NCBI RefSeq assembly: GCF_030412785.1
Contig: NZ_CP125296.1
Location: 1,364,001 to 1,428,000, forward strand
DNA from: Paraburkholderia sabiae
Lineage (GTDB): Bacteria > Pseudomonadota > Gammaproteobacteria > Burkholderiales > Burkholderiaceae
Length of the DNA: 64,000 nt
Direction of reading: 5' to 3'
Positions 1-64,000 of this stretch are shown in pieces (position 1 is the first letter of the stretch; each line of letters starts with the position of its first letter). The position numbers and the translations under genes are program-made. The notes below the pieces were generated by a model. The model was given only the letters and a program-made list of their open reading frames with translations. It made no database searches and was not told the origin of the DNA.

Positions 1-2
1 AA

Positions 3-218
3 ATGGACTTCGATTGGCATGGCGGCCATATTACGCGGGCCACATTGGTCGACGCCAGCTACAGAAACACACAGAATGTGCGTCGCTTTTTGAGTGCCGA
101 GTGTGGCGTCGATTTCAGGCTCGACCGGGATTTCATGGCATGGGTAATCGATGGAGCGCCCAAGAGCATGGGCGACGTTGCCGACGAATGGTCCCGGCGA
201 CGCAATCACCTTAAGTGA
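3..218 (+). CDS. DUF6434 domain protein, possibly 5'-truncated
   Basis: Seventy-one residues that resemble, from memory, the short DUF6434 family: an ITRATLV segment, SYRNTQNVRRF, then FMAWVIDG and KSMGDVADEW. No function is known to me for the family; it can stand alone or be attached to SAP-like DNA-binding domains. The ATG is the third base of the window, so an N-terminal extension outside the window cannot be excluded. It is followed by 130 bases of non-coding sequence and a second gene of unknown function on the same strand. Confidence 0.6.
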   Translation: MDFDWHGGHITRATLVDASYRNTQNVRRFLSAECGVDFRLDRDFMAWVIDGAPKSMGDVADEWSRRRNHLK

Positions 219-348
219 ACCTGCAGCACCAGGGATACCCACGGCTACGGCGCGGCGTTGGGCGGCGTTCAGGCTGGGTTGACAGGTTCGACAGGGCAAC
301 CTGGATCGTCGACAATCGCATGACGAAATTCGGGGAAGACTGAGGTGT

Positions 349-1179
349 ATGAAGGACGATCAATGGGAAGAAATGCGTGCTCGCCGGGCACAGCTTGACG
401 CGCGCGTGAAAGTGGCGCCTCGGGTGACGATCGAAGGTGTCTCAGATGCGATCGGCATGGCGGCGTTGAAGTTCGAGGGCGATCAGCAATGGACCCTGCA
501 ATTGACGCTGGAGGCATGGCGCCTTGTCGGTGGGACGTTGCAGGATCGGCCTCTGTCATTGAAACGACAGGCAACCGAAGCGGATGTGAAGCTTTATAAA
601 CACACTCTAAGGCCATTTGGCCGGTACCGGATGCAGGTGCGTCTCTTGATGGACGAAGATTTGCCAATGCCCGAAGCCTTGCTTGAGGCCTTACCGTTGG
701 ACATCGAAGATCCCGATCTGGAACAATGGGCCCGTCAGCTCCAATTGCCGATAACGTACGAGGACGAACTGTTCGGAACCTGTGTGCTGGACAAGCGGAT
801 CAGGTTGTTCAAAGCCGACGTGCACTGGAGCGGAACCAGGGCCTACCTGTACCTTCATGCAGATTCGATAGACACCTTACAGCCAGTACTGAAATGCGCT
901 TACGAGTTATGGAATAGCGCCGTGAACTGGAGATTGCGTGTATTCGATAGAGCAGTCGCTGACCTGCTGGACCTGAAAAATAGTACGTGGCTGGGAAAGG
1001 ACGAAGATCCGGTGTCGGCCGACGAGTTTCGACAACGACTCTCGTTGCAATCGATAAGCGTTGACAAGGACGGCAGGCTTGAGTTTTGTTGTACCGACGG
1101 GGATCTGTTTTTTGGGCATAGCATTTTGGTGCCGGGTAGTCTGGAGCAGGGATTAACGACAGCCTATATCGCTGGATGA
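349..1179 (+). CDS. DUF2262 domain-containing protein
   Basis: A 276-residue soluble protein with no signal peptide or membrane segment. Its C-terminal half (about residues 135-265) fits my recollection of DUF2262: YEDELFGT near 137-144, LDKRIRLFKADVHW near 147-160, a W-rich middle and DGDLFFGH near 250. The N-terminal 130 residues look like a separate, lineage-specific domain. A GAGGT ribosome site lies just before the ATG. No enzymatic role is known to me for the family. The neighbours (HEPN-like protein, HNH nuclease) make an accessory or defence-associated setting possible, but this is inference. Confidence 0.6.
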   Translation: MKDDQWEEMRARRAQLDARVKVAPRVTIEGVSDAIGMAALKFEGDQQWTLQLTLEAWRLVGGTLQDRPLSLKRQATEADVKLYKHTLRPFGRYRMQVRLLMDEDLPMPEALLEALPLDIEDPDLEQWARQLQLPITYEDELFGTCVLDKRIRLFKADVHWSGTRAYLYLHADSIDTLQPVLKCAYELWNSAVNWRLRVFDRAVADLLDLKNSTWLGKDEDPVSADEFRQRLSLQSISVDKDGRLEFCCTDGDLFFGHSILVPGSLEQGLTTAYIAG

Positions 1180-1400
1180 TTCATCCGGTAAAGGCAGGGC
1201 AGAGCCTGGCCAGAGGCTGATGATCGCTCCCGTCCCTGGACCGATCGCTTTCCCTCGGAAAGCAGCCCCTCGCGATACCTTCCAGAAATGCGTTCTTGCG
1301 GGCAGTAGCCGCCGGCGATACCACACCTGTTATCGATTGACGGCGCATTCAAATCTCGCGACTTGCGTACCGGAACAGGTGATTAATATGGAGACAACGC

Positions 1401-3299
1401 ATGCCGCTTGACTGGCGACTCATCAACAGCGAGACGCTCGCAGCAATCAACCTCGACGATCTCCTCCGGGATGTCGAGCGGTTTGTCTGTGATACCTACC
1501 GCGATGAAGTTTCGCGACTGGAACGCGATGACGTTCGCTGGACTGCGGAGCAGCGCGAGTGCTTGCGCTTCGTCGGCGCCGTCCTGACGATGGCGCTCCG
1601 CTCCGATCAGCCTACTGAGCCTTTTGGGCCAATGTTCGTGATGGATGGGCAGCGTAGCGCAATCCCCGCTGACTTCCCCAGGGAGGTGCTCCAGAACCTG
1701 CAGGGATGGGCAATGTCCCTGACTGACCCCGAGCTTCGCGCGCGATTTTTGGACGTGTTGTGGACTCAGGCGCGTTTGTTTCCAGCAGCCCGGGGGGCAG
1801 CGGAGGCGTATCTGGCGTCGGCGCTGAGGTTGGAGCATCCGAAAGAGTGGCCGCCCTGCCAACAGCGCCTGGAGCGAGCGCTGCGCCTGTCGGCAGGGCT
1901 CGGCAAAGGTGGCGCAGACCTACGGCTGCGGGTGTTAACTGAGATAGAGGCTATGTTGCAACGGCACCGTGGCACTGACCCCCTGTATCTGACGTATCGG
2001 CTCACCCGGTTGCTGCTGGAGTTCAAGCATGGTGATGCCAGGCAATTTGCCGGGTTTGCCAATGCGGCAGCAGGGGCAGCAGAGAAGATGCACGACTTCT
2101 GGAGAGCCAAGGACTATTACCATCTTGCATCTGAGTGCCATCGTGCCGCGGGCGACCCGGATAGCGAGGGCGCAGCGTTGCGTAATTCAGCAGAAAGCCT
2201 GGTCAAGGAGGCCGAACTCGCGCGCAAGCAGCCTGGCCGTGGGGCGATGGTCGCGGCATCGGTCTTGTCAGATGCGGTCGAGGTGATGCGTCAGGCACCG
2301 GGGGGACGGGAGCGGGCCGCTGAGTTGCATGAGAGGCTGTTGACCCTGCAGAAGGAGTCTGTAGCTGAATTAAAATCCGTGTCGACCAGTATCGAGGCCA
2401 CTGAGCTGGTTCAGCGCGCGCTTGCGGCCGTTCGAGGCAAGCCTGTCAACGAGGCCGTCTACGCACTGTGCACCATGGCAAAGCCGCCGTCAGTGGCAAA
2501 GCTCAAGCACGAGGTCCACGAGCAGGCGCGTGTCGCTGTTCTCGGTAGCCGCCTTTCCAGCGATGTGGTCAATTCGCGAGGTCGGGTCGTCGCGCGCGCT
2601 CCCGGCGTGGAGGCCGAAGTGGACGACCCCAAGCACGAAGGACTTCGATGGCGGATGTTCCGCCATGCGCGCCTGGGCAGAAGCCTGACCGTACAGGCGA
2701 TACTCAATCCGGCGAGAATGGAAATTCTTGAAGCGAATAGCCCAGACCGGCTGGACCTCGCCAGCCTGATCCAGCACAGTCCGTGGATTCCGCCTGCTCA
2801 CGCAGAAAGCGTACTTCGCGCTCTGGTAGCGGGTTTTCACGGTGACATGCTTGTCGCCGGGCATCTGGTTCCCCCGCAACTTGAGGCGATGGTGCGCCAT
2901 ATCGTCGAATCGCGTGGTGGTGCTACCTCAATGCTTGAGCCCGGAGGCGTACAACCCGAAAGACCGATGGGCGCGCTGCTCGAGACTCCGGAGGCGCTCG
3001 AGGCCTTCGGCGCGGACGGTATATTTGAATTGCAGGATCTGCTTGTCGACCCTCTGGGCACCAATCTCCGAAACGAGGTTGCACACGGGCTGCTCGACGA
3101 CTCTGGTCTGTTCGGGGCCGATGTCTTGTACGCGTGGTGGCTGCTACTGCGATACTGCGTGCTGACGTCCAGGCCAGTCGAACGAAAGCAGGCGACGTCG
3201 GCGCACCCCAGCGCCGCATACGCAACCGATATGCCGAAGGATCGGGATCGCCCTGTACACGGAACCAACGAGGACACCGCGCCCGATTGCCACCAGTAA
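1401..3299 (+). CDS. DUF4209-like large protein with HEPN-type RNxxxH motif
   Basis: A 632-residue, mostly alpha-helical cytosolic protein preceded by a GGAGA ribosome site. The N-terminal 380 residues are rich in Ala/Leu helices and look repeat-like; the C-terminal quarter resembles DUF4209. It carries R557-N-E-V-A-H562, which fits the R-x4-6-H signature of HEPN domains, a superfamily that includes many RNases of toxin-antitoxin and anti-phage systems. The tail after about residue 600 is polar and low in complexity. It is encoded 161 bases before an HNH-type nuclease on the same strand. RNase activity is inferred from the motif only; it could be a non-catalytic scaffold. Confidence 0.55.
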   Translation: MPLDWRLINSETLAAINLDDLLRDVERFVCDTYRDEVSRLERDDVRWTAEQRECLRFVGAVLTMALRSDQPTEPFGPMFVMDGQRSAIPADFPREVLQNLQGWAMSLTDPELRARFLDVLWTQARLFPAARGAAEAYLASALRLEHPKEWPPCQQRLERALRLSAGLGKGGADLRLRVLTEIEAMLQRHRGTDPLYLTYRLTRLLLEFKHGDARQFAGFANAAAGAAEKMHDFWRAKDYYHLASECHRAAGDPDSEGAALRNSAESLVKEAELARKQPGRGAMVAASVLSDAVEVMRQAPGGRERAAELHERLLTLQKESVAELKSVSTSIEATELVQRALAAVRGKPVNEAVYALCTMAKPPSVAKLKHEVHEQARVAVLGSRLSSDVVNSRGRVVARAPGVEAEVDDPKHEGLRWRMFRHARLGRSLTVQAILNPARMEILEANSPDRLDLASLIQHSPWIPPAHAESVLRALVAGFHGDMLVAGHLVPPQLEAMVRHIVESRGGATSMLEPGGVQPERPMGALLETPEALEAFGADGIFELQDLLVDPLGTNLRNEVAHGLLDDSGLFGADVLYAWWLLLRYCVLTSRPVERKQATSAHPSAAYATDMPKDRDRPVHGTNEDTAPDCHQ

Positions 3300-3460
3300 C
3301 CGCGTTCTTCCAAAGCTGAAAGCCTGCATATCAAAAGCTGAAGGCCGTTCGCTCGCTGCGGTAACGGCACAGCAAGTCAGGAAGACGCTCGAAGAGCGCC
3401 GCATGGTCGGATCAAGAAAACGACACGAAGAGTTGCCCACTCAACTTATTGGCGAGGCGT

Positions 3461-4342
3461 ATGACGCACGGGTCGACCTACTACGAAAGCCGGGGATTTT
3501 GCATTTATTGCGGCGAGACGAACAACCTGTCGGACGAACATATCGTCCCGTATTCACTGGGCGGTGTGCACGTCCTGCGCAAGGCGAGTTGTGCCCGATG
3601 CGCCGATATCACGAAGAAATTCGAACAGAGGGTTAGCCGGGACCTTTGGGGGGACGCGCGCGCTGCGTTCAACGCTCCGACTCGACGGAGGAAAGAGCGC
3701 AAGACGCACATCGAAATCCAGGACCGCAAGAATGTCCGTAACACCTTGAAGTTCCCGGTGGGTGAATATCCTGCCGGCTTCGTCTTTTACAAGATGACCA
3801 AAGCAGGATTTCTCCTCGACCTGCCCGATGATCTCGATCTGACCGTTCACTGGCAAATGTCCGTGATTGACGATTCTGGCCGTCGCGAAAGATTTCTGGA
3901 AAAGCACCCGGACAATCTGATCCTGAAATTTCGACATGTACCCTATGACTTTGGCCGGATGCTGGCGAAAATTGGATATGGACAGATTCTGACTTCGCTC
4001 GATCCCGGAGATTTCAGACCTGTTTGCCTCCCGTACATCCTTGGCACGAAAACAAATGTATCGTTTGTTGTTGGCGGATCAATGGATGACCAGGCTCCGA
4101 TGGACATCGGATATAGCCTGGAGACGGCAGGCTTCGGTAGCTTGCAGCGATTGATTCTCGTTGCGACGATACGTCTCTATGCCAACACTGCGTCACCCGC
4201 GTATCACGTTGTAGTTGGCGACATCGAAGGAGAGGAAAACGTACGACGCGTTATGCAGAAGCTCGAGCTAAAAGAAGGGACCGGTAACGTCGTTTTAGGC
4301 GATCACGGAGATAAACATTGGTCGCCGGTCAAACCCTTCTAA
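3461..4342 (+). CDS. HNH-type zinc-finger endonuclease
   Basis: A 293-residue protein whose N-terminus shows a compact HNH/zinc motif: CIYCG, then SDEHIVPYSLGG, then CARC. The two CxxC pairs would hold a structural zinc, and the DEH supplies the catalytic His. The remaining 230 residues match no family I recognise and could be a substrate-recognition or sensor region. The ATG at 3461 is preferred; an in-frame TTG at 3449 would add four residues, and neither has a strong ribosome site. It follows the HEPN-like gene on the same strand, so the two may form one unit. Cellular role (defence, mobile element or restriction) is not determined. Confidence 0.65.
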   Translation: MTHGSTYYESRGFCIYCGETNNLSDEHIVPYSLGGVHVLRKASCARCADITKKFEQRVSRDLWGDARAAFNAPTRRRKERKTHIEIQDRKNVRNTLKFPVGEYPAGFVFYKMTKAGFLLDLPDDLDLTVHWQMSVIDDSGRRERFLEKHPDNLILKFRHVPYDFGRMLAKIGYGQILTSLDPGDFRPVCLPYILGTKTNVSFVVGGSMDDQAPMDIGYSLETAGFGSLQRLILVATIRLYANTASPAYHVVVGDIEGEENVRRVMQKLELKEGTGNVVLGDHGDKHWSPVKPF

Positions 4343-4508
4343 CCGGGGGAACGTTGTTCAAACAACGCTGCTCAACCGACCGGATGATTGCCTCTGCCAT
4401 GTCATCCCCCGACATGTCCTGTGACGAAGGAAGGGCGGCCGCACACGAAATACTCCCCGACCGGCGCCTGCCGTGTCGACACGTGTGCGGCGAATCGCAG
4501 ATGGCGCG

Positions 4509-6038
4509 TCAGGTCTGCCCCTCGATCCCGCGCAGTTCGCGTTCGCGCTCGTTCGTCAGCTTCGCGATGGGCGGTCCCGCGAAGTTCCTGCGCACGCCCG
4601 CGCCGTACCAGATGGTCAGCAGAACCGCCAGCAAACCAGCGATCACATACACCACCTTCTGGTTCGGCGGCTGGATGCCGACATAGGCAAGCACCAGTGC
4701 GCCGAATACGGCGGCAATCGCGAACGGTTTCGACATCACGCCCAGCTGGAACGGGCCCTTGTCGGTCCATGTGCGGCCTTCGGCGAAAATACCTGCGGCA
4801 ATCGGCATCGCATACGACACGAAGAGAAAGACCGCGCTACCGGCGCTCAGCACCGTGAAGGCGTCGCCATACAGCGTCACAGCAATGGCCAGCGCGGCAG
4901 ACGTCCAGATCGCGGCGACAGGTGTGCGATGGGCGGGATTGACCTTGCGCAGCCACCTTGAAGCGGGCAGGCCGCCGTCGCGTGCGAACGCGAACATCAT
5001 GCGCGAAGTGGAGGTCACGGCGGCGAGGCCACAGACGTAGTTGATGAAGAACATCAGCAGCTCGATCGCGATGCGCAGCGGCGTGGGGATCGGTGCGAGG
5101 ATCGCCTCGAAGAAGCCCGTGCCCTGTTTCACGGCCGCGCCAATATCCGGCATCACGAGCACGAACGCGCACACCATCACATAGCCGAACGTCGTCGACC
5201 AGAACACCGAGCCGATGATGCCGCGCGGCACGTTACGCGCGGCCTGATGCGTTTCCTCCGAGGTGTGCGCCGAGGCGTCGAAGCCGGTAATCGTATAGGC
5301 CGTGAGCAGCAGGCCAGACAGGAACGCCATCGCCATGGTCTGCTTCGGCCATGCGCCACCGTCAACGCCTGTGAAGTTTGTGAACGTGACGAGGCGCGAC
5401 AGATCGACTTTCACGGGGGAGAACACGAGCAGCGACGCCACCAGCAGGATCGTCACCACGAAGATCAGATAGCCCGACAGGTCGGTGATCCGGCTTGTGA
5501 TGCGAATGCCGCGATGATTGAGGAACGCCTGCGACGCGGTGATCACCGTGAGGAAGAGTGTCTGGTCCCACCAGCCGAGGGCATCGGGCTTCACGCCGAA
5601 CATCGGTGCGATCAGCGTGCGAAAGAAGGGATCGTAGGTGCCGTAGTTGATCGCGGCGACGACGAATACGAGACCGAGCAGATTGAGCCACGCCGTCAGC
5701 CACCCCCAGGTCTTGCCGCCCAGAATCGAGCTCCAGTGATAGAGCCCGCCCGCCGTCGGATACGACGAGGCGATCTGCGCCATGGCCGCTGCGACCACCA
5801 TCGCGAACAGCGAGCCAAGCGGCCAGCCGAGTCCGATGGAAACGCCGCCCGCGGCCGACAGTCCCATCTGGAATGACGTGATGCCGCCGGAGAGGATGCA
5901 GATCAGGGAGAACGACACCGCGAAGTTCGAGAACGCCCCCATGCGCCGGGACAGTTCCTGTGCGTAGCCCATCTTGTGCAACAGCTTGACATCGTTGTCG
6001 GCGGCTTCAACCGACGGCGCTGCGGTATTGACGTCCAT
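4509..6038 (-). CDS. APC-superfamily amino acid/amine permease
   Basis: A 509-residue inner-membrane transporter with about 12 hydrophobic segments. The N-terminal block (LSRRMGAFSNFAVSFSLI, GGITSFQMGLSAAGG, SSYPTAGGLYHWSSILGG) is typical of the amino acid/choline transporter branch of the APC superfamily, which imports amino acids, GABA, choline or amines by proton symport. The frame stays open upstream, but the conserved protein begins at the ATG at 6038, and the upstream part lies across the SDR gene in another frame. It is the second gene after the SDR and is divergent from an AraC-type regulator that probably controls it. The substrate is unknown. Confidence 0.85.
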   Translation of the reverse strand: MDVNTAAPSVEAADNDVKLLHKMGYAQELSRRMGAFSNFAVSFSLICILSGGITSFQMGLSAAGGVSIGLGWPLGSLFAMVVAAAMAQIASSYPTAGGLYHWSSILGGKTWGWLTAWLNLLGLVFVVAAINYGTYDPFFRTLIAPMFGVKPDALGWWDQTLFLTVITASQAFLNHRGIRITSRITDLSGYLIFVVTILLVASLLVFSPVKVDLSRLVTFTNFTGVDGGAWPKQTMAMAFLSGLLLTAYTITGFDASAHTSEETHQAARNVPRGIIGSVFWSTTFGYVMVCAFVLVMPDIGAAVKQGTGFFEAILAPIPTPLRIAIELLMFFINYVCGLAAVTSTSRMMFAFARDGGLPASRWLRKVNPAHRTPVAAIWTSAALAIAVTLYGDAFTVLSAGSAVFLFVSYAMPIAAGIFAEGRTWTDKGPFQLGVMSKPFAIAAVFGALVLAYVGIQPPNQKVVYVIAGLLAVLLTIWYGAGVRRNFAGPPIAKLTNERERELRGIEGQT

Positions 6039-6105
6039 GACGCGATCCTTCAAACAGGGTTGTGTCGAAGCGGCGCAGCAGCGTGAACGCGCGACAGAAA
6101 TCGGC

Positions 6106-6882
6106 TCACGCAGCCGTGAAGCAGTTATCGACGAACAGATGGGCGCCGTTGACGAAGCTCGCGTCGTCGCTGGCGAGAAAGAGGGCGGCGCGTGCGACTT
6201 CTTCCGGCGCGCATAGACGGCCCTGCTGCACCGACAACGCCGCCTCACTTGCATCGAAGCCATAGTTCGCGAGCGCGCTGATTTCGCGGCGTCCATGCGG
6301 GGTATCGATGAAGCCTGGGCACACGGCGTTGCAGCGGATCCCACGATCGCGGTACTCGACGGCGATTGCACGCGCAAACATGGCGCAGGCGCCCTTGGTG
6401 GTGCAGTACAGCACTTCGAGCGGCGTCGCCGCTACCGATGAAATCGACGCCGTGCAGACAATCGATCCGCCGCCCGCGGCGAGCATGTGCGGCAGCACCG
6501 CGCGCGTCATCATGAACATGCTCTTCACGTTGACGTTCATCAGCCAGTCGTAGTCGTCGTCGGTGGTATCGAGAAACGGTTTCACCACGATGCTGCCGGC
6601 GTGATTGAAGAGCACGTCAATGCGCCCGAAGCGGGCAACGATGCTCGCGACGGCGGCGTCCACGGCGGCGCGCTTCGATACGTCGGCCATGAAGAGCTCC
6701 GCGACGCCGCCCGCCGCACGAATGCGCGTGACCACTTCCTCGCCCGCATCCCCATTGATATCGACCACGGCCACGCGCGCGCCTTCCTGCGCGAACAGTA
6801 GCGATGCTGCGCCACCTGCACCCGTTGCGCCGCCCGACACGATCGCGATCCTGCCTTCCAGCCGGCCCGTCGTTCTGCCCAT
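6106..6882 (-). CDS. SDR-family NAD(P)-dependent oxidoreductase
   Basis: A 258-residue classical short-chain dehydrogenase/reductase. The cofactor loop is GGATGAG (GxxxGxG), followed by VVDINGD, whose Asp suggests NAD preference. The structural NHAG replaces the usual NNAG; the catalytic Ser lies in TASISS and the Tyr/Lys in YCTTK. The start at 6882 is chosen because GGGAGG sits six bases upstream; a longer frame would add 12 residues. It probably forms an operon with the APC permease 67 bases downstream, which suggests oxidation of an imported amino alcohol or a product of it. The exact substrate is not predictable. Confidence 0.85.
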   Translation of the reverse strand: MGRTTGRLEGRIAIVSGGATGAGGAASLLFAQEGARVAVVDINGDAGEEVVTRIRAAGGVAELFMADVSKRAAVDAAVASIVARFGRIDVLFNHAGSIVVKPFLDTTDDDYDWLMNVNVKSMFMMTRAVLPHMLAAGGGSIVCTASISSVAATPLEVLYCTTKGACAMFARAIAVEYRDRGIRCNAVCPGFIDTPHGRREISALANYGFDASEAALSVQQGRLCAPEEVARAALFLASDDASFVNGAHLFVDNCFTAA

Positions 6883-6926
6883 ATACGCCTCCCGTTCCCG
6901 TTCGTTTCTTGCGGACAAGGTAGGGG

Positions 6927-6963
6927 TGGCAAAAACGGGCGACTATCCAAAATTGGCAAAAAC
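6927..6963. promoter_or_regulatory. Direct repeats upstream of the SDR/permease operon
   Basis: Two exact copies of TGGCAAAAAC at 6927-6936 and 6954-6963, 27 bases apart, in the divergent gap between the SDR gene and the AraC-type regulator. AraC-family activators often bind direct repeats two to three helical turns apart next to the promoter. The pairing with the 7113 regulator is inference. Confidence 0.4.
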
Positions 6964-7112
6964 ATTAAAACTCCGTAAAAATTGCCCACTGACGGGCGCT
7001 GACCCGGCCAGCGGCGCATGCCGGATGGTTCGCACCCTTCGATGTTTTTTGGTCGTCTACACTGGTCAGCACGGAGCCTTATGGAGCGTGTCATCAGGAA
7101 TCGGGAGAATCG

Positions 7113-8111
7113 ATGGAGCCGGTCTCTCAGCCAAACCGGGCAGTGCAGATCCGCAGCTGCCGCAATATCGACGAGCAGGCGCTGCTGCTCGACGCCTGGA
7201 ACCAGAGCTACTGCCAGATCTCGCGCGGCGTCTTTGACGGCTCCGTGAGCCTGTTTGGCGCAGGCGGCGTCAAGGTGCTGGTCGAGCGGCTGAACCGGAC
7301 CGTGTACCAGCGCGGTCAGGTGTTGCCTTCAAGGCTCGCCGTGGGCATTCCGTTCGAGCTTGAGGGGCATGCGCTGCTGTGCGGTCAGACGAGCCATCGC
7401 GACGGCCTGCATCTGTTTTCGGGCGAGGGCGGTTTCGAGTTCCTGTCACCCGACAGGCATGTCGTGGTGAATCTCGAGATTGAGCCCGACGCCATTCGTG
7501 ACGCCGTGGCGCGCTCGCAGCTCGATGACATCCGCACGCTGCTGGGCGCGAGGCCTGGCGTGCTGAATGTCGATCCCGTCCAGCTGCAGGCGTTTCGACA
7601 GGTGCTGAAGCAGATCCTCGATACCGTTTCGGACATGCCTGCCTTGCTCGACGACACGGGCGTCGCAGCGGCGTTCGAGAAGTCCGTGATTTTCGGTCTC
7701 GCGGATGCGCTGCACGATGTGCGAGCTTTCGATTCACAGGGGCATGTCGAAGCGCGGCATGCGCAGGCGCGGCTTGCGCGCAGCTGGCAACTCGTGCGGC
7801 GCGTCAGGGATCTCGTTGAAGCGTCACCGGAATGCCCGCTGTCGGTGGCGGATCTGTGCGCGCGGTTTCGCGCGAGCCGGCGGACCTTGCAGTACGCATT
7901 CGAGGAGACTCTCGGCGTCAAGCCTTCCGCCTACATCCGCGCCGTGCGGCTCGACCATGTGCGCCGCGAGTTGCGTCATGCCGGATCGGTAACCGAGGTC
8001 GCCACCCGTTGGGGGTTCTGGCATTTCGGGAATTTCTCGAGTGAGTACCGCGGGCAGTTTGGCGAATTGCCGAGTGATACCTGGCGGCGGTGGAGAGCAC
8101 AGGCGGCATAG
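7113..8111 (+). CDS. AraC/XylS-family transcriptional regulator
   Basis: A 332-residue regulator. The last 90 residues (about 245-330) hold the double helix-turn-helix of the AraC family: SVADLCARFRASRRTLQYAF, then the second helix pair TEVATRWGFWHFGNFSSEYR. The N-terminal 230 residues are an effector-binding region resembling that of EutR-type regulators rather than a plain cupin. GGGAG lies seven bases before the ATG. It is divergent from the SDR/permease operon, so it is probably its activator; the paired repeats at 6927 and 6954 are candidate sites. The effector is unknown. Confidence 0.85.
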   Translation: MEPVSQPNRAVQIRSCRNIDEQALLLDAWNQSYCQISRGVFDGSVSLFGAGGVKVLVERLNRTVYQRGQVLPSRLAVGIPFELEGHALLCGQTSHRDGLHLFSGEGGFEFLSPDRHVVVNLEIEPDAIRDAVARSQLDDIRTLLGARPGVLNVDPVQLQAFRQVLKQILDTVSDMPALLDDTGVAAAFEKSVIFGLADALHDVRAFDSQGHVEARHAQARLARSWQLVRRVRDLVEASPECPLSVADLCARFRASRRTLQYAFEETLGVKPSAYIRAVRLDHVRRELRHAGSVTEVATRWGFWHFGNFSSEYRGQFGELPSDTWRRWRAQAA

Positions 8112-8485
8112 CGAAGCGCCACCGCACACCCGCGTGGTCACGATCCATCTGGGCGCAGCAGGGAATGCAGGGAATGTTAAAGCGGCCCAGCCCACATTGC
8201 GCCCGCTTGCGCTACCCGGATCGTGTCTCGCAGTGCTCCTCTTTGGCGCGGCATCTATCTGGCATGTCTGCCGCGGTTCCGACACCCGGCTTTCACATTA
8301 CTGAAGTGCGTTATCGACCGCGAGCGTCGGCGGCATGTCGGTCTCTACCGGCGCCAACGCTGACTATATTGATGCCTGACCGCAACGCCCTGAATCGAGA
8401 GATCCCTGGCAGAACATAACTGGTGAGGGTGCGGCGGAGGTTGCTGCCGGTCAACTGAAGGCAGATGCGCGCGTGCGGCGGCCCG
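8112..8485. other. Convergent intergenic region, nothing recognised
   Basis: A stretch of 374 bases between the converging AraC-type regulator and HNH nuclease. I see no convincing gene, repeat or U-tailed hairpin. Confidence 0.5.
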
Positions 8486-9568
8486 CTATGGGATGAATAT
8501 TTCCTGGCGGTGCCAGTTAAGGTAGGGTTTGAGGTCGTCGAAATGTCGTATGCGCAACTGCATGTTGCGGTCGATCCCGAGGTGCACGCGCTGTGCGTCT
8601 GTCAATCTCGAACTGATGCAGATCTTGAAATTGTCGTCAAACGTTATATATCCGCGGTCGAAAAGACGATCAAGCGTCGGTACCAACAGCAGGCCATTCG
8701 ATACGCTGACACGCTCTTTCGCAACTTCGCACCTGCTCCACGGCTTGATGTGGCTCGCCGTGAGCAGTTCTTTGAGTTTGACGTTCGTGACGGAACAGCC
8801 GCCCCAGCGCTCGAAAAGCGCATCACGATAGGGGCCTTGCCCCACGCGAGCCTTGATGACAGCATCGCGCTCCGTGTCATCGAGCGTCTGGACAAACTCC
8901 TGGAGCAAGGGATCATCACCCAGGTCTGCAATTCCCGACTCCTCGTCTTCGACGCGACGCTCCGGGGGCAAACCACCGCGAACCAGGCGATATCGACCGC
9001 TAGTATCGTCGTATTCGTGGACCCACCAGGTTTCCGGGTCCAGCGCGCGCGCCGAAACCTCTGAGCCTCGATCGGCCTCGGCTTCATCAACGTCATCCCC
9101 ATCCACAAGGATCACCCGAACGGGCTGCGTGTGCTTCAGCGCGGACTGAATTGCCAGATCCAGCTTCAGCGATTGAAAGGTCCACCGCTTCAGATTTCCA
9201 CGTATATCGCTATGCCGTTCTCCGCGATCGCGATCAAGCAGACGCTGGCGGTACGCCCGATCGTTTCCGACATAGAAAGTACCGGCGTCTGTTATGGTCA
9301 GCGCGTTGAACCATATGCAGGCCACGAGAGGTTCACCGTCCTTGCCCGGAAACACCCACGCTGTATTTCGTGACGTGTTCATATTCGGCCTGACGATCAC
9401 GCGATTGTCTTTTGTCAGGCCCCACGCGGACACGTCTTGTCCCGCCTCAATCAGCAGTTCGCGCACCTGGCGTGGGCGGGTCGGGCGAACGGGGGGAAAT
9501 GGCTCGCTCATCACGAGTGAAGACTGAAAAGTCTCAGTGTGCTCGCTGGGTGGGCCGTGCGGGCTCAT
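8486..9568 (-). CDS. HNH_2-type endonuclease-like protein
   Basis: A 360-residue protein with a C-terminal HNH_2-like domain: GPYRDALFERWGG, CSVTN, the ASHIKPW motif holding the catalytic His, then NGLLLVPTLDRLFDRG. The N-terminal 200 residues are not recognised. An ATG at 9568 starts two bases after the TetR stop, implying translational coupling; an internal ATG at 9511 is an alternative start, and neither has a clear ribosome site. Proteins of this architecture occur in variable islands and some belong to restriction or other defence systems. Its position behind a catabolic-type regulator is odd. The function here is not established. Confidence 0.7.
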   Translation of the reverse strand: MSPHGPPSEHTETFQSSLVMSEPFPPVRPTRPRQVRELLIEAGQDVSAWGLTKDNRVIVRPNMNTSRNTAWVFPGKDGEPLVACIWFNALTITDAGTFYVGNDRAYRQRLLDRDRGERHSDIRGNLKRWTFQSLKLDLAIQSALKHTQPVRVILVDGDDVDEAEADRGSEVSARALDPETWWVHEYDDTSGRYRLVRGGLPPERRVEDEESGIADLGDDPLLQEFVQTLDDTERDAVIKARVGQGPYRDALFERWGGCSVTNVKLKELLTASHIKPWSRCEVAKERVSVSNGLLLVPTLDRLFDRGYITFDDNFKICISSRLTDAQRVHLGIDRNMQLRIRHFDDLKPYLNWHRQEIFIP

Positions 9569-9570
9569 GA

Positions 9571-10251
9571 TTATTTCGCGCCGGCGCGAATTCCCGCTGT
9601 GATAAAGCTCACAAGATGCTCCGTTTTGGCTTTAGACATCCCAGCTTTTATCTTGCCCCCAGAGATGCGCTCAATTCGTCCGTCGAGTGCGCTCATAACC
9701 AGGGCGCCAACCGCGAATAAATAGGCCCAATGCGCATAGCCAGAGCCTTGACGCGGAAGCACTTCGCTTATCGCCTTGATGAACTCTGCGGCGAATGGAT
9801 CGAAAAAGTCCCTGACGATCCCACGTTCAGCTTCGCGGGGGTCGGACGCCTCACGCGCAACAAGCTTCGCGTACGCCAGTCCTGCTGCTGTATTCTGATT
9901 TTCCATTACCGGCAGCACGAACGCTCGAACGATGTGCTCCAGCAGATCTTCTCCTCTCGTCAGCGGCGCGTGAAGCATCGTTAGCCGGGAATCGAGCACC
10001 GTTTTCCTGCGCTCGAACAAGGCACGGTACAAGTTCAGCTTAGTCTCAAAATGATAGACGATTAGAGGCAAGCCGACCTCGGCAGCCGATGCAATATCGC
10101 GCATCGATACGCCATCGAAGCCACCTTCGGCGAAAAGGCGCTCGGCTACGTCAAGTATCCGCTCGCGTTTGGACACCTCGACAGCTTTCGGTGGAGTTTG
10201 TGCGGTCTTTTTCCGACTGATCTCTTTTCCTGGTGCTTCGTTTGACCGCAT
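9571..10251 (-). CDS. TetR/AcrR-family repressor
   Basis: A 226-residue TetR-type regulator. The N-terminal DNA-binding domain spans about residues 28-75 (RERILDVAERLFAEGGF, MRDIASAAEVG, VYHFETKLNLYRALFE). The C-terminal helical ligand domain resembles the CerR/DUF1956 group. It is divergent from the cyclase/fumarylacetoacetase operon, with a perfect 16-bp palindrome between them at 10338-10353. By TetR-family logic it represses that promoter until an aromatic or acyl ligand binds. A related palindrome before the CocE-type gene at 20437 suggests a wider regulon. The ligand is unknown. Confidence 0.85.
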   Translation of the reverse strand: MRSNEAPGKEISRKKTAQTPPKAVEVSKRERILDVAERLFAEGGFDGVSMRDIASAAEVGLPLIVYHFETKLNLYRALFERRKTVLDSRLTMLHAPLTRGEDLLEHIVRAFVLPVMENQNTAAGLAYAKLVAREASDPREAERGIVRDFFDPFAAEFIKAISEVLPRQGSGYAHWAYLFAVGALVMSALDGRIERISGGKIKAGMSKAKTEHLVSFITAGIRAGAK

Positions 10252-10317
10252 GGCGTCTCCGCGTTGGTGTGCCTCGATTGTACCGATGAATGAAGCTCCG
10301 CTCAGTACCCCCGGCAG

Positions 10318-10353
10318 TTTACACCATTCACCCTATGCTGTACGATCGTACAG
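10318..10353 (+). promoter_or_regulatory. Promoter with TetR-type operator
   Basis: A perfect 16-bp palindrome, CTGTACGATCGTACAG, at 10338-10353 covers the -10 element of a plausible plus-strand promoter (TTTACA at 10318, 17-base spacer, TACGAT at 10341). Placement over the -10 is typical of repression. It lies between the TetR gene and the cyclase gene and so could control both. Confidence 0.6.
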
Positions 10354-10504
10354 TCAGTTATGAGCTGGGGGTAAGCATGACTTTGCCTTCCTCCCGGACC
10401 TTAAATCGAGCCTCGCTGGCATGCGATTTCAACGCCGCGGCACGCGGCAATCCTCGAGGCAGCAAGGCCTTCAAGTTGGTCATGCACATCAGGAGCGGCA
10501 AAAC

Positions 10505-11311
10505 ATGGCACGAAAATTCGTCGATCTCTCAATTTTTCTGGAAAACGACGTCATTTCCGACCCGCCGGGCTACGGGCCGAAAATCGAGTATCTGACTCAT
10601 GAGGCCACAGCAAAGGACGTCGCCGACTTCTTTCCAGGACTGCGGCCATCCGATCTGCCTGACAGCGAAGGGTGGGCGATCGAAAACGTTCGGCTAAGTA
10701 CCCACAACGGCACACATCTTGATGCTCCATACCATTTTCACAGCACGATGAATGAAGCGACGGGGAAGCGTGAACGGTCGATCACCATCGATGAGGTGCC
10801 CCTGGAGTGGTGCTTCCAGCCGGGTGTGAAGCTGGATTTCACCGCGTTTGACGACGGGTACGTCGTTAGTGCGATGGATGTCGAGGCCGAGCTTGCGCGG
10901 ATCGGTCACGAACTTAAGCCATTCGAAATCGTCGTGGTCAACACGCGAGCTGGATCGCGATACGGGCATCCCGACTACGTTTCGAGTGGTTGCGGTATGG
11001 GGCTAGAGGCGACGATGTACCTGCTGGAGCGGGGTGTCCGTTTGACGGGAACAGACGCGTGGAGCTGGGACGCGCCTTTTGTGCACACAGCTAAGCAATT
11101 TGCCGCGACTCACGATGCATCATTGATCTGGGAGGGTCACAAGGCAGGGCGAAATATCGGGTATTGCCATCTGGAGAAGCTCCATAACCTTGAGTCGCTA
11201 CCGCCTGACGGCTTCTTTATCTCATGCTTTCCGCATAAAATCAGGGGTGGCTCCGCAGGCTGGACCCGCGCAGTTGCGATCTTTGACGACGCGCTCAATG
11301 CTGATGTCTGA
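10505..11311 (+). CDS. Cyclase-family metal-dependent hydrolase
   Basis: A 268-residue protein of the cyclase/kynurenine formamidase-like family. The family metal-binding motif is intact as [12 protein letters not shown] at residues 67-78 (H67, H71, D73). Members hydrolyse formylkynurenine, isatin or similar amide or lactam compounds. The start at 10505 is chosen because AGGAGCGG lies just upstream. It is followed after 25 bases by fumarylacetoacetase, so the two are probably co-transcribed and act in sequence. No tryptophan or isatin genes are nearby, so kynurenine formamidase is not a safe name. Confidence 0.8.
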
Positions 11312-11336
11312 GCCAACCTAACGCTGCGGGAGCATC

Positions 11337-12650
11337 ATGAATTTGAATCACACGCACGAGTTGTCACGACGCAGTTGGTTGGCGTCAGCAAATGAAGTGG
11401 GCACCGATTTCCCCTTGCAAAACCTGCCCCTGAGCGTCTTTCGCCGCCGGAACAGCGCGGAGCCTTGGCGTGGGGGCGTGGCGATTGGTGATCAAATTGT
11501 TGACCTCGCAGCCTTGGCGCAGACGAACTGTTCGCGGGGAGAGGCCGCGAAAGCAATAGAGGCTGCGGCCGCGCCGAAACTTAATGGATTGTTGGATCTG
11601 GGGCCGAATGCGTGGCGAGCGTTACGTCACTCGCTCTTTGCGCTTCTTGAGGTAGGCTGCACGGATGAGGCAACAGTGCGGGCAACGCTCGTGGCACAGG
11701 GAGAAGCCGAATACACAGTCCCTCTCAATATTGGTGACTATACAGACTTCTATACTTCGTTGGACCACGCGCTGAATTGCAGTCGCCCTCTCGGGACAAC
11801 TGTTGGCGCAAATTTTGATTGGCTGCCTATCGCTTACCACGGTCGGGTGTCGTCGATTGACGTTAGCGGTCAGCAAGTCTACCGACCGATGGGACAGTAC
11901 GTGAGTAATGGGGCGTCGGTGCCCGTCTTTGGCGCATGCCAGCGGCTTGACTACGAGTTGGAGATCGGCGCGATAATCGGCACAGGAAATTCTCGTGGGA
12001 CGCCTATTCCGCTTGCCGAAGCACAAGAGCACATTTTTGGGCTTTGCCTGCTTAACGACTGGTCGGCCCGCGATGTCCAGGCTTGGGAGATGCAGCCGCT
12101 TGGGCCTTTCCTCTCCAAGAATTTCGCGACGACTGTATCCCCTTGGATCGTAACGACGGAGGCGTTGTTACCCTACCGCGAGGCATGGTCGCGCGTTGCT
12201 GCACGGCCGCAACCGTTAGCGTATCTGTGTTCACCTTTCAACCGCGCGTGGGGTGCTTTCGACATCAACCTGGAAGTGTCAATTCTCGGCGCGCAGCAAC
12301 TGGCGAAAGGGCTCCAGCCTCGTTCCCTGACTCGCACCAGTTTTCGACACCAGTACTGGACGCTGGGGCAGATGATTGCGCACCACACCATCGGCGGTTG
12401 CAATCTCCAAAGTGGCGATTTGATCGGGAGCGGAACAATCTCCGGCCCGTCGGAAGGCGAAGCCGGTGCGTTGATTGAATTGACGGAAGGCGGAGCCAAG
12501 CCGGTGGATATCGGTCATGGTGAGACACGCCGTTTCCTCGAGGACGGTGACACCGTAATCTTTCGCGGGTGGTGTGAGCGAGAAGGATACGCCCGCATCG
12601 GTTTCGGGACCAACTATGGTACCGTGCTGCCGTCGCCGGTTTGCGACTGA
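11337..12650 (+). CDS. Fumarylacetoacetase family hydrolase
   Basis: A 437-residue protein close in length and motifs to true fumarylacetoacetase: an N-terminal SH3-like region, VGANFDWLPIAYHGR, then LNDWSARDVQAWEMQPLGPF and NFATTVSPWIV, which carry metal ligands and the catalytic core. The family hydrolyses fumarylacetoacetate to fumarate and acetoacetate in homogentisate breakdown. No homogentisate dioxygenase or maleylacetoacetate isomerase is in the window, and its partner is a cyclase-type hydrolase, so a related acylpyruvate substrate is possible. GGGAG lies just before the ATG. It is the last gene before an IS21-type insertion 86 bases downstream. Confidence 0.85.
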   Translation: MNLNHTHELSRRSWLASANEVGTDFPLQNLPLSVFRRRNSAEPWRGGVAIGDQIVDLAALAQTNCSRGEAAKAIEAAAAPKLNGLLDLGPNAWRALRHSLFALLEVGCTDEATVRATLVAQGEAEYTVPLNIGDYTDFYTSLDHALNCSRPLGTTVGANFDWLPIAYHGRVSSIDVSGQQVYRPMGQYVSNGASVPVFGACQRLDYELEIGAIIGTGNSRGTPIPLAEAQEHIFGLCLLNDWSARDVQAWEMQPLGPFLSKNFATTVSPWIVTTEALLPYREAWSRVAARPQPLAYLCSPFNRAWGAFDINLEVSILGAQQLAKGLQPRSLTRTSFRHQYWTLGQMIAHHTIGGCNLQSGDLIGSGTISGPSEGEAGALIELTEGGAKPVDIGHGETRRFLEDGDTVIFRGWCEREGYARIGFGTNYGTVLPSPVCD

Positions 12651-12670
12651 CGTTAAGTTCCCGTTTGATT

Positions 12671-12706
12671 ACTTCCCGCTGGCGAGACCCCTGCTCAGCG
12701 GGGAGT
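12671..12706 (+). terminator. Hairpin after fumarylacetoacetase
   Basis: An 11-base stem (ACTTCCCGCTG at 12671-12681 pairing with CAGCGGGGAGT at 12696-12706, one G-T pair) starts 21 bases after the stop codon. No T-run follows, so intrinsic termination is weakly supported. Confidence 0.4.
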
Positions 12707-12731
12707 AACATCAATACTCGCACATCCCGAA

Positions 12732-12736
12732 GCAAG
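12732..12736. repeat. IS target-site duplication, left copy
   Basis: GCAAG directly before the first TGTCA of the insertion sequence; an identical GCAAG follows the last TGACA at 15406-15410. A 5-bp direct repeat fits IS21-family target duplications. Confidence 0.7.
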
Positions 12737-12743
12737 TGTCACT

Positions 12744-12888
12744 GACCGGCATATTCGAGCCATTCCGGGATCGGCGTAATCGAGCCACCGGATGATCGCC
12801 GCAATCGAGCCAGTGCATGATCGGCGCAATCGGGCCACTCGATGATCGGCGTATTAGAGCCACCGCAGGATCGGCGTAATCGAGCCAC
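12744..12888. repeat. IS21 left-end multiple terminal repeats
   Basis: Six copies related to GATCGGCGTAATCGAGCCAC begin at 12744, 12769, 12794, 12819, 12844 and 12869, an exact 25-base period. IS21-family ends carry such internal repeats as transposase binding sites. Inverted relatives lie at 15355-15374 and about 15378-15398 at the right end. Confidence 0.8.
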
Positions 12889-12980
12889 GTAGCGGGCTCA
12901 GTGTTCTGTCGGGCGGCAGCCCGAAACGCATTTCGAATTTCCACAACCCGGTACCTTCAGGCTTTTTGCCCGGAGGGCCG

Positions 12981-14525
12981 ATGAGTCGAAGGAGGTTCGA
13001 AGTGTTTGAGTATCGACAGGTTCTGGCGCGCATGCGTCAGGGCGATTCCGACCGTGACATTGCCAGCGCACGCCTGATGGGGCGTGGGAAGCTGAAGACC
13101 GTCAGGCAGGTCGCGCTCGCTCGGGGCTGGCTCGATCCCGGTCGGCCCTTGCCGGACGACGCCGAACTGGCAGCGATCTTCGGACGCAATCCGAAGCTGC
13201 CGCGTAGCTGCGTCTCCACGATTGAACCGTTTCGCGATCTGGTGCGCGGCTGGTATGACGCCGACGTGCAGGGCACGACGATCTTCAACGCGCTTCAGCG
13301 CAACCACGGCTATACGGGCAGCTATTCGGCAGTGCGGCGCTTCCTGCTGCACCTGAAGGCCGAGCGCGGCGCGAGAGCGACGACGATCCTGGAGTTCGCA
13401 CCGGCCGAGGCCGCACAGGTCGACTTCGGCGCCGGTCCGGTGCTCACGCATGAGTCCGGGGTTCTGCTCAAGACATGGTTCTTCGTGATGACGCTGTGCT
13501 GGTCGCGTCATCAATACGCCGAGGTCGTGCTGGATCAGACGGTCGAGACGTGGCTGGCCTGTCACCGGCGCGCCTTCGAATGGTTCGGTGGCCGCGTCGA
13601 ACGCGTGATCATCGACAACGCCAAGTGCGCGATCACAAAGGCGTGCATGTACGACCCCGAGGTACAGCGCTCGTACGCCGCGCTGGCCGAGGGGTACGGC
13701 TTCCGGATCGATGCATGCCCTCCACACGATCCTGCGAAGAAGGGCGTCGTTGAGGCCGGAGTCAAATACATCAAACGATCCTTCGTGCCGCTGCGCGAAT
13801 TCCGCGATCTCGCCGACGCCAACCGTCAATTGCGCGACTGGGTGATGCAGCAGGCCGGCACGCGCGAGCACGGCACGACGCGCGAGCAGCCGCTTGCACG
13901 TTTCGCCATCGAGAAGCCACTGCTCGCCAGACTGCCCGATGTGCCGCCAGTGCTGGCCGTATGGTGCGAGGTCAAGGTCCATACCGACGGGCACGTCGTC
14001 TACAAGAAGGCACTGTATTCGGTGCCGTTCACGCTCGTTGGCAAGCAGCTGTGGCTGAAGGCGACCGACACGGTCGTGCAGGTGTTCCACCGCCATGAGC
14101 TCGTCGCGACCCATCCGCGCCTGCGCAAGCCCGGCGATCGCCACACGGTGCGTGACCACCAGCCGCCTGAAGCGCAAGCGTGGCTCGAGCACGATCCACA
14201 GTGGTGCCTGGCGCGGGCAAAGGATATCGGGCCAGCCTGCCACGCGCTCGTTCTCGCGATGTTCAACGACAAGGTGCTCGTCAACCTGCGCGGCGCGCAG
14301 GGCGTCTTGAGGCTTCGCGAGAAGGTCGGCGATCAACGGCTGGAGGCTGCGTGCGAGCGTGCGCTCGTGTTCGCCAGCCCCAAGTACCGCACTGTCAAGG
14401 CGATCCTCGACAAGGGGCTGGACAGCCAGCCCACCGCAGCACCAGCGCCGACGCCGGCGCCTGCCGACACCTATCTGAACGGCGGCCGCTTCGGCCGTGA
14501 CCTCCATTCCCTTCTGATCCATTGA
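12981..14525 (+). CDS. istA: IS21-family transposase
   Basis: A 514-residue IstA-type transposase. An N-terminal helix-turn-helix region (RQVLARMRQGDSDRDIASARLMGRGKL split over residues 11-40) precedes the integrase core, whose DDE triad can be read as D in AQVDFGAG (about 146), D in IIDNAK (about 211) and E in GVVEAGVKYIK (about 257). The ATG at 12981 follows a GGAGGG ribosome site; the frame also has an upstream TTG at 12966. The stop is six bases before istB. It acts with IstB to insert the circularised or cointegrate element. Confidence 0.9.
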   Translation: MSRRRFEVFEYRQVLARMRQGDSDRDIASARLMGRGKLKTVRQVALARGWLDPGRPLPDDAELAAIFGRNPKLPRSCVSTIEPFRDLVRGWYDADVQGTTIFNALQRNHGYTGSYSAVRRFLLHLKAERGARATTILEFAPAEAAQVDFGAGPVLTHESGVLLKTWFFVMTLCWSRHQYAEVVLDQTVETWLACHRRAFEWFGGRVERVIIDNAKCAITKACMYDPEVQRSYAALAEGYGFRIDACPPHDPAKKGVVEAGVKYIKRSFVPLREFRDLADANRQLRDWVMQQAGTREHGTTREQPLARFAIEKPLLARLPDVPPVLAVWCEVKVHTDGHVVYKKALYSVPFTLVGKQLWLKATDTVVQVFHRHELVATHPRLRKPGDRHTVRDHQPPEAQAWLEHDPQWCLARAKDIGPACHALVLAMFNDKVLVNLRGAQGVLRLREKVGDQRLEAACERALVFASPKYRTVKAILDKGLDSQPTAAPAPTPAPADTYLNGGRFGRDLHSLLIH

Positions 14526-14531
14526 ACGCCT

Positions 14532-15320
14532 ATGCATCCCAGTCCAGAACTGAACACGATCCTCAAGCAGTTGCGCCTCTCGGGCATCCTCGACTCGCTC
14601 GAGCAACGCAACCGTCAAGCCATCGACGGGCAACTTGCCTACACGGAGTTCCTCGCCACGCTTCTGCACGACGAGGTCGCGCGGCGAGAGCAGAAGAAGC
14701 TCGGCGTGCGGCTCGCCCGCGCTGGCTTCTCCCTAGGCAAGACGCTCGAGAACTTCGACTTCGACCGCGTGCCCAAACTCAACCGCGCTCACATCTATGA
14801 TCTCGCCGCCGGCCGCTATATCGACGAGAAGGTCTGCGTGCTGATGGTCGGCCAAACCGGCGTCGGCAAGTCGCATCTCGCGCAGGCCCTGGGCCACTGC
14901 GCCGCACGCCAGGGCCGCGATGTCCTGTTCATCACGCAAACCGAATTGCTCAAGAAGCTGCATGCAGCACGGGCGACTGAGCTCTATGAACGCAAGTTGC
15001 AGCAGTTCGTGCGCGTTCCGGTGCTGATCGTCGATGACTTTGCACTCAAACCCCTGCGTGCGCCCCACGACGAAGACTTCCACGACCTGATCGCCGCCAG
15101 GTATGAGCGCGCGGCAACTATCCTGACGTCGAATCTCGACTTCAGCGAATGGGGCGACGCATTCCCCGACAACCGCATCCTCGGTGCTGCCACGCTCGAT
15201 CGGCTACGGCACGGCGCCTACCGTGTCGTCATTGAGGGTGAGAGCTTCCGCAAGCCGAAACCGATGCCCGAAAACGGCGAAAACGTGGTTGCAAAATCAG
15301 GCAAAAAAACGCATTCTTGA
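14532..15320 (+). CDS. istB: IS21-family helper ATPase
   Basis: A 262-residue AAA+ ATPase of the IstB/DnaC-like family. Walker A is GQTGVGKSHL at about residue 107 and Walker B is VLIVDDF at about 163; the sensor region reads ILTSNLDFSEW. IstB forms oligomers on DNA and presents the target to IstA. It begins six bases after istA and is co-transcribed with it. Full length, with no frameshift. Confidence 0.9.
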   Translation: MHPSPELNTILKQLRLSGILDSLEQRNRQAIDGQLAYTEFLATLLHDEVARREQKKLGVRLARAGFSLGKTLENFDFDRVPKLNRAHIYDLAAGRYIDEKVCVLMVGQTGVGKSHLAQALGHCAARQGRDVLFITQTELLKKLHAARATELYERKLQQFVRVPVLIVDDFALKPLRAPHDEDFHDLIAARYERAATILTSNLDFSEWGDAFPDNRILGAATLDRLRHGAYRVVIEGESFRKPKPMPENGENVVAKSGKKTHS

Positions 15321-15405
15321 GTCCCTTCGAAATCGCGTTTCGGGGCCATTCCAGGTGGCCTCATTACGCCGATCATCCCCGGCTCGATTACGCCGATCCG
15401 TGACA

Positions 15406-15410
15406 GCAAG
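15406..15410. repeat. IS target-site duplication, right copy
   Basis: GCAAG immediately after the terminal TGACA, matching the left copy at 12732-12736. Confidence 0.7.
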
Positions 15411-15525
15411 GGAGGTTTTCAGGTGAGCTGCGCGGAGTCCACGTCTGGGCGTTCGAGCGTCAATCAATAGTCGTCGAGCCGTCGGCTAATTTGGCCCGGC
15501 CTCGATGCAGCCGCAATGGTTTTAG

Positions 15526-15765
15526 TTAAGAATAGTCTGGAATCCGCATGGCCGGTCGTTCCGGTCCCGATGGAAAGACACACCAGTTTCCATCTCGATG
15601 GCGAAAGAAGAACATCTCCTTCGAGCCTGTTCCGTTGTCTGCGGTAACACACGCATAACGCCCAATCGCGGATCGCCCATAGTGTCTGACTCTGAAACCC
15701 CGCTCAGGGTCCGGCGACAACCAATAATGGACCATTGCCCTTAACGATCGTCCTTCTCTTTCCAT
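15526..15765 (-). CDS. Small hypothetical protein
   Basis: A 79-residue frame with a good ribosome site (GGTGGAGAGGG ending three bases before the ATG). The protein has alternating aromatic and charged segments (MVHYWLSPD, GFRVRHYGRS, RYACVTAD, MFFFRHRDGNWCVFP) that look like a compact beta-rich fold. I do not recognise the family with confidence. No partner gene is adjacent: it lies between the IS21 insertion and the alpha/beta hydrolase. Real coding status is moderately supported by the ribosome site and plausible composition. Confidence 0.45.
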   Translation of the reverse strand: MEREGRSLRAMVHYWLSPDPERGFRVRHYGRSAIGRYACVTADNGTGSKEMFFFRHRDGNWCVFPSGPERPAMRIPDYS

Positions 15766-16088
15766 TGTCCCTCTCCACCTACTTCAACGTCATCACTTCC
15801 AGAACGGGTTCAAGAGGAGTGGTCGGGCTTTTAGCCCACGACGCTACTGACCGGGATTATTTTGGTTGTGTTGGTATGCGGTGAGTCCGTCGAATCGACG
15901 GCCCAGCACTTCGTTGTTGGCGATGCCCCTGCCAGCTGGAACAACTTTGCGCAGTGCGGCGAGAACTTCTTACGACGAGATATCTTTGTCGAAATGGGCT
16001 CCGGCATTCGCGGAGGCGACGCACGTTGCACCGTGCGTACTTTGGAGCCTTGCAGTCGCCCGCTGCCGGCCGGCAGTTTGCCTGTGAA
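15766..16088. other. Intergenic stretch, no gene recognised
   Basis: A stretch of 323 bases between the small hypothetical gene and the alpha/beta hydrolase. Short open frames exist on both strands but none has a ribosome site and a protein-like composition. I see no strong hairpin. Confidence 0.4.
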
Positions 16089-16793
16089 CTAAGCCATCTC
16101 TGCGAGTATCCTGGCCAATTCATCGGGCCTGTTGTTCGCGACCATGTGATTGGTATCTATCTCGAGATACCGCCATGCCGGAGAATCCTTAGCGTGCCGG
16201 GCGGCCCGCCAAAACGCTTCGTTTCCGATATCCCCTTCCGGCGCCAGTTTCGCCTTAATGTAAGTTCTTTTGAACGGAAATGACTCAAGGGCCTGTGAAA
16301 GGAAAACCGGCTCCGTGAACGTCCCGATTGGTTGCGTCGTTCGCCGGGCGTTCATCCATTCAGCTTCGGCGGGGCTGTCAAATTCGCGAGTGGGACCATT
16401 CAAAAGCCAATCCTGCCCGAGTTCGACCTTTGTACGGCCCTCGCGCCCGATGTGTGAACTGACCGTTTCTCCACTACTCGGGACGAATGCATCAAGATAG
16501 ACCAAGTGGGAAACACGCGCTGCGATGTGCTCGAGCGCGCCAGTCACGACGAAGCCCCCGTAAGAGAAGCCCACGAGGATGATGTTGTCCAGGTCCTCGT
16601 ACAGTATGTGGTTGACCACGTCACGGACGTGCGTTCCAAGACCGACCTGGGGACTAGAGAGGTGTACGCGCTCACCAACGCCGGTCAGATTGGGGGTCGA
16701 CACTTCATGTTGCTCAGCGCGGAGCAGCCGACGAACATGACGGAAGCCATTTGCGCCGCCCCATGCGCCGTGAACTAATACATACGAACTCAT
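16089..16793 (-). CDS. Alpha/beta hydrolase, small esterase type
   Basis: A 234-residue cytosolic hydrolase. It has the oxyanion-loop motif HGAWGG at residues 9-14, nucleophile elbow GFSYGG with Ser77, and a C-terminal histidine in DTNHMV (H216). The length and HGAW start resemble the EstC/methylesterase-like group (plant salicylate esterases and bacterial relatives), which cleave small aromatic or lactone esters. An AGGAG ribosome site precedes the ATG. It lies downstream of an MFS carrier and a porin on the same strand, so uptake followed by hydrolysis of an ester is a reasonable reading. The substrate is unknown. Confidence 0.8.
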   Translation of the reverse strand: MSSYVLVHGAWGGANGFRHVRRLLRAEQHEVSTPNLTGVGERVHLSSPQVGLGTHVRDVVNHILYEDLDNIILVGFSYGGFVVTGALEHIAARVSHLVYLDAFVPSSGETVSSHIGREGRTKVELGQDWLLNGPTREFDSPAEAEWMNARRTTQPIGTFTEPVFLSQALESFPFKRTYIKAKLAPEGDIGNEAFWRAARHAKDSPAWRYLEIDTNHMVANNRPDELARILAEMA

Positions 16794-16940
16794 TCGAATT
16801 CTCCTGACTTTTTTGAACGGGTGAAAAAGAAAAATGGATCGTGCAGAGATGCGCCACTGGTCCCGGTCGGCCCTGGCGATTCGGGCTATCCTCGCAATGA
16901 GTAAGCTGAATGCACAGCTAATCGGGCGCGGGTGCAGCCT

Positions 16941-18185
16941 CTATCCTTTCCCCGTCGCGATGGGTCCAGCAAGCATTTCCGAGTCCTGCTGGTCAATGCG
17001 CCCGAACCGCGGTAGCCGAAGTATTGTGATAGCACTGATTGCACGCAATGCGGCCGCAGCCCATAACGTAGTTCTGTAGTTTCCTGACATATCAAATGCC
17101 CTGCCTGCGGCGGCGGGTCCAATTGCGCCGCCGATTGCGAACATCGAATAAATGACGGAGTACACGAACCCGTACCGTAACATTCCGAAATAACGGGCCG
17201 TCAAGTAGGCCATCAGATCGATTTCGACTCCTAAGGAAAGTCCGGTCAAAGCGGCGGCGAGAGGAGCCGTGGTAGTTCCAGTGAAGAGTAGTAATACGAA
17301 CGAAATGGAAGTTAGCAAGAACATGCATGCCGCAACGTAAGGCGCGAACAGATGGTCGACGAGATAGCCGGTCGCCAGGCGCCCAACGATAGCCCCGATC
17401 CCGACGAATCCAGCCACGCTCGCGGCGGCGAGCGCGCTCAGTCCAGCGTCGCGAAGCATCGGCACCAAGTGAACGATGACGGCGCCTACAGCGATAGCGA
17501 CAGCTGTGAACGCGATTCCGATAATCCAGAACACAGGCAACCGAAAGACGCTGGTATCTACCATTATCGTTTGCTTGCGAGCGGCAGAAACTTTTAGTCC
17601 ACGGGTGAAATGCAGGACAAACGGCCACGCGACCAGCACCAATATTGCAAGTGTTACGTACCCGCCGCGCCAACCGTAAGCTTGAATGATGGTGGCCAAA
17701 AGCAACGGCAATCCAGCGGTGGTGACGGCGACACCGGACATGGCAATGCCCAGCGCCAAGCCTCTCGCTTTATCGAAAGCGCCCGCCACAATGTGCGTAT
17801 ATACGACCGGAGTAGCGCCCAGCCCGAGAAGTGCGGCAAGTCCGTAGAGGCTCTGGAAAGCCAGAACGGATCTTTCGCAGCGGCTTATTGCGAACAGTAC
17901 GGCCGCCAGAAGGGGAATCGAGAGGAGCGCCAGCTTCCTAACGCCGTAACGGTCGATCAATACTCCAAGCCCTGGCGCCGCGACCGACAGGACGACGGTC
18001 GCCAATAAATACGCCATTGATATCTCGCCGCGGTTCCAACCAAATTCAGAATGCAGCGGCCCAATAAAACTGCCGAGACTGTAAAACATGATTGGAACCA
18101 GGCCCACTGCGCTCCCGACGGTAGCTGTTAACAGCAACGACCACCCACGACGAAATTCTGCTAGCTTGCTTACCGCGCGCTCCAT
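16941..18185 (-). CDS. MFS transporter
   Basis: A 414-residue carrier with 12 predicted membrane segments. The loop between segments 2 and 3 carries GVLIDRYGVRKLALL, the MFS signature. Overall it resembles the oxalate/formate- or monocarboxylate-type branch (N-terminal SLGSFIGPLHSEFGWNRGEI), which moves small organic anions. GGGAGG lies upstream of the ATG. It sits between a porin and an alpha/beta hydrolase on the same strand, which suggests one import-and-hydrolysis operon. The substrate is not predictable. Confidence 0.85.
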   Translation of the reverse strand: MERAVSKLAEFRRGWSLLLTATVGSAVGLVPIMFYSLGSFIGPLHSEFGWNRGEISMAYLLATVVLSVAAPGLGVLIDRYGVRKLALLSIPLLAAVLFAISRCERSVLAFQSLYGLAALLGLGATPVVYTHIVAGAFDKARGLALGIAMSGVAVTTAGLPLLLATIIQAYGWRGGYVTLAILVLVAWPFVLHFTRGLKVSAARKQTIMVDTSVFRLPVFWIIGIAFTAVAIAVGAVIVHLVPMLRDAGLSALAAASVAGFVGIGAIVGRLATGYLVDHLFAPYVAACMFLLTSISFVLLLFTGTTTAPLAAALTGLSLGVEIDLMAYLTARYFGMLRYGFVYSVIYSMFAIGGAIGPAAAGRAFDMSGNYRTTLWAAAALRAISAITILRLPRFGRIDQQDSEMLAGPIATGKG

Positions 18186-18337
18186 ACATTACCTCCCATT
18201 GCAATTTCGGGTCGAAAGCACCGGCCCCGTGCCACCTTTCGGTTGCACCGGGATGGCCTCGGTAACATCCTGCTGTTCCTTCGCCTCTAGCGATCGCGTA
18301 CACGTCGGGGAGGCGAGCGGATGAACGAGAAGGCCTG

Positions 18338-19435
18338 TCAGAAGACGTGGCGAATCCCGACAGTCGCACCGAGCGTGGTTCCTTGCACGCCGTAGAACGC
18401 GCCGTTGATAGAGAGGCCGGTGTTCATGGCACCGTGGTTGTTCACGGCGGCGAACTGCGAGTAAAGTGCCGTTCGCTTCGAGAGGTTGTATGTTGTCCCT
18501 ACCGCTCCCATGATCGAGTGATTGGTGGTGTGATTGCGATCGCTCGCATAGTACACTCCACCGTTAATGTTCAACGCGGGCGTCACATAGGAATCCAAGC
18601 CGCCGCTATATACATTCTCATTGAACGATCCCGCGACCTTGTAGTTTACAAACTGCACTTTCGCAGTCACGACGCCGAAGTTGTACGTCAATCCAATCGT
18701 GCGACCCCAGAATTCGACCGTTGAGGGAACGGGAGTCTGTGCCGTACCACCACCCTTGCCAGAGTACACGGCGGCGTTGACCAAAAGGCTGCCATTCTCG
18801 TATTTCAAGCTAGCCGAATACTGCCGACCGGCCTGGAAATTGCCTGGCTCGCCACCGAATGCAAACAGAACGCTGCCTTGAAAGCCATATAACGTCGGGC
18901 TCGTATACGTGATCGCGTTCGAATTGAACATGCCGGTAACTAGAACTTGATCGGCGTAATGGATCACTCCGCTTCCGAACTCGCTTAAGCGGCGCGCATC
19001 AGTCTCATAGAGCGCGATGAAAAATGGCGAGAACTGCAAGCCGGCGGCTACGGAGCCGTAATCGCTATCCAGTCCGACGTATGCCTGACGGCCAAAGAAG
19101 TTGCCGTTTGAGTCGTTTAATCGACCGGTCATCATACTGATACCGCTTTCGAGCTTGAATTTCACCTTTGTGTTTCCACCAAGCTCCTCCGTGCCCGTTA
19201 TTCCGAAGTTCGACGGCGACATTCCGGTGCTGATTGCCGAGAACTGATGGCCGGCGTTTTGGCCGGTAGTTTCGTTGAGCGTCTTGCTGGTGTACAGAAG
19301 GGCAGCGTCCGTCAAGCCATAAAGGGTTATGCTGCCTTGTGCGTAGGCCACGGCATGTGAGAGAGAAAAACCGCCAGCGATAAGAATTCCGATAACGTTT
19401 TTGCGGCTAACGATACTTTTTCGCACGATGCTCAT
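18338..19435 (-). CDS. Gram-negative porin, Burkholderia OmpC-like
   Basis: A 365-residue outer-membrane trimeric porin. A signal peptide covers residues 1-32 (hydrophobic stretch IGILIAGGFSLSHAVAYA), and the mature protein begins QGSITLYGLTDAALLY, the usual start of beta-proteobacterial porins. The strand pattern and the C-terminal Phe (GIRHVF), needed for insertion by the BAM machinery, are intact. An AAAGGA ribosome site precedes the ATG. The closeness to an MFS carrier suggests dedicated uptake of a small anion or ester. Its upstream region contains a degenerate copy of the TetR-type operator at 19891. Confidence 0.9.
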   Translation of the reverse strand: MSIVRKSIVSRKNVIGILIAGGFSLSHAVAYAQGSITLYGLTDAALLYTSKTLNETTGQNAGHQFSAISTGMSPSNFGITGTEELGGNTKVKFKLESGISMMTGRLNDSNGNFFGRQAYVGLDSDYGSVAAGLQFSPFFIALYETDARRLSEFGSGVIHYADQVLVTGMFNSNAITYTSPTLYGFQGSVLFAFGGEPGNFQAGRQYSASLKYENGSLLVNAAVYSGKGGGTAQTPVPSTVEFWGRTIGLTYNFGVVTAKVQFVNYKVAGSFNENVYSGGLDSYVTPALNINGGVYYASDRNHTTNHSIMGAVGTTYNLSKRTALYSQFAAVNNHGAMNTGLSINGAFYGVQGTTLGATVGIRHVF

Positions 19436-19890
19436 GGTGTGATCCTTTGGTGGTCTCTGGATTTGATTAAAATATGTGAATCAATCGAATGAAAAACTTT
19501 CGACTGGCTACCGTCTGGTCCTGCGATTATTGAGTAAGATATGTTTTTAGATATATAGGTATACTTAGTAAATGGCGTAAATCTTGTCGCGATCTTGGTC
19601 TAGTGATCTACCGGGGGTAGCTTAAAAGTCTCAGACAGATACCAACGCTAGAATCAAAGGACGAAGCACGCTTCGTCCAACCATTGACGATCGCAAATCC
19701 GAGCGATATGACTCGCTTGGTCGTCAAGCGAATGCTCAATCGTTTCAAGCAGCCCGCAATGCCCGGGCGAATTGTGTCGCCGCTCACGTCTCCGTCCGTC
19801 GCGCGTGCGCGGGCACTTCTTGACTCAAGACCGGTTAATAGACTCGCTCCACTTCTCTCACCGTCGCAGGAATTTTAATTTCGGAACTGA

Positions 19891-19906
19891 CTGTACGTGT
19901 GTCTAG
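19891..19906. promoter_or_regulatory. Degenerate TetR-type operator
   Basis: CTGTACGTGTGTCTAG keeps the left half-site CTGTACG of the 10338 palindrome and four of seven bases of the right half. It lies between the porin and CocE-type genes. A weak candidate. Confidence 0.25.
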
Positions 19907-20154
19907 TTTGGAGCGTCAAATTGTGGCTTTCCCGTAGGTAGCATTCCTGGTCAGGTGCGGATGCTCTGCGGCCCCGGAATGATCTCGACGTTGATCAAGC
20001 CCTGATGGTCGGTTACCGAATTCGAAGGGGCGTCTCACGGCGCTCAGGTCGATGCTTCCGTATGGCCGGTACCTTCGCGGCCGATAGCGTCACGTTTTTC
20101 CATGTAGGGCCATCTCAAACGATTCTTGACTGCACAAATCACGGATGCGTACAA

Positions 20155-20180
20155 TTGACTTGACTGCACGTACGTACAGT
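20155..20180 (+). promoter_or_regulatory. TetR-type operator near the CocE-type gene
   Basis: An 18-bp palindrome with one mismatched pair, ACTGCACGTACGTACAGT (20163-20180), shares its outer half-sites with the 10338 operator. It overlaps a TTGACT (20155-20160) followed by weak -10-like sequence ending near 20182. It is 257 bases upstream of the CocE-type start. Confidence 0.5.
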
Positions 20181-20436
20181 ATCCAGATGGCGAGTAGAGC
20201 AGGCAGACAAAGGGCGGTGCACGCTGGACATGCCGCGGCGCTGGCGCTTTCCGTGGCGTCGAAGGAGGCTGCCGTAGCGGCGCTGGCGCTCCGAAGGTGT
20301 CTGCAAGGTATATGTGATGCGGTCGTACGCCGCAGGAAAGGCGTGGTCGCAAAAGTTGAGAGCCGAAGCGGCATACCACCAACTGTCATATCAATCCGGT
20401 GCGGAAGAAGGGCGCCAGGAGACGAGGAGAGAAAGC

Positions 20437-22170
20437 ATGGTCTACGCAGTTCAGCGTGAGGAAGGGATGGTCGTCGAGCGTGATGTCGCGATCACAATGG
20501 ATGACGGCATCGTCCTACGCGCCGACGTATTTCGGCCCGACCGCGACGGGTGCTATCCCGTTCTTATGACCTATGGTCCCTATGCGAAGGGGTTGCACTT
20601 CGAAGACGGCTTCCCGTTTCAGTGGAACATGCTGACCAAAAATCACCCCGAGGTGATGCGTGATACAAGTTCCCGTCACGCCAACTGGGAGACGGTCGAC
20701 CCGGAGCGTTGGGTTCCGCATGGATACGTCTGCATTCGCGTCGATTCTCGCGGGTCCGGGCAATCCCCGGGCTTTGTTGACCCATTCTCGGAACGCGAAA
20801 CCAAGGATTACTTCGACTGTATCGAATGGGCTGGCGTACAACCGTGGTCTTCGGGAAAAGTTGGCTTGCTGGGCGTCTCGTACTTCGCACAAAATCAGTG
20901 GCAGGTCGCTGCACTCCGGCCACCACACCTGGCTGCAATCTGTCCATTCGAAGGGGCCGCTGATCTCTACCGCGACGCCATCCGTCACGGCGGTATCCTT
21001 TCCACCTTTCAGTTGCAATGGTACCCACGGCAGGTTGAGAGCGTCCAGTATGGGTTGGGCGAGAATGGACCGCGAAGCCGTGTCACGGGTCAGCCAGTCG
21101 CCGGCGATGAAACGTTCGATGCGGAGACACTTCGCGCCAACCGAACCGATCTTGAGCACGATCAATTGAGTCATCCGTTGCTTGACGAATGGTTTGAGCG
21201 TCGGGTCCCTGATTTGTCGCGCATCGAGGTGCCACTACTTTCATGCGGGAACTGGGGTGGGCAGGGCTTGCATCTTCGAGGTAACGTCGAGGGCTTTGTC
21301 CGTGCGGGATCGCAGCAGAAGTGGCTTGAGATGCACGGGCTGGAGCACTGGACCGAATTCTATACCGACTATGGTGTCTCGCTTCAGAAGCGCTTCTTCG
21401 ACCATTTCCTGAAGGGCGCCGAGAATGGTTGGGATCTTCAACCACAGCTCCAACTTCAGTTGCGCACAACGACTGGTTTCATCCAGCGGCACGAGCATGA
21501 ATGGCCCCTGGCTCGCACCCAATGGACGAAACACTACCTCGACGCGGCGGCCTTTACGCTGGAAGACCAGGTTCGCAGCGAGGAATCAAACACTTCGTTC
21601 GTTGCGATGAGAGATGTAGTTACGTTCAACGCAGCGCCGTGTGACACTGAAACCGAGATCACGGGTCCGCTCGCAGCAACGCTCTACGTTTCTTCGACGA
21701 CGGAAGACATGGATCTCTTCCTTACCTTGCGGTTGTTCGACCCGGAAGGGAAGGAAGTACTTTTCGCCGCCGCCGTCGAACCGAACGCACCAGTTACGCA
21801 GGGCTGGCTTCGCGCTTCCCATCGGGAGCTCGATTTGGAGAAGAGCACGCCGTGGCGGCCATGGCGTGCGCACAAATCCACCGAGCCCATCGTCCCGGGG
21901 CAAGTCTATGAGCTGGCAATAGAACTTTGGCCCACATCGATTATCGTACCGGCCGGGCACAGGCTGGCACTCACGGTAGCGGGTCACGATTTCGATCACG
22001 GACTCCCGGAACCTATGCCGCAGATCTACGGTCGGTCACAGCGCGGGAGCTCGGTATTTCTCCACAACCATGATGAGGATCGTCCGAGTGCCCTGTTTGG
22101 AGGCACAACGAAGATCTACACTGGGACGCAGTACCCGTCGCATCTGCTCCTGCCGGTGATCCGCGGCTAG
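20437..22170 (+). CDS. CocE/NonD-family hydrolase
   Basis: A 577-residue hydrolase of the X-Pro dipeptidyl-peptidase S15-like family. The N-terminal alpha/beta domain has RVDSRGSGQSPG and the nucleophile elbow GVSYFAQ (Ser about 148; the usual GxSYxG has Ala in place of the last Gly). The C-terminal part (ITGPLAATLYVSSTTEDMDLFLTLRLFDP) is the jelly-roll domain. Relatives cleave esters or acyl groups, such as cocaine or ring-opened compounds. The start at 20437 is chosen for AGGAGA just upstream; a longer frame exists. It probably releases an acid for the acyl-CoA ligase encoded next on the same strand. Confidence 0.85.
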   Translation: MVYAVQREEGMVVERDVAITMDDGIVLRADVFRPDRDGCYPVLMTYGPYAKGLHFEDGFPFQWNMLTKNHPEVMRDTSSRHANWETVDPERWVPHGYVCIRVDSRGSGQSPGFVDPFSERETKDYFDCIEWAGVQPWSSGKVGLLGVSYFAQNQWQVAALRPPHLAAICPFEGAADLYRDAIRHGGILSTFQLQWYPRQVESVQYGLGENGPRSRVTGQPVAGDETFDAETLRANRTDLEHDQLSHPLLDEWFERRVPDLSRIEVPLLSCGNWGGQGLHLRGNVEGFVRAGSQQKWLEMHGLEHWTEFYTDYGVSLQKRFFDHFLKGAENGWDLQPQLQLQLRTTTGFIQRHEHEWPLARTQWTKHYLDAAAFTLEDQVRSEESNTSFVAMRDVVTFNAAPCDTETEITGPLAATLYVSSTTEDMDLFLTLRLFDPEGKEVLFAAAVEPNAPVTQGWLRASHRELDLEKSTPWRPWRAHKSTEPIVPGQVYELAIELWPTSIIVPAGHRLALTVAGHDFDHGLPEPMPQIYGRSQRGSSVFLHNHDEDRPSALFGGTTKIYTGTQYPSHLLLPVIRG

Positions 22171-22630
22171 TCTACGCGGCGATCGCATTCTGCGCGACAT
22201 TGCGCAGTGTGCGAAACATCAGCGAGGGACCAGTAAATCGCGTGTTCGTAAGCGACCTCGCAAGGACGTGCTGGAGAGGATGCAATGAGCTTCAGGCATG
22301 ACGAAGCGTTCGAGGGCGCGCTGCCAACCGTCGATCGCGTGTAACTCACTGCCGAGCTGCGTGCGGGTGCGCCCGAAGTCGATATCTTGACCGGGCGCGA
22401 AGATCTACCTGGTATGCTCGCTCACCTCACCGCACTGATCTAAGCGAATCCATTCATGCGGTCCGCAGGCATGAGACACATTTGACGACGCTACGATTTG
22501 GCGAGTCCTACGTTTATTTCAATCTGTGGACTCTCTGCGATGACAGACCTGGCGGATTCGGTCGAGCTGATCTTCGAAGGGAAACAATTCAAATGAGTCG
22601 GTCGTCCTTGCGCATATCTGGAGACAACCA
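22171..22630. other. Intergenic region with possible gene relic
   Basis: A stretch of 460 bases between the CocE-type and acyl-CoA ligase genes. Apart from the short interrupted frame at 22285-22443 I see no gene. The ligase has its own GGAGA ribosome site at the end of the region. Confidence 0.4.
22285..22443 (+). pseudogene. Short interrupted reading frame, possible relic
   Basis: A GGAGAGG site is followed by an ATG (22285) and a frame reading MSFRHDEAFEGALPTVDRV, an in-frame TAA at 22342, then LTAELRAGAPEVDILTGRED and on to a TAA at 22441. Both halves look protein-like and in register, so this may be the remnant of a lost gene. It is too short to assign to a family, and chance is possible. 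Confidence 0.2.
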
Positions 22631-24271
22631 ATGGTGAGTATGTTTGACGAAGGCCTTGAACGACGTGAGGCGAATCACGTTTCGTTAACGCCGGTGGACT
22701 TCGTTGCGCGAGCGGCGCAGGTATACGGGGACCGCCTCGCGATTGTGTATGGAGACCTCCGACGGACGTGGGAGGAAACATATGAGCGGGCCGTGCGTCT
22801 CGCGAGTGCGTTGGAGCAGACAGGCGTGGGTAGGGGCGACACCGTCGCGGTACTCTTGCCCAACATCCCGGCGATGGTGGAAGTCCACTACGGCGTGCCA
22901 ATGTTGGGTGCTGTACTCAACACGCTGAACACGCGGCTCGACGCATCGTCGCTAGTGTTCATGCTGCGTCATGGCGAGGCGAAGGTCTTCGTCGTTGATA
23001 GCGAATTCAGCGATGTCGCGCGTCGCGCGAGCGCGGAATTGCCAGAATTAAAAGTTGTCTGCGTAAGCGACGTCACCCCAGCGGAACTGCACCGCTTTCC
23101 TCGCGCGATTGACTACGAGGATCTAATAGCATCCGGCGATCCGAAATACATGTGGTCGCCGCCGACGGACGAGTGGGAAGCGATCGCTCTGAACTACACC
23201 TCCGGGACGACAGGAGACCCCAAGGGCGTTGTTTATCATCATCGAGGGGCGTATTTGAACGCCATCAGCAACATTCTCGAATGGGATATGGCGAAGCACG
23301 CCATATATTTATGGACCCTGCCAATGTTTCATTGCAACGGCTGGTGCTTCCCGTGGACGATCGCCGCCCGCGCTGGCGTCAACGTCTGTCTGCGAAGGTT
23401 CGACGCGAAAATGGTCTACGACCTGATTCGCGAAGAAAATGTCACCCATTATTGTGGTGCGCCGATCGTTCAAGGCGCTCTCGCGAACGCTCCGGAGGAG
23501 TGGCGAAAAGGAATTACGCACCGGGTATCGACGATGGTGGCGGGTGCTGCACCGTCACCAACCGTCATTGCGAGAATGGAGGAAATCGGATTCGACCTAA
23601 CGCACGTCTACGGCTTGACGGAAGTGTACGGTCCAGCTGCGGTGTGTGCGAGGCAGGAGCGCTGGGCTACGTTCAGTCAACAAGAGATTGCGCAGTTGAA
23701 TGCGCGACAAGGCGTGCGTTACCACTTACAGCGCTCGGTCAGCGTAATGGATCCTGATACGCTGGCACCGGTAGCGAACGATGGAGAAACGGTCGGCGAA
23801 ATCATGTTTCGAGGCAATATTTGCATGAAGGGCTATCTCAAGAACGAGTACGCGACCGAAGATGCCTTCCGCGGCGGCTGGTTCCACACCGGTGACCTAG
23901 GTGTAATGATGCCGGACGGATATATCCAAATCAAAGATCGGAGCAAGGACATCATCATCTCAGGCGGAGAGAATATCTCCAGCATCGAGATCGAAGACAC
24001 GTTATACAGGCATCCCGCTGTCGAAGTCGCCGCGGTTGTTGCAATGCCCGACGAAAAATGGGGTGAGGTGCCTTGCGCATTTCTCGAACTGAAAGACGGG
24101 GCTAATGTAAGCGTGGACGAGCTTGTCGCGCATTGCCGGTTGTTTCTGGCAAGTTTCAAACTTCCCAAATCGATCCGCTTCGGTGTGTTGCCGAAGACAT
24201 CGACGGGGAAGATTCAGAAAGGCACGTTGCGTACTATGCTCAAGCAAGAGCTCGGACGAGCCGACGGATAG
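22631..24271 (+). CDS. Acyl-CoA ligase (AMP-forming)
   Basis: A 546-residue ANL-superfamily enzyme that activates a carboxylate through an acyl-AMP to a CoA thioester. The P-loop-like motif is TSGTTGDPKGV (about residue 190), followed by YGLTEVYGP, the hinge region GWFHTGDLG and the C-terminal lysine in STGKIQK. The layout resembles medium-chain or alkyl/aryl-propionyl-CoA ligases (AlkK/DmdB group). GGAGA lies nine bases before the ATG. Its position behind a CocE-type hydrolase suggests that the released acid is its substrate. Confidence 0.88.
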   Translation: MVSMFDEGLERREANHVSLTPVDFVARAAQVYGDRLAIVYGDLRRTWEETYERAVRLASALEQTGVGRGDTVAVLLPNIPAMVEVHYGVPMLGAVLNTLNTRLDASSLVFMLRHGEAKVFVVDSEFSDVARRASAELPELKVVCVSDVTPAELHRFPRAIDYEDLIASGDPKYMWSPPTDEWEAIALNYTSGTTGDPKGVVYHHRGAYLNAISNILEWDMAKHAIYLWTLPMFHCNGWCFPWTIAARAGVNVCLRRFDAKMVYDLIREENVTHYCGAPIVQGALANAPEEWRKGITHRVSTMVAGAAPSPTVIARMEEIGFDLTHVYGLTEVYGPAAVCARQERWATFSQQEIAQLNARQGVRYHLQRSVSVMDPDTLAPVANDGETVGEIMFRGNICMKGYLKNEYATEDAFRGGWFHTGDLGVMMPDGYIQIKDRSKDIIISGGENISSIEIEDTLYRHPAVEVAAVVAMPDEKWGEVPCAFLELKDGANVSVDELVAHCRLFLASFKLPKSIRFGVLPKTSTGKIQKGTLRTMLKQELGRADG

Positions 24272-24362
24272 CAGCACCCTTCGATCGTGTTTGGAAAACG
24301 CGCAATGGCCACTCGTCGTACATGGGGCGGGATGCACGACGAGGTGGCTGCCGGGTTCGTTG

Positions 24363-25466
24363 TCAGGGGGTCGAGCCTGAAGGCTCTCTGAGTTCGAGGC
24401 GCGTCCGTTCCATATCAGGAACCAGATGTTTGTTTTCCAGAAGCTCGCGGCTTGTCCAACCAATATTGCCGTGGCTGGTCAATCCATATCGAACCAACGA
24501 TTCGTCGTCGAACGATCTGATTTCTGGAATGTTGAGCCACACCCGCAGAAACAGTCGTTTCTGATCCGCCGGTGTCTGCTCATTCTCATCGTAGGCGTGT
24601 CGTCCGTGCAGCACTGTATAGTTGCTCGCGAAGTACAGATCGCCTGGTCGCATCTGCAGCGGTAGCTCATGTTTGTGAGCCATTTCATCGAAGAAATCCA
24701 GGACAGCCGCCTCGCGTTCGGTGAACGGCACGCCCCTTCGCACGGACGCAGCATTGATCCAGTTACGGTTGTAGCGGGAGCTTAGCGTGCCGTTTGAGAT
24801 CGAGAAGACGGGGATCTTTCTCGGTGTCATGGGTTCTTCCCAGTCTTTCTGCTCGCCGAAGCGGTCCCAAAAAAAACCTTCAAAGGCTGTTTCAAGCAAC
24901 TCAGGACGCTGGCGAACGAACTCGTTGTACACCATCGACGAGCTGGCAAGGGTGCTTATGGCACCGTTGTTGGCCTGGCGAACGCCGAGCAGACCTACAA
25001 CGTCTGCAAGGTCAACGTGCAGTAGTGTGCCGTGCTTGTTGCCGTATGCACGGGTGAGTGCATTGACGGCAATACCCTTCTCTCTGACATCGGCGATCAA
25101 GGCACACTGGCTGTCCTGACTCACGCATGTTCCGAGATGTCGCGATAGGCCAAGGTACATCAGCCGCACGTCATGATCGGAAAGACCTCCGACGGGAAAG
25201 CCGCGCACCACGACGAAGCCCGGACCCGTAGTTACAGCTTCGGTTATTGTCGTGATCAAACGTTGCATCCCGTTGCCTGCAGGAAAGTGCGGCTGCTCAA
25301 CTTCATTTAATGTGAGGTTTTCGTGTCTCAGCCGCTGTAATGCGGCCAGCAATTCGGTCCGTTGATCCTCACTAACGGTCACCGTCCAGCTTTCGGGATG
25401 GTTGGCGATCTTGGATCCGCTCCAGACCGTTGGATCTGAAATCAGAGGAAAAGCCGCTGATGACAT
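24363..25466 (-). CDS. TauD/TfdA-family Fe(II)/2-oxoglutarate dioxygenase
   Basis: A 367-residue protein of the TauD/TfdA family. The iron facial triad can be read as H150-V-D152 in LLHVDLAD and a distal His in VLHGRHAY (H287 or H290); the 2-oxoglutarate-binding Arg lies in KRLFLRVW (about 304-308). The segment GPGFVVVRGFPV is also typical. Members hydroxylate taurine, aryloxyacids, carnitine precursors or other acids. It converges on the acyl-CoA ligase gene and has its own GGAG ribosome site. The substrate is unknown. Confidence 0.85.
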   Translation of the reverse strand: MSSAAFPLISDPTVWSGSKIANHPESWTVTVSEDQRTELLAALQRLRHENLTLNEVEQPHFPAGNGMQRLITTITEAVTTGPGFVVVRGFPVGGLSDHDVRLMYLGLSRHLGTCVSQDSQCALIADVREKGIAVNALTRAYGNKHGTLLHVDLADVVGLLGVRQANNGAISTLASSSMVYNEFVRQRPELLETAFEGFFWDRFGEQKDWEEPMTPRKIPVFSISNGTLSSRYNRNWINAASVRRGVPFTEREAAVLDFFDEMAHKHELPLQMRPGDLYFASNYTVLHGRHAYDENEQTPADQKRLFLRVWLNIPEIRSFDDESLVRYGLTSHGNIGWTSRELLENKHLVPDMERTRLELREPSGSTP

Positions 25467-25726
25467 TGATACTCCGTGGTGGTGAGTGGCGTCGCATCGC
25501 GTTGAAACGGCGCAAATACGGGCACGTCATCGCTTCGCGATACCGCCTAGCCCGTTGGCAAAATTGACCGGCTACGGCGCGCTTGACGGTTTGTCGACCG
25601 TCGCCTCCGGGAGGAGTCGCCGCGAACGGCGGCTCTTTCAGGGTTGAATGCGTCTCCAATCTTCGGCGAGCGGGCGGGGACCTAGGACGTGGCGCTGGGT
25701 ACTGTCGAGCTTCTAATCTGCCGGTA

Positions 25727-27127
25727 TCAACGGCTGTCGGTGCCGGAGCTCACCAGTCGTCCCGTGTCGGACTGCCGCGTCTCGTTCGCCCGTGCGAGCT
25801 CGTCGGCCCGGTCGATGGATCTCAGCGAGACGCCACGCGTTTCACGGTAAGCAAGCGCGGCAATGAAAGAGATTGAAGCTGCCCCTGTCAGGTAGATGGC
25901 GATCGGGACGTACGTACCATACGAACGAAGCAACGTCGCACAGATGAAGGGGGCCAAACCGCCGGCCACGATGGACGTCAACTGATTAGCGAACGAAACA
26001 CCCAGATAACGTACGCGCGTGGGGAACATCTCCGGAAGCATTGCCGAATAGGGTGCGTACATCAGTGAATCGACGGCGAGTCCCAGCACGATCGAAATAA
26101 AAATGAGGATCGTTGAGCCCGACTCCATCGCGGGGAAACTGACGAACGACCAAACAATGACCAGCGCTGCGCCGCTCAGGAATACCGGCTTTCTGCCGAG
26201 TTTATCGGACAACCTGCCAACCAGTGGGACGATCGCGAAATGAATCACATTGGCGACCATCATGAGCGACAGAATCGTGTTGACATTGCTCGCGTGCTTA
26301 TACAGCAGATACGTGATGGTGAAGGTCACGACCACCTGATAGAAGATGTTTTCCGTCAGTCGCAAGCCCATCGCAACGATCAGCGCACGGGGGTGTTGAC
26401 GAAAAATATCGGTGATCTTCGGCCGCTCGTCACGACCACGCTCCTCCTTCATCAACAGTTCTTTGGCGATCGGCGCATCTTCCACGTTCTTGCGGATGTA
26501 GGCGCCAACCAGGGCGATCACGGCAGCCAGCCAGAATGCGCAACGCCATCCCCAGGAAAGAAAGTCGTCACCGGGCAGCGCCGCAGACAGCAATCCGAGC
26601 ACGAGCGTCGCCAGGAGATTACCCAAGGGGAGGGCAGCCTGTGGCCAACTCGTCCACGATGCGCGTCGATTATCAGGCGCATGCTCTGCAACGATAAGAA
26701 CCGCTCCACCCCATTCGCCACCAGCGGCGAAACCCTGGACGAGGCGGCAAACAACGAGAAGGCCCGGCGCCCAGTATCCAGCTGTGGCGATGGTGGGAAG
26801 ACACCCGATGGCGAAGGTCGCAATACCGGTAATGAGGATGCTCCACTGGAGCATCGGCTTGCGTCCATACCGATCCCCGAGATACCCGAAAACGATCGCG
26901 CCAAGAGGTCGGGCGATGAAGCCGACCGCGTAGATCAGCAACGCGCCGATGACACCACTCATCGGGTCGCTGCTTGGCGGAAAGAAGATCTTGCCGAAAG
27001 CTACAGTTGCTGCGGCTGCGTAGATCAGGAAGTCGTACCACTCGGCCACCGTCCCGATCATTGCGCCGATGACGATCCTCTTCAAGTCTCGGGGATGGTG
27101 AAGGTTCGACTCTGCACTCGTACTCAT
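25727..27127 (-). CDS. MHS-type MFS transporter
   Basis: A 466-residue carrier of the metabolite:H+ symporter group (relatives of ShiA, ProP, KgtP). Typical segments are GTVAEWYDFLIYA near the N-terminus, FFPPSSDPMSGVIGAL, FIARPLGAIVFGYLGDRYGR and FAAGGEWGGAVL. Twelve membrane segments are evident. The start at 27127 is preferred over 27139 because GGAG stands seven bases before it. It lies about 200 bases downstream of the altronate-type dehydratase gene on the same strand, so it may import the sugar acid or a related organic acid. Confidence 0.85.
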   Translation of the reverse strand: MSTSAESNLHHPRDLKRIVIGAMIGTVAEWYDFLIYAAAATVAFGKIFFPPSSDPMSGVIGALLIYAVGFIARPLGAIVFGYLGDRYGRKPMLQWSILITGIATFAIGCLPTIATAGYWAPGLLVVCRLVQGFAAGGEWGGAVLIVAEHAPDNRRASWTSWPQAALPLGNLLATLVLGLLSAALPGDDFLSWGWRCAFWLAAVIALVGAYIRKNVEDAPIAKELLMKEERGRDERPKITDIFRQHPRALIVAMGLRLTENIFYQVVVTFTITYLLYKHASNVNTILSLMMVANVIHFAIVPLVGRLSDKLGRKPVFLSGAALVIVWSFVSFPAMESGSTILIFISIVLGLAVDSLMYAPYSAMLPEMFPTRVRYLGVSFANQLTSIVAGGLAPFICATLLRSYGTYVPIAIYLTGAASISFIAALAYRETRGVSLRSIDRADELARANETRQSDTGRLVSSGTDSR

Positions 27128-27326
27128 ATGCGTCTCCATTTAGTCTGCTTCTCTGATATCTGTTACGACTCGCGTCTCAGCGTGCAAGGCAGGGATGCGC
27201 TGGCTACACTCTTGTGGTGACTTTCAGCCGATAGACCCTACGAAAACCATTGCTCCTTTTTCGTCTGCATCACCTGGAGGACAACCAATGTTGCTGCCCC
27301 TTGCTGATAGCGACGCGGATTTGGCG

Positions 27327-28856
27327 CTACATCTGTGCACCGATCATCCAGGGAACGGTTTCTTCGTTGCCGATGCCCAAGAGTTCACTCTTGGACTTTT
27401 CACCCGATGCGACGGCAAGCATTTTCCGGAAGATTTCGCGGCCTTTTTCCTCCACCGTACTGCTTCCATCCATGATGTCACCGCAGTTGATGTCCATGTC
27501 GTCTCGCATACGCGAGAACATCGCACTGTTGGTGGCCAGTTTGATCGATGGTGCTGGCTTCGAGCCGAAACACGAGCCGCGGCCAGTGGTGAAGGCCACG
27601 AGATTGGCACCGCTGGCAATCTGTCCGGTAGCGCCCATCGGGTCGTATCCCGGCGCGTCCATGAATACAAGACCCCGTGACTGAATTGGCTCGGCATATC
27701 GGTAAACGCCCGTCAATGCGGTCGATCCGCTTTTGGCGACAGCCCCCAGCGACTTTTCCAGGATCGTTGTGAGCCCGCCTGCCTTGTTTCCCGGCGTGGG
27801 GTTGTTGTCAATGCTTCCTTTCTCACGCACCGCATAGTCTTCCCACCAGCGGATCAGATCAACGATCTTCTGGCCGACTTCGACGGTACTGGCACGGCGC
27901 GTCAGGAGATGTTCGGCGCCGTAGATTTCGGGGGTCTCGCTCAAGATTGCCGTTCCGCCGTGTGCGACGAGCAGATCGACGGCGGCGCCGAGGGCCGGAT
28001 TCGCTGTGATGCCTGAATACCCGTCCGACCCTCCGCACTGCAACGCAACCGTGAGGTGGGCCGCTGAGACACGCTCTCGCGTTGCCTCATTGGCGACAGA
28101 CAGCATTTCGGATATCGCCTTGATGGCGGCGTCCACGGTCTTCTGCGTTCCCCCCTGATCCTGGATTACCAGAGGAACGATCATTCCGGTTGGAGCAATG
28201 CCCTGTGCGAGGAACATGGCGCCCATCTGATTTGCCTCACAACCGAGGCCAACGACGATGACGCCCGCGAAGTTGGCATGGGTGACATAGCCGCCCAGCG
28301 TACGCCGCAGCTGGTTGACGCCTTCGCCGTGATGGTCGATACAGCAGCCGAAGCTGTGCGTGATGGGAACGACGCCATCAACGTTCGGATACGAAGCGAG
28401 GCAGTCGCTACGGGCGAAATGCTCGACCACCATTTTCGCGACCGTGGAGGAGCAATTTACGGTACTGACAACCCCGATGTAGTTGCGCGTTCCGACTCGT
28501 CCGTCAGGCCTGACGTAGCCCATAAACGTTTCGGGATCGACCGGCGCAGAAGGATATTTTGCATCGCTACAAAATAAGTATTCCTTATCGACAGCGCCGA
28601 TTTCGAGATTGTGCGTGTGCACGTGCTGCCCTGGATCGATGTCTTTTTTCACGTAGCCGATGACCTGACCGTAGCGGCGCACGGCATCGCCTCGCCTGAG
28701 CGGGACCAAGGCGAGCTTGTGTGCCGCAGGGATTTCATCAGCGACCGTCAGGCCTTCGAACTCGGCAAGTTGCTGGCCGGCCCGCAACGGGCTGCGCGCG
28801 ATTGCGACGTTGTCGTGCGCATGTAGGCGAAGCGGGGAAAGTGCTGTTGTCTCCAT
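27327..28856 (-). CDS. Altronate/galactarate dehydratase family (UxaA/GarD)
   Basis: A 509-residue enzyme with both family parts: an N-terminal SAF domain (LHAHDNVAIARSPLRAGQQL, residues about 7-95) and the catalytic region (GYVRPDGRVGTRNY, THSFGC, GLGCEANQ, QCGGSDGYSGITANP). These metal-dependent enzymes remove water from altronate, galactarate or similar sugar acids to give 2-keto-3-deoxy acids. The start at 28856 follows AAGGAAG; the frame runs 25 codons further upstream. An ATGAATACGTAT operator half lies 56 bases upstream. It is divergent from the FAD oxidoreductase/IlvD operon, and the exact sugar acid is open. Confidence 0.88.
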   Translation of the reverse strand: METTALSPLRLHAHDNVAIARSPLRAGQQLAEFEGLTVADEIPAAHKLALVPLRRGDAVRRYGQVIGYVKKDIDPGQHVHTHNLEIGAVDKEYLFCSDAKYPSAPVDPETFMGYVRPDGRVGTRNYIGVVSTVNCSSTVAKMVVEHFARSDCLASYPNVDGVVPITHSFGCCIDHHGEGVNQLRRTLGGYVTHANFAGVIVVGLGCEANQMGAMFLAQGIAPTGMIVPLVIQDQGGTQKTVDAAIKAISEMLSVANEATRERVSAAHLTVALQCGGSDGYSGITANPALGAAVDLLVAHGGTAILSETPEIYGAEHLLTRRASTVEVGQKIVDLIRWWEDYAVREKGSIDNNPTPGNKAGGLTTILEKSLGAVAKSGSTALTGVYRYAEPIQSRGLVFMDAPGYDPMGATGQIASGANLVAFTTGRGSCFGSKPAPSIKLATNSAMFSRMRDDMDINCGDIMDGSSTVEEKGREIFRKMLAVASGEKSKSELLGIGNEETVPWMIGAQM

Positions 28857-28911
28857 ATTGCTTATCTTCCTTACTTTGGGAATCGTCACGCTCAACGCAA
28901 TCTGCGTGCTC

Positions 28912-28927
28912 ATGAATACGTATACAA
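28912..28927. promoter_or_regulatory. LacI-type operator, dehydratase side
   Basis: ATGAATACGTATACAA matches 14 of 16 bases of the perfect palindrome at 29259-29274. It lies 56 bases before the dehydratase start. The CG centre fits LacI-family operators, and the LacI gene at 32600 is the nearest candidate. Confidence 0.55.
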
Positions 28928-29257
28928 GCACGTCATTTTGGTAAGGTCAAGCACCGGTTGCAAGTTCGAGAATTCAACTTCACTCGTTGGCGGAAGTCTC
29001 GATTGCCCGCAGGCTCTCTTGTCTGCGTTGCCGCGGAGAGGCCCGCTGGCTGTTTAGAGACGAAGCGGCGTAGGCAGTGTCAAAAATCCCTGTATTTGCA
29101 GATAGCTATCACCTGGACGCGGACCGGCGCGGGGCTGAGAGTCGCCGCCAGACGGATTTACGTCCAGTGTTTCGTCACGTCATCGGCTGGTAATCACACT
29201 AGCCACCGAGGGATTTCCCGTAGTGACGACCTGCCACCATTCTGTCTAAATTGCGCC

Positions 29258-29275
29258 TATGAATACGTATTCATA
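29258..29275. promoter_or_regulatory. LacI-type operator, FAD oxidoreductase side
   Basis: TATGAATACGTATTCATA is a perfect 18-bp palindrome ending 11 bases before the ATG at 29287. Occupancy would block the promoter or start region. Partner site at 28912. Confidence 0.65.
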
Positions 29276-29286
29276 AAAGGGAACAA

Positions 29287-30654
29287 ATGAACCAAGTTTT
29301 TTCTGTTGTCGAGGAAGCCGCCCGCCGGACCCCCGTCCGGTACGACTGCGACGTGATCGTCCTCGGGGCCGGTTCCGCGGGCGCTGCGGCCGCGTTGGCT
29401 GCGGCTCGACAGGGTGCCCGGGTTCTGCTGATTGAGCGGCACGGGTTTGTTGGCGGCATCATGAGCGCGTGCAGTCTCGGCACGATCTGCGGTCTGTATG
29501 GGATCGACGCAAACGACGAGCCATATTCGCTGGTAGGCGGCATCCCGGCTGAGGTAGTCGAGAGACTTCACGCCTTGGGCGGCGCCGCAGCGCCGAAGCG
29601 TTGGGTCGGGGCCGTCACCGTACCTTATGACCTGTTTCTTCTGAAAGTTGCGTTCGACGAGTTGCTGCGTGAGGCTGGCGTGCGGGTAGCGCTGCATGCG
29701 CAGTTTGTGGCCGTCAGCAGCGCACACGGGAGAGTGGAAGCGGTTTTCATCGAAGACAAAAGCGGCCGATGGGCCGCCCGCGCGCCGATGATCATTGACG
29801 CGACGGGCGATGCCGACGTCGTTCATGCTGCAGGCGGAGCCTTCGAATACGACCTGAGCACGCTGCAACTGCCGACAACAACGTTCCGCCTGGGAGGCGT
29901 GAGTGAGGCCGTTGCACGGAGCGTCGGCCGGGATCAGCTGAAGGAGATGCTAGAGGTTGCCAATGAGCGCGGCGCGGGTTTGCCGCGCACTTGCGGCGGC
30001 GTCTATTTCCAGACGCCAGGTACGCCTCACCTGAATCTCACGCGCATCACGCGAAACGGCAATCCGCCGAATCCGCTCGACACCTTCGAACTTTCGGACG
30101 CCGAGTTCGAAGGGCGCCGACAGGTGCTTGCCTATCACAAGGCCTTTCGCGAATTTGTGCCGGGTTATACGGACGCGTTTGTCGTCGATTCCGGTATTCA
30201 TATCGGAGTGAGGGAGAGTCGCCGCGTCATCGGTGACTACCAGTTGACTCTCAGCGACGTTCAGGATGGGCGACGCTTTGAGGATCCCATCGCCCTGTGT
30301 TCGTGGCCAGTGGAAGTGCACGAGTCAGGCACCCAGACCCGCTGGGACTGGTTGCCGCCGGGCGTCTTCTATCAACTGCCGTGGCGCTGCCTGCTGCCGC
30401 GCGGGCTGGCCAACGTAATTGTGGCGGGTCGTTGTCTGAGCGCCACTCATGATGCCCATGGCTCGGTGCGGGTCACTGCCACTTGCATGGCGATGGGCCA
30501 GGCCGCAGGAACGGCGGCGGCATTGGCCGCCGCTGGCCAGCTCAGCGATATACGCGCACTTGACTATCAGATCCTGCGCGAGTCGTTGGTCGCGCAGGGG
30601 TGCCTGCTTGATGCGGACCCGGCCCGTACCGCAGCGACATCGTGCTGTGAATAG
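29287..30654 (+). CDS. FAD-dependent oxidoreductase (FAD_oxidored type)
   Basis: A 455-residue flavoprotein. The N-terminal dinucleotide-binding motif is DVIVLGAGSAGAAAAL with IERHGFVGG after beta strand 2. A second FAD segment (IIDATGDADVVHAAG) lies near 170, and the C-terminal IVAGRCLSATHDAHGS and TCMAMGQAAGTAAAL complete the fold of PF12831-type oxidoreductases. It is probably co-transcribed with the IlvD-type dehydratase 105 bases downstream. A role in oxidising a sugar or sugar acid before dehydration is inferred from context. The electron acceptor and substrate are unknown. Confidence 0.8.
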   Translation: MNQVFSVVEEAARRTPVRYDCDVIVLGAGSAGAAAALAAARQGARVLLIERHGFVGGIMSACSLGTICGLYGIDANDEPYSLVGGIPAEVVERLHALGGAAAPKRWVGAVTVPYDLFLLKVAFDELLREAGVRVALHAQFVAVSSAHGRVEAVFIEDKSGRWAARAPMIIDATGDADVVHAAGGAFEYDLSTLQLPTTTFRLGGVSEAVARSVGRDQLKEMLEVANERGAGLPRTCGGVYFQTPGTPHLNLTRITRNGNPPNPLDTFELSDAEFEGRRQVLAYHKAFREFVPGYTDAFVVDSGIHIGVRESRRVIGDYQLTLSDVQDGRRFEDPIALCSWPVEVHESGTQTRWDWLPPGVFYQLPWRCLLPRGLANVIVAGRCLSATHDAHGSVRVTATCMAMGQAAGTAAALAAAGQLSDIRALDYQILRESLVAQGCLLDADPARTAATSCCE

Positions 30655-30759
30655 CAGCCGGGATGCGGGGCCGGAATGTCGCGACTTGAACATCGAAAGC
30701 GCGTCTCCCGGTCGGCGCCAGGCAGTTCCAACGAAGCAACCACCCACTGAAAGACGATC

Positions 30760-32439
30760 ATGACCAAATCACCACTCAGAAGCATTTTCGCGCCCGGCAG
30801 CACCCGCTGGGCTGTCCGGCGTGCCCAATGGAAAGCCTTGGGGTTGAGCGACGAGGACTTCGAAAAGCCCAAGATCGCAATCGTTAATACGTCCTCGGAG
30901 CTGTCCAGTTGCTTCAGCCATCTCGACGGCATCACGCCAGTCATCAAGGAAGCCATCAGAAAAGCGGGCGGCGTACCGTTCGAGATTCGCACCGCGGCGC
31001 CGAGCGACTTCATCACTGCGGCGGGGAAGGGTGCGCGCTATATCCTTCCCAGCCGCGATCTTGTCGCCAATGACATCGAGGTGGCGGTTGAAGGAGCTCT
31101 GCTCGACGGAATGATCTGCCTTGCCTCCTGTGACAAGACCGCTCCTGGGCAACTGATGGCCGCCGCGCGGATCAACATTCCGAGCCTGTTTGTGATCTGC
31201 GGTTACCAGGGGCATGGTGTCTACAAGGATCACGAGGTCGATATCGAGGAAGTGTTTGAGAGTGTTGGCAAGCTGGCGTCGGGGGGAATGTCGCTCGAAG
31301 ACCTCACGGGCATGTGCGACGTGTCGGTGTCTGGGCCCGGCGTCTGCTCAGGAATGGGCACGGCCAACTCCATGCACATGGTCTGCGAGGCGTTGGGCAT
31401 GTGCTTGCCCGGTAACGCGCCCGTCAGGGCTAACAGCCAGTCGATGTTCGAATATGCCCGTCGCGCCGGCGAGCGGATCGTCGGCATGGTGCACGAGGAT
31501 CTGAAGCCGCGCGACATCATGACGCCAGCGGCATTCGAGAATGCTGTTGCTCTCATGCTCGCGGCGAGCACCTCCATCAACTGTGTCAGGCACCTCCAGG
31601 CGATCGCCGACGAAGCGGGGCTAGCTGACGTGGACTTATATGAAATCGTCAATCGCCTTGGCAAAGAGGTACCGCTGCTGGTGGCGATTCGTCCGAACGG
31701 CACAGACAGGGTCGAGGCGCTGGAGGCAGGCGGCGGAGCGCGCGGTCTACTCAAACGGCTGCAGCCGCTGCTGCACACGGAGGCTCACACCGCAACCGGC
31801 GGAACATTGAAGGACGATCTGGAAGCCTATAGTCTGCCGACGGGCAGCATTATCCGACCGCTTGACGCGCCGCTGTCGCGCCAGGCCGCTCTCGTGGTGA
31901 TGCGGGGCTCGCTGGCTCCCTTGGGCGCCCTGCTCAAGCTGGGCACCGGATCAGCCAACAAACTGCACTTCAAAGGTCCGGCGCGCGTATTCCACACCCA
32001 GGACGATGCGATCACCGCACTTGGCGACGGACGTCTGCAGGAAGGCGATGTTGCCGTGCTCCGGTATCTGGGTCCGAAGGGGGGGCCAGGCCTGGCCTAT
32101 GCGTCCTGGTTCGTAGCCGCGCTCGAAGGTTCGCCACTGAGTGAGAAGGTTGCGGTGGTGACTGACGGCCAACTGTCCGGCCTGAACCGGGGGATCGCGT
32201 GCGGACAGATCGCGCCGGAGGCAGCCGAGGGCGGCCCGCTGGCCCTGATCGAAAACGGCGACACCATCGAGATCGACGTCGGTCAACGTTCAATCACGCT
32301 GCTGGTCGAAGAAGCGGAGCTGGCCCGACGGCGCGAGGAACTCAAACCCTGGGTGCCGAACTCGGAGCGTGGCTGGCTTTCGATCTATCAACGACTCGCC
32401 AAGCCCATATATAAGGGGAGCACGCTGACGCCGGAGTGA
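30760..32439 (+). CDS. IlvD/Edd-family sugar-acid dehydratase
   Basis: A 559-residue iron-sulfur dehydratase. Three likely cluster cysteines are visible: C51 in SSCFSHLDG, C124 in SCDKTAPGQ and C196 in GVCSGMGTANSM. The three-Cys pattern suggests a 2Fe-2S enzyme such as L-arabonate or D-xylonate dehydratase. The family also contains dihydroxy-acid dehydratase for branched amino acids, but the setting (FAD oxidoreductase, altronate-type dehydratase, LacI regulator) favours a sugar acid such as arabonate, xylonate or gluconate. It forms a transcription unit with the 29287 and possibly 32600 genes. Confidence 0.85.
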   Translation: MTKSPLRSIFAPGSTRWAVRRAQWKALGLSDEDFEKPKIAIVNTSSELSSCFSHLDGITPVIKEAIRKAGGVPFEIRTAAPSDFITAAGKGARYILPSRDLVANDIEVAVEGALLDGMICLASCDKTAPGQLMAAARINIPSLFVICGYQGHGVYKDHEVDIEEVFESVGKLASGGMSLEDLTGMCDVSVSGPGVCSGMGTANSMHMVCEALGMCLPGNAPVRANSQSMFEYARRAGERIVGMVHEDLKPRDIMTPAAFENAVALMLAASTSINCVRHLQAIADEAGLADVDLYEIVNRLGKEVPLLVAIRPNGTDRVEALEAGGGARGLLKRLQPLLHTEAHTATGGTLKDDLEAYSLPTGSIIRPLDAPLSRQAALVVMRGSLAPLGALLKLGTGSANKLHFKGPARVFHTQDDAITALGDGRLQEGDVAVLRYLGPKGGPGLAYASWFVAALEGSPLSEKVAVVTDGQLSGLNRGIACGQIAPEAAEGGPLALIENGDTIEIDVGQRSITLLVEEAELARRREELKPWVPNSERGWLSIYQRLAKPIYKGSTLTPE

Positions 32440-32599
32440 CGTCTTCGCGGCGCATCATGGGGAGGGGCTCGCCCCTCAATGTATAATTTTCGGGTCGACG
32501 CCGTCGTCAGATGGCGTCGGAATCGGGCCTTTCCCTAGGGCACCGGATGGGTCGCTGCGCTGCCAGCGGCAGATCGTGGATAGGCGCGCTTGGAGCCAC

Positions 32600-33682
32600 A
32601 TGAATACAGATGCCAGAAGCCCCTTGCCGACGAGCAAGGACGTCGCTCGAGTTGCTGGGGTGTCGCAGGCGACGGTGTCGCGCGTACTGTCCAATCACGC
32701 GGTCAACCCTGAGACGCGTGAACGCGTGTTGAAGGCGATGGAGAAAATTGGCTATCGCCCCAACCTTGCTGCGCGCGCGATGCGTACTAGCCAGCTTGGC
32801 ATAGTGGGCGTCGTGGTGGCCAGACTATCGAACCCCCTTTATCCTGAACTTCTTCAGCATCTTGGCTCGGCGCTGCGCGCGGCGGGCCAGCAGATGGTGG
32901 TGTGGCACTCTGAGTCCGGCGGCGAGGAAGCGGCTTTGAACGCGGCGTCCCAAGGTCTTGTCGACGGGGTCATCTTTGCAGCTGCAACCGCAGCATCGGT
33001 GCGCTGCATCGTCGGGATGGCCCGGCTAGTTCCCGTGGTGTTGGTTCACAGGGGGATCGAATCGTTGGACGTCGACCAGATCGAAGTGGACAACTTCGAC
33101 GGCGGGCGTCTCGTAGCCGAGTATTTCTTGCGAGCCGGCAGGCAGCGACCGGCAATCATCGCAGGCGACCGCACGATCAACACTGTACGGTCCCGAGAGG
33201 ATGGGTTTCTCGCCGCGATGCAAAACGCCGGTCGAGCGTCCCACCCACGCGTGCGAGTAAGCTTCGCGTCCTATGAAGAGGGCTTCCGCGTCGCCCGGGA
33301 ACTTGTCTCGGAGTCGTCGTGCGACGCGATTTTCTGTGTCAATGATGTCATCGCGTTGGGCTGCATGGACGGCCTTCGGAGCCACGGGCTGCGAATTCCT
33401 GAAGACGTGTGGGTCGTGGGCTACGATGACGTGGCCATGTCACGATGGTCTTCGTTCGACCTCACCACGATCGCGCAGCCCCTGCAAAAAATGGCCGAAC
33501 TCGCAACAAGTACGTTGTTGGGCAGGCTGGCAAACGCGACGCAGGAGGCAGCACCCGCGCACATCGTGCTGCCTTCCGTCCTCGTGGTGAGAGGCTCCAC
33601 CGCAAACCATGCGTGGCCCGATCCGACGCAGCTGAGTGAGCGTGCTGAAAAATCTGAGCAAACCACGCTTTCCAATTCGTGA
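32600..33682 (+). CDS. LacI-family regulator
   Basis: A 360-residue repressor. The helix-turn-helix (TSKDVARVAGVSQATVSRVL at about residues 12-31) and hinge helix (NLAARAMRTSQLG) are followed by a periplasmic-binding-protein-like sugar domain (VGVVVARLSNPLYPELLQ). The start at 32600 has GGAG upstream. It closes the FAD oxidoreductase/IlvD cluster and is the likely ligand of the ATGAATACGTATTCAT operators at 28912 and 29258. The effector is probably a sugar acid or its phosphorylated product. Confidence 0.85.
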   Translation: MNTDARSPLPTSKDVARVAGVSQATVSRVLSNHAVNPETRERVLKAMEKIGYRPNLAARAMRTSQLGIVGVVVARLSNPLYPELLQHLGSALRAAGQQMVVWHSESGGEEAALNAASQGLVDGVIFAAATAASVRCIVGMARLVPVVLVHRGIESLDVDQIEVDNFDGGRLVAEYFLRAGRQRPAIIAGDRTINTVRSREDGFLAAMQNAGRASHPRVRVSFASYEEGFRVARELVSESSCDAIFCVNDVIALGCMDGLRSHGLRIPEDVWVVGYDDVAMSRWSSFDLTTIAQPLQKMAELATSTLLGRLANATQEAAPAHIVLPSVLVVRGSTANHAWPDPTQLSERAEKSEQTTLSNS

Positions 33683-33721
33683 TTCTGCTGCATCTCGTCG
33701 TGTCTGTGACTGATATGAGAT

Positions 33722-34099
33722 TCAACTCAGCCCCAGCTTTGCAGCAGCTTCGAAGGCGGCTTCGATTTCGTCCGCGGGTGTTGCTTCAAGTTGTCGTTCG
33801 AATGCGGCAACGATACGGCAGATCGCCTGCACCTCGTCCTCTTCGAAGTTCCAGTTGCCTCGCTCCAACCCGGATATGACCACCCGACGGATCGTAGCCT
33901 CCGCAGCTCGACCCGTCGTCTCAGACATCTGCCCGTAGCCAAGCTCCGCGAGCAGGCCCGATACTATAACCACCTCCAGCAGAGTCTTCGCCGTCGAGGC
34001 AGTCCCGTTTGCCGTTCTCATTGCATGCAGTGCGAGATGGCACCGGGTTGCGATGAGATTGGTGGTAAGACCGGGCAGCGTGCTGGAACGGATTTTCAT
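33722..34099 (-). CDS. Hypothetical protein, Burkholderia-type small family
   Basis: A 125-residue soluble protein. The N-terminal half (LIATRCHLALHAMRTANGTA, LLEVVIVSGLLAELGYG) and the acidic helical C-terminus (ICRIVAAFERQLEATPADEI) resemble small conserved proteins that I recall from several Burkholderiaceae genomes, with no known function. No clear ribosome site precedes the ATG. It lies beyond the terminator of the binding-protein gene, so it is likely transcribed separately. Confidence 0.55.
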   Translation of the reverse strand: MKIRSSTLPGLTTNLIATRCHLALHAMRTANGTASTAKTLLEVVIVSGLLAELGYGQMSETTGRAAEATIRRVVISGLERGNWNFEEDEVQAICRIVAAFERQLEATPADEIEAAFEAAAKLGLS

Positions 34100-34176
34100 G
34101 GCATTAGGCGCAATGCGCGAATGCAGAGGTGGCTTCGAGAGATCGCGGACCTTCGGTCCCGAGATGTTACAGGCGG

Positions 34177-34207
34177 AAAAGGGCGTAACGTTTTTTCACG
34201 CTACGCC
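34177..34207 (-). terminator. Rho-independent terminator after binding-protein gene
   Basis: Read on the minus strand, GGCGTAGCGT and ACGTTACGCC pair (10 bases, one G-T) around a GAAAAA loop, followed by CTTTTCC. It starts 11 bases after the stop of the 34219 gene and probably ends that transcript. Confidence 0.7.
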
Positions 34208-34218
34208 GTTAGGATGTA

Positions 34219-35163
34219 TCAGAACCCTTTGCCGATGTACTGGGCCGCGTTATCTTTCGTGATCAAGGTCGATTGCAGCTTGATGTCTTTGGGAACCGGT
34301 TCGCCTCTCGCAACCTTGTACGCTGTCTGGATTCCCTCAGGAGCGACGAACGGATAGATGAAAGTCGCCGTTAGCTTCCCTTCAGCGACGGACTGGATTG
34401 CGTTGTTCGCCCCGTTAATACCAACGACGATGATACCGTTCAGACGGCCGGCTGCCTCAAGTGCCTGGATTGCCCCAAGCGCCATCTCGTCATCGTGCGC
34501 ATACACCGCCTTGATCTCGCCCGGTTTGAAACGTTGGATCTGGTCTTCCATGAACTTCATCGACTGTTCGCGCAAAAAGTCGCAGTTTTGGAAGGCGACA
34601 ATTCTCAAGCCCGGATATTTTGCGATCGCCTCGCGGAAGCCCTTGTCGCGATCGATAGAAACTGACGCGCCGGCCGTTCCTCCGATCTCGATGATCGCGC
34701 CTTGGCCGTTCAGCTTTTTGGCGATCAGCTCGCCGGCCTGACGTCCGATAGGAAGGTCTTCGGGTCCCACATGCACCGTCACGGGCGTATTGACACGCCG
34801 ATCAAGCGTAACGACCTTGATGCCATGATCCATTGCCTGTTTGACGACGGGTGTCAGCGCCTGTTGGGTTAGCGGACTGATCATCAAAACCTTGACGCCT
34901 TGCGCCATCAGGCTTTCGACATCTGCTGTTTGTCTGGTCGCGTTGTTTTGGCCGTCCGTGACGATCAGCTTTACGTCTGGATAGTGGCTCGCCGCGTACT
35001 TCTTGTTACCTTCGGTTTGCGCTATGCGCCAAGGATGGTTAAGCGTCGACTGGCTAAAGCCGATAACAATTTTGTCATCTGCCATAGCGCACAACGAATA
35101 TGTAGCGACTGTGGCTGTGGCCACTATCGTTAAAACGCGTCGTGTGACTGCCTTCAGGTCCAT
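34219..35163 (-). CDS. Sugar ABC transporter binding protein, copy 1
   Basis: A 314-residue periplasmic protein of the ribose-type (RbsB, Peripla_BP_4) family. A signal peptide of 28 residues ends AMA before DDKIVIGFSQ. The mature region has VLMISPLTQQALTPVV, TLDRRVNTPV and VGINGANNAIQSV. It is very similar over its whole length to the protein at 52172, with the same length. It is encoded at the 3' end of the large minus-strand block but has its own promoter region (35164-35314) and terminator. It is expected to deliver ligand to the permease at 43656 and ATPase at 46983. Confidence 0.9.
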   Translation of the reverse strand: MDLKAVTRRVLTIVATATVATYSLCAMADDKIVIGFSQSTLNHPWRIAQTEGNKKYAASHYPDVKLIVTDGQNNATRQTADVESLMAQGVKVLMISPLTQQALTPVVKQAMDHGIKVVTLDRRVNTPVTVHVGPEDLPIGRQAGELIAKKLNGQGAIIEIGGTAGASVSIDRDKGFREAIAKYPGLRIVAFQNCDFLREQSMKFMEDQIQRFKPGEIKAVYAHDDEMALGAIQALEAAGRLNGIIVVGINGANNAIQSVAEGKLTATFIYPFVAPEGIQTAYKVARGEPVPKDIKLQSTLITKDNAAQYIGKGF

Positions 35164-35179
35164 GATGCTCCTCCAAAGT

Positions 35180-35220
35180 TGCGTCGTATAATGTCAACTA
35201 TAATTAGTACAACGTACTTC
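35180..35220 (-). promoter_or_regulatory. Candidate promoter and operator of binding-protein copy 1
   Basis: Minus-strand sequence before the gene has TTGTAC, a 16-base spacer and TATACG, with an inverted repeat AGTAC-aac-GTACT at 35206-35218 over the -35 area. GGAGGAG stands four bases before the ATG. The repeat differs from the GATAACGTTTTC operators, so this gene may answer to another regulator. Confidence 0.4.
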
Positions 35221-35314
35221 CATTGACATGCGTCGTCATGCTCTCGTTTTATTGCCGGGTTGATGAAATCCAAAACTGTGCGCTGCAACTGATGTTGCAG
35301 CGCTCATAGAGAGA

Positions 35315-36949
35315 TTAGAAAATGAAACCGGTGTTCAAGAATTTCGAGTGATGATCTGAAACAATTGCATTTAGCAGCGCCTTGTTATCGTCTGTTTCTT
35401 TGGTGGCAACCATCGCGCGAATTGAGAATGCCCGGAGCGCATCGGTCACTGAAAGCGTCCCTTCTGCGGAGTCTTTGCGGCCCGCGAAGGGAAAGACGTC
35501 CGGGCCACGCTGGCATTGGGAGTTGATGTTGACCCGACATACCTGATTGACCAAGGGATCGACGAGCGCGCCGATCTGAGCGGGGTCATTTCCGAAAATG
35601 CTGACCTGCTGTCCATGATCGGATGTGATGACATACTCAAGCGGAGTCGCGATGTCCTCGAATGGCATGACCGGAATAATCGGTCCAAACTGCTCTTCGC
35701 GATAGAGCATCATTCCTTCTTCGACCGGGTACACCACGGCTGGGTAGAAGAGCGTCTTGCAAAAAATGCCACCGCCCTTGTTCACGACGTCTGCGCCTCT
35801 TGCTCTCGCATCGTTGATCGCCTCGGTCATGTAGGTCGTGCGATGCATGCCCGGTAGCGGCGTAATCGACACGCCCGGCTCCCACGGCATCCCGACCTTG
35901 AGCGTCTCGAGCGCTGCGGTGAAGCGTTCAAGGAACGTATCGACGATCGACCGGTGCACAATCAGCATCTTGAGAGCGGTGCATCTCTGCCCGTTGAACG
36001 ACAATGCTCCGAGCAGGCACTCCTTCACGGCAAGATCGATGTCGGCGTCTGGCAGCACGATTGCAGCATTTTTGGCATCCAGCCCAAGAATAGCCCGGAG
36101 CCGATGTGACTTCGGGTGTTGTTTTTTCAGATGATCTGCGACCTTGCTGGACCCGATGAGGGCTAGCACGTTCACTTTTCCTGAGGCCAGCATATGCGGC
36201 ACCACGACGGCGCCCGGGGCGTAGATCGTGTTGATGACACCTCTCGGGAACGCCGTGCGAAACGCTTCAAGTAGCGGGTAAAAGAGCAGCGTTCCGTACT
36301 GTGGCGGCTTGAACACCACCGTGTTGCCCATTAGCAAAGCCGGAATGAGCGTGGCGAAGGTCTCGTTCAACGGATAGTTGTATGGACCCATGCACAATAC
36401 GACGCCAAGGGGTGTACGTCGGACCTGGCCGATAGTGCCCTCGGCAAGGGTGAAGCGCGAATTGCTGTTATCCAGTTCTTTCAGCGCCGAGATAGTGTCC
36501 TGCATGTAGCTGACCGTTCGGTCAAACTCCTTTTGAGAGTCGGCAAGGCTTTTGCCGATTTCCCACATGATCAGCTTTACGATCTGGTCCCGCCTGGCCA
36601 CCATACAGCGGATGAAGTCTTGCATGCAGCCGATGCGCTGGGCAACTGTCATGGTTGGCCATTCGCCACGGCCGTGATCGTAAGCGCGTACCGCCGCATC
36701 TAGCGCAGCATCGCTTTCCGTTTCGCCCATGACAGGATAACTGCCGATGGTAAGCTGCTCCACTTCGCCCGACTCCACGCGGACGCAAACCGGGGAGAGG
36801 ACGGTCTTGCAGGTCCCGTCCCATCCCTTCAATTCTCCGTCGATCAAGGATACGCGCTGATGGATCGGCTCACCGAGCCGGGCCGCTTCCGGAATGTCGA
36901 CCATGCGTGGAAACAGTTGCTGCAGATTCTGGATGTCAACTACTGCCAC
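35315..36949 (-). CDS. GapN-like NADP-dependent aldehyde dehydrogenase
   Basis: A 544-residue aldehyde dehydrogenase-superfamily protein resembling non-phosphorylating glyceraldehyde-3-phosphate dehydrogenases. The catalytic Cys lies in SFNGQRCTALK. The usual ELGGK base motif reads GLDAK, so the general base is shifted or absent, a variant I associate with this GapN-like subgroup. The start is GTG at 36949, six bases after AAGGAG. GapN oxidises glyceraldehyde 3-phosphate to 3-phosphoglycerate, but a sugar-derived semialdehyde is possible here. It follows the MFS carrier gene by 64 bases. Confidence 0.8.
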   Translation of the reverse strand: MAVVDIQNLQQLFPRMVDIPEAARLGEPIHQRVSLIDGELKGWDGTCKTVLSPVCVRVESGEVEQLTIGSYPVMGETESDAALDAAVRAYDHGRGEWPTMTVAQRIGCMQDFIRCMVARRDQIVKLIMWEIGKSLADSQKEFDRTVSYMQDTISALKELDNSNSRFTLAEGTIGQVRRTPLGVVLCMGPYNYPLNETFATLIPALLMGNTVVFKPPQYGTLLFYPLLEAFRTAFPRGVINTIYAPGAVVVPHMLASGKVNVLALIGSSKVADHLKKQHPKSHRLRAILGLDAKNAAIVLPDADIDLAVKECLLGALSFNGQRCTALKMLIVHRSIVDTFLERFTAALETLKVGMPWEPGVSITPLPGMHRTTYMTEAINDARARGADVVNKGGGIFCKTLFYPAVVYPVEEGMMLYREEQFGPIIPVMPFEDIATPLEYVITSDHGQQVSIFGNDPAQIGALVDPLVNQVCRVNINSQCQRGPDVFPFAGRKDSAEGTLSVTDALRAFSIRAMVATKETDDNKALLNAIVSDHHSKFLNTGFIF

Positions 36950-37013
36950 GATTGCTCCTTACTCGAACATCACGAGGTGACCCGCACGTGCAGGTCGTCT
37001 TTAGGGTTGAAGA

Positions 37014-38291
37014 TCAGCGCGCAGGCGCAAGCGGCACGCTTCGCGCCTGCGGCGCGCGCTTGACGCTCGATGCGAGACAAACGGATACGAGAAGCGACGC
37101 TCCCATGAACAGGTAGGAAGAAGTGGGGTCGCCGGTGAGTCCAGTCAGATAGCCGACGGCGTAGGAGCCCAGAAACGAGCCGAGCGCGCCGACGCTGTTG
37201 ATCAATGCGAGTGCGCCACCTGCGACCGTGCGCGGCAGGACTTCCGGCGCGATCGAGAAAAACGGCGGGAAGACCACATACATCAGAATGCCGGCGACCG
37301 TGAGCAGGCTGAACGACAGATAGAAATTCGACGCACCCACGAAATAAAGCAGGAAGAACGCGATGGCGGCGACAAATAACGGCGCCATGACGAAGAGCTT
37401 CCGGTTCTGGAGGCGATCGGACATCCAGGCGCATGGCAGCATGAAGATCACCGCACCCAGGTAGGGAACCGCAGACAGCCAACCGGTGTGAACCATACTC
37501 AGCGTTGCACCATGCCGGAGAATCGACGGCAACCACAGAAGAAATCCATAAAAGCCGAGGCTGTGGAAAAACAACGTGCCGGCGAGCTTCCACACTGTGA
37601 CCGTGCGGAACGCTTCGCGATAGTTGCGCACGGGCGCGAGACTCTTCTGCTCATCCGCAAGCGTAGTCTCGATCCGCAGCTTTTCATCAGCCGTCAGCCA
37701 CGAGACCTGTGAGGGTTTGTCTCGTGCCGCGGCGAGCCAGACGAATGCCCACACCACTGCGGGCAGACCTTGCGCGATGAACATTGCACGCCATCCCCAC
37801 TCCTGCGTCATGTATCCGGACACGACAGACATCCAGAGCACGGTGGCGGGATTCCCAAGCAGAAATACTGTGTTGGCGCGCGAGCGCTCCTTGCGCGAAA
37901 ACCAGTTAGTCACGTATACGAGCATGCAGGGAAGCACGGCCGCTTCGACAATGCCGAGCGCAAATCGTACCGCCATGAGAGTCGGAATGCTCGAGACAAC
38001 GCCTGTCAGCGCGGCAAGCGCGCCCCATGCGATCAGACTCACGAAAATCAGCTTTCGGACGCTGCGCCGTTCGGCGTAGATGCCCCCGGGAATCTGAAAA
38101 AAGAAGTAGCCGAGAAAGAAGAGAGACCCAATCAGCGATGACGTAGCGTGACTGATACCAAGGTCACGGTCGATTCCTGCTGCGGCTGCAAAGCCGTAAT
38201 TTGCCCTGTCCAGGTAGGCGAGGCTATATGTGATGAAGGCGAGCGGAAGGATGATCCACCATCTCTTTGCGGGCAGGCTTGCGCCAGACAT
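37014..38291 (-). CDS. ACS-family MFS carrier, copy 1
   Basis: A 425-residue transporter with 12 membrane segments. The N-terminus KRWWIILPLAFITYSLAYLD followed by RANYGFAAAAGI is typical of the anion:cation symporter family (GudP, ExuT, LgoT and relatives), which imports hexuronates, sugar acids and organic anions with protons. The start at 38291 follows AGGAG; the frame opens two codons earlier at a TTG. A close paralogue is at 55023. It lies between an SDR and a GapN-like dehydrogenase in a sugar-acid operon. Confidence 0.9.
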   Translation of the reverse strand: MSGASLPAKRWWIILPLAFITYSLAYLDRANYGFAAAAGIDRDLGISHATSSLIGSLFFLGYFFFQIPGGIYAERRSVRKLIFVSLIAWGALAALTGVVSSIPTLMAVRFALGIVEAAVLPCMLVYVTNWFSRKERSRANTVFLLGNPATVLWMSVVSGYMTQEWGWRAMFIAQGLPAVVWAFVWLAAARDKPSQVSWLTADEKLRIETTLADEQKSLAPVRNYREAFRTVTVWKLAGTLFFHSLGFYGFLLWLPSILRHGATLSMVHTGWLSAVPYLGAVIFMLPCAWMSDRLQNRKLFVMAPLFVAAIAFFLLYFVGASNFYLSFSLLTVAGILMYVVFPPFFSIAPEVLPRTVAGGALALINSVGALGSFLGSYAVGYLTGLTGDPTSSYLFMGASLLVSVCLASSVKRAPQARSVPLAPAR

Positions 38292-38486
38292 CGTCAATCT
38301 CCTGTGATTCTAGGTTTTGCGAACGTAAAAAGCGCGGCTGCGGTCGGCACGGAAATACCGGTGCAGACGAGATCACCCTGTCGGGCGCCCCGCCGATGCT
38401 TTGGATGGCATTTCACGTTACGTGACAACGCAGATACATTCGCCAGTCTTGTTCTGAGACTGGGCGAGGCGGGCAATCTAGAGCCG

Positions 38487-39173
38487 TCACCACGGCATAT
38501 CGTTTCTGTCCGTGTCGATGTAGCGCCCGGTGTCCTTGATGGTTGCACCGTCGATGGCAAGCTTGACGAGCCGGGCGCTGTCGTTCGCCAGATTCGGCGC
38601 GTCGGAGCCCCCCATCGATGTACGCATCCATCCCGGGTGAATGAGGAGAACGGTAATTCCGTCTTTCTCCCAGTTCTGCGCGATTCCACGCATCACGCTA
38701 TTGACGGCTGCCTTTGACGAGCAATAGTCGTAAGCAGTCCCCGGGTGACGGGAGACGGAGCCCCAGTCACTCGAGATCGTGATGAGCTTGCTGCTTCCCG
38801 CTGCAACGAGGCTTTGGCGAAGCGCGAACGACATTCGGGCGGGCCCGAGCGTGTTGACACGAAGCGTTGTTTCCCAGTCGTCGAAGGATACGAGATCTGG
38901 AGGTGACCATTTGCGGAAATGCACACCGGCGTTGTTGACCAGAATATCGAGCGACTTGCCCCGTACTGCGTCCGCGAAGGCAGCGACCGAGCCGTCGCGC
39001 GTAACATCGAGCGGTAGCACGGTCACGCCTCGAAACTCCGTAGCAATCTGGTTGATCTCGGCCTTGCCGGGATTCAGACAACCGGCCAGAACAGAATGCC
39101 CTTCGCACGCGTAGAGGCGCGCGAGTTCCAATCCCAAACCTTGTTCCGCTCCCGTGATGGCGATTGTCTTCAT
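38487..39173 (-). CDS. SDR-family oxidoreductase
   Basis: A 228-residue short-chain dehydrogenase. The cofactor loop is ITGAEQGLGLELARLYA (TGxxxGxG), then DILVNNAG, the catalytic Ser in TISSDWGSV and Tyr/Lys in YDYCSSK. It overlaps the Gfo/Idh/MocA stop by four bases (ATGA), so the two are translationally coupled. It likely reduces or oxidises a keto-sugar intermediate made by its partner. About 190 bases separate it from the MFS gene downstream. Confidence 0.85.
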   Translation of the reverse strand: MKTIAITGAEQGLGLELARLYACEGHSVLAGCLNPGKAEINQIATEFRGVTVLPLDVTRDGSVAAFADAVRGKSLDILVNNAGVHFRKWSPPDLVSFDDWETTLRVNTLGPARMSFALRQSLVAAGSSKLITISSDWGSVSRHPGTAYDYCSSKAAVNSVMRGIAQNWEKDGITVLLIHPGWMRTSMGGSDAPNLANDSARLVKLAIDGATIKDTGRYIDTDRNDMPW

Positions 39174-40156
39174 CGATGACCTCCCACACGGCTGACGCCT
39201 GCCTTCGCATAGATAGCGTCGATTGTCATCATGTTGCCCAGCGAGTCCTGACCTTCAGTCGGCAGAGAGTTTCCGTCAACAATGGCCCCAACGAACGCTT
39301 CGATCTGGTAGTCGAATGTTGTCGATCCTGCGACAGTGTATTGGCGCGTAACGCCGTCGACTCGCTCAATGATCGAGTGACCAAGATGAGGCAAGAGGCT
39401 GTTTTCCGCAACGACGGTACCGCGTTCACCCTCAATCGTGAAACGCGCGTGGTACTGCCAGCCCGGTGTCATGCACGCTTCCACACTCGCTTCAACTCCG
39501 GCCGGAAACCGCAATCGCGCTCGCATCTCTTCGTCGCAGCCGTTTGAGGTGACCAGCGCCTCCGCGCTAATCACTTCGGGCTCTGTCCGCAACAACGAAC
39601 GGCACCAATGGACCGGATAGCAGCCCAGTTCAATGAGGGCGCCACCGCCCATTTCGGGATTGCGCCGGAACTCCTCGGGCGCTTCGGGAATCGTGTGATT
39701 GAAGACCGCGCGAAGCGACTTCAACGATCCTAGCCGTCCCGACTCGACGAGATTCAGCAGATGACCGAACACGGGATGATATCGGTCGTGAAAGGCCTCG
39801 ACGATGCGACGGTTAGCACGGTGCGCAGCGCTTTGCATCGCGCGTGCTTCCTGCGCATTCATGGCAAAAGGCTTTTCGCACAGCACGTGTTTTCCGGCCT
39901 CGAGGGCTTTGATCGAAAACTCGGCGTGCAGGTGTGGCGGCAGCGGATTGTAGATGACGTCAATTGAGGAATCGTCCAGCAGAGCTTCATAGCTGTCGTA
40001 CGATCGCGCTATCCCATGCGCCTGTGCGAATGCCGCGGCTACGCCGGGCCGACGCGCTGCCACTGCCGCAATATTAACGTCGTTACGACGGGTTGCTGGT
40101 TCAAGCAGAGCCCAGGGAACAATTCTCGCCGCCCCTAGAATTCCGAATTTCAGCAT
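39170..40156 (-). CDS. Gfo/Idh/MocA-family oxidoreductase
   Basis: A 328-residue NAD(P)-dependent dehydrogenase. The N-terminal Rossmann region (FGILGAARIVPWALL) and the family motif HVLCEKPFAMNAQEA (catalytic Lys in EKP) are clear. The C-terminal alpha/beta domain has IELGCYPVHWCRSLL. Substrates include sugars, inositols and their derivatives, and some members cleave glycosidic bonds by transient oxidation. GGAG lies 11 bases before the ATG at 40156. It is coupled by a four-base overlap to the SDR and sits 46 bases after the kinase gene. Confidence 0.88.
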   Translation of the reverse strand: MLKFGILGAARIVPWALLEPATRRNDVNIAAVAARRPGVAAAFAQAHGIARSYDSYEALLDDSSIDVIYNPLPPHLHAEFSIKALEAGKHVLCEKPFAMNAQEARAMQSAAHRANRRIVEAFHDRYHPVFGHLLNLVESGRLGSLKSLRAVFNHTIPEAPEEFRRNPEMGGGALIELGCYPVHWCRSLLRTEPEVISAEALVTSNGCDEEMRARLRFPAGVEASVEACMTPGWQYHARFTIEGERGTVVAENSLLPHLGHSIIERVDGVTRQYTVAGSTTFDYQIEAFVGAIVDGNSLPTEGQDSLGNMMTIDAIYAKAGVSRVGGHR

Positions 40157-40201
40157 TGCACTTTCTCCAGCGAGCAATCTTTCAGGGTTGAGATGCTGCA
40201 A

Positions 40202-41173
40202 TTAAGCTTGTGTCGCCGCCTCGTGCTGTTCCAGCTTCGCGCGCGACGGCAGGCCTTCCGAATCTCCAATCACCTGGATAGCGAGAGATCCGATCCAGTT
40301 ACCCCGCGCGATTGCTTTCGTGACGGATCGCCTCTCCAGCAGCGCACTGATGACACCAACAGCGAAGCCGTCACCAGCGCCGACGGTGTCAACGACTCTG
40401 CTGACGGGACAGGCCGGCACGACGCCCGCATCTTCGGCATTCTGGAAGTACGCGCCGCGTTCGCCGAGTTTGATAATCACCAGTTTGGCGCCGCGATCGA
40501 GGTAGAACGCAGCGATGTCCTCCGGCGACTCCTTTCCCGTGAGAATTGCCCCTTCACCAAGTCCTGGCATAACGATGTCGGCATGCGACGCCAGATCGTT
40601 GAGAGTGTCGGCCATCTCGGCGCGGCTTGCCCACAATGCCGGTCGCAGATTGGGGTCGAAGGAGATCGTCTTACCTGCCGCGCGCATCTCGCGCGCAGCG
40701 TGGAACGACAGTGCTCGCGTCTCGCTTGAGAGCGCAGGGTTAATTCCCGTCAGATGAAGGTGCCGCGCACGAGTGAAATAGGACGGAACGAAGTCCGAGA
40801 CAGACAGCGCACTGGCGGCGGATCCCCTCCTGAAATACTCTGTTTTCGGGTCGCTTCCGTCGTCGCTCTTCGTTTTGAGCATCATGCCTGTCGGGCGCGA
40901 CGGATCAACCTCTACGCACGTGGCGTCAATCCCTTCCGCTGACAGCGTATCCAGCACAAACTGTCCAAAGGAATCATTGCCCACGCGACTGACCCAGCCC
41001 ACCTTATGGCCCAGCCGTGACAGCCCGATCGCAACGTTGAGTTCGGCGCCGGCGGCACGCTTGACGAACCGGCTCACGTTGGCCAGAGGCCCACTTTCGG
41101 ATGCAGCGAAAAGTGCCATCGCTTCGCCGATGGTCACTACGTCGAGCGGGGTAGGCATTTCGGAATCTCGCAT
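40202..41173 (-). CDS. PfkB-family sugar kinase, 2-keto-3-deoxygluconate kinase-like
   Basis: A 323-residue ribokinase-family enzyme. The N-terminal VVTIGEAMALFA and FVKRAAGAELNVAIGLSRLG match KDG kinases, and the ATP-site signature DTVGAGDGFAVG holds the catalytic Asp near residue 265. KDG kinase makes 2-keto-3-deoxy-6-phosphogluconate for an Entner-Doudoroff aldolase; no such aldolase is adjacent, although a DHDPS-family lyase lies at 59758. The start is taken at 41173; an ATG at 41158 is equally possible. It is part of the operon with GH88 and Gfo/Idh/MocA. Confidence 0.85.
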   Translation of the reverse strand: MRDSEMPTPLDVVTIGEAMALFAASESGPLANVSRFVKRAAGAELNVAIGLSRLGHKVGWVSRVGNDSFGQFVLDTLSAEGIDATCVEVDPSRPTGMMLKTKSDDGSDPKTEYFRRGSAASALSVSDFVPSYFTRARHLHLTGINPALSSETRALSFHAAREMRAAGKTISFDPNLRPALWASRAEMADTLNDLASHADIVMPGLGEGAILTGKESPEDIAAFYLDRGAKLVIIKLGERGAYFQNAEDAGVVPACPVSRVVDTVGAGDGFAVGVISALLERRSVTKAIARGNWIGSLAIQVIGDSEGLPSRAKLEQHEAATQA

Positions 41174-41254
41174 TTGCAGATGGGGTTGATTCGACAGCAG
41201 ATACCGCCGTCTGCCCAGCGGACAGAACGACGGCAAGCCAGAGAGACAGCGTGT

Positions 41255-42367
41255 TCAGTGGGTATTGCTTTTACCCGACGTCGCGTCGCGAAGTGCCAGC
41301 AGCGCCTTCAGGAAGTAGTAGTCCCCGTATCCGGTCGACTCGTCGATGCCTAGCCCATGCGGCAGGTCCGCCGTGGCGTGTGCGAGGATCGATTCGGCTT
41401 CCGACGAGGCAAGGCATTGCGCCGACAGCGCGTCGAGAATGGAACGGGCCAGCTGCAGATAGCGGTCGTTTTTCGTCACGCCTGCGAGTCGGATCAGGCC
41501 GTACGCCGAAATCGCGCCAGCGGAGGAGTCAAGCGGCTCATCGTCTCCGGTCACCGCGTAATCCCATTTCGGAATGAAGCTATCCTTCAGTTGCGACTCG
41601 ATGAAAGCCGCAACCCGCTCGGCTGCTGCAACGTATTCGGCCCGACCCGTCATGTCCGCGAGCATGGAGAGACCTGCTACCGCCCAGCCCTGGCCGCGCG
41701 ACCACGCACTTTCGGGAGCCTTGCCCTGATAGGTGTCGCCACGCATCGGTGCTCCGGTCTTCTCGTCGAACACATAGACGTGATAGACGGACCCGTCCTT
41801 GCGCTGATGGTTGCGAAGGGCGGTTTCAGTGTGCCTGTACACGACATCGAGCAGTTCGTTGCTACCACCGTTCTGGGCGGCCCATACGAGCAGGGGCAGA
41901 TTCATCAACGTGTCGATGAGCACCGAGCCGGCCCAGTTCTGTCCGCCGAAGAATCCCCAGCCGGGAATGAAGCCGGCGTCCTTGTTGAACTGTTTTGCGA
42001 GGCTTTCGGCCGCGCGCACGGCAGCGGCGCGATATTCGTCCTTGCCCGTCAGTCGCCAACCGACCACGGCGGTTGGATAGAACATGAAGCCGAGGTCGTG
42101 ATTAACTTCATCACTCGCGCGCGGCAGAAGACGCTGCGTTAGACGCTCTGCCTCGAGGAGAAATTTCTCGTCTTTCGTTTCCTTGTACGCCAGCCACTGA
42201 AGCCCGGTCCAGAAGCCGCCCGTCCACACGCCGTCTTCGGTGTAGACCCATTTGCCGCCCTTCGTGATGTGCGGAAAATCAGCTTGCCTTGCGCGTTGCC
42301 GATCGATCCGGTCGATAACAAACTGGATCGTCGGTTCGATGAAAGAGTTGTCTTGTGCGTTCGTCAT
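41255..42367 (-). CDS. GH88/105-type unsaturated uronyl hydrolase
   Basis: A 370-residue alpha/alpha-barrel enzyme of the unsaturated glucuronyl hydrolase family. Two acidic residues match the catalytic pair of the Bacillus enzyme (Asp88 and Asp149): D91 in NHDLGFMF and D152 in LIDTLMNLPLL. GVWTGGFWTGLQWLAY and SAWSRGQGWAVAGLSML are also characteristic. No signal peptide is visible, so it acts in the cytosol on imported oligosaccharides with a 4,5-unsaturated uronic residue. Its product would feed the KDG-type kinase encoded next. No lyase that would create the unsaturated end is in the window. Confidence 0.88.
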   Translation of the reverse strand: MTNAQDNSFIEPTIQFVIDRIDRQRARQADFPHITKGGKWVYTEDGVWTGGFWTGLQWLAYKETKDEKFLLEAERLTQRLLPRASDEVNHDLGFMFYPTAVVGWRLTGKDEYRAAAVRAAESLAKQFNKDAGFIPGWGFFGGQNWAGSVLIDTLMNLPLLVWAAQNGGSNELLDVVYRHTETALRNHQRKDGSVYHVYVFDEKTGAPMRGDTYQGKAPESAWSRGQGWAVAGLSMLADMTGRAEYVAAAERVAAFIESQLKDSFIPKWDYAVTGDDEPLDSSAGAISAYGLIRLAGVTKNDRYLQLARSILDALSAQCLASSEAESILAHATADLPHGLGIDESTGYGDYYFLKALLALRDATSGKSNTH

Positions 42368-42384
42368 GACTCGTTGTGCCTGAA

Positions 42385-43659
42385 TTAGGCGTGAAGTTCG
42401 TTGGATTGGATGATCTGCGGTGCGCCAAGGGCGACGACCTCTTGCTGGCTCAACGCCGAAATGTCTTCGTTGCTGTAGCCAAGCTCATGCAGCACCTGCT
42501 CGGTATGCTCGCCGCACGACAGCGCGACAAACCGCATGCCGGGCTTGGTACCGTTGTAGGAGATCGGGTGCCTGACGAGGGTCGCGACGTTCTCTTTGAC
42601 CACAGTCGACTCGAACACCTCGTTATGCCTGGCCTGCGGATCTTCGAAAAGCTCATCGTAGGTATTGACCGGCGCATACCAGATCGAGTACTCGTCGAAC
42701 CGAGCCGACACCTCTGAATATTTCAGTCGCGACAGGACGCGCGCGGTCGTCGCAGCGTATCGATCCCGCTCGACGTGACGGTCAATCGAGGCGATCGCCA
42801 TCAGATCCTCACTCTCGAGTGCCTTGGCAAATTTGACGGGATCGACATTGGAAATCGCGATCAGCTTGCCATCGGCGAGGCGGTAGACACCGTAAGGAGC
42901 AGCATGGAACCATGTGCCCAACTGGTGAGCCCGGTCGAGCTTGGATTTCTGGAATCCACCGGAGTAATAGTTCGCGAGCGCCTCCTGCTGCAGATCGATC
43001 CCCGCGTTGAAGAGGCTCGATTCCACCCGGGTGCCTTCACCAGTGCGCAGCTTGTGGATGTAAGCGCCCAGGATACCCATTGCGAGTAGCGAGGCTCCGT
43101 GCTGGTCGACAGGCGCACAGCCGACAGGGGAGGGGTGCGTGGAATAGTGACCCGTTGCCGCGATCAGGCCTGTGCGAGCCTGAACCAGCAAGTCCTGACC
43201 CGGGCTATCCCGCAGCGGTCCCGAAGCGCCGAAGCCCGTGGCCGACGCGATGATGAGGCCGGGGTTAGCTGCACGCAGCTCCGCCTCACCCAACCCCAGT
43301 CGCTCCATGACGCCGGTGCGAAAGTTGTCAACGACGACATCGGCCTGGGCGACCAGCTTCAGGACGATTTCCCGGCCCCGCGCCGTTTTCAGGTCGAGCG
43401 CGACACTGCGGCAATTACGGTTCGCCGCGAGGTAGAAACCACTGACGCCGTCGATGAACACGTTGGCGCCAGACCAGTGGCGCTCGAAGGCGCCGTGGCG
43501 TGGTTCAATCTTGGTCACCTCTGCACCCATATCGGCCAGGTACTGCACAGCGGCAGGCCCCTGAAGATAGTGGCAGAGGCTCACGACCTTGATGCCTTGC
43601 AGCGGAAGCCGCCCGCCGGATTCTGCGGCGCCGCTTGCAGATTCGTTCGGGGTGTTCAT
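42385..43659 (-). CDS. Class III CoA-transferase (CaiB/BaiF), copy 1
   Basis: A 424-residue family III CoA-transferase, which moves CoA between carboxylic acids through an aspartyl-CoA intermediate. The candidate nucleophile is D185 in APVDQHG, at the place of Asp169 of formyl-CoA transferase. Shared marks with the two other copies in the window are a RHWS motif (residues 60-63), LAANRNCRS and PGQDLLVQARTGL. It overlaps the ABC permease stop by four bases and precedes the GH88 gene. A CoA-transferase inside a sugar-import operon is unusual. Donor and acceptor acids are unknown. Confidence 0.88.
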   Translation of the reverse strand: MNTPNESASGAAESGGRLPLQGIKVVSLCHYLQGPAAVQYLADMGAEVTKIEPRHGAFERHWSGANVFIDGVSGFYLAANRNCRSVALDLKTARGREIVLKLVAQADVVVDNFRTGVMERLGLGEAELRAANPGLIIASATGFGASGPLRDSPGQDLLVQARTGLIAATGHYSTHPSPVGCAPVDQHGASLLAMGILGAYIHKLRTGEGTRVESSLFNAGIDLQQEALANYYSGGFQKSKLDRAHQLGTWFHAAPYGVYRLADGKLIAISNVDPVKFAKALESEDLMAIASIDRHVERDRYAATTARVLSRLKYSEVSARFDEYSIWYAPVNTYDELFEDPQARHNEVFESTVVKENVATLVRHPISYNGTKPGMRFVALSCGEHTEQVLHELGYSNEDISALSQQEVVALGAPQIIQSNELHA

Positions 43660-44642
43660 GCCTTCTTCCCCTTGCCGCGATACATTTCGAAGAGAACGGC
43701 GACGATGATGATGGCGCCTTTGATGATCTGCTGCGTGAAGGGGCTGATGCCGAGCAGATTCATCACGTTCGCGAGGACCGCAATAATCGCTGCGCCAAGC
43801 ACGGTGCCCATGACGCCACCTTCGCCACCGAACAGACTCGTTCCGCCGATGACCGTGACTGCGATCGCTTCGAGCTCAAGCCCTGTACCCGCGGTGGGTT
43901 CGCCCACCGTCAGACGTGACACGTACACGATGGCGGTGATGGCGGCGGCTAGCCCGGAAATCACGTACACGATGAAGCTGATGACGCGCGTGTTGATACC
44001 GGCAAGGTGAGCAGCTTCCGTGTTGCTGCCGACCGCGTAGACGTATCGGCCGAACGACGTGTATCGCAAGACGAGGAAGGCGAGAAGTGCGATTGCGGCG
44101 AACAGCCACACGACCACCGGAATCTGCAGAAAGTCGCCCGAGCCGATGAAGTCGAAGCCAGGCGCGTCTCCGACATTGATCGGCTGCCCGTTCGCAATGG
44201 ACAGCGCCATGCCGCGGAACATCACCATCGATCCGAGCGTCATGATGAACGCCGGCAGGCGGCCGATTGCGATGCCAAGTCCATTGATGGCACCCAGCAC
44301 CAGCCCGAGAGCGATCGCCGCGAGCACGCACAGGTAGACGGGATAGCCTTGCGTCAGCATGAGCGCGGTGACCACCGCGATGAGCCCGACTATCGAACCG
44401 ACCGACAGGTCAATGCCGCGTGCGAGAATCACGAAAGTCATGCCTATGCCCACGATGCCGAGCAGGGCGATCTGTCGAAGTACGTTGACCAGATTCATGA
44501 CGCCAAGGAAACTCGGCGAAAGCCATGTGGCAATGGCGCACAAGCCCAACAGCACCCATACGAGGCCGTAGCTCTTAAGTACTGCTAGGAAGTCCCGACG
44601 ATGCGTGGGCGTTGTGGGCTGGTTCTGAACCGTGGTGGTCAT
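43656..44642 (-). CDS. Sugar ABC transporter permease (RbsC-like)
   Basis: A 328-residue inner-membrane protein with eight to ten hydrophobic segments. Marks of the BPD_transp_2 family are MTFVILARGIDLSVGSIVGL, GAINGLGIAIGRLPAFIMTLG and GGTSLFGGEGGVMGTVLGA. It builds the channel for the ATPase at 46983 and the binding proteins at 34219 and 52172. GGAGA lies upstream of the ATG. It follows the HAD phosphatase gene by 30 bases and is coupled to CoA-transferase copy 1. Confidence 0.93.
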   Translation of the reverse strand: MTTTVQNQPTTPTHRRDFLAVLKSYGLVWVLLGLCAIATWLSPSFLGVMNLVNVLRQIALLGIVGIGMTFVILARGIDLSVGSIVGLIAVVTALMLTQGYPVYLCVLAAIALGLVLGAINGLGIAIGRLPAFIMTLGSMVMFRGMALSIANGQPINVGDAPGFDFIGSGDFLQIPVVVWLFAAIALLAFLVLRYTSFGRYVYAVGSNTEAAHLAGINTRVISFIVYVISGLAAAITAIVYVSRLTVGEPTAGTGLELEAIAVTVIGGTSLFGGEGGVMGTVLGAAIIAVLANVMNLLGISPFTQQIIKGAIIIVAVLFEMYRGKGKKA

Positions 44643-44672
44643 GGTTGTCTCCTAAAACACTTTTAGCTGCGA

Positions 44673-45491
44673 TCAGACCGAGCAATGCTGCTCAAACCTG
44701 TTGCGAGCCTGTAGATAAGCGATGGCCTGGGCCATTCCGCCCACATCGCAGGACGCAAAATGAAGCGGGGCGATTCTCTTGATGGCCGGCATCGCGTTGT
44801 CGACCGTCAACTTGACGTCAGCCCAAGTCAGCAGAGAAAGATCGTTGTCACTGTCGCCAATGGCGGCACACTCCGACCTCATCAAACCGCGTTGCCGCGC
44901 AATCTCTGCCACTGCGCGGCCCTTCGATACATCTGAAGCAGTGATTTCGAGCAGGTCCGCACGCGACATCGCGCATACCGCCCGGTTACCTATCGATTCC
45001 GCGATGCCTCGGAATACCGCATTGGTATTAGGAAGGGTGCTGATGCAAAGCACTTTCAGTACGGGAGCGGCGATGTTGCGCACGCTCTGTACTTCCTTCG
45101 GCACTTCGCCGGTCCGACTGCAATGCGTAACGACCGTGGGCGTGATACGGGTGACGAAGATTTCGTTCGCGGTGTAGTAGAGCAGCTCGATGCCGTCCGC
45201 TGCACAGGTCTCCACCACATGGTCGACCACATCGGGCCGCACCTGGCCGAGAACCGTCGCGTCACCGCCGCGGAGATCACCGACCCAGGCTCCGTTCAGG
45301 CAGATGCACAGGTCGGTGACACCCAGCTCTTCTGCATACGGCAGGACCGCCATCGGCGGGCGCGCGGTTGCGAGGATCACGTCGATACCCGATTCCTTCG
45401 CTGCACCCACCGCATCGCGAACCGCCGGAAGGAGTTCATAGGTATGGGTAAGCAGCGTCCGGTCAACGTCGCTGAAAAGCACGCGAATCAT
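44673..45491 (-). CDS. HAD-IIB (Cof-type) phosphatase
   Basis: A 272-residue haloacid-dehalogenase-family hydrolase. Motif I is SDVDRT (D8 nucleophile, D10 acid/base) and motif IV is GDSDNDLSLL near residue 215; the cap domain is of the Cof type. Such enzymes dephosphorylate sugar phosphates or small phosphorylated metabolites. It overlaps the aldehyde dehydrogenase stop by four bases, so it is translated together with the import and oxidation genes. It may remove phosphate from a dead-end sugar phosphate. The substrate is unknown. Confidence 0.85.
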   Translation of the reverse strand: MIRVLFSDVDRTLLTHTYELLPAVRDAVGAAKESGIDVILATARPPMAVLPYAEELGVTDLCICLNGAWVGDLRGGDATVLGQVRPDVVDHVVETCAADGIELLYYTANEIFVTRITPTVVTHCSRTGEVPKEVQSVRNIAAPVLKVLCISTLPNTNAVFRGIAESIGNRAVCAMSRADLLEITASDVSKGRAVAEIARQRGLMRSECAAIGDSDNDLSLLTWADVKLTVDNAMPAIKRIAPLHFASCDVGGMAQAIAYLQARNRFEQHCSV

Positions 45492-46972
45492 TCGGACACC
45501 GCCGGGGCGACACCAAAACCGGTTGTGCGTTTGCCGGTGTGAATCAGAATTGACTTGAGCGAAGTGAATTCTTCGAGACCGGCTTCACCCAGTTCCCGTC
45601 CAAATCCCGACTTTCCATTGCCGCCGAACGGCAGTTGCAGTGCGCCGTCGAGCGCAGTGTTCGCCCACACGATGCCCGAGCGAAGCGCCTTCGCAACCGT
45701 CATTACGGTGTCGATGTTTTTCGACCACACGCTATTGGCGAGACCGTATTCGGTATCGTTGGCAAGGGCGATCGCTTCTTCGATGGAGTCGAAGCGCGTC
45801 ACCGCGAGCACCGGACCAAAGACTTCCTGGCGGAACACGGACATCGAAGGGCTCACCCCGTCGAGCACGGTCGGCGTAATGAGCAACCCATCTTCTTTCG
45901 TGCCCGACAGTCCTCCGCACAAAACCGCCGCGCCTTCCTTCTGAGCGGTCTCGATGTGGCCGATGACGCTTCGGAAATGGTCGCCGTGAATCATCGAGCC
46001 GATGTCGGTCGATTCATCGAACGGGTCGCCGATCCGCAGCCCTGCCATTGCCTCCACCAGCTTCTTGAGGAACGTGTCAGCAATGCTGGAGTGAACCAGC
46101 AGGCGGGACCCGGCCACGCAGCATTCGCCCTGGTTGAAGCTGATACTCATCAGCGCGCCACTGACAGCATCGGAGATGTCAGCATCGTCGAAGACGATCG
46201 TGGCACCCTTGCCGCCGAGTTCTACCGCAGCACGCGCCGTGTGTTCTCCAGCACTGGCGATGATCTGCTTGCCTACGCGCGTCGAGCCCGTGAATGACAC
46301 CAGGTCGACCCCGTTGTGGCCCGACAGCGCATTGCCAACGGCGTGGCCGTAGCCAGTGACCACATTTACGACGCCTTCGGGAATGCCGACTTCTGCGGCC
46401 AGGCGTGCCAGTTCCAGCGCGGTGCCGGAGGTGAACTCCGAGGGCTTGACCACGCAGGTGCAGCCCGCCGCCAGGGCGAACGGCACCTTCTTGGCGAACG
46501 TCTCGGCCGGGAAGTTCCACGGCACGATGACGCCGACGACGCCGACAGGTTCACGGAGCACGACGCCCGTGCGATTGGGGCCGATGGATGAGTAGGCGAG
46601 GCCATGCGAGTGCATACCGAGCCCGGCAGCGTAGTCGATCAGCGCGCAGACGGTGTCCATGTCAGCGCGAGCGTAGCGGATCGGCTTGCCGACTTCCTCG
46701 ACTTCAATGCGAGCCAGCTTCTCGCGATTTTCAGCAATCTTCGCCGACCACTTGTGCAGCAGTGCTGCACGTGCGCCCGCGTCCATTTTGGGCCAGGGGC
46801 CCGTGTCGAATGCCTGGCGTGCAGCGCGCACTGCTGCGTCAATATCGCTGGTCGATCCTTCGGCAAACCGCGCGACCGCCTCACCATTCACCGGCGACAC
46901 GCGCGTGATGAAATTCGGCGAATCGGCGTTCGTGAACTGGTTAGCGATGAAATGTCCGTATGACCTGGTCAA
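45488..46972 (-). CDS. NAD(P)-dependent aldehyde dehydrogenase
   Basis: A 494-residue canonical aldehyde dehydrogenase. The general base lies in VELGGKGATIV and the catalytic Cys in FNQGECCVAGSR; the cofactor region GSTRVGKQI is intact. The start is TTG at 46972, with GGAGC just upstream and no earlier ATG, so a weak start codon is likely. It lies ten bases after the ABC ATPase gene and is coupled to the HAD phosphatase. It would turn an aldehyde made by an alcohol oxidase, such as the GMC enzyme at 50006, into an acid fit for CoA transfer. Confidence 0.88.
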   Translation of the reverse strand: MTRSYGHFIANQFTNADSPNFITRVSPVNGEAVARFAEGSTSDIDAAVRAARQAFDTGPWPKMDAGARAALLHKWSAKIAENREKLARIEVEEVGKPIRYARADMDTVCALIDYAAGLGMHSHGLAYSSIGPNRTGVVLREPVGVVGVIVPWNFPAETFAKKVPFALAAGCTCVVKPSEFTSGTALELARLAAEVGIPEGVVNVVTGYGHAVGNALSGHNGVDLVSFTGSTRVGKQIIASAGEHTARAAVELGGKGATIVFDDADISDAVSGALMSISFNQGECCVAGSRLLVHSSIADTFLKKLVEAMAGLRIGDPFDESTDIGSMIHGDHFRSVIGHIETAQKEGAAVLCGGLSGTKEDGLLITPTVLDGVSPSMSVFRQEVFGPVLAVTRFDSIEEAIALANDTEYGLANSVWSKNIDTVMTVAKALRSGIVWANTALDGALQLPFGGNGKSGFGRELGEAGLEEFTSLKSILIHTGKRTTGFGVAPAVSE

Positions 46973-46982
46973 TTGAAGCTCC

Positions 46983-48476
46983 TTAGTGGTGCGTTGCGTG
47001 GTGCATGATGATTTCTTCGGTTGCGCCTTGCCGCGTCAACTCAGCGGTCAGTTTCCCTTCCCGCATTACAAGGATGCGGTCGCACATACCGAGGATCTCG
47101 GGCAGTTCTGACGAGACCATGAGGATTGCCCGGTCTTCCGACTTCAGTACCTCGATGAGCACTTCGTAGATGTCGCGGCGGGCGCCGACGTCGACGCCGC
47201 GCGTCGGTTCGTCGATCAGGAAAATCTTTGTGCCCGCGTTAAGCTGGCGCGCGATCGCGCATTTCTGCTGGTTGCCGCCGGAAAGGTGTCGAACGTCCGC
47301 GTTCACCGACGGGGTCTTGATACTGAGCTTGCGTACATAGCCGCCAACAAGCTCTTTCTCTTCGCGTTTTTTGATGGCACCCGGCCCCCCGACCGTCGAC
47401 AGCTTCCCGATCGTGACGTTGAAGGCGACGCTCTGGTCGAGGAAGAGGCCGTCGACCTTGCGGTCCTCAGACAGAAGGCCAACGCCTAACGATTTGGCGT
47501 GACGAGGGGAACGAATCGAGACGGTCTTTCCGAAGAGCTCGATCTGCCCGCCGTCGATCGGATCTGCCGCGGCGATGGCGCGCAGGACTTCCGTGCGTCC
47601 GGAGCCAGCCAGTCCGCAGAGACCCACGATTTCGCCGGCACGCACATCAAACGAGATGTCATCGAGCACGCCCTCGCGGGTGAGCCCCTTCACCGACATC
47701 ACGACCTTGCCCGCTTCGCGATCCTTTTTGGGGAAGATATCCTTCAGTTCGCGGCCAACCATTTTCCGGATCAGGTCGGCCGAGGTCACCGCTTCGATAG
47801 GCTGCGTATCGATGACGGCGCCGTCGCGGAGGACTGTGACGCGTTGGCAGATGTCAAAGATTTCGTTGAGGCGGTGCGAAATGTAAATGAACGACACGCC
47901 GCGATCGTGCGCAAGCTTACGCATGACGCTAAAAAGGGTCTGGAGTTCGCTGTCGGCCAGCACGGCTGAAGGTTCGTCCAGGACGACCAGCCGCGCATTT
48001 TGAGAGATTGCCTTGGCGATCTCGACGATCTGCCGCTGGGCAACGCTCAGATCGGCGACCCGCGCTCGGGGATTCAGATCGAAGCCGATTCGCGTGATGA
48101 CTTCCGCAGCGTTGGCGTTGAGCGTCTTCCAGTCGATGCCGCCGAGCCGGTTCTTGGGCGCACGACCCAAGAATACGTTTTCAGCGACGCTGAGATGGGG
48201 CGCTTGCGCCAGCTCCTGATAGATCACAGCGAGGCCCTTCTCGCGCATCGCGTGGGTCGTCGGATGCGACACGGCCTCGCCATCGATCGACACTTCGCCA
48301 TGGTCAGCGACATAGGCACCCGCAAGCACTTTCATCAGCGTCGATTTCCCGGCGCCGTTCTCGCCGACAAGCCCGTGGATCTCGCCACGACGGACAGTGA
48401 AGGACACGCCGCGCAGGGCGTGGACGCCACCAAAGTGCTTGCGGATGTCCCGCATTTCCAACAGATTTTCCGACAC
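46983..48476 (-). CDS. Sugar ABC transporter ATPase (RbsA/XylG-like)
   Basis: A 497-residue protein with two fused ABC domains. The first has Walker A GENGAGKST, signature LSVAQRQIVEIA and Walker B VVLDEPSA. The second has the degenerate Walker A GLAGSGRTE and signature LSGGNQQK, a normal state for this family. The start is GTG at 48476 with GGGAG five bases upstream; the frame runs 39 codons further but without conserved sequence. It is first gene of the large import operon, with a GATAACGTTTTC operator about 100 bases upstream. Confidence 0.92.
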   Translation of the reverse strand: MSENLLEMRDIRKHFGGVHALRGVSFTVRRGEIHGLVGENGAGKSTLMKVLAGAYVADHGEVSIDGEAVSHPTTHAMREKGLAVIYQELAQAPHLSVAENVFLGRAPKNRLGGIDWKTLNANAAEVITRIGFDLNPRARVADLSVAQRQIVEIAKAISQNARLVVLDEPSAVLADSELQTLFSVMRKLAHDRGVSFIYISHRLNEIFDICQRVTVLRDGAVIDTQPIEAVTSADLIRKMVGRELKDIFPKKDREAGKVVMSVKGLTREGVLDDISFDVRAGEIVGLCGLAGSGRTEVLRAIAAADPIDGGQIELFGKTVSIRSPRHAKSLGVGLLSEDRKVDGLFLDQSVAFNVTIGKLSTVGGPGAIKKREEKELVGGYVRKLSIKTPSVNADVRHLSGGNQQKCAIARQLNAGTKIFLIDEPTRGVDVGARRDIYEVLIEVLKSEDRAILMVSSELPEILGMCDRILVMREGKLTAELTRQGATEEIIMHHATHH

Positions 48477-48577
48477 AATGACTCCCGGTTCGCCTGATCG
48501 CGATCTGGGCCCGACCGTGGTATCTGCCACGGCAAACGAGCGGTTGAATGCAGCCAGTAGTGACAGAATGCGCTGCT

Positions 48578-48589
48578 GATAACGTTTTC
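48578..48589. promoter_or_regulatory. LacI-type operator, ABC operon side
   Basis: GATAACGTTTTC, one of four exact copies in the window (others at 48704, 54443 and 54518). It is a near-palindrome around AACGTT, 102 bases upstream of the ABC ATPase start. It shares the extended form TGATAACGTTTTCTC with the 54443 copy. Confidence 0.7.
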
Positions 48590-48619
48590 TCAATCAGGAT
48601 GAACCCTGGCGGATAGTCA

Positions 48620-48648
48620 TTACATTTCGCTTGCTCTCCTTCTATAAT
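48620..48648 (+). promoter_or_regulatory. Candidate promoter of LacI regulator 48728
   Basis: A perfect TATAAT at 48643-48648, with a weak TTACAT 17 bases upstream, points toward the LacI gene 80 bases downstream. An operator follows at 48704. Confidence 0.5.
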
Positions 48649-48703
48649 GGGCAAGGCAGGGTTTTGGAGGCATGACGCGCGAAGGGCATCGAAGTAAAAT
48701 TTC

Positions 48704-48715
48704 GATAACGTTTTC
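48704..48715. promoter_or_regulatory. LacI-type operator, regulator side
   Basis: GATAACGTTTTC ending 12 bases before the ATG of the LacI gene. It is 126 bases from the 48578 copy, so a repressor tetramer could loop the two. It suggests autoregulation. Confidence 0.7.
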
Positions 48716-48727
48716 AGCGAGAGAAAG

Positions 48728-49822
48728 ATGAGCAAGGTGGCGGATGTTGAAGAGAGCGTCGTAAGCAAGCCTCGTCAGACCAGGAGTCGCGCAGGTCGGC
48801 CGGAGGGCAATGTCACGCTGGTGGACGTGGCGCGTCTGGCCGAGGTGTCGATAGCGTCTGTTTCCCGTGTCCTGAATAACCCGGACAAGGTGACACCAGA
48901 CATACGAACGCGCGTGGAGGCAGCGATTCGCAGATTGGGGTTCGTCCCCAATGGCGCAGCGCGTGCGTTGCGTTCAACCAAGGCGAGACTTGTCGGCGCC
49001 ATCATCCCTACACTCAATTACGCGATTTACGCCAGGATGGTGGAGTCCCTCCAGCAACGGCTGTCAGACCAGGGGATTTCACTCATTCTGAATTCGTCTG
49101 GGTATTCGATCGAGACGGAGTACCGTGAGGCGCGGCTGCTGGCGGAGCGAGGCGTTGAGGTGGTGGTGCTCGTGGGCGATGTTCAGCGTCACGATACGCT
49201 GACGCTACTACGAGAGCAGGGAATAAGCTGCGTACTCACCTACAGCAACTCTGAGGATCCTTCCGTTCCCTCCATCGGTTTCAATAACGCTGAGGCTGCC
49301 GGCGAGGTAGGGCGGTATCTGCATTCGCTGGGTCATCGAAAGTTCCTCATGATTTCCGGCATGTCCCGGCACAATGACCGGGTGCGCGATCGCAAACTCG
49401 GCTTTCTCACGCAACTCGGCGCCCTTGGCGTCCCGTCGAGCGATGTGATCGTCGTCGAAGAAGAGTATTCGATGGCAGCAGGCTACGCGGCAATGCAGCG
49501 ACAGCTTGAGGCCGGTCGCGAATTCACCGCCGTTTTCTGCGGAACGGACGTTCTCGCGGCTGGCGCGCTCAAGGCCTGTGACGATGCTGGACTCAACTGT
49601 CCTGAGGACATTTCTCTGGTTGGCTTCGACAATCTCGAGTTCGGGGAGTACCTGAAACCGAGCCTTACGACGGTGGATGTTTCCGGCGTTGAGATGGGCA
49701 GGCTGACGGCGAATGCCGTTTCGCAACTGTTGGCTGGTGGTAGCGAGCGAGTGCACGTCAAGCTGGAAACGCCATTGATCGTGCGCCACAGCACTGGTCC
49801 CGTCATCAAAGACAAGTCATAA
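48728..49822 (+). CDS. LacI-family regulator of the import block
   Basis: A 364-residue repressor. After a basic leader (residues 1-28) comes the helix-turn-helix VTLVDVARLAEVSIASVSRV, hinge helix NGAARALRSTKARLVG and a sugar-binding domain ending VGFDNLEFGEYLKPSLTTV. It is divergent from the ABC ATPase operon with GATAACGTTTTC sites at both ends of the gap and the same sites before the CoA-transferase/binding-protein operon at 54.4 kb. It is therefore the likely common repressor of both operons. The inducer is unknown. Confidence 0.88.
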   Translation: MSKVADVEESVVSKPRQTRSRAGRPEGNVTLVDVARLAEVSIASVSRVLNNPDKVTPDIRTRVEAAIRRLGFVPNGAARALRSTKARLVGAIIPTLNYAIYARMVESLQQRLSDQGISLILNSSGYSIETEYREARLLAERGVEVVVLVGDVQRHDTLTLLREQGISCVLTYSNSEDPSVPSIGFNNAEAAGEVGRYLHSLGHRKFLMISGMSRHNDRVRDRKLGFLTQLGALGVPSSDVIVVEEEYSMAAGYAAMQRQLEAGREFTAVFCGTDVLAAGALKACDDAGLNCPEDISLVGFDNLEFGEYLKPSLTTVDVSGVEMGRLTANAVSQLLAGGSERVHVKLETPLIVRHSTGPVIKDKS

Positions 49823-49824
49823 AA

Positions 49825-49856
49825 ATGCGTGGCGCGCGAAATCGCGCGCCACGCAT
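49825..49856 (-). terminator. Strong hairpin terminator between converging units
   Basis: A perfect 14-base stem (49825-49838 with 49843-49856) and a four-base loop begins three bases after the LacI stop. On the minus strand it is followed by TTTT, so it can act as a rho-independent terminator for the operon ending at 50006; on the plus strand it ends the LacI transcript without a T-run. Confidence 0.75.
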
Positions 49857-49973
49857 CATCGGGCCGTCCGGGCCTTCTACGAAACGAAAGTGATTCGATG
49901 ATTGGGGAGGCCGGCCACGCTTTTTGACGAGGCCGCTGTGGACGCTGAGAGCGAAGTGCGTGTGGGAAGAGAC

Positions 49974-50000
49974 GAGCGAGCCCGGAAAGCGGGCTCGCTC
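49974..50000 (-). terminator. Hairpin after GMC oxidoreductase gene
   Basis: A perfect 11-base stem, GAGCGAGCCCG with CGGGCTCGCTC, and a five-base loop, five bases after the stop of the 50006 gene. There is no T-run, so it may protect the mRNA end or terminate together with the second hairpin at 49825. Confidence 0.55.
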
Positions 50001-50005
50001 CTGCT

Positions 50006-51649
50006 TCAGGAGTGGTGTATTTCCGTGACGCGCTCCGACGCGCGAACTGTCGATTGCACGGCTTGATCCGTGCCGTTCAGCTTCGCGGCCAGCCGCTCGG
50101 CAATCATGATGGTTGGGGCATTGGTGTTGCCGGAGTTCAACTGGGGCATCACGGAGCAGTCCGCGACCCGGAGTCCATCAATGCCACGGACGCGAAGGTC
50201 GACGTCCACTACCGCGCCGTCATCCATCCCCATGCGGCATGTTCCTGCCGGATGGTAGCCGGTCCGTGCCTGTTCGCGCACAAACCGCTCGTAGTCACCT
50301 GGGCCCTTGATCGCCGAGCCTGGGAAGTGTTCCCGTTTGATGTACCTGGACAGCGCGCCTTGTCGCATGATTTCCTGGCCCACCTTGACGCTCTCCACGG
50401 TGTAGGTGAGGTCGTACGGATCGTCCAGGAAATTCGGATCGACGACGGCTTGTGCGAGCGGATCAGCTGAGCGCAAAGTCACGCTGCCCCGCGACCTTGG
50501 CCGCGTCAGATAGGCGTTGAGGGTGCAGCCATTGCCGCCCGGTACGTCAGGGATCCCCGCCTCGATGCCGGCGCCAGCAAGAAAGTGGAACTGCAGATCG
50601 GGATCGGATTGTGTCTTGTCTGCCCACCAGAACGCACCGCCTTCGACGACGTTCGATGTGACAGGGCCTGACCGGAAAAGCGCATATTGCAAACCCGCCG
50701 CAACCTGCCAGTGGAACTTCTTGTACTTGTCGTAGCTGTGCGCGCCCGTGAGCTCGTAGATCATGAACACGTCAAGGTGGTCGTGGAAGTTCTGGCCGAC
50801 ACCCGGAAGCGCGTGTTGCACCTTGATACCGAGTTGAGTCAGATGGTCGGCCGGGCCTATGCCGGAGAGCATCAACAGCTTGGGGGAGCCGATCGTGCCG
50901 GACGACACGATGACTTCAGTCTGGGCGCGTGCGACTTCGCGCTTGCCACCGCGCAGATACTCGACACCTACAGCGCGGGTACCTTCCATCACGACGCGCG
51001 TTGCAACGGCGCCTGTGATGACGGTCAGATTCGGGCGCTTGCGCGCCGGGCGCAAATAGCCGACCGCGGCACTGCAACGGCGCCCATCCAGGTTGGTGAT
51101 CTGGTAAAGCCCGGAGCCCGCCTGTGACGCGCCATTGAAATCGGCGTTGTAGTAAATGCCAGCCTGCTGGCAAGCCTGAACCCAGGCCTTAGTCAGCGGG
51201 CTGGTGTACCGTTGGTCAGAGACGCCGAGCGGACCATCGATGCCGTGGAATTCATCGGCAAACCGCTCGTTGCGCTCTGCCTTCCTGAAATACGGCAATA
51301 CGTCGCGATACGACCATCCGGTACACCCGAAGTCGCGCTCCCAACGGTCATAATCCGAGGGAACGCCGCGCGTGTACACCTGCGCATTGATCGAACTGCC
51401 TCCGCCAAGGACACGCGCTTGCGTGTATGGGGTGACGATATTGTTCTGGGCGCGGCTAGGCGCAGTCTCGAGACCCCAGGTCAGGGAACCCTTGGCGGTC
51501 TTGTAATACGTGACCGGCATGTGGATGTAAGGGTTCCAGTCGCTTGGCCCGGCTTCGAGGAGCAGGACCTTGGCATCAGGATTTTCGCTTAAGCGCGCAG
51601 CAAGAACACATCCAGCCGAGCCACCGCCAGCAATGACGAAGTCATACAT
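50006..51649 (-). CDS. GMC-family FAD oxidoreductase (choline dehydrogenase-like)
   Basis: A 547-residue flavoenzyme of the glucose-methanol-choline family. The FAD motif is FVIAGGGSAGCVLAARL, the first GMC signature ARVLGGGSSINAQVYTRG, and the active-site pair can be read as His in GYHPAGTCRMG and Asn in SGNTNAPTIMIAERLA. It oxidises a primary or secondary alcohol to an aldehyde or ketone. It is the last gene of the operon with MaoC, a binding protein and CoA-transferase copy 2, seven bases after MaoC. Choline is not likely, because no betaine genes are present. Confidence 0.88.
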   Translation of the reverse strand: MYDFVIAGGGSAGCVLAARLSENPDAKVLLLEAGPSDWNPYIHMPVTYYKTAKGSLTWGLETAPSRAQNNIVTPYTQARVLGGGSSINAQVYTRGVPSDYDRWERDFGCTGWSYRDVLPYFRKAERNERFADEFHGIDGPLGVSDQRYTSPLTKAWVQACQQAGIYYNADFNGASQAGSGLYQITNLDGRRCSAAVGYLRPARKRPNLTVITGAVATRVVMEGTRAVGVEYLRGGKREVARAQTEVIVSSGTIGSPKLLMLSGIGPADHLTQLGIKVQHALPGVGQNFHDHLDVFMIYELTGAHSYDKYKKFHWQVAAGLQYALFRSGPVTSNVVEGGAFWWADKTQSDPDLQFHFLAGAGIEAGIPDVPGGNGCTLNAYLTRPRSRGSVTLRSADPLAQAVVDPNFLDDPYDLTYTVESVKVGQEIMRQGALSRYIKREHFPGSAIKGPGDYERFVREQARTGYHPAGTCRMGMDDGAVVDVDLRVRGIDGLRVADCSVMPQLNSGNTNAPTIMIAERLAAKLNGTDQAVQSTVRASERVTEIHHS

Positions 51650-51656
51650 ATCGAAC

Positions 51657-52112
51657 CTACTTGTTGACCTTGTTTGCGTTTGCCCACTTCAGCAGACCCG
51701 TCGCAACACAGACTTGCTCAGACCGCTGATTCGTTACTTCGATCGACGCGCTCGTCCGGCGTTTCACCGTGTCGACTTCTTCAATGCGATATCGCACCGT
51801 GACCGTATCTCCGAACAACACGGGGCGCAGGAAGCGGATACGATCGTAACCCAGCGCCACGGGCGTCTCGTCGAGCCCAGGAATCTGCTTTGCACGCGCG
51901 ACCATTGCGGTTGATGCCGTCGACATGAACCCGACCATCAGCGCGCCATGTGCGAGTCGCTGGCCGTAGGCCGACTTGCTCATGTATTCCGCATTGGTAT
52001 GGATCGGTGCAAAGTCGCCGGTAATGCCCGCGAAGAGATAGACATCGGCCTCGGAAACAGTCTTGCTGAATTCGACGCTATCGCCCACGGAAAGATAGAA
52101 GTCTTCTTGCAT
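51657..52112 (-). CDS. MaoC-like hydratase
   Basis: A 151-residue single hot-dog-domain protein of the MaoC/R-specific hydratase 2 family. The catalytic Asp/His pair lies in ITGDFAPIHTNAEYM, followed by GQRLAHGALMVGFMS. Members hydrate or dehydrate acyl-CoA thioesters such as crotonyl-CoA or mesaconyl-CoA. The placement with a CoA-transferase fits a pathway through CoA thioesters. It starts 59 bases after the binding-protein gene, past a hairpin, and is followed closely by the GMC enzyme. Confidence 0.85.
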   Translation of the reverse strand: MQEDFYLSVGDSVEFSKTVSEADVYLFAGITGDFAPIHTNAEYMSKSAYGQRLAHGALMVGFMSTASTAMVARAKQIPGLDETPVALGYDRIRFLRPVLFGDTVTVRYRIEEVDTVKRRTSASIEVTNQRSEQVCVATGLLKWANANKVNK

Positions 52113-52135
52113 GATGTGCTCGTGATAGTCGGGAG

Positions 52136-52163
52136 GGTCACGGTGCCCGCAAGCACCGTGACC
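52136..52163 (-). promoter_or_regulatory. Intercistronic hairpin after binding-protein copy 2
   Basis: A perfect 11-base stem (52136-52146 with 52153-52163) and a six-base loop sit between the binding-protein stop and the MaoC start. There is no T-run. Such hairpins often protect binding-protein mRNA and lower expression of the genes downstream. Confidence 0.5.
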
Positions 52164-52171
52164 GGACGGGA

Positions 52172-53116
52172 TTAGAAGCCCTTGCCGATATACTGCGAAG
52201 CGTTGTCCTTCGTGATCATCGTCGACTGAAGCTTGATGTCCTTGGGTACGCTCTCGCCCTTGGCGACCTTGTATGCCGTCTGGATGCCTTCCGGCGCGAC
52301 GAACGGATAGATGAATGTTGCCGTCAGCTTCCCGTCGGCGACCGACTGGATCGCGTTGTTCTGTCCGTCGATACCGACGACAACCACGTCTTTCAGTCGG
52401 CCCGCCGCTTCGAGTGCCTGGATGGCACCCAGGGCCATCTCATCGTTGTGCGCGTAGACGGCGTTGATTTCACCCGGTTTGAAGCGCTGGATCTGGTCTT
52501 CCATGAACTTCATCGCCGGTTCGCGCAGGAAGTCGCAGTTCTGGAACGCGATCACCTTGATGCCAGGATACTTCGAGATGGCTTCACGGAAGCCCTTGTC
52601 ACGGTCGATTGCGACCGACGCACCGGCCGTGCCACCGAGTTCGACGATCTGCCCTTTCCCGTTCAACTTTTTCGCGATCAGTTCACCTGCCTGGCGTCCG
52701 ATCGGCAGATCTTCGGGGCCGACGTGCGAGGTCACGGGCGTATTCACACGGCGGTCGAGCGTGACGACCTTGATGCCGTGATTCATCGCCTCTTTGACCA
52801 CCGGCGTCAGGGCCTGGCTCGTCAGCGGGCTGATCATCAGAACCTTGATGCCTTGCGCCATCAGAGCCTCGACGTCGGACGTCTGCTTCGACGCGTTGTT
52901 CTGGCCGTCAGTGACGATCAGCTTGACGTCAGGATAATGTTCCGCAGCGTACTTCTTGTTGCCCTCCGTCTGGGCAACGCGCCACGGGTGGTTCAGCGTC
53001 GACTGGCTGAAACCGATGACGATCTTGTCGTCGGCTGATGCGTTCAGCGCGTAGGCCGCGACTGCGGCGGCTGCGACGATCGTCGCGGCGCTGCGAATTG
53101 CTGTCTTCAACTTCAT
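52172..53116 (-). CDS. Sugar ABC transporter binding protein, copy 2
   Basis: A 314-residue ribose-type periplasmic binding protein. The signal peptide of 28 residues ends NASA before DDKIVIGFSQ. It differs from the 34219 copy at scattered sites only (by eye well over 80 per cent identical), including VGIDGQNNAIQSV where copy 1 has VGINGANNAIQSV. GGAGGAG precedes the ATG. It is encoded second in the CoA-transferase/MaoC/GMC operon, without its own permease or ATPase, so it most likely serves the 43656/46983 importer. Confidence 0.9.
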   Translation of the reverse strand: MKLKTAIRSAATIVAAAAVAAYALNASADDKIVIGFSQSTLNHPWRVAQTEGNKKYAAEHYPDVKLIVTDGQNNASKQTSDVEALMAQGIKVLMISPLTSQALTPVVKEAMNHGIKVVTLDRRVNTPVTSHVGPEDLPIGRQAGELIAKKLNGKGQIVELGGTAGASVAIDRDKGFREAISKYPGIKVIAFQNCDFLREPAMKFMEDQIQRFKPGEINAVYAHNDEMALGAIQALEAAGRLKDVVVVGIDGQNNAIQSVADGKLTATFIYPFVAPEGIQTAYKVAKGESVPKDIKLQSTMITKDNASQYIGKGF

Positions 53117-53172
53117 GGTGCTCCTCCGTATGGACTGCAGCCCGTATGGCTGCTGTTGGTTTATTTCGCTGG

Positions 53173-54411
53173 TTACTGCCCGGACTGCTCTTGCCAGTCG
53201 CGTCGTTCTCCCGACCTGATCGCCTTATGCGCTTCGAGCGTCACGACGTCTGCCTCGTCATATCCCAGCTCGCTGAGAATTTCGCGAGTGTCCTGACCGG
53301 GGCGCAGCGCGAGGCGGCGCAAGGGAAGGACCTGACCGTCGTAACGAACGGGGTGATTGACGAGCACGACTTCGGAGCCGTTGATGTCGACGCTTCGGAA
53401 AACGCGGTTGTGCTGGATCTGCGGATCATTGCGCAGGTCACCATACGTCTGGACCTTTGCGAACCACACGCCGTGCGCGTCAAGCGGCCCGGCAACTTCG
53501 TCGAAGGAGCGGGTGCGAAGCACCTCCTGAAGCGCATCGGCATAACGGTCACGTTCGGAATACAGATCGATATCCGATAGCTGTCGCAGCGGCTCACTAT
53601 CGAGCGCCTCTGCCAGCACCTTCGCATCCGTCAACGGGAGAACGATCGCGCTGTCGGCGAGCTGATACAGGCCATAGGGAGCCTGATGCAGCCACGTCGC
53701 GAGTCGGGGGTGGCGGGTGAAGCGGTCGGTATCGAATTTGCCGGTAAGGAAGCTGGTGATGCCTTCCATCTGGAGGTCGATCCCCGCGTTCAGCAGGTTG
53801 CCTTCGACAAGACCGCCCTGGCCGGTAGCGGCGCGCTTGACGAGTGCCGCCAGCACGCCCATCGCGAGCAACGCTGCCCCGTGCTGGTCGATTACGGCGC
53901 CGCCGACGGGTGTCGGCGACGAACCGGTAGCGGCCGCAAGCCCGCATCGAGCCTGAATGAGCAGGTCCTGTCCCGGCTTCTCGACGAGCGGGCCCGACGA
54001 GCCGAAACCGGTCGCTGCGGCATAGATGATGTCTGCCTTCAGGCGTTTGCAGTCCTCGAACCCAAACCCAAGCCGCTCGAGCACGCCAGGTCGGTAATTC
54101 TGGATGACAACGTCCGCGTTCGCGATGAGCTTTTCGACAACCTGCCTGCCTTCAGCCGATTTCAGATCGACTGCGAGGCTGCGGCAGTTCCGGTTCGCGG
54201 CGAGGAAGAACACGCTGGTTTCGTCTACATAAAGATCGGCGCCGGACCAGTGACGCTCGTAAGCGCCCGAGATCGGTTCGACCTTGACCACCTCTGCGCC
54301 GAGATCGGCGAGGTACTGCACGGCGGCAGGCCCCTGAAGGAAATGGCAAAAGCTGACAATTCGCTTTCCATGCAGGGGAAGAGCGGCGGTTGCGCCCGAT
54401 TGGTCCGACAT
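53173..54411 (-). CDS. Class III CoA-transferase (CaiB/BaiF), copy 2
   Basis: A 412-residue family III CoA-transferase. The candidate nucleophile is D175 in AVIDQHG; RHWSGADLYVDE, LAANRNCRS and PGQDLLIQARCG match copy 1. The start is the ATG at 54411, seven bases after GGAG; the frame opens four codons earlier at a TTG. It is first gene of the operon with binding protein copy 2, MaoC and GMC, behind a well-formed promoter with a LacI-type operator at its start site. The acids it uses are unknown. Confidence 0.88.
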   Translation of the reverse strand: MSDQSGATAALPLHGKRIVSFCHFLQGPAAVQYLADLGAEVVKVEPISGAYERHWSGADLYVDETSVFFLAANRNCRSLAVDLKSAEGRQVVEKLIANADVVIQNYRPGVLERLGFGFEDCKRLKADIIYAAATGFGSSGPLVEKPGQDLLIQARCGLAAATGSSPTPVGGAVIDQHGAALLAMGVLAALVKRAATGQGGLVEGNLLNAGIDLQMEGITSFLTGKFDTDRFTRHPRLATWLHQAPYGLYQLADSAIVLPLTDAKVLAEALDSEPLRQLSDIDLYSERDRYADALQEVLRTRSFDEVAGPLDAHGVWFAKVQTYGDLRNDPQIQHNRVFRSVDINGSEVVLVNHPVRYDGQVLPLRRLALRPGQDTREILSELGYDEADVVTLEAHKAIRSGERRDWQEQSGQ

Positions 54412-54442
54412 TCCAGTCTCCAAAATTCGTGAAAGGATGTGT

Positions 54443-54487
54443 GATAACGTTTTCTCGGAGTGTAGGCATCGCCATGGAGCCAGTCAA
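54443..54487 (-). promoter_or_regulatory. Promoter and operator of the CoA-transferase 2 operon
   Basis: Read on the minus strand: -35 TTGACT (54482-54487), 17-base spacer, -10 TACACT (54459-54464), then after four bases the operator GAAAACGTTATC (54443-54454), which would cover the transcription start. This is a classic repressor-blocked layout. Confidence 0.75.
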
Positions 54488-54517
54488 TGACGGAACAGAC
54501 GGTGTTTTCCCTAGGAA

Positions 54518-54529
54518 GATAACGTTTTC
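54518..54529. promoter_or_regulatory. LacI-type operator, upstream copy
   Basis: GATAACGTTTTC, 75 bases (about seven helical turns) from the 54443 copy and upstream of the same promoter, fit for looping. It shares the extended GATAACGTTTTCAG with the 48704 copy. It also lies 48 bases before the small plus-strand gene at 54577. Confidence 0.7.
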
Positions 54530-54576
54530 AGAAGTTTCTATATTTGACGAACGCCGGACTGACGAGAGGAGGGGGT

Positions 54577-54837
54577 ATGCAGAAGGAGTTTCTGGGCGCC
54601 GAGCGGCAGGCAGCATTGACGCACGCGTTTTCGGGCGGTTGGGGAGCGATCTGCGATGCGGATCGGGAACTGCTGGTCGCAGCGCTAGGCGCGCTTCTGG
54701 AGGAGCGATCTCGCGCGTTTCGCATCGCACATGAGGTCGCCATCGCTCAAAGCAGGCAACCGCCCACGATTGAGGACTTCGATTTGAGCGGAATTCTTCG
54801 CTTGCAGCGTCGCATTACTGAAGCGAACGTTGTCTGA
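54577..54837 (+). CDS. Small hypothetical protein divergent from CoA-transferase 2
   Basis: An 86-residue soluble protein with a strong GGAGGGGG ribosome site just before its ATG. It is largely helical (ALTHAFSGGWGAICDADREL, LVAALGALLEERSRAFRIAH) with an acidic C-terminus. I do not recognise the family. It is divergent from the CoA-transferase 2 operon and shares its operator-containing upstream region, so it may be under the same LacI control. A regulatory or accessory role is only a guess. Confidence 0.55.
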   Translation: MQKEFLGAERQAALTHAFSGGWGAICDADRELLVAALGALLEERSRAFRIAHEVAIAQSRQPPTIEDFDLSGILRLQRRITEANVV

Positions 54838-54854
54838 GGGGCGGCGGAGTGCCG

Positions 54855-54914
54855 CTGCACTTCCTGGCGTCCAGCATGCACGGGTCAAAAAGCGAGAAGT
54901 GCAGGCAGGACGCC
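54855..54914. other. Interleaved inverted repeats, pseudoknot-like
   Basis: Two perfect inverted repeats interleave: CTGCACTTC (54855-54863) with GAAGTGCAG (54896-54904), and GGCGTCC (54866-54872) with GGACGCC (54908-54914). The A-B-A'-B' order would fold an RNA as an H-type pseudoknot. It starts 17 bases after the stop of the 54577 gene. Confidence 0.35.
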
Positions 54915-54973
54915 TGGGGCAATGCATCTGATGCAACTTTCCAGACTTGCATGTCGGCCGCTTCACGGCAAAG

Positions 54974-55000
54974 GCTTCGACCGGCTCGACCGGTCGAAGC
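54974..55000 (-). terminator. Hairpin terminator after MFS copy 2
   Basis: A perfect 11-base stem, GCTTCGACCGG with CCGGTCGAAGC, and a five-base loop, 22 bases after the stop of the 55023 gene on the minus strand, followed by CTTT only. It also closes the converging small gene. Confidence 0.55.
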
Positions 55001-55022
55001 GCTGAGGTGCGAGATCTGAACT

Positions 55023-56300
55023 TCAGTCAGCTGTCGCCAGCGGCATGATCCGTGCGCGCTCAGTGCGCTTCACACTGGAGGCGAATAGTGCGGACACAAC
55101 GAGCGCTGCCCCCATGAAGAGGTACGAAGAGGCGGGATCTCCGGTCAATCCGGTCAGGTAGCCGACGGCATAGGAGCCGAGAAACGAGCCAAGCGCGCCG
55201 ATGCTATTGATGAGCGCGATGGCGCCGCCTGCCACTTCACGAGGCAGCACCTCGGGAGCAATCGAGAAAAACGGTGCGAACATCACGTACATCGAGATTC
55301 CAGCGACCGTCAGCAGACTGAACGACAGCCAGAAATTCGACGTGCCCACGACGTACAGCAGGAAGAAGGCAGCAGCAGCAATCGACAAGGGCACTGCGAC
55401 AAACAGCCTGCGGTTCTGCAGCCGATCGGACAGCCAGGAGCACGGCAGCATGCAAAGGACCGCACCGAAGTAAGGGATAGCGGAGAGCCATCCCGTGTTG
55501 ACCATACTCAGCGATGCCCCGTGCCGGAGAATCGAGGGCAGCCACAGCAGAAAACCATAGAAGCCGAGGCTTTGGAAAAACAGCGTGCCCGTGAGCTTCC
55601 AGACCGTCCTGCTTCGAAACGCCTCGCGATAGTTTTTCACTGGAGCCAGCGAGCGCTGTTCGTCAGCAAGCGTCGTTTCGATATGCAGCTTCTCTTCTGC
55701 CGTAAGCCAGCTAACCTGCGAAGGCTTGTCGCGCACGACGGCGAGCCACACGAATGCCCACAGTACGGCCGGCAGGCCCTGAGCGATGAACATGGCGCGC
55801 CATCCCCACTCCTGCACCAGGTAGCCGGAGACAACCGACATCCACAGGACGGTCGCCGGGTTGCCAAGCAGGAAGACGGTGTTAGCGCGGGATCGCTCTT
55901 TCCTGGAGAACCAGTTGGTCAGATAGACGATCATGCAGGGGAACACCGCGGCTTCCACGATCCCGAGTCCGAACCGTACTGCCATGAGCGCGGGGATATT
56001 CGAGACGACGCCAGTGAGTGCGGCCAGGCCGCCCCAGGCGATGAGGCTGACGAAGATCAGCCGGCGCACGCTCCGCCTTTCGGCATAGATACCGCCCGGC
56101 ACCTGAAAAAAGAAGTAGCCGAGGAAAAAGAGGGAACCGATCAGCGACGATGTGGAGCGACTGATGCCCAGATCGTGGTCGATGCCAGCGGCCGCAGCGA
56201 AACCGTAATTTGCACGATCCAGATACGCGAGGCTGTAGGTGATGAAAGCGATCGGCAGGATGATCCACCACCGTTTCGCGGGAAGCGTTTTTCCGTTCAT
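55023..56300 (-). CDS. ACS-family MFS carrier, copy 2
   Basis: A 425-residue transporter closely similar to copy 1 at 37014 over its whole length (KRWWIILPIAFITYSLAYLD, then RANYGFAAAAGIDHDLGIS). It belongs to the anion:cation symporter family of sugar-acid and organic-anion carriers. The start at 56300 follows AGGAG; the frame opens six codons earlier. It stands 262 bases after the shikimate-type dehydrogenase gene, with an AT-rich probable promoter in between, so it may be transcribed alone or with that operon. Confidence 0.9.
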   Translation of the reverse strand: MNGKTLPAKRWWIILPIAFITYSLAYLDRANYGFAAAAGIDHDLGISRSTSSLIGSLFFLGYFFFQVPGGIYAERRSVRRLIFVSLIAWGGLAALTGVVSNIPALMAVRFGLGIVEAAVFPCMIVYLTNWFSRKERSRANTVFLLGNPATVLWMSVVSGYLVQEWGWRAMFIAQGLPAVLWAFVWLAVVRDKPSQVSWLTAEEKLHIETTLADEQRSLAPVKNYREAFRSRTVWKLTGTLFFQSLGFYGFLLWLPSILRHGASLSMVNTGWLSAIPYFGAVLCMLPCSWLSDRLQNRRLFVAVPLSIAAAAFFLLYVVGTSNFWLSFSLLTVAGISMYVMFAPFFSIAPEVLPREVAGGAIALINSIGALGSFLGSYAVGYLTGLTGDPASSYLFMGAALVVSALFASSVKRTERARIMPLATAD

Positions 56301-56562
56301 ACATCGTCTCCTATTCATTTGTGCAGCAGCAAGGTTTTCCGTTCCCAGGCGATCCCTGACTACTTCGCGTCGCCTGTTTGCTCATCTCTCAGGTTACTGT
56401 TTATTGACCAATTGAATTAGGGGTACTAATTAATATGAATTTATGATGTTGTTTAAATTCCATGCTGGCGCCACCTCCTGATCTTTCGCTTGCGGCTGAC
56501 CTCTCACCGAAACGTTGTTTCGCGTCCCGACGCGTTCTGGCAGCGCGTCGAGAAGCGTGAGG

Positions 56563-57378
56563 CTACGCGGGCATACTCCAGGACAATGTTCGCGGCCGAA
56601 TGCCGAAAAATTCCACCATGAGATCGAGCACGCCATCGAACATTTGTGCGCCGGTCATCGTGTCACAGCCGCGAGCGTGAGCGGCTTTGAGCAGCGGCGA
56701 TACCACGGGCACCGTGATGACATCGCCCACAAACGTTGTCGGTTTCAGGCGATCGGCGAGTACCGGCAGGGGATCTTCCTCACGCATACCCATTGGAGTT
56801 GCGTTGATGACGAGGTCCATGTCGGTCGGATCGGCTGGTCCGACTGTGACAGGGGCCTTGTCCAGGCGCGTGAGCATCTCGGCCAGCCTTTCCGCGCGTC
56901 GGGGATCCCGATCGTGCACGCACAGTTCAGCTATGCCCTCCTGCAAGAGGGCTTCGCCTATTGCGCACCCGGCACCGCCTGCGCCGACCAGAAGCACCCG
57001 GCGGTGCTCTATAGCGCAGCCTGCTTTGCGCAAGGCGGCGGTATAGCCGCAGCCGTCCACCATATCTCCGTGCCAGGTGCCGTTGGCGTTGCGCCGCATG
57101 ACGTTTGCTACCTGCAAAAAATGCGAACGGTCCGACGCAGTGTCGCTATGCCGATAGCCCGCGAATTTGTGCGGCACGGTCAGCACAACCCCATCGACGT
57201 TGTGTGCGTGTTTAAGGCCATCGAGAAACGCATCGACTCCGTCCGTATCAACATTGAGAGGCAGCAATGCGGCATTGACGCCGAGTTGCGAGAACACGCT
57301 GTTGAACGCCCCGGGCGACTTCACCTGCGCAATCGGGTCGCCGACAATAAAGTACAGCCGTGTGTTTCCGTCGATCAT
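56563..57378 (-). CDS. Shikimate/quinate dehydrogenase-family enzyme
   Basis: A 271-residue AroE-type dehydrogenase. The catalytic Lys71 (LTVPHKFAGY) and Asp105 (TWHGDMVDG) are present, and the dinucleotide motif is VLLVGAGGAGCAIGEAL. After the second beta strand it reads HDRDPRRAE, with acidic residues 156 and 158 where NADP-specific AroE has an NRT motif. This favours NAD and a catabolic role like quinate dehydrogenases. The substrate-binding Ser pair of AroE (SxS near residue 15) is not visible (QVKSPGAF), so a related hydroxy-acid is possible. It is last of the DHDPS operon, 12 bases after YciI. Confidence 0.82.
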   Translation of the reverse strand: MIDGNTRLYFIVGDPIAQVKSPGAFNSVFSQLGVNAALLPLNVDTDGVDAFLDGLKHAHNVDGVVLTVPHKFAGYRHSDTASDRSHFLQVANVMRRNANGTWHGDMVDGCGYTAALRKAGCAIEHRRVLLVGAGGAGCAIGEALLQEGIAELCVHDRDPRRAERLAEMLTRLDKAPVTVGPADPTDMDLVINATPMGMREEDPLPVLADRLKPTTFVGDVITVPVVSPLLKAAHARGCDTMTGAQMFDGVLDLMVEFFGIRPRTLSWSMPA

Positions 57379-57390
57379 GAATGTCGCCTT

Positions 57391-57714
57391 TTACTGGAGA
57401 GGGAGCGCCGTCCGGCTTCCCGGGAACAACGCCTCAGGAAGGGCTGAGGCACGCCTGTTCAGGTCCCATCCGATGACGTCATATTCGATCAGGCCGCGAG
57501 CCGAGAACGGATCTTCCTGCAGGATCTCAAGAAGGTCCTCCCGTGTGTCTGTCCGGGCGAGGATGATGCCACCGTCGCGCGGATGACGTGGTCCGGAGAG
57601 TACAAAGACGCCGCGCCGGTAACAGGCGTCAAGGTATGCCTGATGATCCTGCATTGCCGCGTCCATCTCCGGGAAAGGGCGGAGATATCGGGTGATGACG
57701 ATATGGAACACCAT
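57391..57714 (-). CDS. YciI-family protein
   Basis: A 107-residue ferredoxin-like protein of the YciI family (related to muconolactone isomerases). It starts MVFHIVITRYLRPFPEMDA and has DHQAYLDACYRRGVFVLSGP, GGIILARTD and EDPFSARGLIEYDVIGW. These proteins often act as small lactone isomerases or helper enzymes in catabolic operons. The ATG at 57714 overlaps the CoA-transferase stop region, with AGAGG inside the upstream gene as ribosome site, so translation is coupled. Confidence 0.8.
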   Translation of the reverse strand: MVFHIVITRYLRPFPEMDAAMQDHQAYLDACYRRGVFVLSGPRHPRDGGIILARTDTREDLLEILQEDPFSARGLIEYDVIGWDLNRRASALPEALFPGSRTALPLQ

Positions 57715-57715
57715 G

Positions 57716-58921
57716 TCAGGCCTCTGCATGATCGGGCACGCCAACCACGCGTTGCTCGATGAGAGCGTCGATCGCGTCGTCCGGATAGCCGAGTTCGGTC
57801 AGGATCTCGCGGGACTGTGCGCCAAGTTTTTGAGGGGGAAGATACACAGGCGGCGCCTGATCGTTATAGCGTACCGGGTGCGATAGCACCCGCACCGGCG
57901 TGCCGGCGCTCGGCAATGCCGTTTCGATCAGATGGCCGTTGTGCTTGACTTGTGGGTCTTCGGACATCATCGCGTAATCGTTCACGCGGGTGTGCCAGAT
58001 ATCCAGTTCGGCGAGCCGCGCGAGCAGCTCATTGACGGAAAACCGAAGGCAGTGCTGTTCAACCAGGGCGGATATCTCTCTTGTTTTCGCGAACACGTCG
58101 CCCTCCGTGAACTCGCTGAGAGCGGGGCAATCCAGCGCACGCGCCAGCATGGCGGGCGTCGATAGCGAGATAGCCACGCTCCCGCCCTTGGCAGCGAACA
58201 CGCCGTATCCACCTGGCGCTGACCAACCCGCTGTTGCGCCCGGCTGTCGGATGGATGCTGGCCTTTTGCCGTTGAGGAAACTGGTGATGCCTTCCTGCTG
58301 CAGGTCGAGCGCTGCGCCGAGCAAGCTCACGTCCACCCGGCATCCTTCTTCGCTTTGTGCTCTGCCGAGCAACGCGGCCATGATTCCCAGTGCAAAGAGG
58401 GCTGCGCCGTGATGGTCCACTACCGAGACGCCCACGGCGCGCGATTCATCAGGCTCGCGGCCAGTGATAGCCGCAATGCCTGACATCGCCTGAAGCAAAA
58501 GGTCCTGTCCGGGCCGATCCTTGTAGGGGCCGTGCGCGCCATAGCCGGTTGCCGCGGCGTAGATCAACTTGGGGTTGAGCTTTTTGGCCTGCTCGTATCC
58601 CAGTCCGAGCCGGTCCATGACGCCAGGACGAAAGTTCTCGGCGAGCACATCGGCCGACGCGATCAGTTTGCGCGCTACGTCTTTGCCTGACTCACTCTTC
58701 AGATCCAGTGCCAGGCTGCGCTTGTTGCGATTGGCGAACGCGAAAGTCAGCGAGTCGCCATCGATGAATTTGTTGCCGGAGCTCCAGTGACGCTGGAAAG
58801 CGCCGTCCAGTGACTCGACGGCAATCACGTCGGCGCCAAGGTCGGCCAGGATCTGGATGCCCAGCGGCCCCATGACGAAATGGTTGAAGCTGACGACGCG
58901 TATGCCTTTGAGGAATTGCAT
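57716..58921 (-). CDS. Class III CoA-transferase (CaiB/BaiF), copy 3
   Basis: A 401-residue family III CoA-transferase, the most divergent of the three in the window. The candidate nucleophile is D169 in SVVDHHG; it keeps the RHWS motif (FQRHWSSGNKFIDGD), FANRNKRS and PGQDLLLQAMSGI. The start at 58921 is the ATG before MQFLKGIRVVSF; the frame extends 46 codons upstream without conserved sequence. It lies between the crotonase and YciI genes, consistent with activation of an acid to a CoA thioester that the crotonase then processes. Confidence 0.88.
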   Translation of the reverse strand: MQFLKGIRVVSFNHFVMGPLGIQILADLGADVIAVESLDGAFQRHWSSGNKFIDGDSLTFAFANRNKRSLALDLKSESGKDVARKLIASADVLAENFRPGVMDRLGLGYEQAKKLNPKLIYAAATGYGAHGPYKDRPGQDLLLQAMSGIAAITGREPDESRAVGVSVVDHHGAALFALGIMAALLGRAQSEEGCRVDVSLLGAALDLQQEGITSFLNGKRPASIRQPGATAGWSAPGGYGVFAAKGGSVAISLSTPAMLARALDCPALSEFTEGDVFAKTREISALVEQHCLRFSVNELLARLAELDIWHTRVNDYAMMSEDPQVKHNGHLIETALPSAGTPVRVLSHPVRYNDQAPPVYLPPQKLGAQSREILTELGYPDDAIDALIEQRVVGVPDHAEA

Positions 58922-58958
58922 TTTTGTCCCGTGAATTAACGTGAAGGAAGCGGGCAGT

Positions 58959-59750
58959 TCAGCGGCCCTTGAAGACGGGCGCACGCTTTTCCGTGAAAGC
59001 GCGGATCGCCTCTGCGCGGTCTTCCGTTGCGAAAACTGCTGCGGTGGCTGTGCGTTCAAACTTCAGTCCGGCAGAAAGCGGCATGTCAAAAGCATTCAGC
59101 ACCGCCTGCTTTGCTATGCGCACGGCCTGGGGTGATTTGCCGGCGATGATGGTCGCAAGACCCAGTGCCCGCGGAAGCAATTCGTCGGAAGCCGTGACCT
59201 CGCTAACCAGACCGATGCGCCTGGCTTCGCTGGCACTGATCGCTTCGCCGGTAAGAATCATCTGCATGGCGAGGGACTTTCCGATGATCCGGGGCAGCCG
59301 CTGCGTACCGCCATCGCCCGGGAATGCACCAAGATTGATTTCAGGAAGCCCCAGCTTCGCGTCTTCTGCGGCGATCGCGATGTCGCACGTCATAGCGAGT
59401 TCGAGTCCGCCGCCCAGCACGTATCCGTTGATCGCGGCGATCAGCGGTTTGGAAAACGCGGAGATGGCGTCTTGTGCGGCTAGTCGTCGTGGATCCTCGT
59501 AGGCGCCAATGCCTCGGCCCATGTCCGAGATATCGGCGCCAGCACAAAACGCCCGGCCGCTGCCTGTCAGAATCACGCATTTGATGTCGTCGTTGCGTTC
59601 CGCCGACGTGAGTGCGCGTTGCAGCGCGCCTAGCAGTTCAAGGCTAAGCGCGTTCAGCTTGTGCGGCCGGTTTAACTGTAGAAGCATCACGCCTGGAGCG
59701 GGCGTCGACGTCAGCAGGATCGGATCGTTGTCGGATGCAGTCGAGGTCAT
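58959..59750 (-). CDS. Enoyl-CoA hydratase/isomerase
   Basis: A 263-residue crotonase-family enzyme. The oxyanion-hole segment is GRAFCAGADISDM, and both catalytic glutamates of true hydratases are present: E118 in VLGGGLELAM and E137 in GLPEINLGAFPGDGGTQRL. It hydrates an enoyl-CoA (or runs a retro-aldol or isomerisation on a related thioester). The start at 59750 is eight bases after the stop of the lyase gene; a longer frame lies inside that gene. Part of the operon headed by the DHDPS-family gene. Confidence 0.87.
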   Translation of the reverse strand: MTSTASDNDPILLTSTPAPGVMLLQLNRPHKLNALSLELLGALQRALTSAERNDDIKCVILTGSGRAFCAGADISDMGRGIGAYEDPRRLAAQDAISAFSKPLIAAINGYVLGGGLELAMTCDIAIAAEDAKLGLPEINLGAFPGDGGTQRLPRIIGKSLAMQMILTGEAISASEARRIGLVSEVTASDELLPRALGLATIIAGKSPQAVRIAKQAVLNAFDMPLSAGLKFERTATAAVFATEDRAEAIRAFTEKRAPVFKGR

Positions 59751-59757
59751 ATCGTTT

Positions 59758-60732
59758 TCAGGCACTGGTGAGTTGCGCTGCTTCGGTGGCTCGTTCGCTG
59801 CCGAGCAACCCTGCACGGATCAAGGCATCGCGGACCTTACGAAGCTCCGTTTCGTCGAGCTTCATCAATGGCGGCCGCACAGTCGCACGCGGGAGTTTTC
59901 CGAGCATCACGAGCGCTTCCTTCATCCGGTTATGCATATCAACCCAGGGCTCTGAATAAAACGCTTCCGTGAGCGGGAACATGCGTTCCTGCAGTTGCCG
60001 GGCCGCCTTGAGATCATCAGACTTCACGGCGTCATGCATGTTCGACTGCAACTCTGCTGCGACGCTACCCATACCGGACAACAGGCCATCGGCACCGACC
60101 GCCAACGACGCCATCAGCCAGGCACTGTGCGTGGTGAAGACGGCGACCCTCGGAGTACGCGCATGCAGCAGACGCAACTGGCGTTCATGTAGCTGGACGT
60201 CGCCGCAGTTGTCCTTGATAGCCTTCACACTGCTCACCTCGTCGATGATTTTCAGCAGCGTCGGCAGTGGGTAGGACAGGCCGCTCTTGACGGGAAACTG
60301 GTACAGCACGATCGGCAGGCCATCGCTGGCTTCTTCAATGCGCCTGAAGAAATCGACCAGCATGCTGGCTCGCTGTCCGATGGAGATCACCGCAGGCGGA
60401 AAGACGAGCAGAGCGGACGCGCCGGCGCGACGCGACATCTGGGCGATGCGCATGGCTTCGAGCCCGCTTTCCGTGTAGACGCCGTTTATGAGCGGGACCC
60501 GTTCTCCTATCTCATCGACAGCGATTTCGAGGACGCGTTGCTGCTCGTCGAATGTGCACGAAGAAACCTCGGATGCGTGACCATTGACCGTGATGGCCGT
60601 GACCCCTGGCGCACGGGCTACGTCGTCCAGGTGCCGTCGCAAGCTCGGCTCGTCGATGGTGAGATCGTCGTTGAACGGCAGCAGGCAGGCGGGAATCACG
60701 CCTCCAGCAAGGAAAGCCGGGTGCTTTGACAT
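59758..60732 (-). CDS. DHDPS-family lyase/aldolase
   Basis: A 324-residue class I aldolase of the dihydrodipicolinate synthase family. The Schiff-base Lys is probably K173 (VKAIKDNCGD) and the partner Tyr Y144 (IVLYQFP). Family members cleave or form pyruvate aldols: KDG aldolase, N-acetylneuraminate lyase, 5-dehydro-4-deoxyglucarate dehydratase and aromatic hydratase-aldolases. It is slightly longer than DHDPS itself and no lysine genes are nearby, so a catabolic aldolase or dehydratase is likely. AAGGA precedes the ATG. It heads a five-gene operon behind a TGCAATCGATTGCA operator. Confidence 0.87.
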   Translation of the reverse strand: MSKHPAFLAGGVIPACLLPFNDDLTIDEPSLRRHLDDVARAPGVTAITVNGHASEVSSCTFDEQQRVLEIAVDEIGERVPLINGVYTESGLEAMRIAQMSRRAGASALLVFPPAVISIGQRASMLVDFFRRIEEASDGLPIVLYQFPVKSGLSYPLPTLLKIIDEVSSVKAIKDNCGDVQLHERQLRLLHARTPRVAVFTTHSAWLMASLAVGADGLLSGMGSVAAELQSNMHDAVKSDDLKAARQLQERMFPLTEAFYSEPWVDMHNRMKEALVMLGKLPRATVRPPLMKLDETELRKVRDALIRAGLLGSERATEAAQLTSA

Positions 60733-60845
60733 GTACTGATCCTTGAGTTGATGTAAAGGCGACCGGGTTTCGGTTCCCGACTCGCCGAAGGCTTTAACGT
60801 TTTACCGAGCTTGATGGCGTGTTGCCCACGCCGTCGTTGATTTAC

Positions 60846-60873
60846 TGCAATCGATTGCATTGAGGCCATGATA
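60846..60873 (-). promoter_or_regulatory. Operator and -10 element before the DHDPS operon
   Basis: TGCAATCGATTGCA at 60846-60859 is a perfect 14-bp palindrome. On the minus strand it lies eight bases downstream of a TATCAT (-10 candidate, 60868-60873), so it would cover the start site. The -35 is poor. Confidence 0.65.
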
Positions 60874-60955
60874 AGCCACCTTCCCCCGATGAAACGATCC
60901 AGGGAAAACACGGAAAAATAGGGGAATTTCGAGCGACGAAGCGGGGCGCGCCTAA

Positions 60956-60969
60956 TGCAATCGAATGCA
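60956..60969. promoter_or_regulatory. Upstream copy of the TGCAATCGATTGCA operator
   Basis: TGCAATCGAATGCA differs from the 60846 palindrome at one base. The centres are 110 bases apart, allowing looping by a LacI-type tetramer. Confidence 0.6.
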
Positions 60970-61022
60970 GAAGGCGGATGATTGGGAGGGAATTGATGCA
61001 GTGGCCGGTCGGCCGACAGACT

Positions 61023-62087
61023 CTATCGAGCTTTTTCTGTTCGTGCGGAAGCGGTCTTCCGGCTTGGCGGACCCGCAGTTCCTCGCGCGATCAGGCGCAC
61101 TTCCAGTTCAGCATGGTCCGGCACCGGGTCGCCGTTTAACTTTGCAACAAGGTATTCGGCTGCCCGCTGACCGATTTCCACTGCTGGCACCTGCATTGTC
61201 GTAAGACGGAGATGGGCTGCCAGTTCGTGATCATCGAAGCCAATGATCGAGATGTCCTCCGGTACGTGCAGACCGAGGGCGTTGCATTCTGACAGAGCCC
61301 CGAACGCTAGAATGTCGCTACTGCATACAACTGCAGTAGGGCGTTTCCCTTTGGAGAGCAGATACCGCAGTCCTTCGCGCCCGCCGCTGATTGTGTAGGG
61401 TTGTTCGGTAATGCGATCGGGAGGGAGTTCCTTGCCGCGGGCGCGGTAGGCTTCCTTCACACCAGCCACACGGTCAGTAGCCCGGTCGTTATCTTTCGTG
61501 GCGCCCGATATCACCCCGATATCGGCATGGCCAAGGGTGAAGAGGTATTCGGCGATCTGGGCGGTAGCCTTACTGTTATCGAAACCAACGAACGGATGCC
61601 CCTCCGAAGGGCGGTAGGCATAGGTATTGATGTAAGGAATGCCTCTGATGCGCAGGAACTCATACAGTTCAGGATCGTGCATGCGTCCAACCAGCACGAC
61701 ACCTTCAGATCCGCGTTCGACGAGCATCTGCGTTTGCTGGAGCTCTCGCTTAAGGTCGAACTGCGACGTGGTGACCAGGAGCGAATAGCCCAGTTGTGAC
61801 AGCCGGTTCTCGAGCGCGTTGACGGCCTGCGCAAAGATCGAGTGATCTATGGTCGGAATCACGATGCCTATGAGGTTGCTGCGTCGCGAACGAAGTGATT
61901 TGGCCGCGTTGTTGGGCGTGTATCCGAGCTTTTCGACCGCCGCCTGTACGCGCTTGATGACGTCCTTGCTTACCATGTCCGGCCGGCTCAGGGCGCGTGA
62001 GGCGGTGCCGGTCGCGCACCCCGCTAGCCGCGCGACATCGCTCAGTTTGATGTTTTTGTTAGTGCTGGACTTATCCAATCGAGTGGC
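61023..62087 (-). CDS. LacI-family regulator of the DHDPS operon
   Basis: A 354-residue repressor. The helix-turn-helix is IKLSDVARLAGCATGTASRAL with hinge NNAAKSLRSRRSNLIG, then a sugar-type effector domain (VIPTIDHSIFAQAVNALE, SIIGFDDHELAAHLRLT). The start at 62087 puts the DNA-binding domain at the usual distance; the frame opens 17 codons earlier. It is encoded just upstream of the DHDPS operon on the same strand. The palindrome TGCAAT-CG-ATTGCA occurs between it and that operon (two copies) and before its own start (62170), fitting control of both. Confidence 0.88.
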   Translation of the reverse strand, partial: ATRLDKSSTNKNIKLSDVARLAGCATGTASRALSRPDMVSKDVIKRVQAAVEKLGYTPNNAAKSLRSRRSNLIGIVIPTIDHSIFAQAVNALENRLSQLGYSLLVTTSQFDLKRELQQTQMLVERGSEGVVLVGRMHDPELYEFLRIRGIPYINTYAYRPSEGHPFVGFDNSKATAQIAEYLFTLGHADIGVISGATKDNDRATDRVAGVKEAYRARGKELPPDRITEQPYTISGGREGLRYLLSKGKRPTAVVCSSDILAFGALSECNALGLHVPEDISIIGFDDHELAAHLRLTTMQVPAVEIGQRAAEYLVAKLNGDPVPDHAELEVRLIARGTAGPPSRKTASARTEKAR

Positions 62088-62166
62088 CATTTCGTGAGGT
62101 GCGAACGCTCGCGAGCCTTCTTCTCGTCGCGAGTCCAATGCATATTAGCAACAACCACTGGCACAT

Positions 62167-62186
62167 GTCTGCAATCGGTTGCAGAC
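62167..62186. promoter_or_regulatory. Third TGCAATCG-type operator
   Basis: GTCTGCAATCGGTTGCAGAC is a 20-bp palindrome apart from the central base pair. It sits 80 bases upstream of the 61023 LacI gene and 54 bases before the divergent TetR gene, suggesting autoregulation. Confidence 0.6.
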
Positions 62187-62200
62187 GGGGCATCAGCGTG

Positions 62201-62236
62201 ACATCTTGACAAATAAAATAATTATTGTCACGATGT
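62201..62236. promoter_or_regulatory. Long inverted repeat before TetR gene 62241
   Basis: ACATCTTGACAA (62201-62212) and TTGTCACGATGT (62225-62236) form 12-base arms with one mismatch around a 12-base AT-rich spacer. It ends four bases before the ATG. Probably the autoregulatory site of the TetR protein. Confidence 0.5.
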
Positions 62237-62240
62237 GCAT

Positions 62241-62807
62241 ATGGCTACGAAAATTTCAGATGAGGCAGCAGCAGCAAGAAGGGAGGGAATCTTGCTGGCT
62301 GCGCGGTGGTGTTTTCTCAACTTTGGATTCAGCAAGACTTCGCTCGATGACATCGCGAAGCGTGCATCCATTTCGCGTACGTTGCTGTACAAGACATTCC
62401 GGGACAAGGACGATATCTTTGCGGCCGTATTCGTGCACTGGCTCGTGGCGCGTCAGCCAGCGGCGATCGCGGCCTCACGAGAGTCAGGAACGCCGTTTCA
62501 GCGCTTGTTCGAGGTATGCCGCCTGTTGGTGATTGAACCGTGGACCGATATGGTTGGCGCGGCGATGGGCGACGACTTCTTCGATGCATGTGAACGTGTG
62601 GATCCTGAAACCACCGCGACACATCATCGGATAGCACATCAATGCGTGGCGGAAGTTCTTTCAGATGAACCGGCCGCTGAGGTCTTCCTGCTTGCACTCG
62701 ATGGGTTGCTGGCCGACCGGCCGGGAGCAGAACTCTTGTCGCAACGAGTTCAAATCCTGTGTAATCGGTTCGTTCAGCCGACCCCGGATCAGAAGGAGGG
62801 CAGCTAA
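62241..62807 (+). CDS. TetR/AcrR-family regulator
   Basis: A 188-residue regulator. The N-terminal helix-turn-helix domain covers about residues 12-60 (GILLAARWCFLNFGFSKTSL, DDIAKRASISRTLLYKTFRD, KDDIFAAVF). The C-terminal ligand domain is not recognised. No ribosome site precedes the ATG at 62241; a GTG at 62235 is an alternative. It is followed after 47 bases by a Rossmann-fold protein and an SDR on the same strand, which it probably controls. Confidence 0.8.
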   Translation: MATKISDEAAAARREGILLAARWCFLNFGFSKTSLDDIAKRASISRTLLYKTFRDKDDIFAAVFVHWLVARQPAAIAASRESGTPFQRLFEVCRLLVIEPWTDMVGAAMGDDFFDACERVDPETTATHHRIAHQCVAEVLSDEPAAEVFLLALDGLLADRPGAELLSQRVQILCNRFVQPTPDQKEGS

Positions 62808-62854
62808 ATGCCAATGCTTGCGCCTTGCAATACTCCAACGAGGAGTACCTGCGT

Positions 62855-63541
62855 ATGAAGCTCATCCTATTTGGTGCCACAGGCATGGTGGGCGCCAGCG
62901 CGCTTCGCGAAGCGCTCGCGGAGGCACGCGTTGGGAGCGTGCTTTGTATTGGACGACACTCCTGCGGCGTGCAGCATCCCAAGCTTAGAGAGTTGCTTCT
63001 CGCGGATCTGTTCAGCTTCGCAGAAATAGAACAGCAACTTGTCGGCTACGACACGTGCATCTGGGCAATCGGCCTCAGTTCGGTCGGACTGAACGAGGCG
63101 ACGTACGCACGCGTTACCGAGGAACTAACGCTGGTATGGGCGCGCGCGCTTCTGCGCCTCAATCCTGATATGTCATTCTGCTATTGCTCTGCCGGAGGGG
63201 CGGATGGTCCGGGAATGTGGGCGAGGGTGCGGCAGCGACTCGAGAGCGCTCTGCAATTGATGCCATTCAGATTCGTCGGGGCGGTCCGTCCAGGTTTCAT
63301 CCGTCCCGGCCCCGGCATTCGGAGCCGTACGCGCGCTTACCAGGTTGTAGCCATGCTGCTCATGCCGACATATCCACTGTTTCCGCTTCTGGTGCGTCAC
63401 TTCCCCTTCCTGTTCACGACGTCGGAGATATTGGGTCGCGCGATGTTGCGTGTCGTCGAGGGAAAGGCGAAGCAGTTCGTGCTTGAGTCTGCCGATATTA
63501 ATCGGCTCGGCAATTCGATCCAGGCGACCCACATTCTTTAA
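62855..63541 (+). CDS. NAD(P)-binding Rossmann-fold protein (epimerase-like)
   Basis: A 228-residue protein starting MKLILFGATGMVGASALREA, the extended-SDR/NmrA-like nucleotide-binding motif (GxxGxxG). The rest shows CYCSAGGADG and a hydrophobic segment (MLLMPTYPLFPLLVRHFPFL) that may touch the membrane. It resembles small nucleoside-diphosphate-sugar-epimerase-like proteins of unknown substrate. The ATG at 62855 has AGGAG nearby. It lies between the TetR gene and a second dehydrogenase, probably in one operon. Confidence 0.75.
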   Translation: MKLILFGATGMVGASALREALAEARVGSVLCIGRHSCGVQHPKLRELLLADLFSFAEIEQQLVGYDTCIWAIGLSSVGLNEATYARVTEELTLVWARALLRLNPDMSFCYCSAGGADGPGMWARVRQRLESALQLMPFRFVGAVRPGFIRPGPGIRSRTRAYQVVAMLLMPTYPLFPLLVRHFPFLFTTSEILGRAMLRVVEGKAKQFVLESADINRLGNSIQATHIL

Positions 63542-63602
63542 ATGCGTTGCGTCGCAAGCTGGTTTCCAGCAATGGTCAACGTATCATACAGAGGACTACA
63601 AA

Positions 63603-64000
63603 ATGAAACCGGATATTTCAGAGAAAGTTTTCCTTCTCACAGGCGGAACAGAGGGTATCGGAAAGGCGGCGGCGACGGAGTTCGCGAGCAGGGGCGCTGA
63701 CCTGACGATCGTTGCCCGCAACGAGGCGAAGGCAGAGCGTGTTGTATCCGAACTAAGGAAAAAGACCGGTAATGAGCGGGTCAGCTATCTTCTTTGCGAC
63801 CTGTCCCGCATGGCAGATGTGAAGCGAGTCGCAGACGACTTCCGGCTTCGTCATAATCGACTTGACGTGCTGGTGAACAATGCAGGCGCAACTCTAAGAG
63901 AACCTATGCTTGGTCCAGACGGGATCGAATTGACGTTCGCCCTGAACTACCTATCGCACTTCCTGCTGACATCGTCCCTGCTTGACCTTATCCGCGGAAC
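63603..64000 (+). CDS. SDR-family dehydrogenase, cut by window end
   Basis: The first 132 residues of a short-chain dehydrogenase; the frame is open to the last base. It reads VFLLTGGTEGIGKAAATEFA (TGxxxGIG), then IVARNEAKAERV (Arg suggesting NADPH), CDLSRMADVKRV, LDVLVNNAGA and LNYLSHFLLTSSLLDLI. The order and spacing fit the retinol-dehydrogenase-like branch. The catalytic Tyr/Lys lie outside the window. It follows the Rossmann-fold gene by 61 bases. Confidence 0.85.
   Translation, partial: MKPDISEKVFLLTGGTEGIGKAAATEFASRGADLTIVARNEAKAERVVSELRKKTGNERVSYLLCDLSRMADVKRVADDFRLRHNRLDVLVNNAGATLREPMLGPDGIELTFALNYLSHFLLTSSLLDLIRG

Follow-up and report, generated by a model that had tools for sequence, protein, structure and literature searches.

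A CoA-transferase gene and a 3-hydroxyacyl-CoA dehydratase gene lie within ~10 kb of the GH88 gene in all 13 loci of one GH88 clade for which enough sequence was available, and these loci span the alpha-, beta- and gammaproteobacteria. The link between CoA-transferases and GH88 is not chance, and a chance cluster was rejected on the pair counts in clade and control loci given below. A member of this clade is found in the window, by which we mean the whole stretch of 64,000 nucleotides analysed here, in a block of genes for an importer, sugar enzymes and CoA enzymes. We propose, at a probability of roughly 0.47, that this block encodes a lyase-free cleavage of glycosides by way of a CoA thioester, a scheme whose reactions, substrate and order of steps we infer. 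The wider proposition is put forward a little more tentatively: an undescribed catabolism in which saturated glycosiduronic acids would be dehydrated as CoA thioesters, with the CoA recycled, and then cleaved by GH88 with no polysaccharide lyase, and which would have arisen or spread in the three proteobacterial classes with interchangeable, unrelated transferases and dehydratases.

All gene families named in the first-pass annotation were located between positions 34219 and 60732 on the minus strand, and model matches bear out its importer, GH88, PfkB, Gfo/Idh/MocA, HAD, MaoC, crotonase, DHDPS-type, GMC and three CoA-transferase genes. The shikimate-dehydrogenase-like gene, the SDR, the two ACS-type MFS transporters and the LacI regulators were absent from its list. 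The features are as follows, with percentages referring to counterparts in the related loci L007, L008, L016 and L017:

34219..35163, minus strand, RbsB-type binding protein 1 (PF13407)
35315..36949, minus strand, GapN-like NADP glyceraldehyde-3-phosphate dehydrogenase (ALDH2), probable assignment from a Variovorax relative, 544 aa (PF00171)
37014..38297, minus strand, MFS transporter of sugar-acid (ACS) type (PF07690; TIGR00893 263.1 bits, cut-off 395)
38487..39173, minus strand, short-chain dehydrogenase (SDR; PF00106)
39170..40201, minus strand, Gfo/Idh/MocA oxidoreductase (PF01408; 62-82% in L007, L016 and L017)
40202..41236, minus strand, PfkB sugar kinase, KDG-kinase-like (PF00294, 213.9 bits)
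41255..42367, minus strand, predicted GH88-type unsaturated uronide hydrolase of a discrete clade (PF07470, 63.3 bits, cut-off 26.6)
42385..43659, minus strand, CoAT1, type III CoA-transferase (PF02515, 297.6 bits; RHWS, PGQDLL)
43656..44642, minus strand, RbsC-type permease (PF02653)
44673..45491, minus strand, HAD-IIB phosphatase within the operon (PF08282; 78% in L007, 33% in L016 and L017)
45488..46972, minus strand, ALDH1, BetB-like aldehyde dehydrogenase, proposed to take the C6 aldehyde to the acid (PF00171, 552.4 bits; 74-91% in L007 and L008)
46983..48593, minus strand, RbsA-type ABC ATPase (90% in L007)
48728..49822, plus strand, LacI-type regulator, beside the module in near relatives too (PF00356; 87% in L007, 74% in L008)
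50006..51649, minus strand, GMC alcohol oxidoreductase, BetA-like, proposed to oxidise the C6-OH (NF002550 567.5 bits, below the cut-off of 605; 60-87% in L007, L008, L016 and L017)
51657..52112, minus strand, MaoC-type hydratase/dehydratase (PF01575, 69.9 bits; 64-87% identity in L007, L008, L016 and L017)
52172..53116, minus strand, RbsB-type binding protein 2 (PF13407), a paralogue of binding protein 1
53173..54423, minus strand, CoAT2, type III CoA-transferase (PF02515, 272.4 bits; catalytic Asp, RHWS and PGQDLL retained)
55023..56318, minus strand, second MFS transporter of sugar-acid (ACS) type (PF07690; TIGR00893 274 bits, cut-off 395)
56563..57378, minus strand, shikimate-dehydrogenase-like protein (PF08501, PF01488)
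57716..59059, minus strand, CoAT3, type III CoA-transferase (PF02515, 312.5 bits; motifs present), probably with a true start further downstream than that of the ORF
58959..59816, minus strand, crotonase, proposed 4-OH dehydratase (PF00378, 234.6 bits)
59758..60732, minus strand, DHDPS-family aldolase/dehydratase (PF00701, 132 bits)
61023..62138, minus strand, LacI-type regulator adjoining the second gene group (PF00356)

Between neighbours among the nine genes from 48593 down to 38487 the spacing is only -4 to 30 bases, so that these genes are likely to be transcribed as one unit; within this run CoAT1 overlaps rbsC by 4 bases and ends 17 bases ahead of GH88. The shikimate-dehydrogenase-like gene was discarded as a constant member of the module, as its relatives at 46-52% in two other clade genomes, G1186 and G1187, are not flanked by other close relatives of window genes. 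Neither this protein nor the HAD and Gfo proteins have a role in the scheme proposed here.

The best solved relatives of the window GH88 are unsaturated glucuronyl hydrolases, or UGL (1vd5, E 8.5e-56), and in the alignment window residues D91, D152, H196, Q214, R224 and W228 correspond to UGL D88, D149, H193, Q211, R221 and W225, the last three of which we take to be ligand residues. A functional role is reported for Asp88, Asp149 and His193 in the text available of PMC4528949. Eight UGL active-site residues are retained in 12 of 12 clade proteins and in all eight proteins of type B, while the equivalent of D88 is absent from the GH88 proteins of type C and of loci L074 and L079, so that only the clade and type B count as canonical GH88. 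By sequence the window protein is thus a predicted unsaturated uronide hydrolase of a discrete clade; a signal peptide was not evident by eye. A search with the GH88 alignment A1 of an evenly drawn class sample gave only weak fragments apart from the gene itself, and all GH88 matches on plasmids were below 60% identity.

For the three CoA-transferases PF02515 matches over the whole length (272-312 bits), and the RHWS motif and PGQDLL block which the first-pass annotation had ascribed to them are found in all three. D184 of CoAT1 falls by offset on the catalytic Asp of Frc, presumably D169, and this Asp is kept in all three proteins. The sequence PGQDL occurs in 19 of 19 type III transferases of the loci counted for the module versus none of 10 others. 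Models for known type III subfamilies (carnitine, formyl/oxalate, mesaconate, glutarate) gave at best 195.4 bits against 750, with at most 93.9 bits for the carnitine transferase model NF002914 (cut-off 413) and at most 162.3 bits for the mesaconate model NF041294 (cut-off 700), and a carnitine or oxalate system was rejected on these scores, which lie below the NCBIfam cut-offs. The window crotonase retains both conserved Glu, which we take to be catalytic, and groups in the tree with crotonases of the type B loci L069, L077 and L078 (support 99/98), apart from the crotonases of other clade loci. With three transferases and two dehydratases, the window encodes more of these enzymes than the scheme requires.

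The search for GH88 beside CaiB/BaiF in other genomes, which had been suggested as a check, was positive. The count of 13 excludes the window itself, one locus at a scaffold end (L006), three on contigs below 5 kb (L009, L015, L020) and the clade match G1551; L021-L023 are not clade members, and L173 and L174 were held out in gene context only, two GH88 proteins from a contig of the same length, P0049 and P0057, being already rows of alignment A1. Compared with 13 of 13, the transferase/dehydratase pair was found at two of 41 other GH88 loci (four on plasmids, 19 from rows of 33.6 to 69.6 bits taken as GH88, and 18 chosen by hand from roughly 100 non-clade matches), both placed by the tree in further CoA-linked GH88 lineages. 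It was found at none of 20 GH105 loci, hand-chosen among the stronger rows, and in two of 40 arbitrary windows (0/20 in the own genome and 2/20 in other genomes, which with few exceptions belong to the same family), which were placed by fixed offsets and not drawn at random. Control stretches L089, L095 and L113 were shorter than 20 kb, and the pair models (E 1e-10) were built from module loci and may therefore be less sensitive elsewhere. Loci L074, with the pair, and L079, without it, are outside this comparison and inside another count, of 14 out of 15. The Fisher value for the association is 9.5e-11, which overstates independence because the loci are mutually related. GH88 loci of the same family that had first been chosen as controls themselves carry CoA genes, and on the tree the CoA-linked association in separate GH88 lineages forces at least five label changes, a single gain followed by losses being also possible. 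The transferase may be of type III or of the unrelated type I and the dehydratase a crotonase or a MaoC protein, so that unrelated enzymes appear to be exchanged at these loci while the two activities persist. That catabolic islands simply collect GH88, CaiB and crotonase genes with no common function is a highly improbable explanation: CaiB genes are indeed numerous, with about two dozen PF02515 genes, some clustered, in the own 9.9-Mb genome (28 match rows, some being pieces of one gene), but the pair counts across three classes and the placing of CoAT1 between rbsC and GH88 in a tightly spaced operon speak against it.

In the proposed pathway an RbsABC-type importer would bring in an intact small glycoside, and the GMC enzyme and ALDH1 would convert its C6-OH to a carboxyl group, yielding a glycosiduronic acid; at loci with acid-type importers the uronide would be taken up directly and C6 oxidation would be dispensable. 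A CoA-transferase would then form the uronyl-CoA, from which the crotonase, the MaoC protein or both would eliminate the 4-OH to give the 4,5-unsaturated uronyl-CoA, and as the 4-OH is beta to the C6 carbonyl this elimination would be an ordinary 3-hydroxyacyl-CoA dehydration. In the manner of the CaiB/CaiD cycle, the transferase would hand the CoA on to a further uronide and free the unsaturated uronide, whose enol-ether double bond GH88 would hydrate to release the aglycone and 4-deoxy-5-keto-uronate. The latter may be carried into central metabolism by the SDR, PfkB, an aldolase and GapN. Crotonases are (3S)-specific and the gluco-configured C4 is S, so that the presence of a crotonase may point to glucuronides and that of MaoC to a different configuration. 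In the literature we found neither a report of uronyl-CoA esters nor a description of glycoside breakdown by a CoA-made unsaturated uronide.

The first-pass annotation had assigned the CoA enzymes differently, with the aglycone released by GH88 being oxidised to an acid by the GMC enzyme and aldehyde dehydrogenase and then degraded as a CoA thioester by means of the CoA-transferases, MaoC and crotonase. All of these enzyme classes are present in the window, and the type B locus L065 also carries an acyl-CoA dehydrogenase, which resembles beta-oxidation and is superfluous to our scheme, as are the AMP-ligase and iron-type alcohol dehydrogenase of the type C locus L071. Against this, six clade loci (L011, L012, L014, L018, L173 and L174) have a transferase, a crotonase and GH88 with neither a GMC enzyme nor an aldehyde dehydrogenase found by the models, although the enzymes could sit elsewhere in those genomes. 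The pathway genes that can be recognised at the smallest loci are those for an importer, a CoA-transferase, a crotonase and GH88, a set that by itself would be too small for the oxidation and beta-oxidation of an aglycone. Neither a thiolase nor a 3-hydroxyacyl-CoA dehydrogenase was seen in the part of the neighbours that was scanned, which did not include L173 and L174. This aglycone role, which also leaves the source of the unsaturated uronide without explanation, is therefore not well supported, and we consider it rather unlikely, whereas the import of a small glycoside, its GH88-type cleavage and a KDG-like fate of the sugar, as put forward in the same annotation, are likely to hold. As judged from gene content, the small loci hold what the making of an unsaturated uronide would need. 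The GMC and ALDH genes are present with the RbsABC importer in five of five loci, the window included, versus one of nine (GMC) and three of nine (ALDH) clade loci without RbsABC; both occur with a TRAP importer in L008, and ALDH without RbsABC in L010 and L019.

No heparinase II/III-type gene was found in the own genome by a PF07940 search. Genes of this family are present in five of nine other clade genomes searched (G1185, G1188, G1189, G1191 and G1192), in one case, G1189, as a weak match (62 bits) ~40 kb from a clade GH88, so that a lyase may be the source of the unsaturated uronide there. Such lyase products could in principle be salvaged in the reverse direction, by a route alongside GH88 in which they would be converted to CoA thioesters that the crotonase or MaoC would hydrate, giving saturated uronides. 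Enoyl-CoA hydratases favour hydration, and both crotonase and MaoC types occur with GH88; however, GH88 would be in competition for this substrate, there would be nothing for the alcohol oxidase and aldehyde dehydrogenase to do, and the own genome lacks the PF07940 gene, which together make this quite unlikely.

The importer falls below the cut-offs of the ribose equivalog models (RbsB 179.1 and 196.3 bits vs 337, RbsC 268.2 vs 398, RbsA 527.5 vs 745), so that a ribose operon was rejected and the importer is of the RbsABC class with a ligand that is probably other than ribose. The PfkB protein gave 186.6 bits with the KDG kinase equivalog NF040938, below its cut-off of 400. Both proteins originally taken as aldehyde dehydrogenases match PF00171, but ALDH2 shares 78.5% DNA identity over 1.4 kb with a Variovorax gene near zwf/eda/edd which is annotated as NADP-dependent glyceraldehyde-3-phosphate dehydrogenase, and it is thus probably GapN-like and not an aglycone enzyme; the plasmid near-DNA search gave nothing useful besides this match. 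Together with PfkB this enzyme, whose near relative sits with edd/eda, makes a KDG/KDPG-like fate of the sugar likely. The transferase and dehydratase could alternatively act after GH88, on 4-deoxy-5-keto-uronate or a fragment of it, in place of the KDG route. This would fit a window with no gene of the KduI family (PF04962, which cannot separate KduI from IolB; the two matches of the own genome are elsewhere), but a 2-keto acid such as this product is unusual as a CoA substrate, and the kinase, GapN and aldolase-type gene of the window point to a phosphorylated route, so that we regard it as very unlikely.

If the CoA-thioester reading is true, it would bring a new chemical logic to carbohydrate breakdown, in which fatty-acid chemistry (CoA thioester formation and beta-dehydration) readies a glycosidic bond for cleavage. 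It would go some way to account for the unsaturated-uronide hydrolases kept by some soil and plant bacteria with no evident lyase, would give a function to a marked CaiB/BaiF subfamily, and would caution against inferring the use of glycosaminoglycans or gellan from the presence of GH88. As enol-ether hydration should be largely indifferent to the leaving group, the CoA route could also open glycosides that ordinary hydrolases leave untouched.

Among the closest known systems is CaiB/CaiD of the E. coli cai operon, where a transferase and an enoyl-CoA hydratase together turn a 3-hydroxy acid into its enoate and back, and CaiD requires CaiB for "CoA-cycling between products and substrates" (PMC2131755). 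A gene pair of this type, transferase plus dehydratase, is present here, with a 3-hydroxy acid substrate that we infer; the window set differs from CaiB/CaiD in its association with GH88 and sugar importers and in acting, as proposed, on a cyclic sugar acid. Mesaconate CoA-transferase and mesaconyl-CoA hydratase also pair a transferase with a hydratase but, unlike the window set, show no evident glycoside link in the sections consulted (PMC5592240). Lyase-linked GH88 loci share the fold family and catalytic residues (UGL), but there the unsaturated uronides are taken as lyase products, for example with a heparinase II/III gene near the A. vitis GH88, and 39 of the 41 non-clade GH88 loci are, unlike the clade, without the transferase/dehydratase pair. 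The 3-keto-glycoside pathways (OGE), as far as the excerpt of PMC10628242 describes them, likewise use sugar oxidation to prepare cleavage without ordinary hydrolysis. They oxidise C3 and eliminate the aglycone, whereas the scheme proposed for the window would have oxidation at C6 and loss of the 4-OH from a CoA-activated acid.

The block lies on the minus strand of a 9.9 Mb genome (G000, contig C2), and profile scans of the window recovered all the gene families that the first-pass annotation had listed in it. Its two gene groups, and other genes ahead of them, are as follows.

60732 to 50006, minus strand: second gene group, in order DHDPS-type lyase, crotonase, CoAT3 (type III CoA-transferase), shikimate dehydrogenase-like protein (56563 to 57378), MFS transporter, CoAT2 (type III), binding protein 2, MaoC, GMC oxidase
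48593 to 38487, minus strand: first gene group, nine genes in file, in order rbsA, ALDH1 (aldehyde dehydrogenase), HAD phosphatase, rbsC, CoAT1 (type III), GH88, PfkB, Gfo/Idh/MocA, SDR
27327 to 33682: separate sugar-acid group of a galactarate/altronate dehydratase-like gene, FAD oxidoreductase, IlvD/Edd dehydratase and LacI regulator
22631 to 25466: AMP-binding CoA ligase adjoining a TauD-type dioxygenase
12966 to 15320: IS21-type istA/istB pair (Mu-transpos_C_2, rve, IstB_IS21), about 19 kb off the block

Spacing within the first group is -4 to 30 bases, and behind its SDR gene, at 64 to 189 bases, come genes for an MFS transporter, for the GapN-like dehydrogenase and for a binding protein; the second group is less tightly packed. 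The two PF00171 proteins are unlike, ALDH1 being BetB-like and the other (544 aa) GapN-like; a relative of the latter in Variovorax, close to zwf, edd and eda, carries the annotation NADP-dependent glyceraldehyde-3-phosphate dehydrogenase, and this relationship would fit aldol cleavage of KDPG. On a Variovorax plasmid (L084, 3453-16070) zwf, eda and edd accompany a GapN-like gene, together with a sugar ABC importer, and an IS6 transposase lies behind this set. Relatives of the shikimate dehydrogenase-like protein in G1186 and G1187 (46-52%) are situated away from any close homologues of the remaining window genes.

The GH88 of the window is scarce in its own genus, with no close relative among 57 genomes (best 34% identity). 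Among the best 120 of 841 matches of a protein search, relatives show 52-91% identity and those named belong to Burkholderiaceae, Enterobacterales and Alphaproteobacteria; named relatives of GH88 and CoAT1, among them Caballeronia, Paraburkholderia and Burkholderia sp. H160, place the genome probably in the Burkholderiaceae. The discrete GH88 clade to which the window gene belongs was represented by 15 loci (L006-L020) in a scan of 84,980 species genomes. In Burkholderia sp. H160 (L007) the genes between MaoC and the GapN-like gene, these two included, keep their order at 78-95% identity, with no binding protein 1 behind the latter in a stretch that ends before the second gene group. In more distant clade loci the order is lost and the functions are retained: in Devosia and an alphaproteobacterial MAG (L016, L017) GH88 is surrounded by RbsABC, HAD, MaoC, GMC, ALDH, a type III transferase and a crotonase, and in Limobrevibacterium, a Burkholderiales MAG and another proteobacterial MAG a type I CoA-transferase (PF01144; assigned by Pfam in L011 and L013, by similarity in L018), unrelated to type III, adjoins the crotonase. 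Raoultella has two clade loci, one with a type I transferase (L012) and one (L014) where type III and crotonase precede GH88 and another pair, of type I and crotonase, follows it; the GH88 surroundings of the two loci (L173, L174) of a Paramixta-like Enterobacterales genome (G1280) mirror these arrangements, as if both genomes were provided for two substrates. Fumarate-reductase-like, FAD-binding flavoproteins occur near GH88 in L010 (12319-13833) and L014 (16818-18893).

The linkage of GH88 to CoA-transferases, claimed from the window alone, proved real across genomes. Using profile models (E 1e-10), a CoA-transferase together with a crotonase or MaoC (the pair) was found within about 20 kb around GH88 in 11/11 clade loci, and in 13/13 once L173 and L174, fetched later as a check, were included, against 2/41 other GH88 loci (L191, L192), 0/20 loci of the sister family GH105, and 2/20 fixed-offset windows of other genomes and 0/20 of the own genome. 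The third, non-clade GH88 of Raoultella (L175) has neither transferase nor dehydratase beside it. Among divergent GH88 loci from the genome's own bacterial family, taken as controls, 14 of 15 likewise carry the pair: 8/8 of type B, where every stretch shows a type III transferase together with MaoC, crotonase and DctM, 5/5 of type C, with a type I transferase and MaoC, and L074, leaving L079 alone without it. In a quick tree L191 and L192 (genome family of Devosia) cluster with types B and C, and 34 of the 38 unlinked GH88 form one separate lineage. CoA-linked GH88 thus comprises several lineages; the CoA-link label requires six changes on the GH88 tree, at least five of these being forced by supported branches, and a single early gain followed by losses is the alternative history. 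Nine loci (L065-L069, L076-L078, L191) combine GH88 with TRAP importer genes, a type III transferase, MaoC and crotonase, L065 additionally holding an acyl-CoA dehydrogenase and an AraC regulator; we read such type B-like loci as a wider CoA-linked uronide system.

PMC4528949 names Asp149, His193, Asp88, Phe46 and Trp42 as functional residues of unsaturated glucuronyl hydrolase (UGL). Eight UGL residues (W42, F46, D88, D149, H193, Q211, R221, W225) are kept in 12/12 clade and 8/8 type B proteins. In type C, Asp88 is replaced by Phe, His193 by Gln and Gln211 by Lys, and L074 and L079 have Ser at Asp88; judged by these residues their chemistry may differ from that of UGL, and they were not counted as canonical. 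The GH88-like lineage of L070-L073, L075 and L192, with MaoC, a type I or III transferase and the same three substitutions, may act on a CoA-linked sugar acid by another reaction. The window's transferases retain the catalytic Asp, and 20/20 aligned crotonases retain both catalytic Glu. As to the motifs shared by the window's three transferases, PGQDL is informative, occurring in 19/19 type III transferases of module loci (with L001 and L024 excluded as copies of the gene from the window) against 0/10 others, or 0/7 in a fair contrast, since two of the ten come from L074, a locus with the pair, and that of L039 is clipped at the stretch edge beside a type B-like GH88; RHWS is present in 6/19. 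The window crotonase clusters with those of type B loci L069, L077 and L078 (support 99/98), and 12/13 crotonases from other clade loci belong to two further groups.

Since transferases of two unrelated families stand in for one another, as do dehydratases of two unrelated families, the conserved core is CoA transfer, 3-hydroxyacyl-CoA dehydration and unsaturated uronide hydrolysis. A uronide is a 3-hydroxy acid, its C4 hydroxyl being beta to the C6 carboxyl, and for this reason the pair would make GH88's own substrate. Such a CoA-assisted dehydration, for which we infer every reaction (C6 oxidation, uronyl-CoA formation, loss of the 4-hydroxyl, GH88 cleavage), is the most likely single explanation, at a probability of about 0.47. 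GMC occurs in 5/5 loci with an RbsABC importer (RbsA model above 400 bits; window included) against 1/9 clade loci without (L008, TRAP), and ALDH in 5/5 against 3/9 (L008, L010, L019), which fits oxidation being required only for an imported neutral glycoside. Six small loci (L011, L012, L014, L018, L173, L174) gave transferase, crotonase and GH88 with the profile models and neither GMC nor ALDH. The neighbours scanned in the first four, a part of the total, are regulators, transporter parts, RraA-like, aldo-keto reductase, flavoprotein and peptidase genes, with no thiolase or 3-hydroxyacyl-CoA dehydrogenase among them. That the CoA enzymes act instead on the aglycone is unlikely, and would gain most if aglycone enzymes sat elsewhere in the small-locus genomes. 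Against CoA-assisted dehydration stand surplus genes (the acyl-CoA dehydrogenase of L065; an AMP-ligase and iron-type alcohol dehydrogenase in L071) and more transferases and dehydratases in the window than it needs.

Heparinase II/III-family genes in several clade genomes also count against it. They were found in 5/9 other clade genomes (G1185, G1188, G1189, G1191, G1192; the G1189 match weak at 62 bits and about 40 kb from a clade GH88) and in 2/3 ordinary-GH88 genomes (G1017, G1141, not G1140); a profile search gave none in the own genome, nor were any found in the type B genomes G607 and G711. A Lyase_8 search matched no genome, controls included, and is hence uninformative on lyase supply. 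Were GH88 fed by lyases, the CoA genes would require some other reason, and one such reading, CoA-linked hydration salvaging lyase-made unsaturated uronides, is improbable; the mixed result slightly raises its odds and slightly lowers those of CoA-assisted dehydration.

Searches of the open literature, a scope leaving subscription papers and preprints outside, gave no description joining GH88 or UGL with a CoA-transferase and enoyl-CoA hydratase, and no report of uronyl-CoA under three names. The component families are already known; for the recurring three-function module and its implied route no description was found in the literature searched, and publication elsewhere is possible. That uronides are dehydrated as CoA thioesters and then cut by GH88 in a previously undescribed glycoside catabolism we put somewhat short of even odds. 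The association alone, if accepted, is a variant of GH88 catabolic loci not described before. A precedent for a transferase and dehydratase working with CoA-cycling is CaiB/CaiD of E. coli carnitine metabolism, where CaiD depends on CaiB to cycle CoA between product and substrate (PMC2131755).
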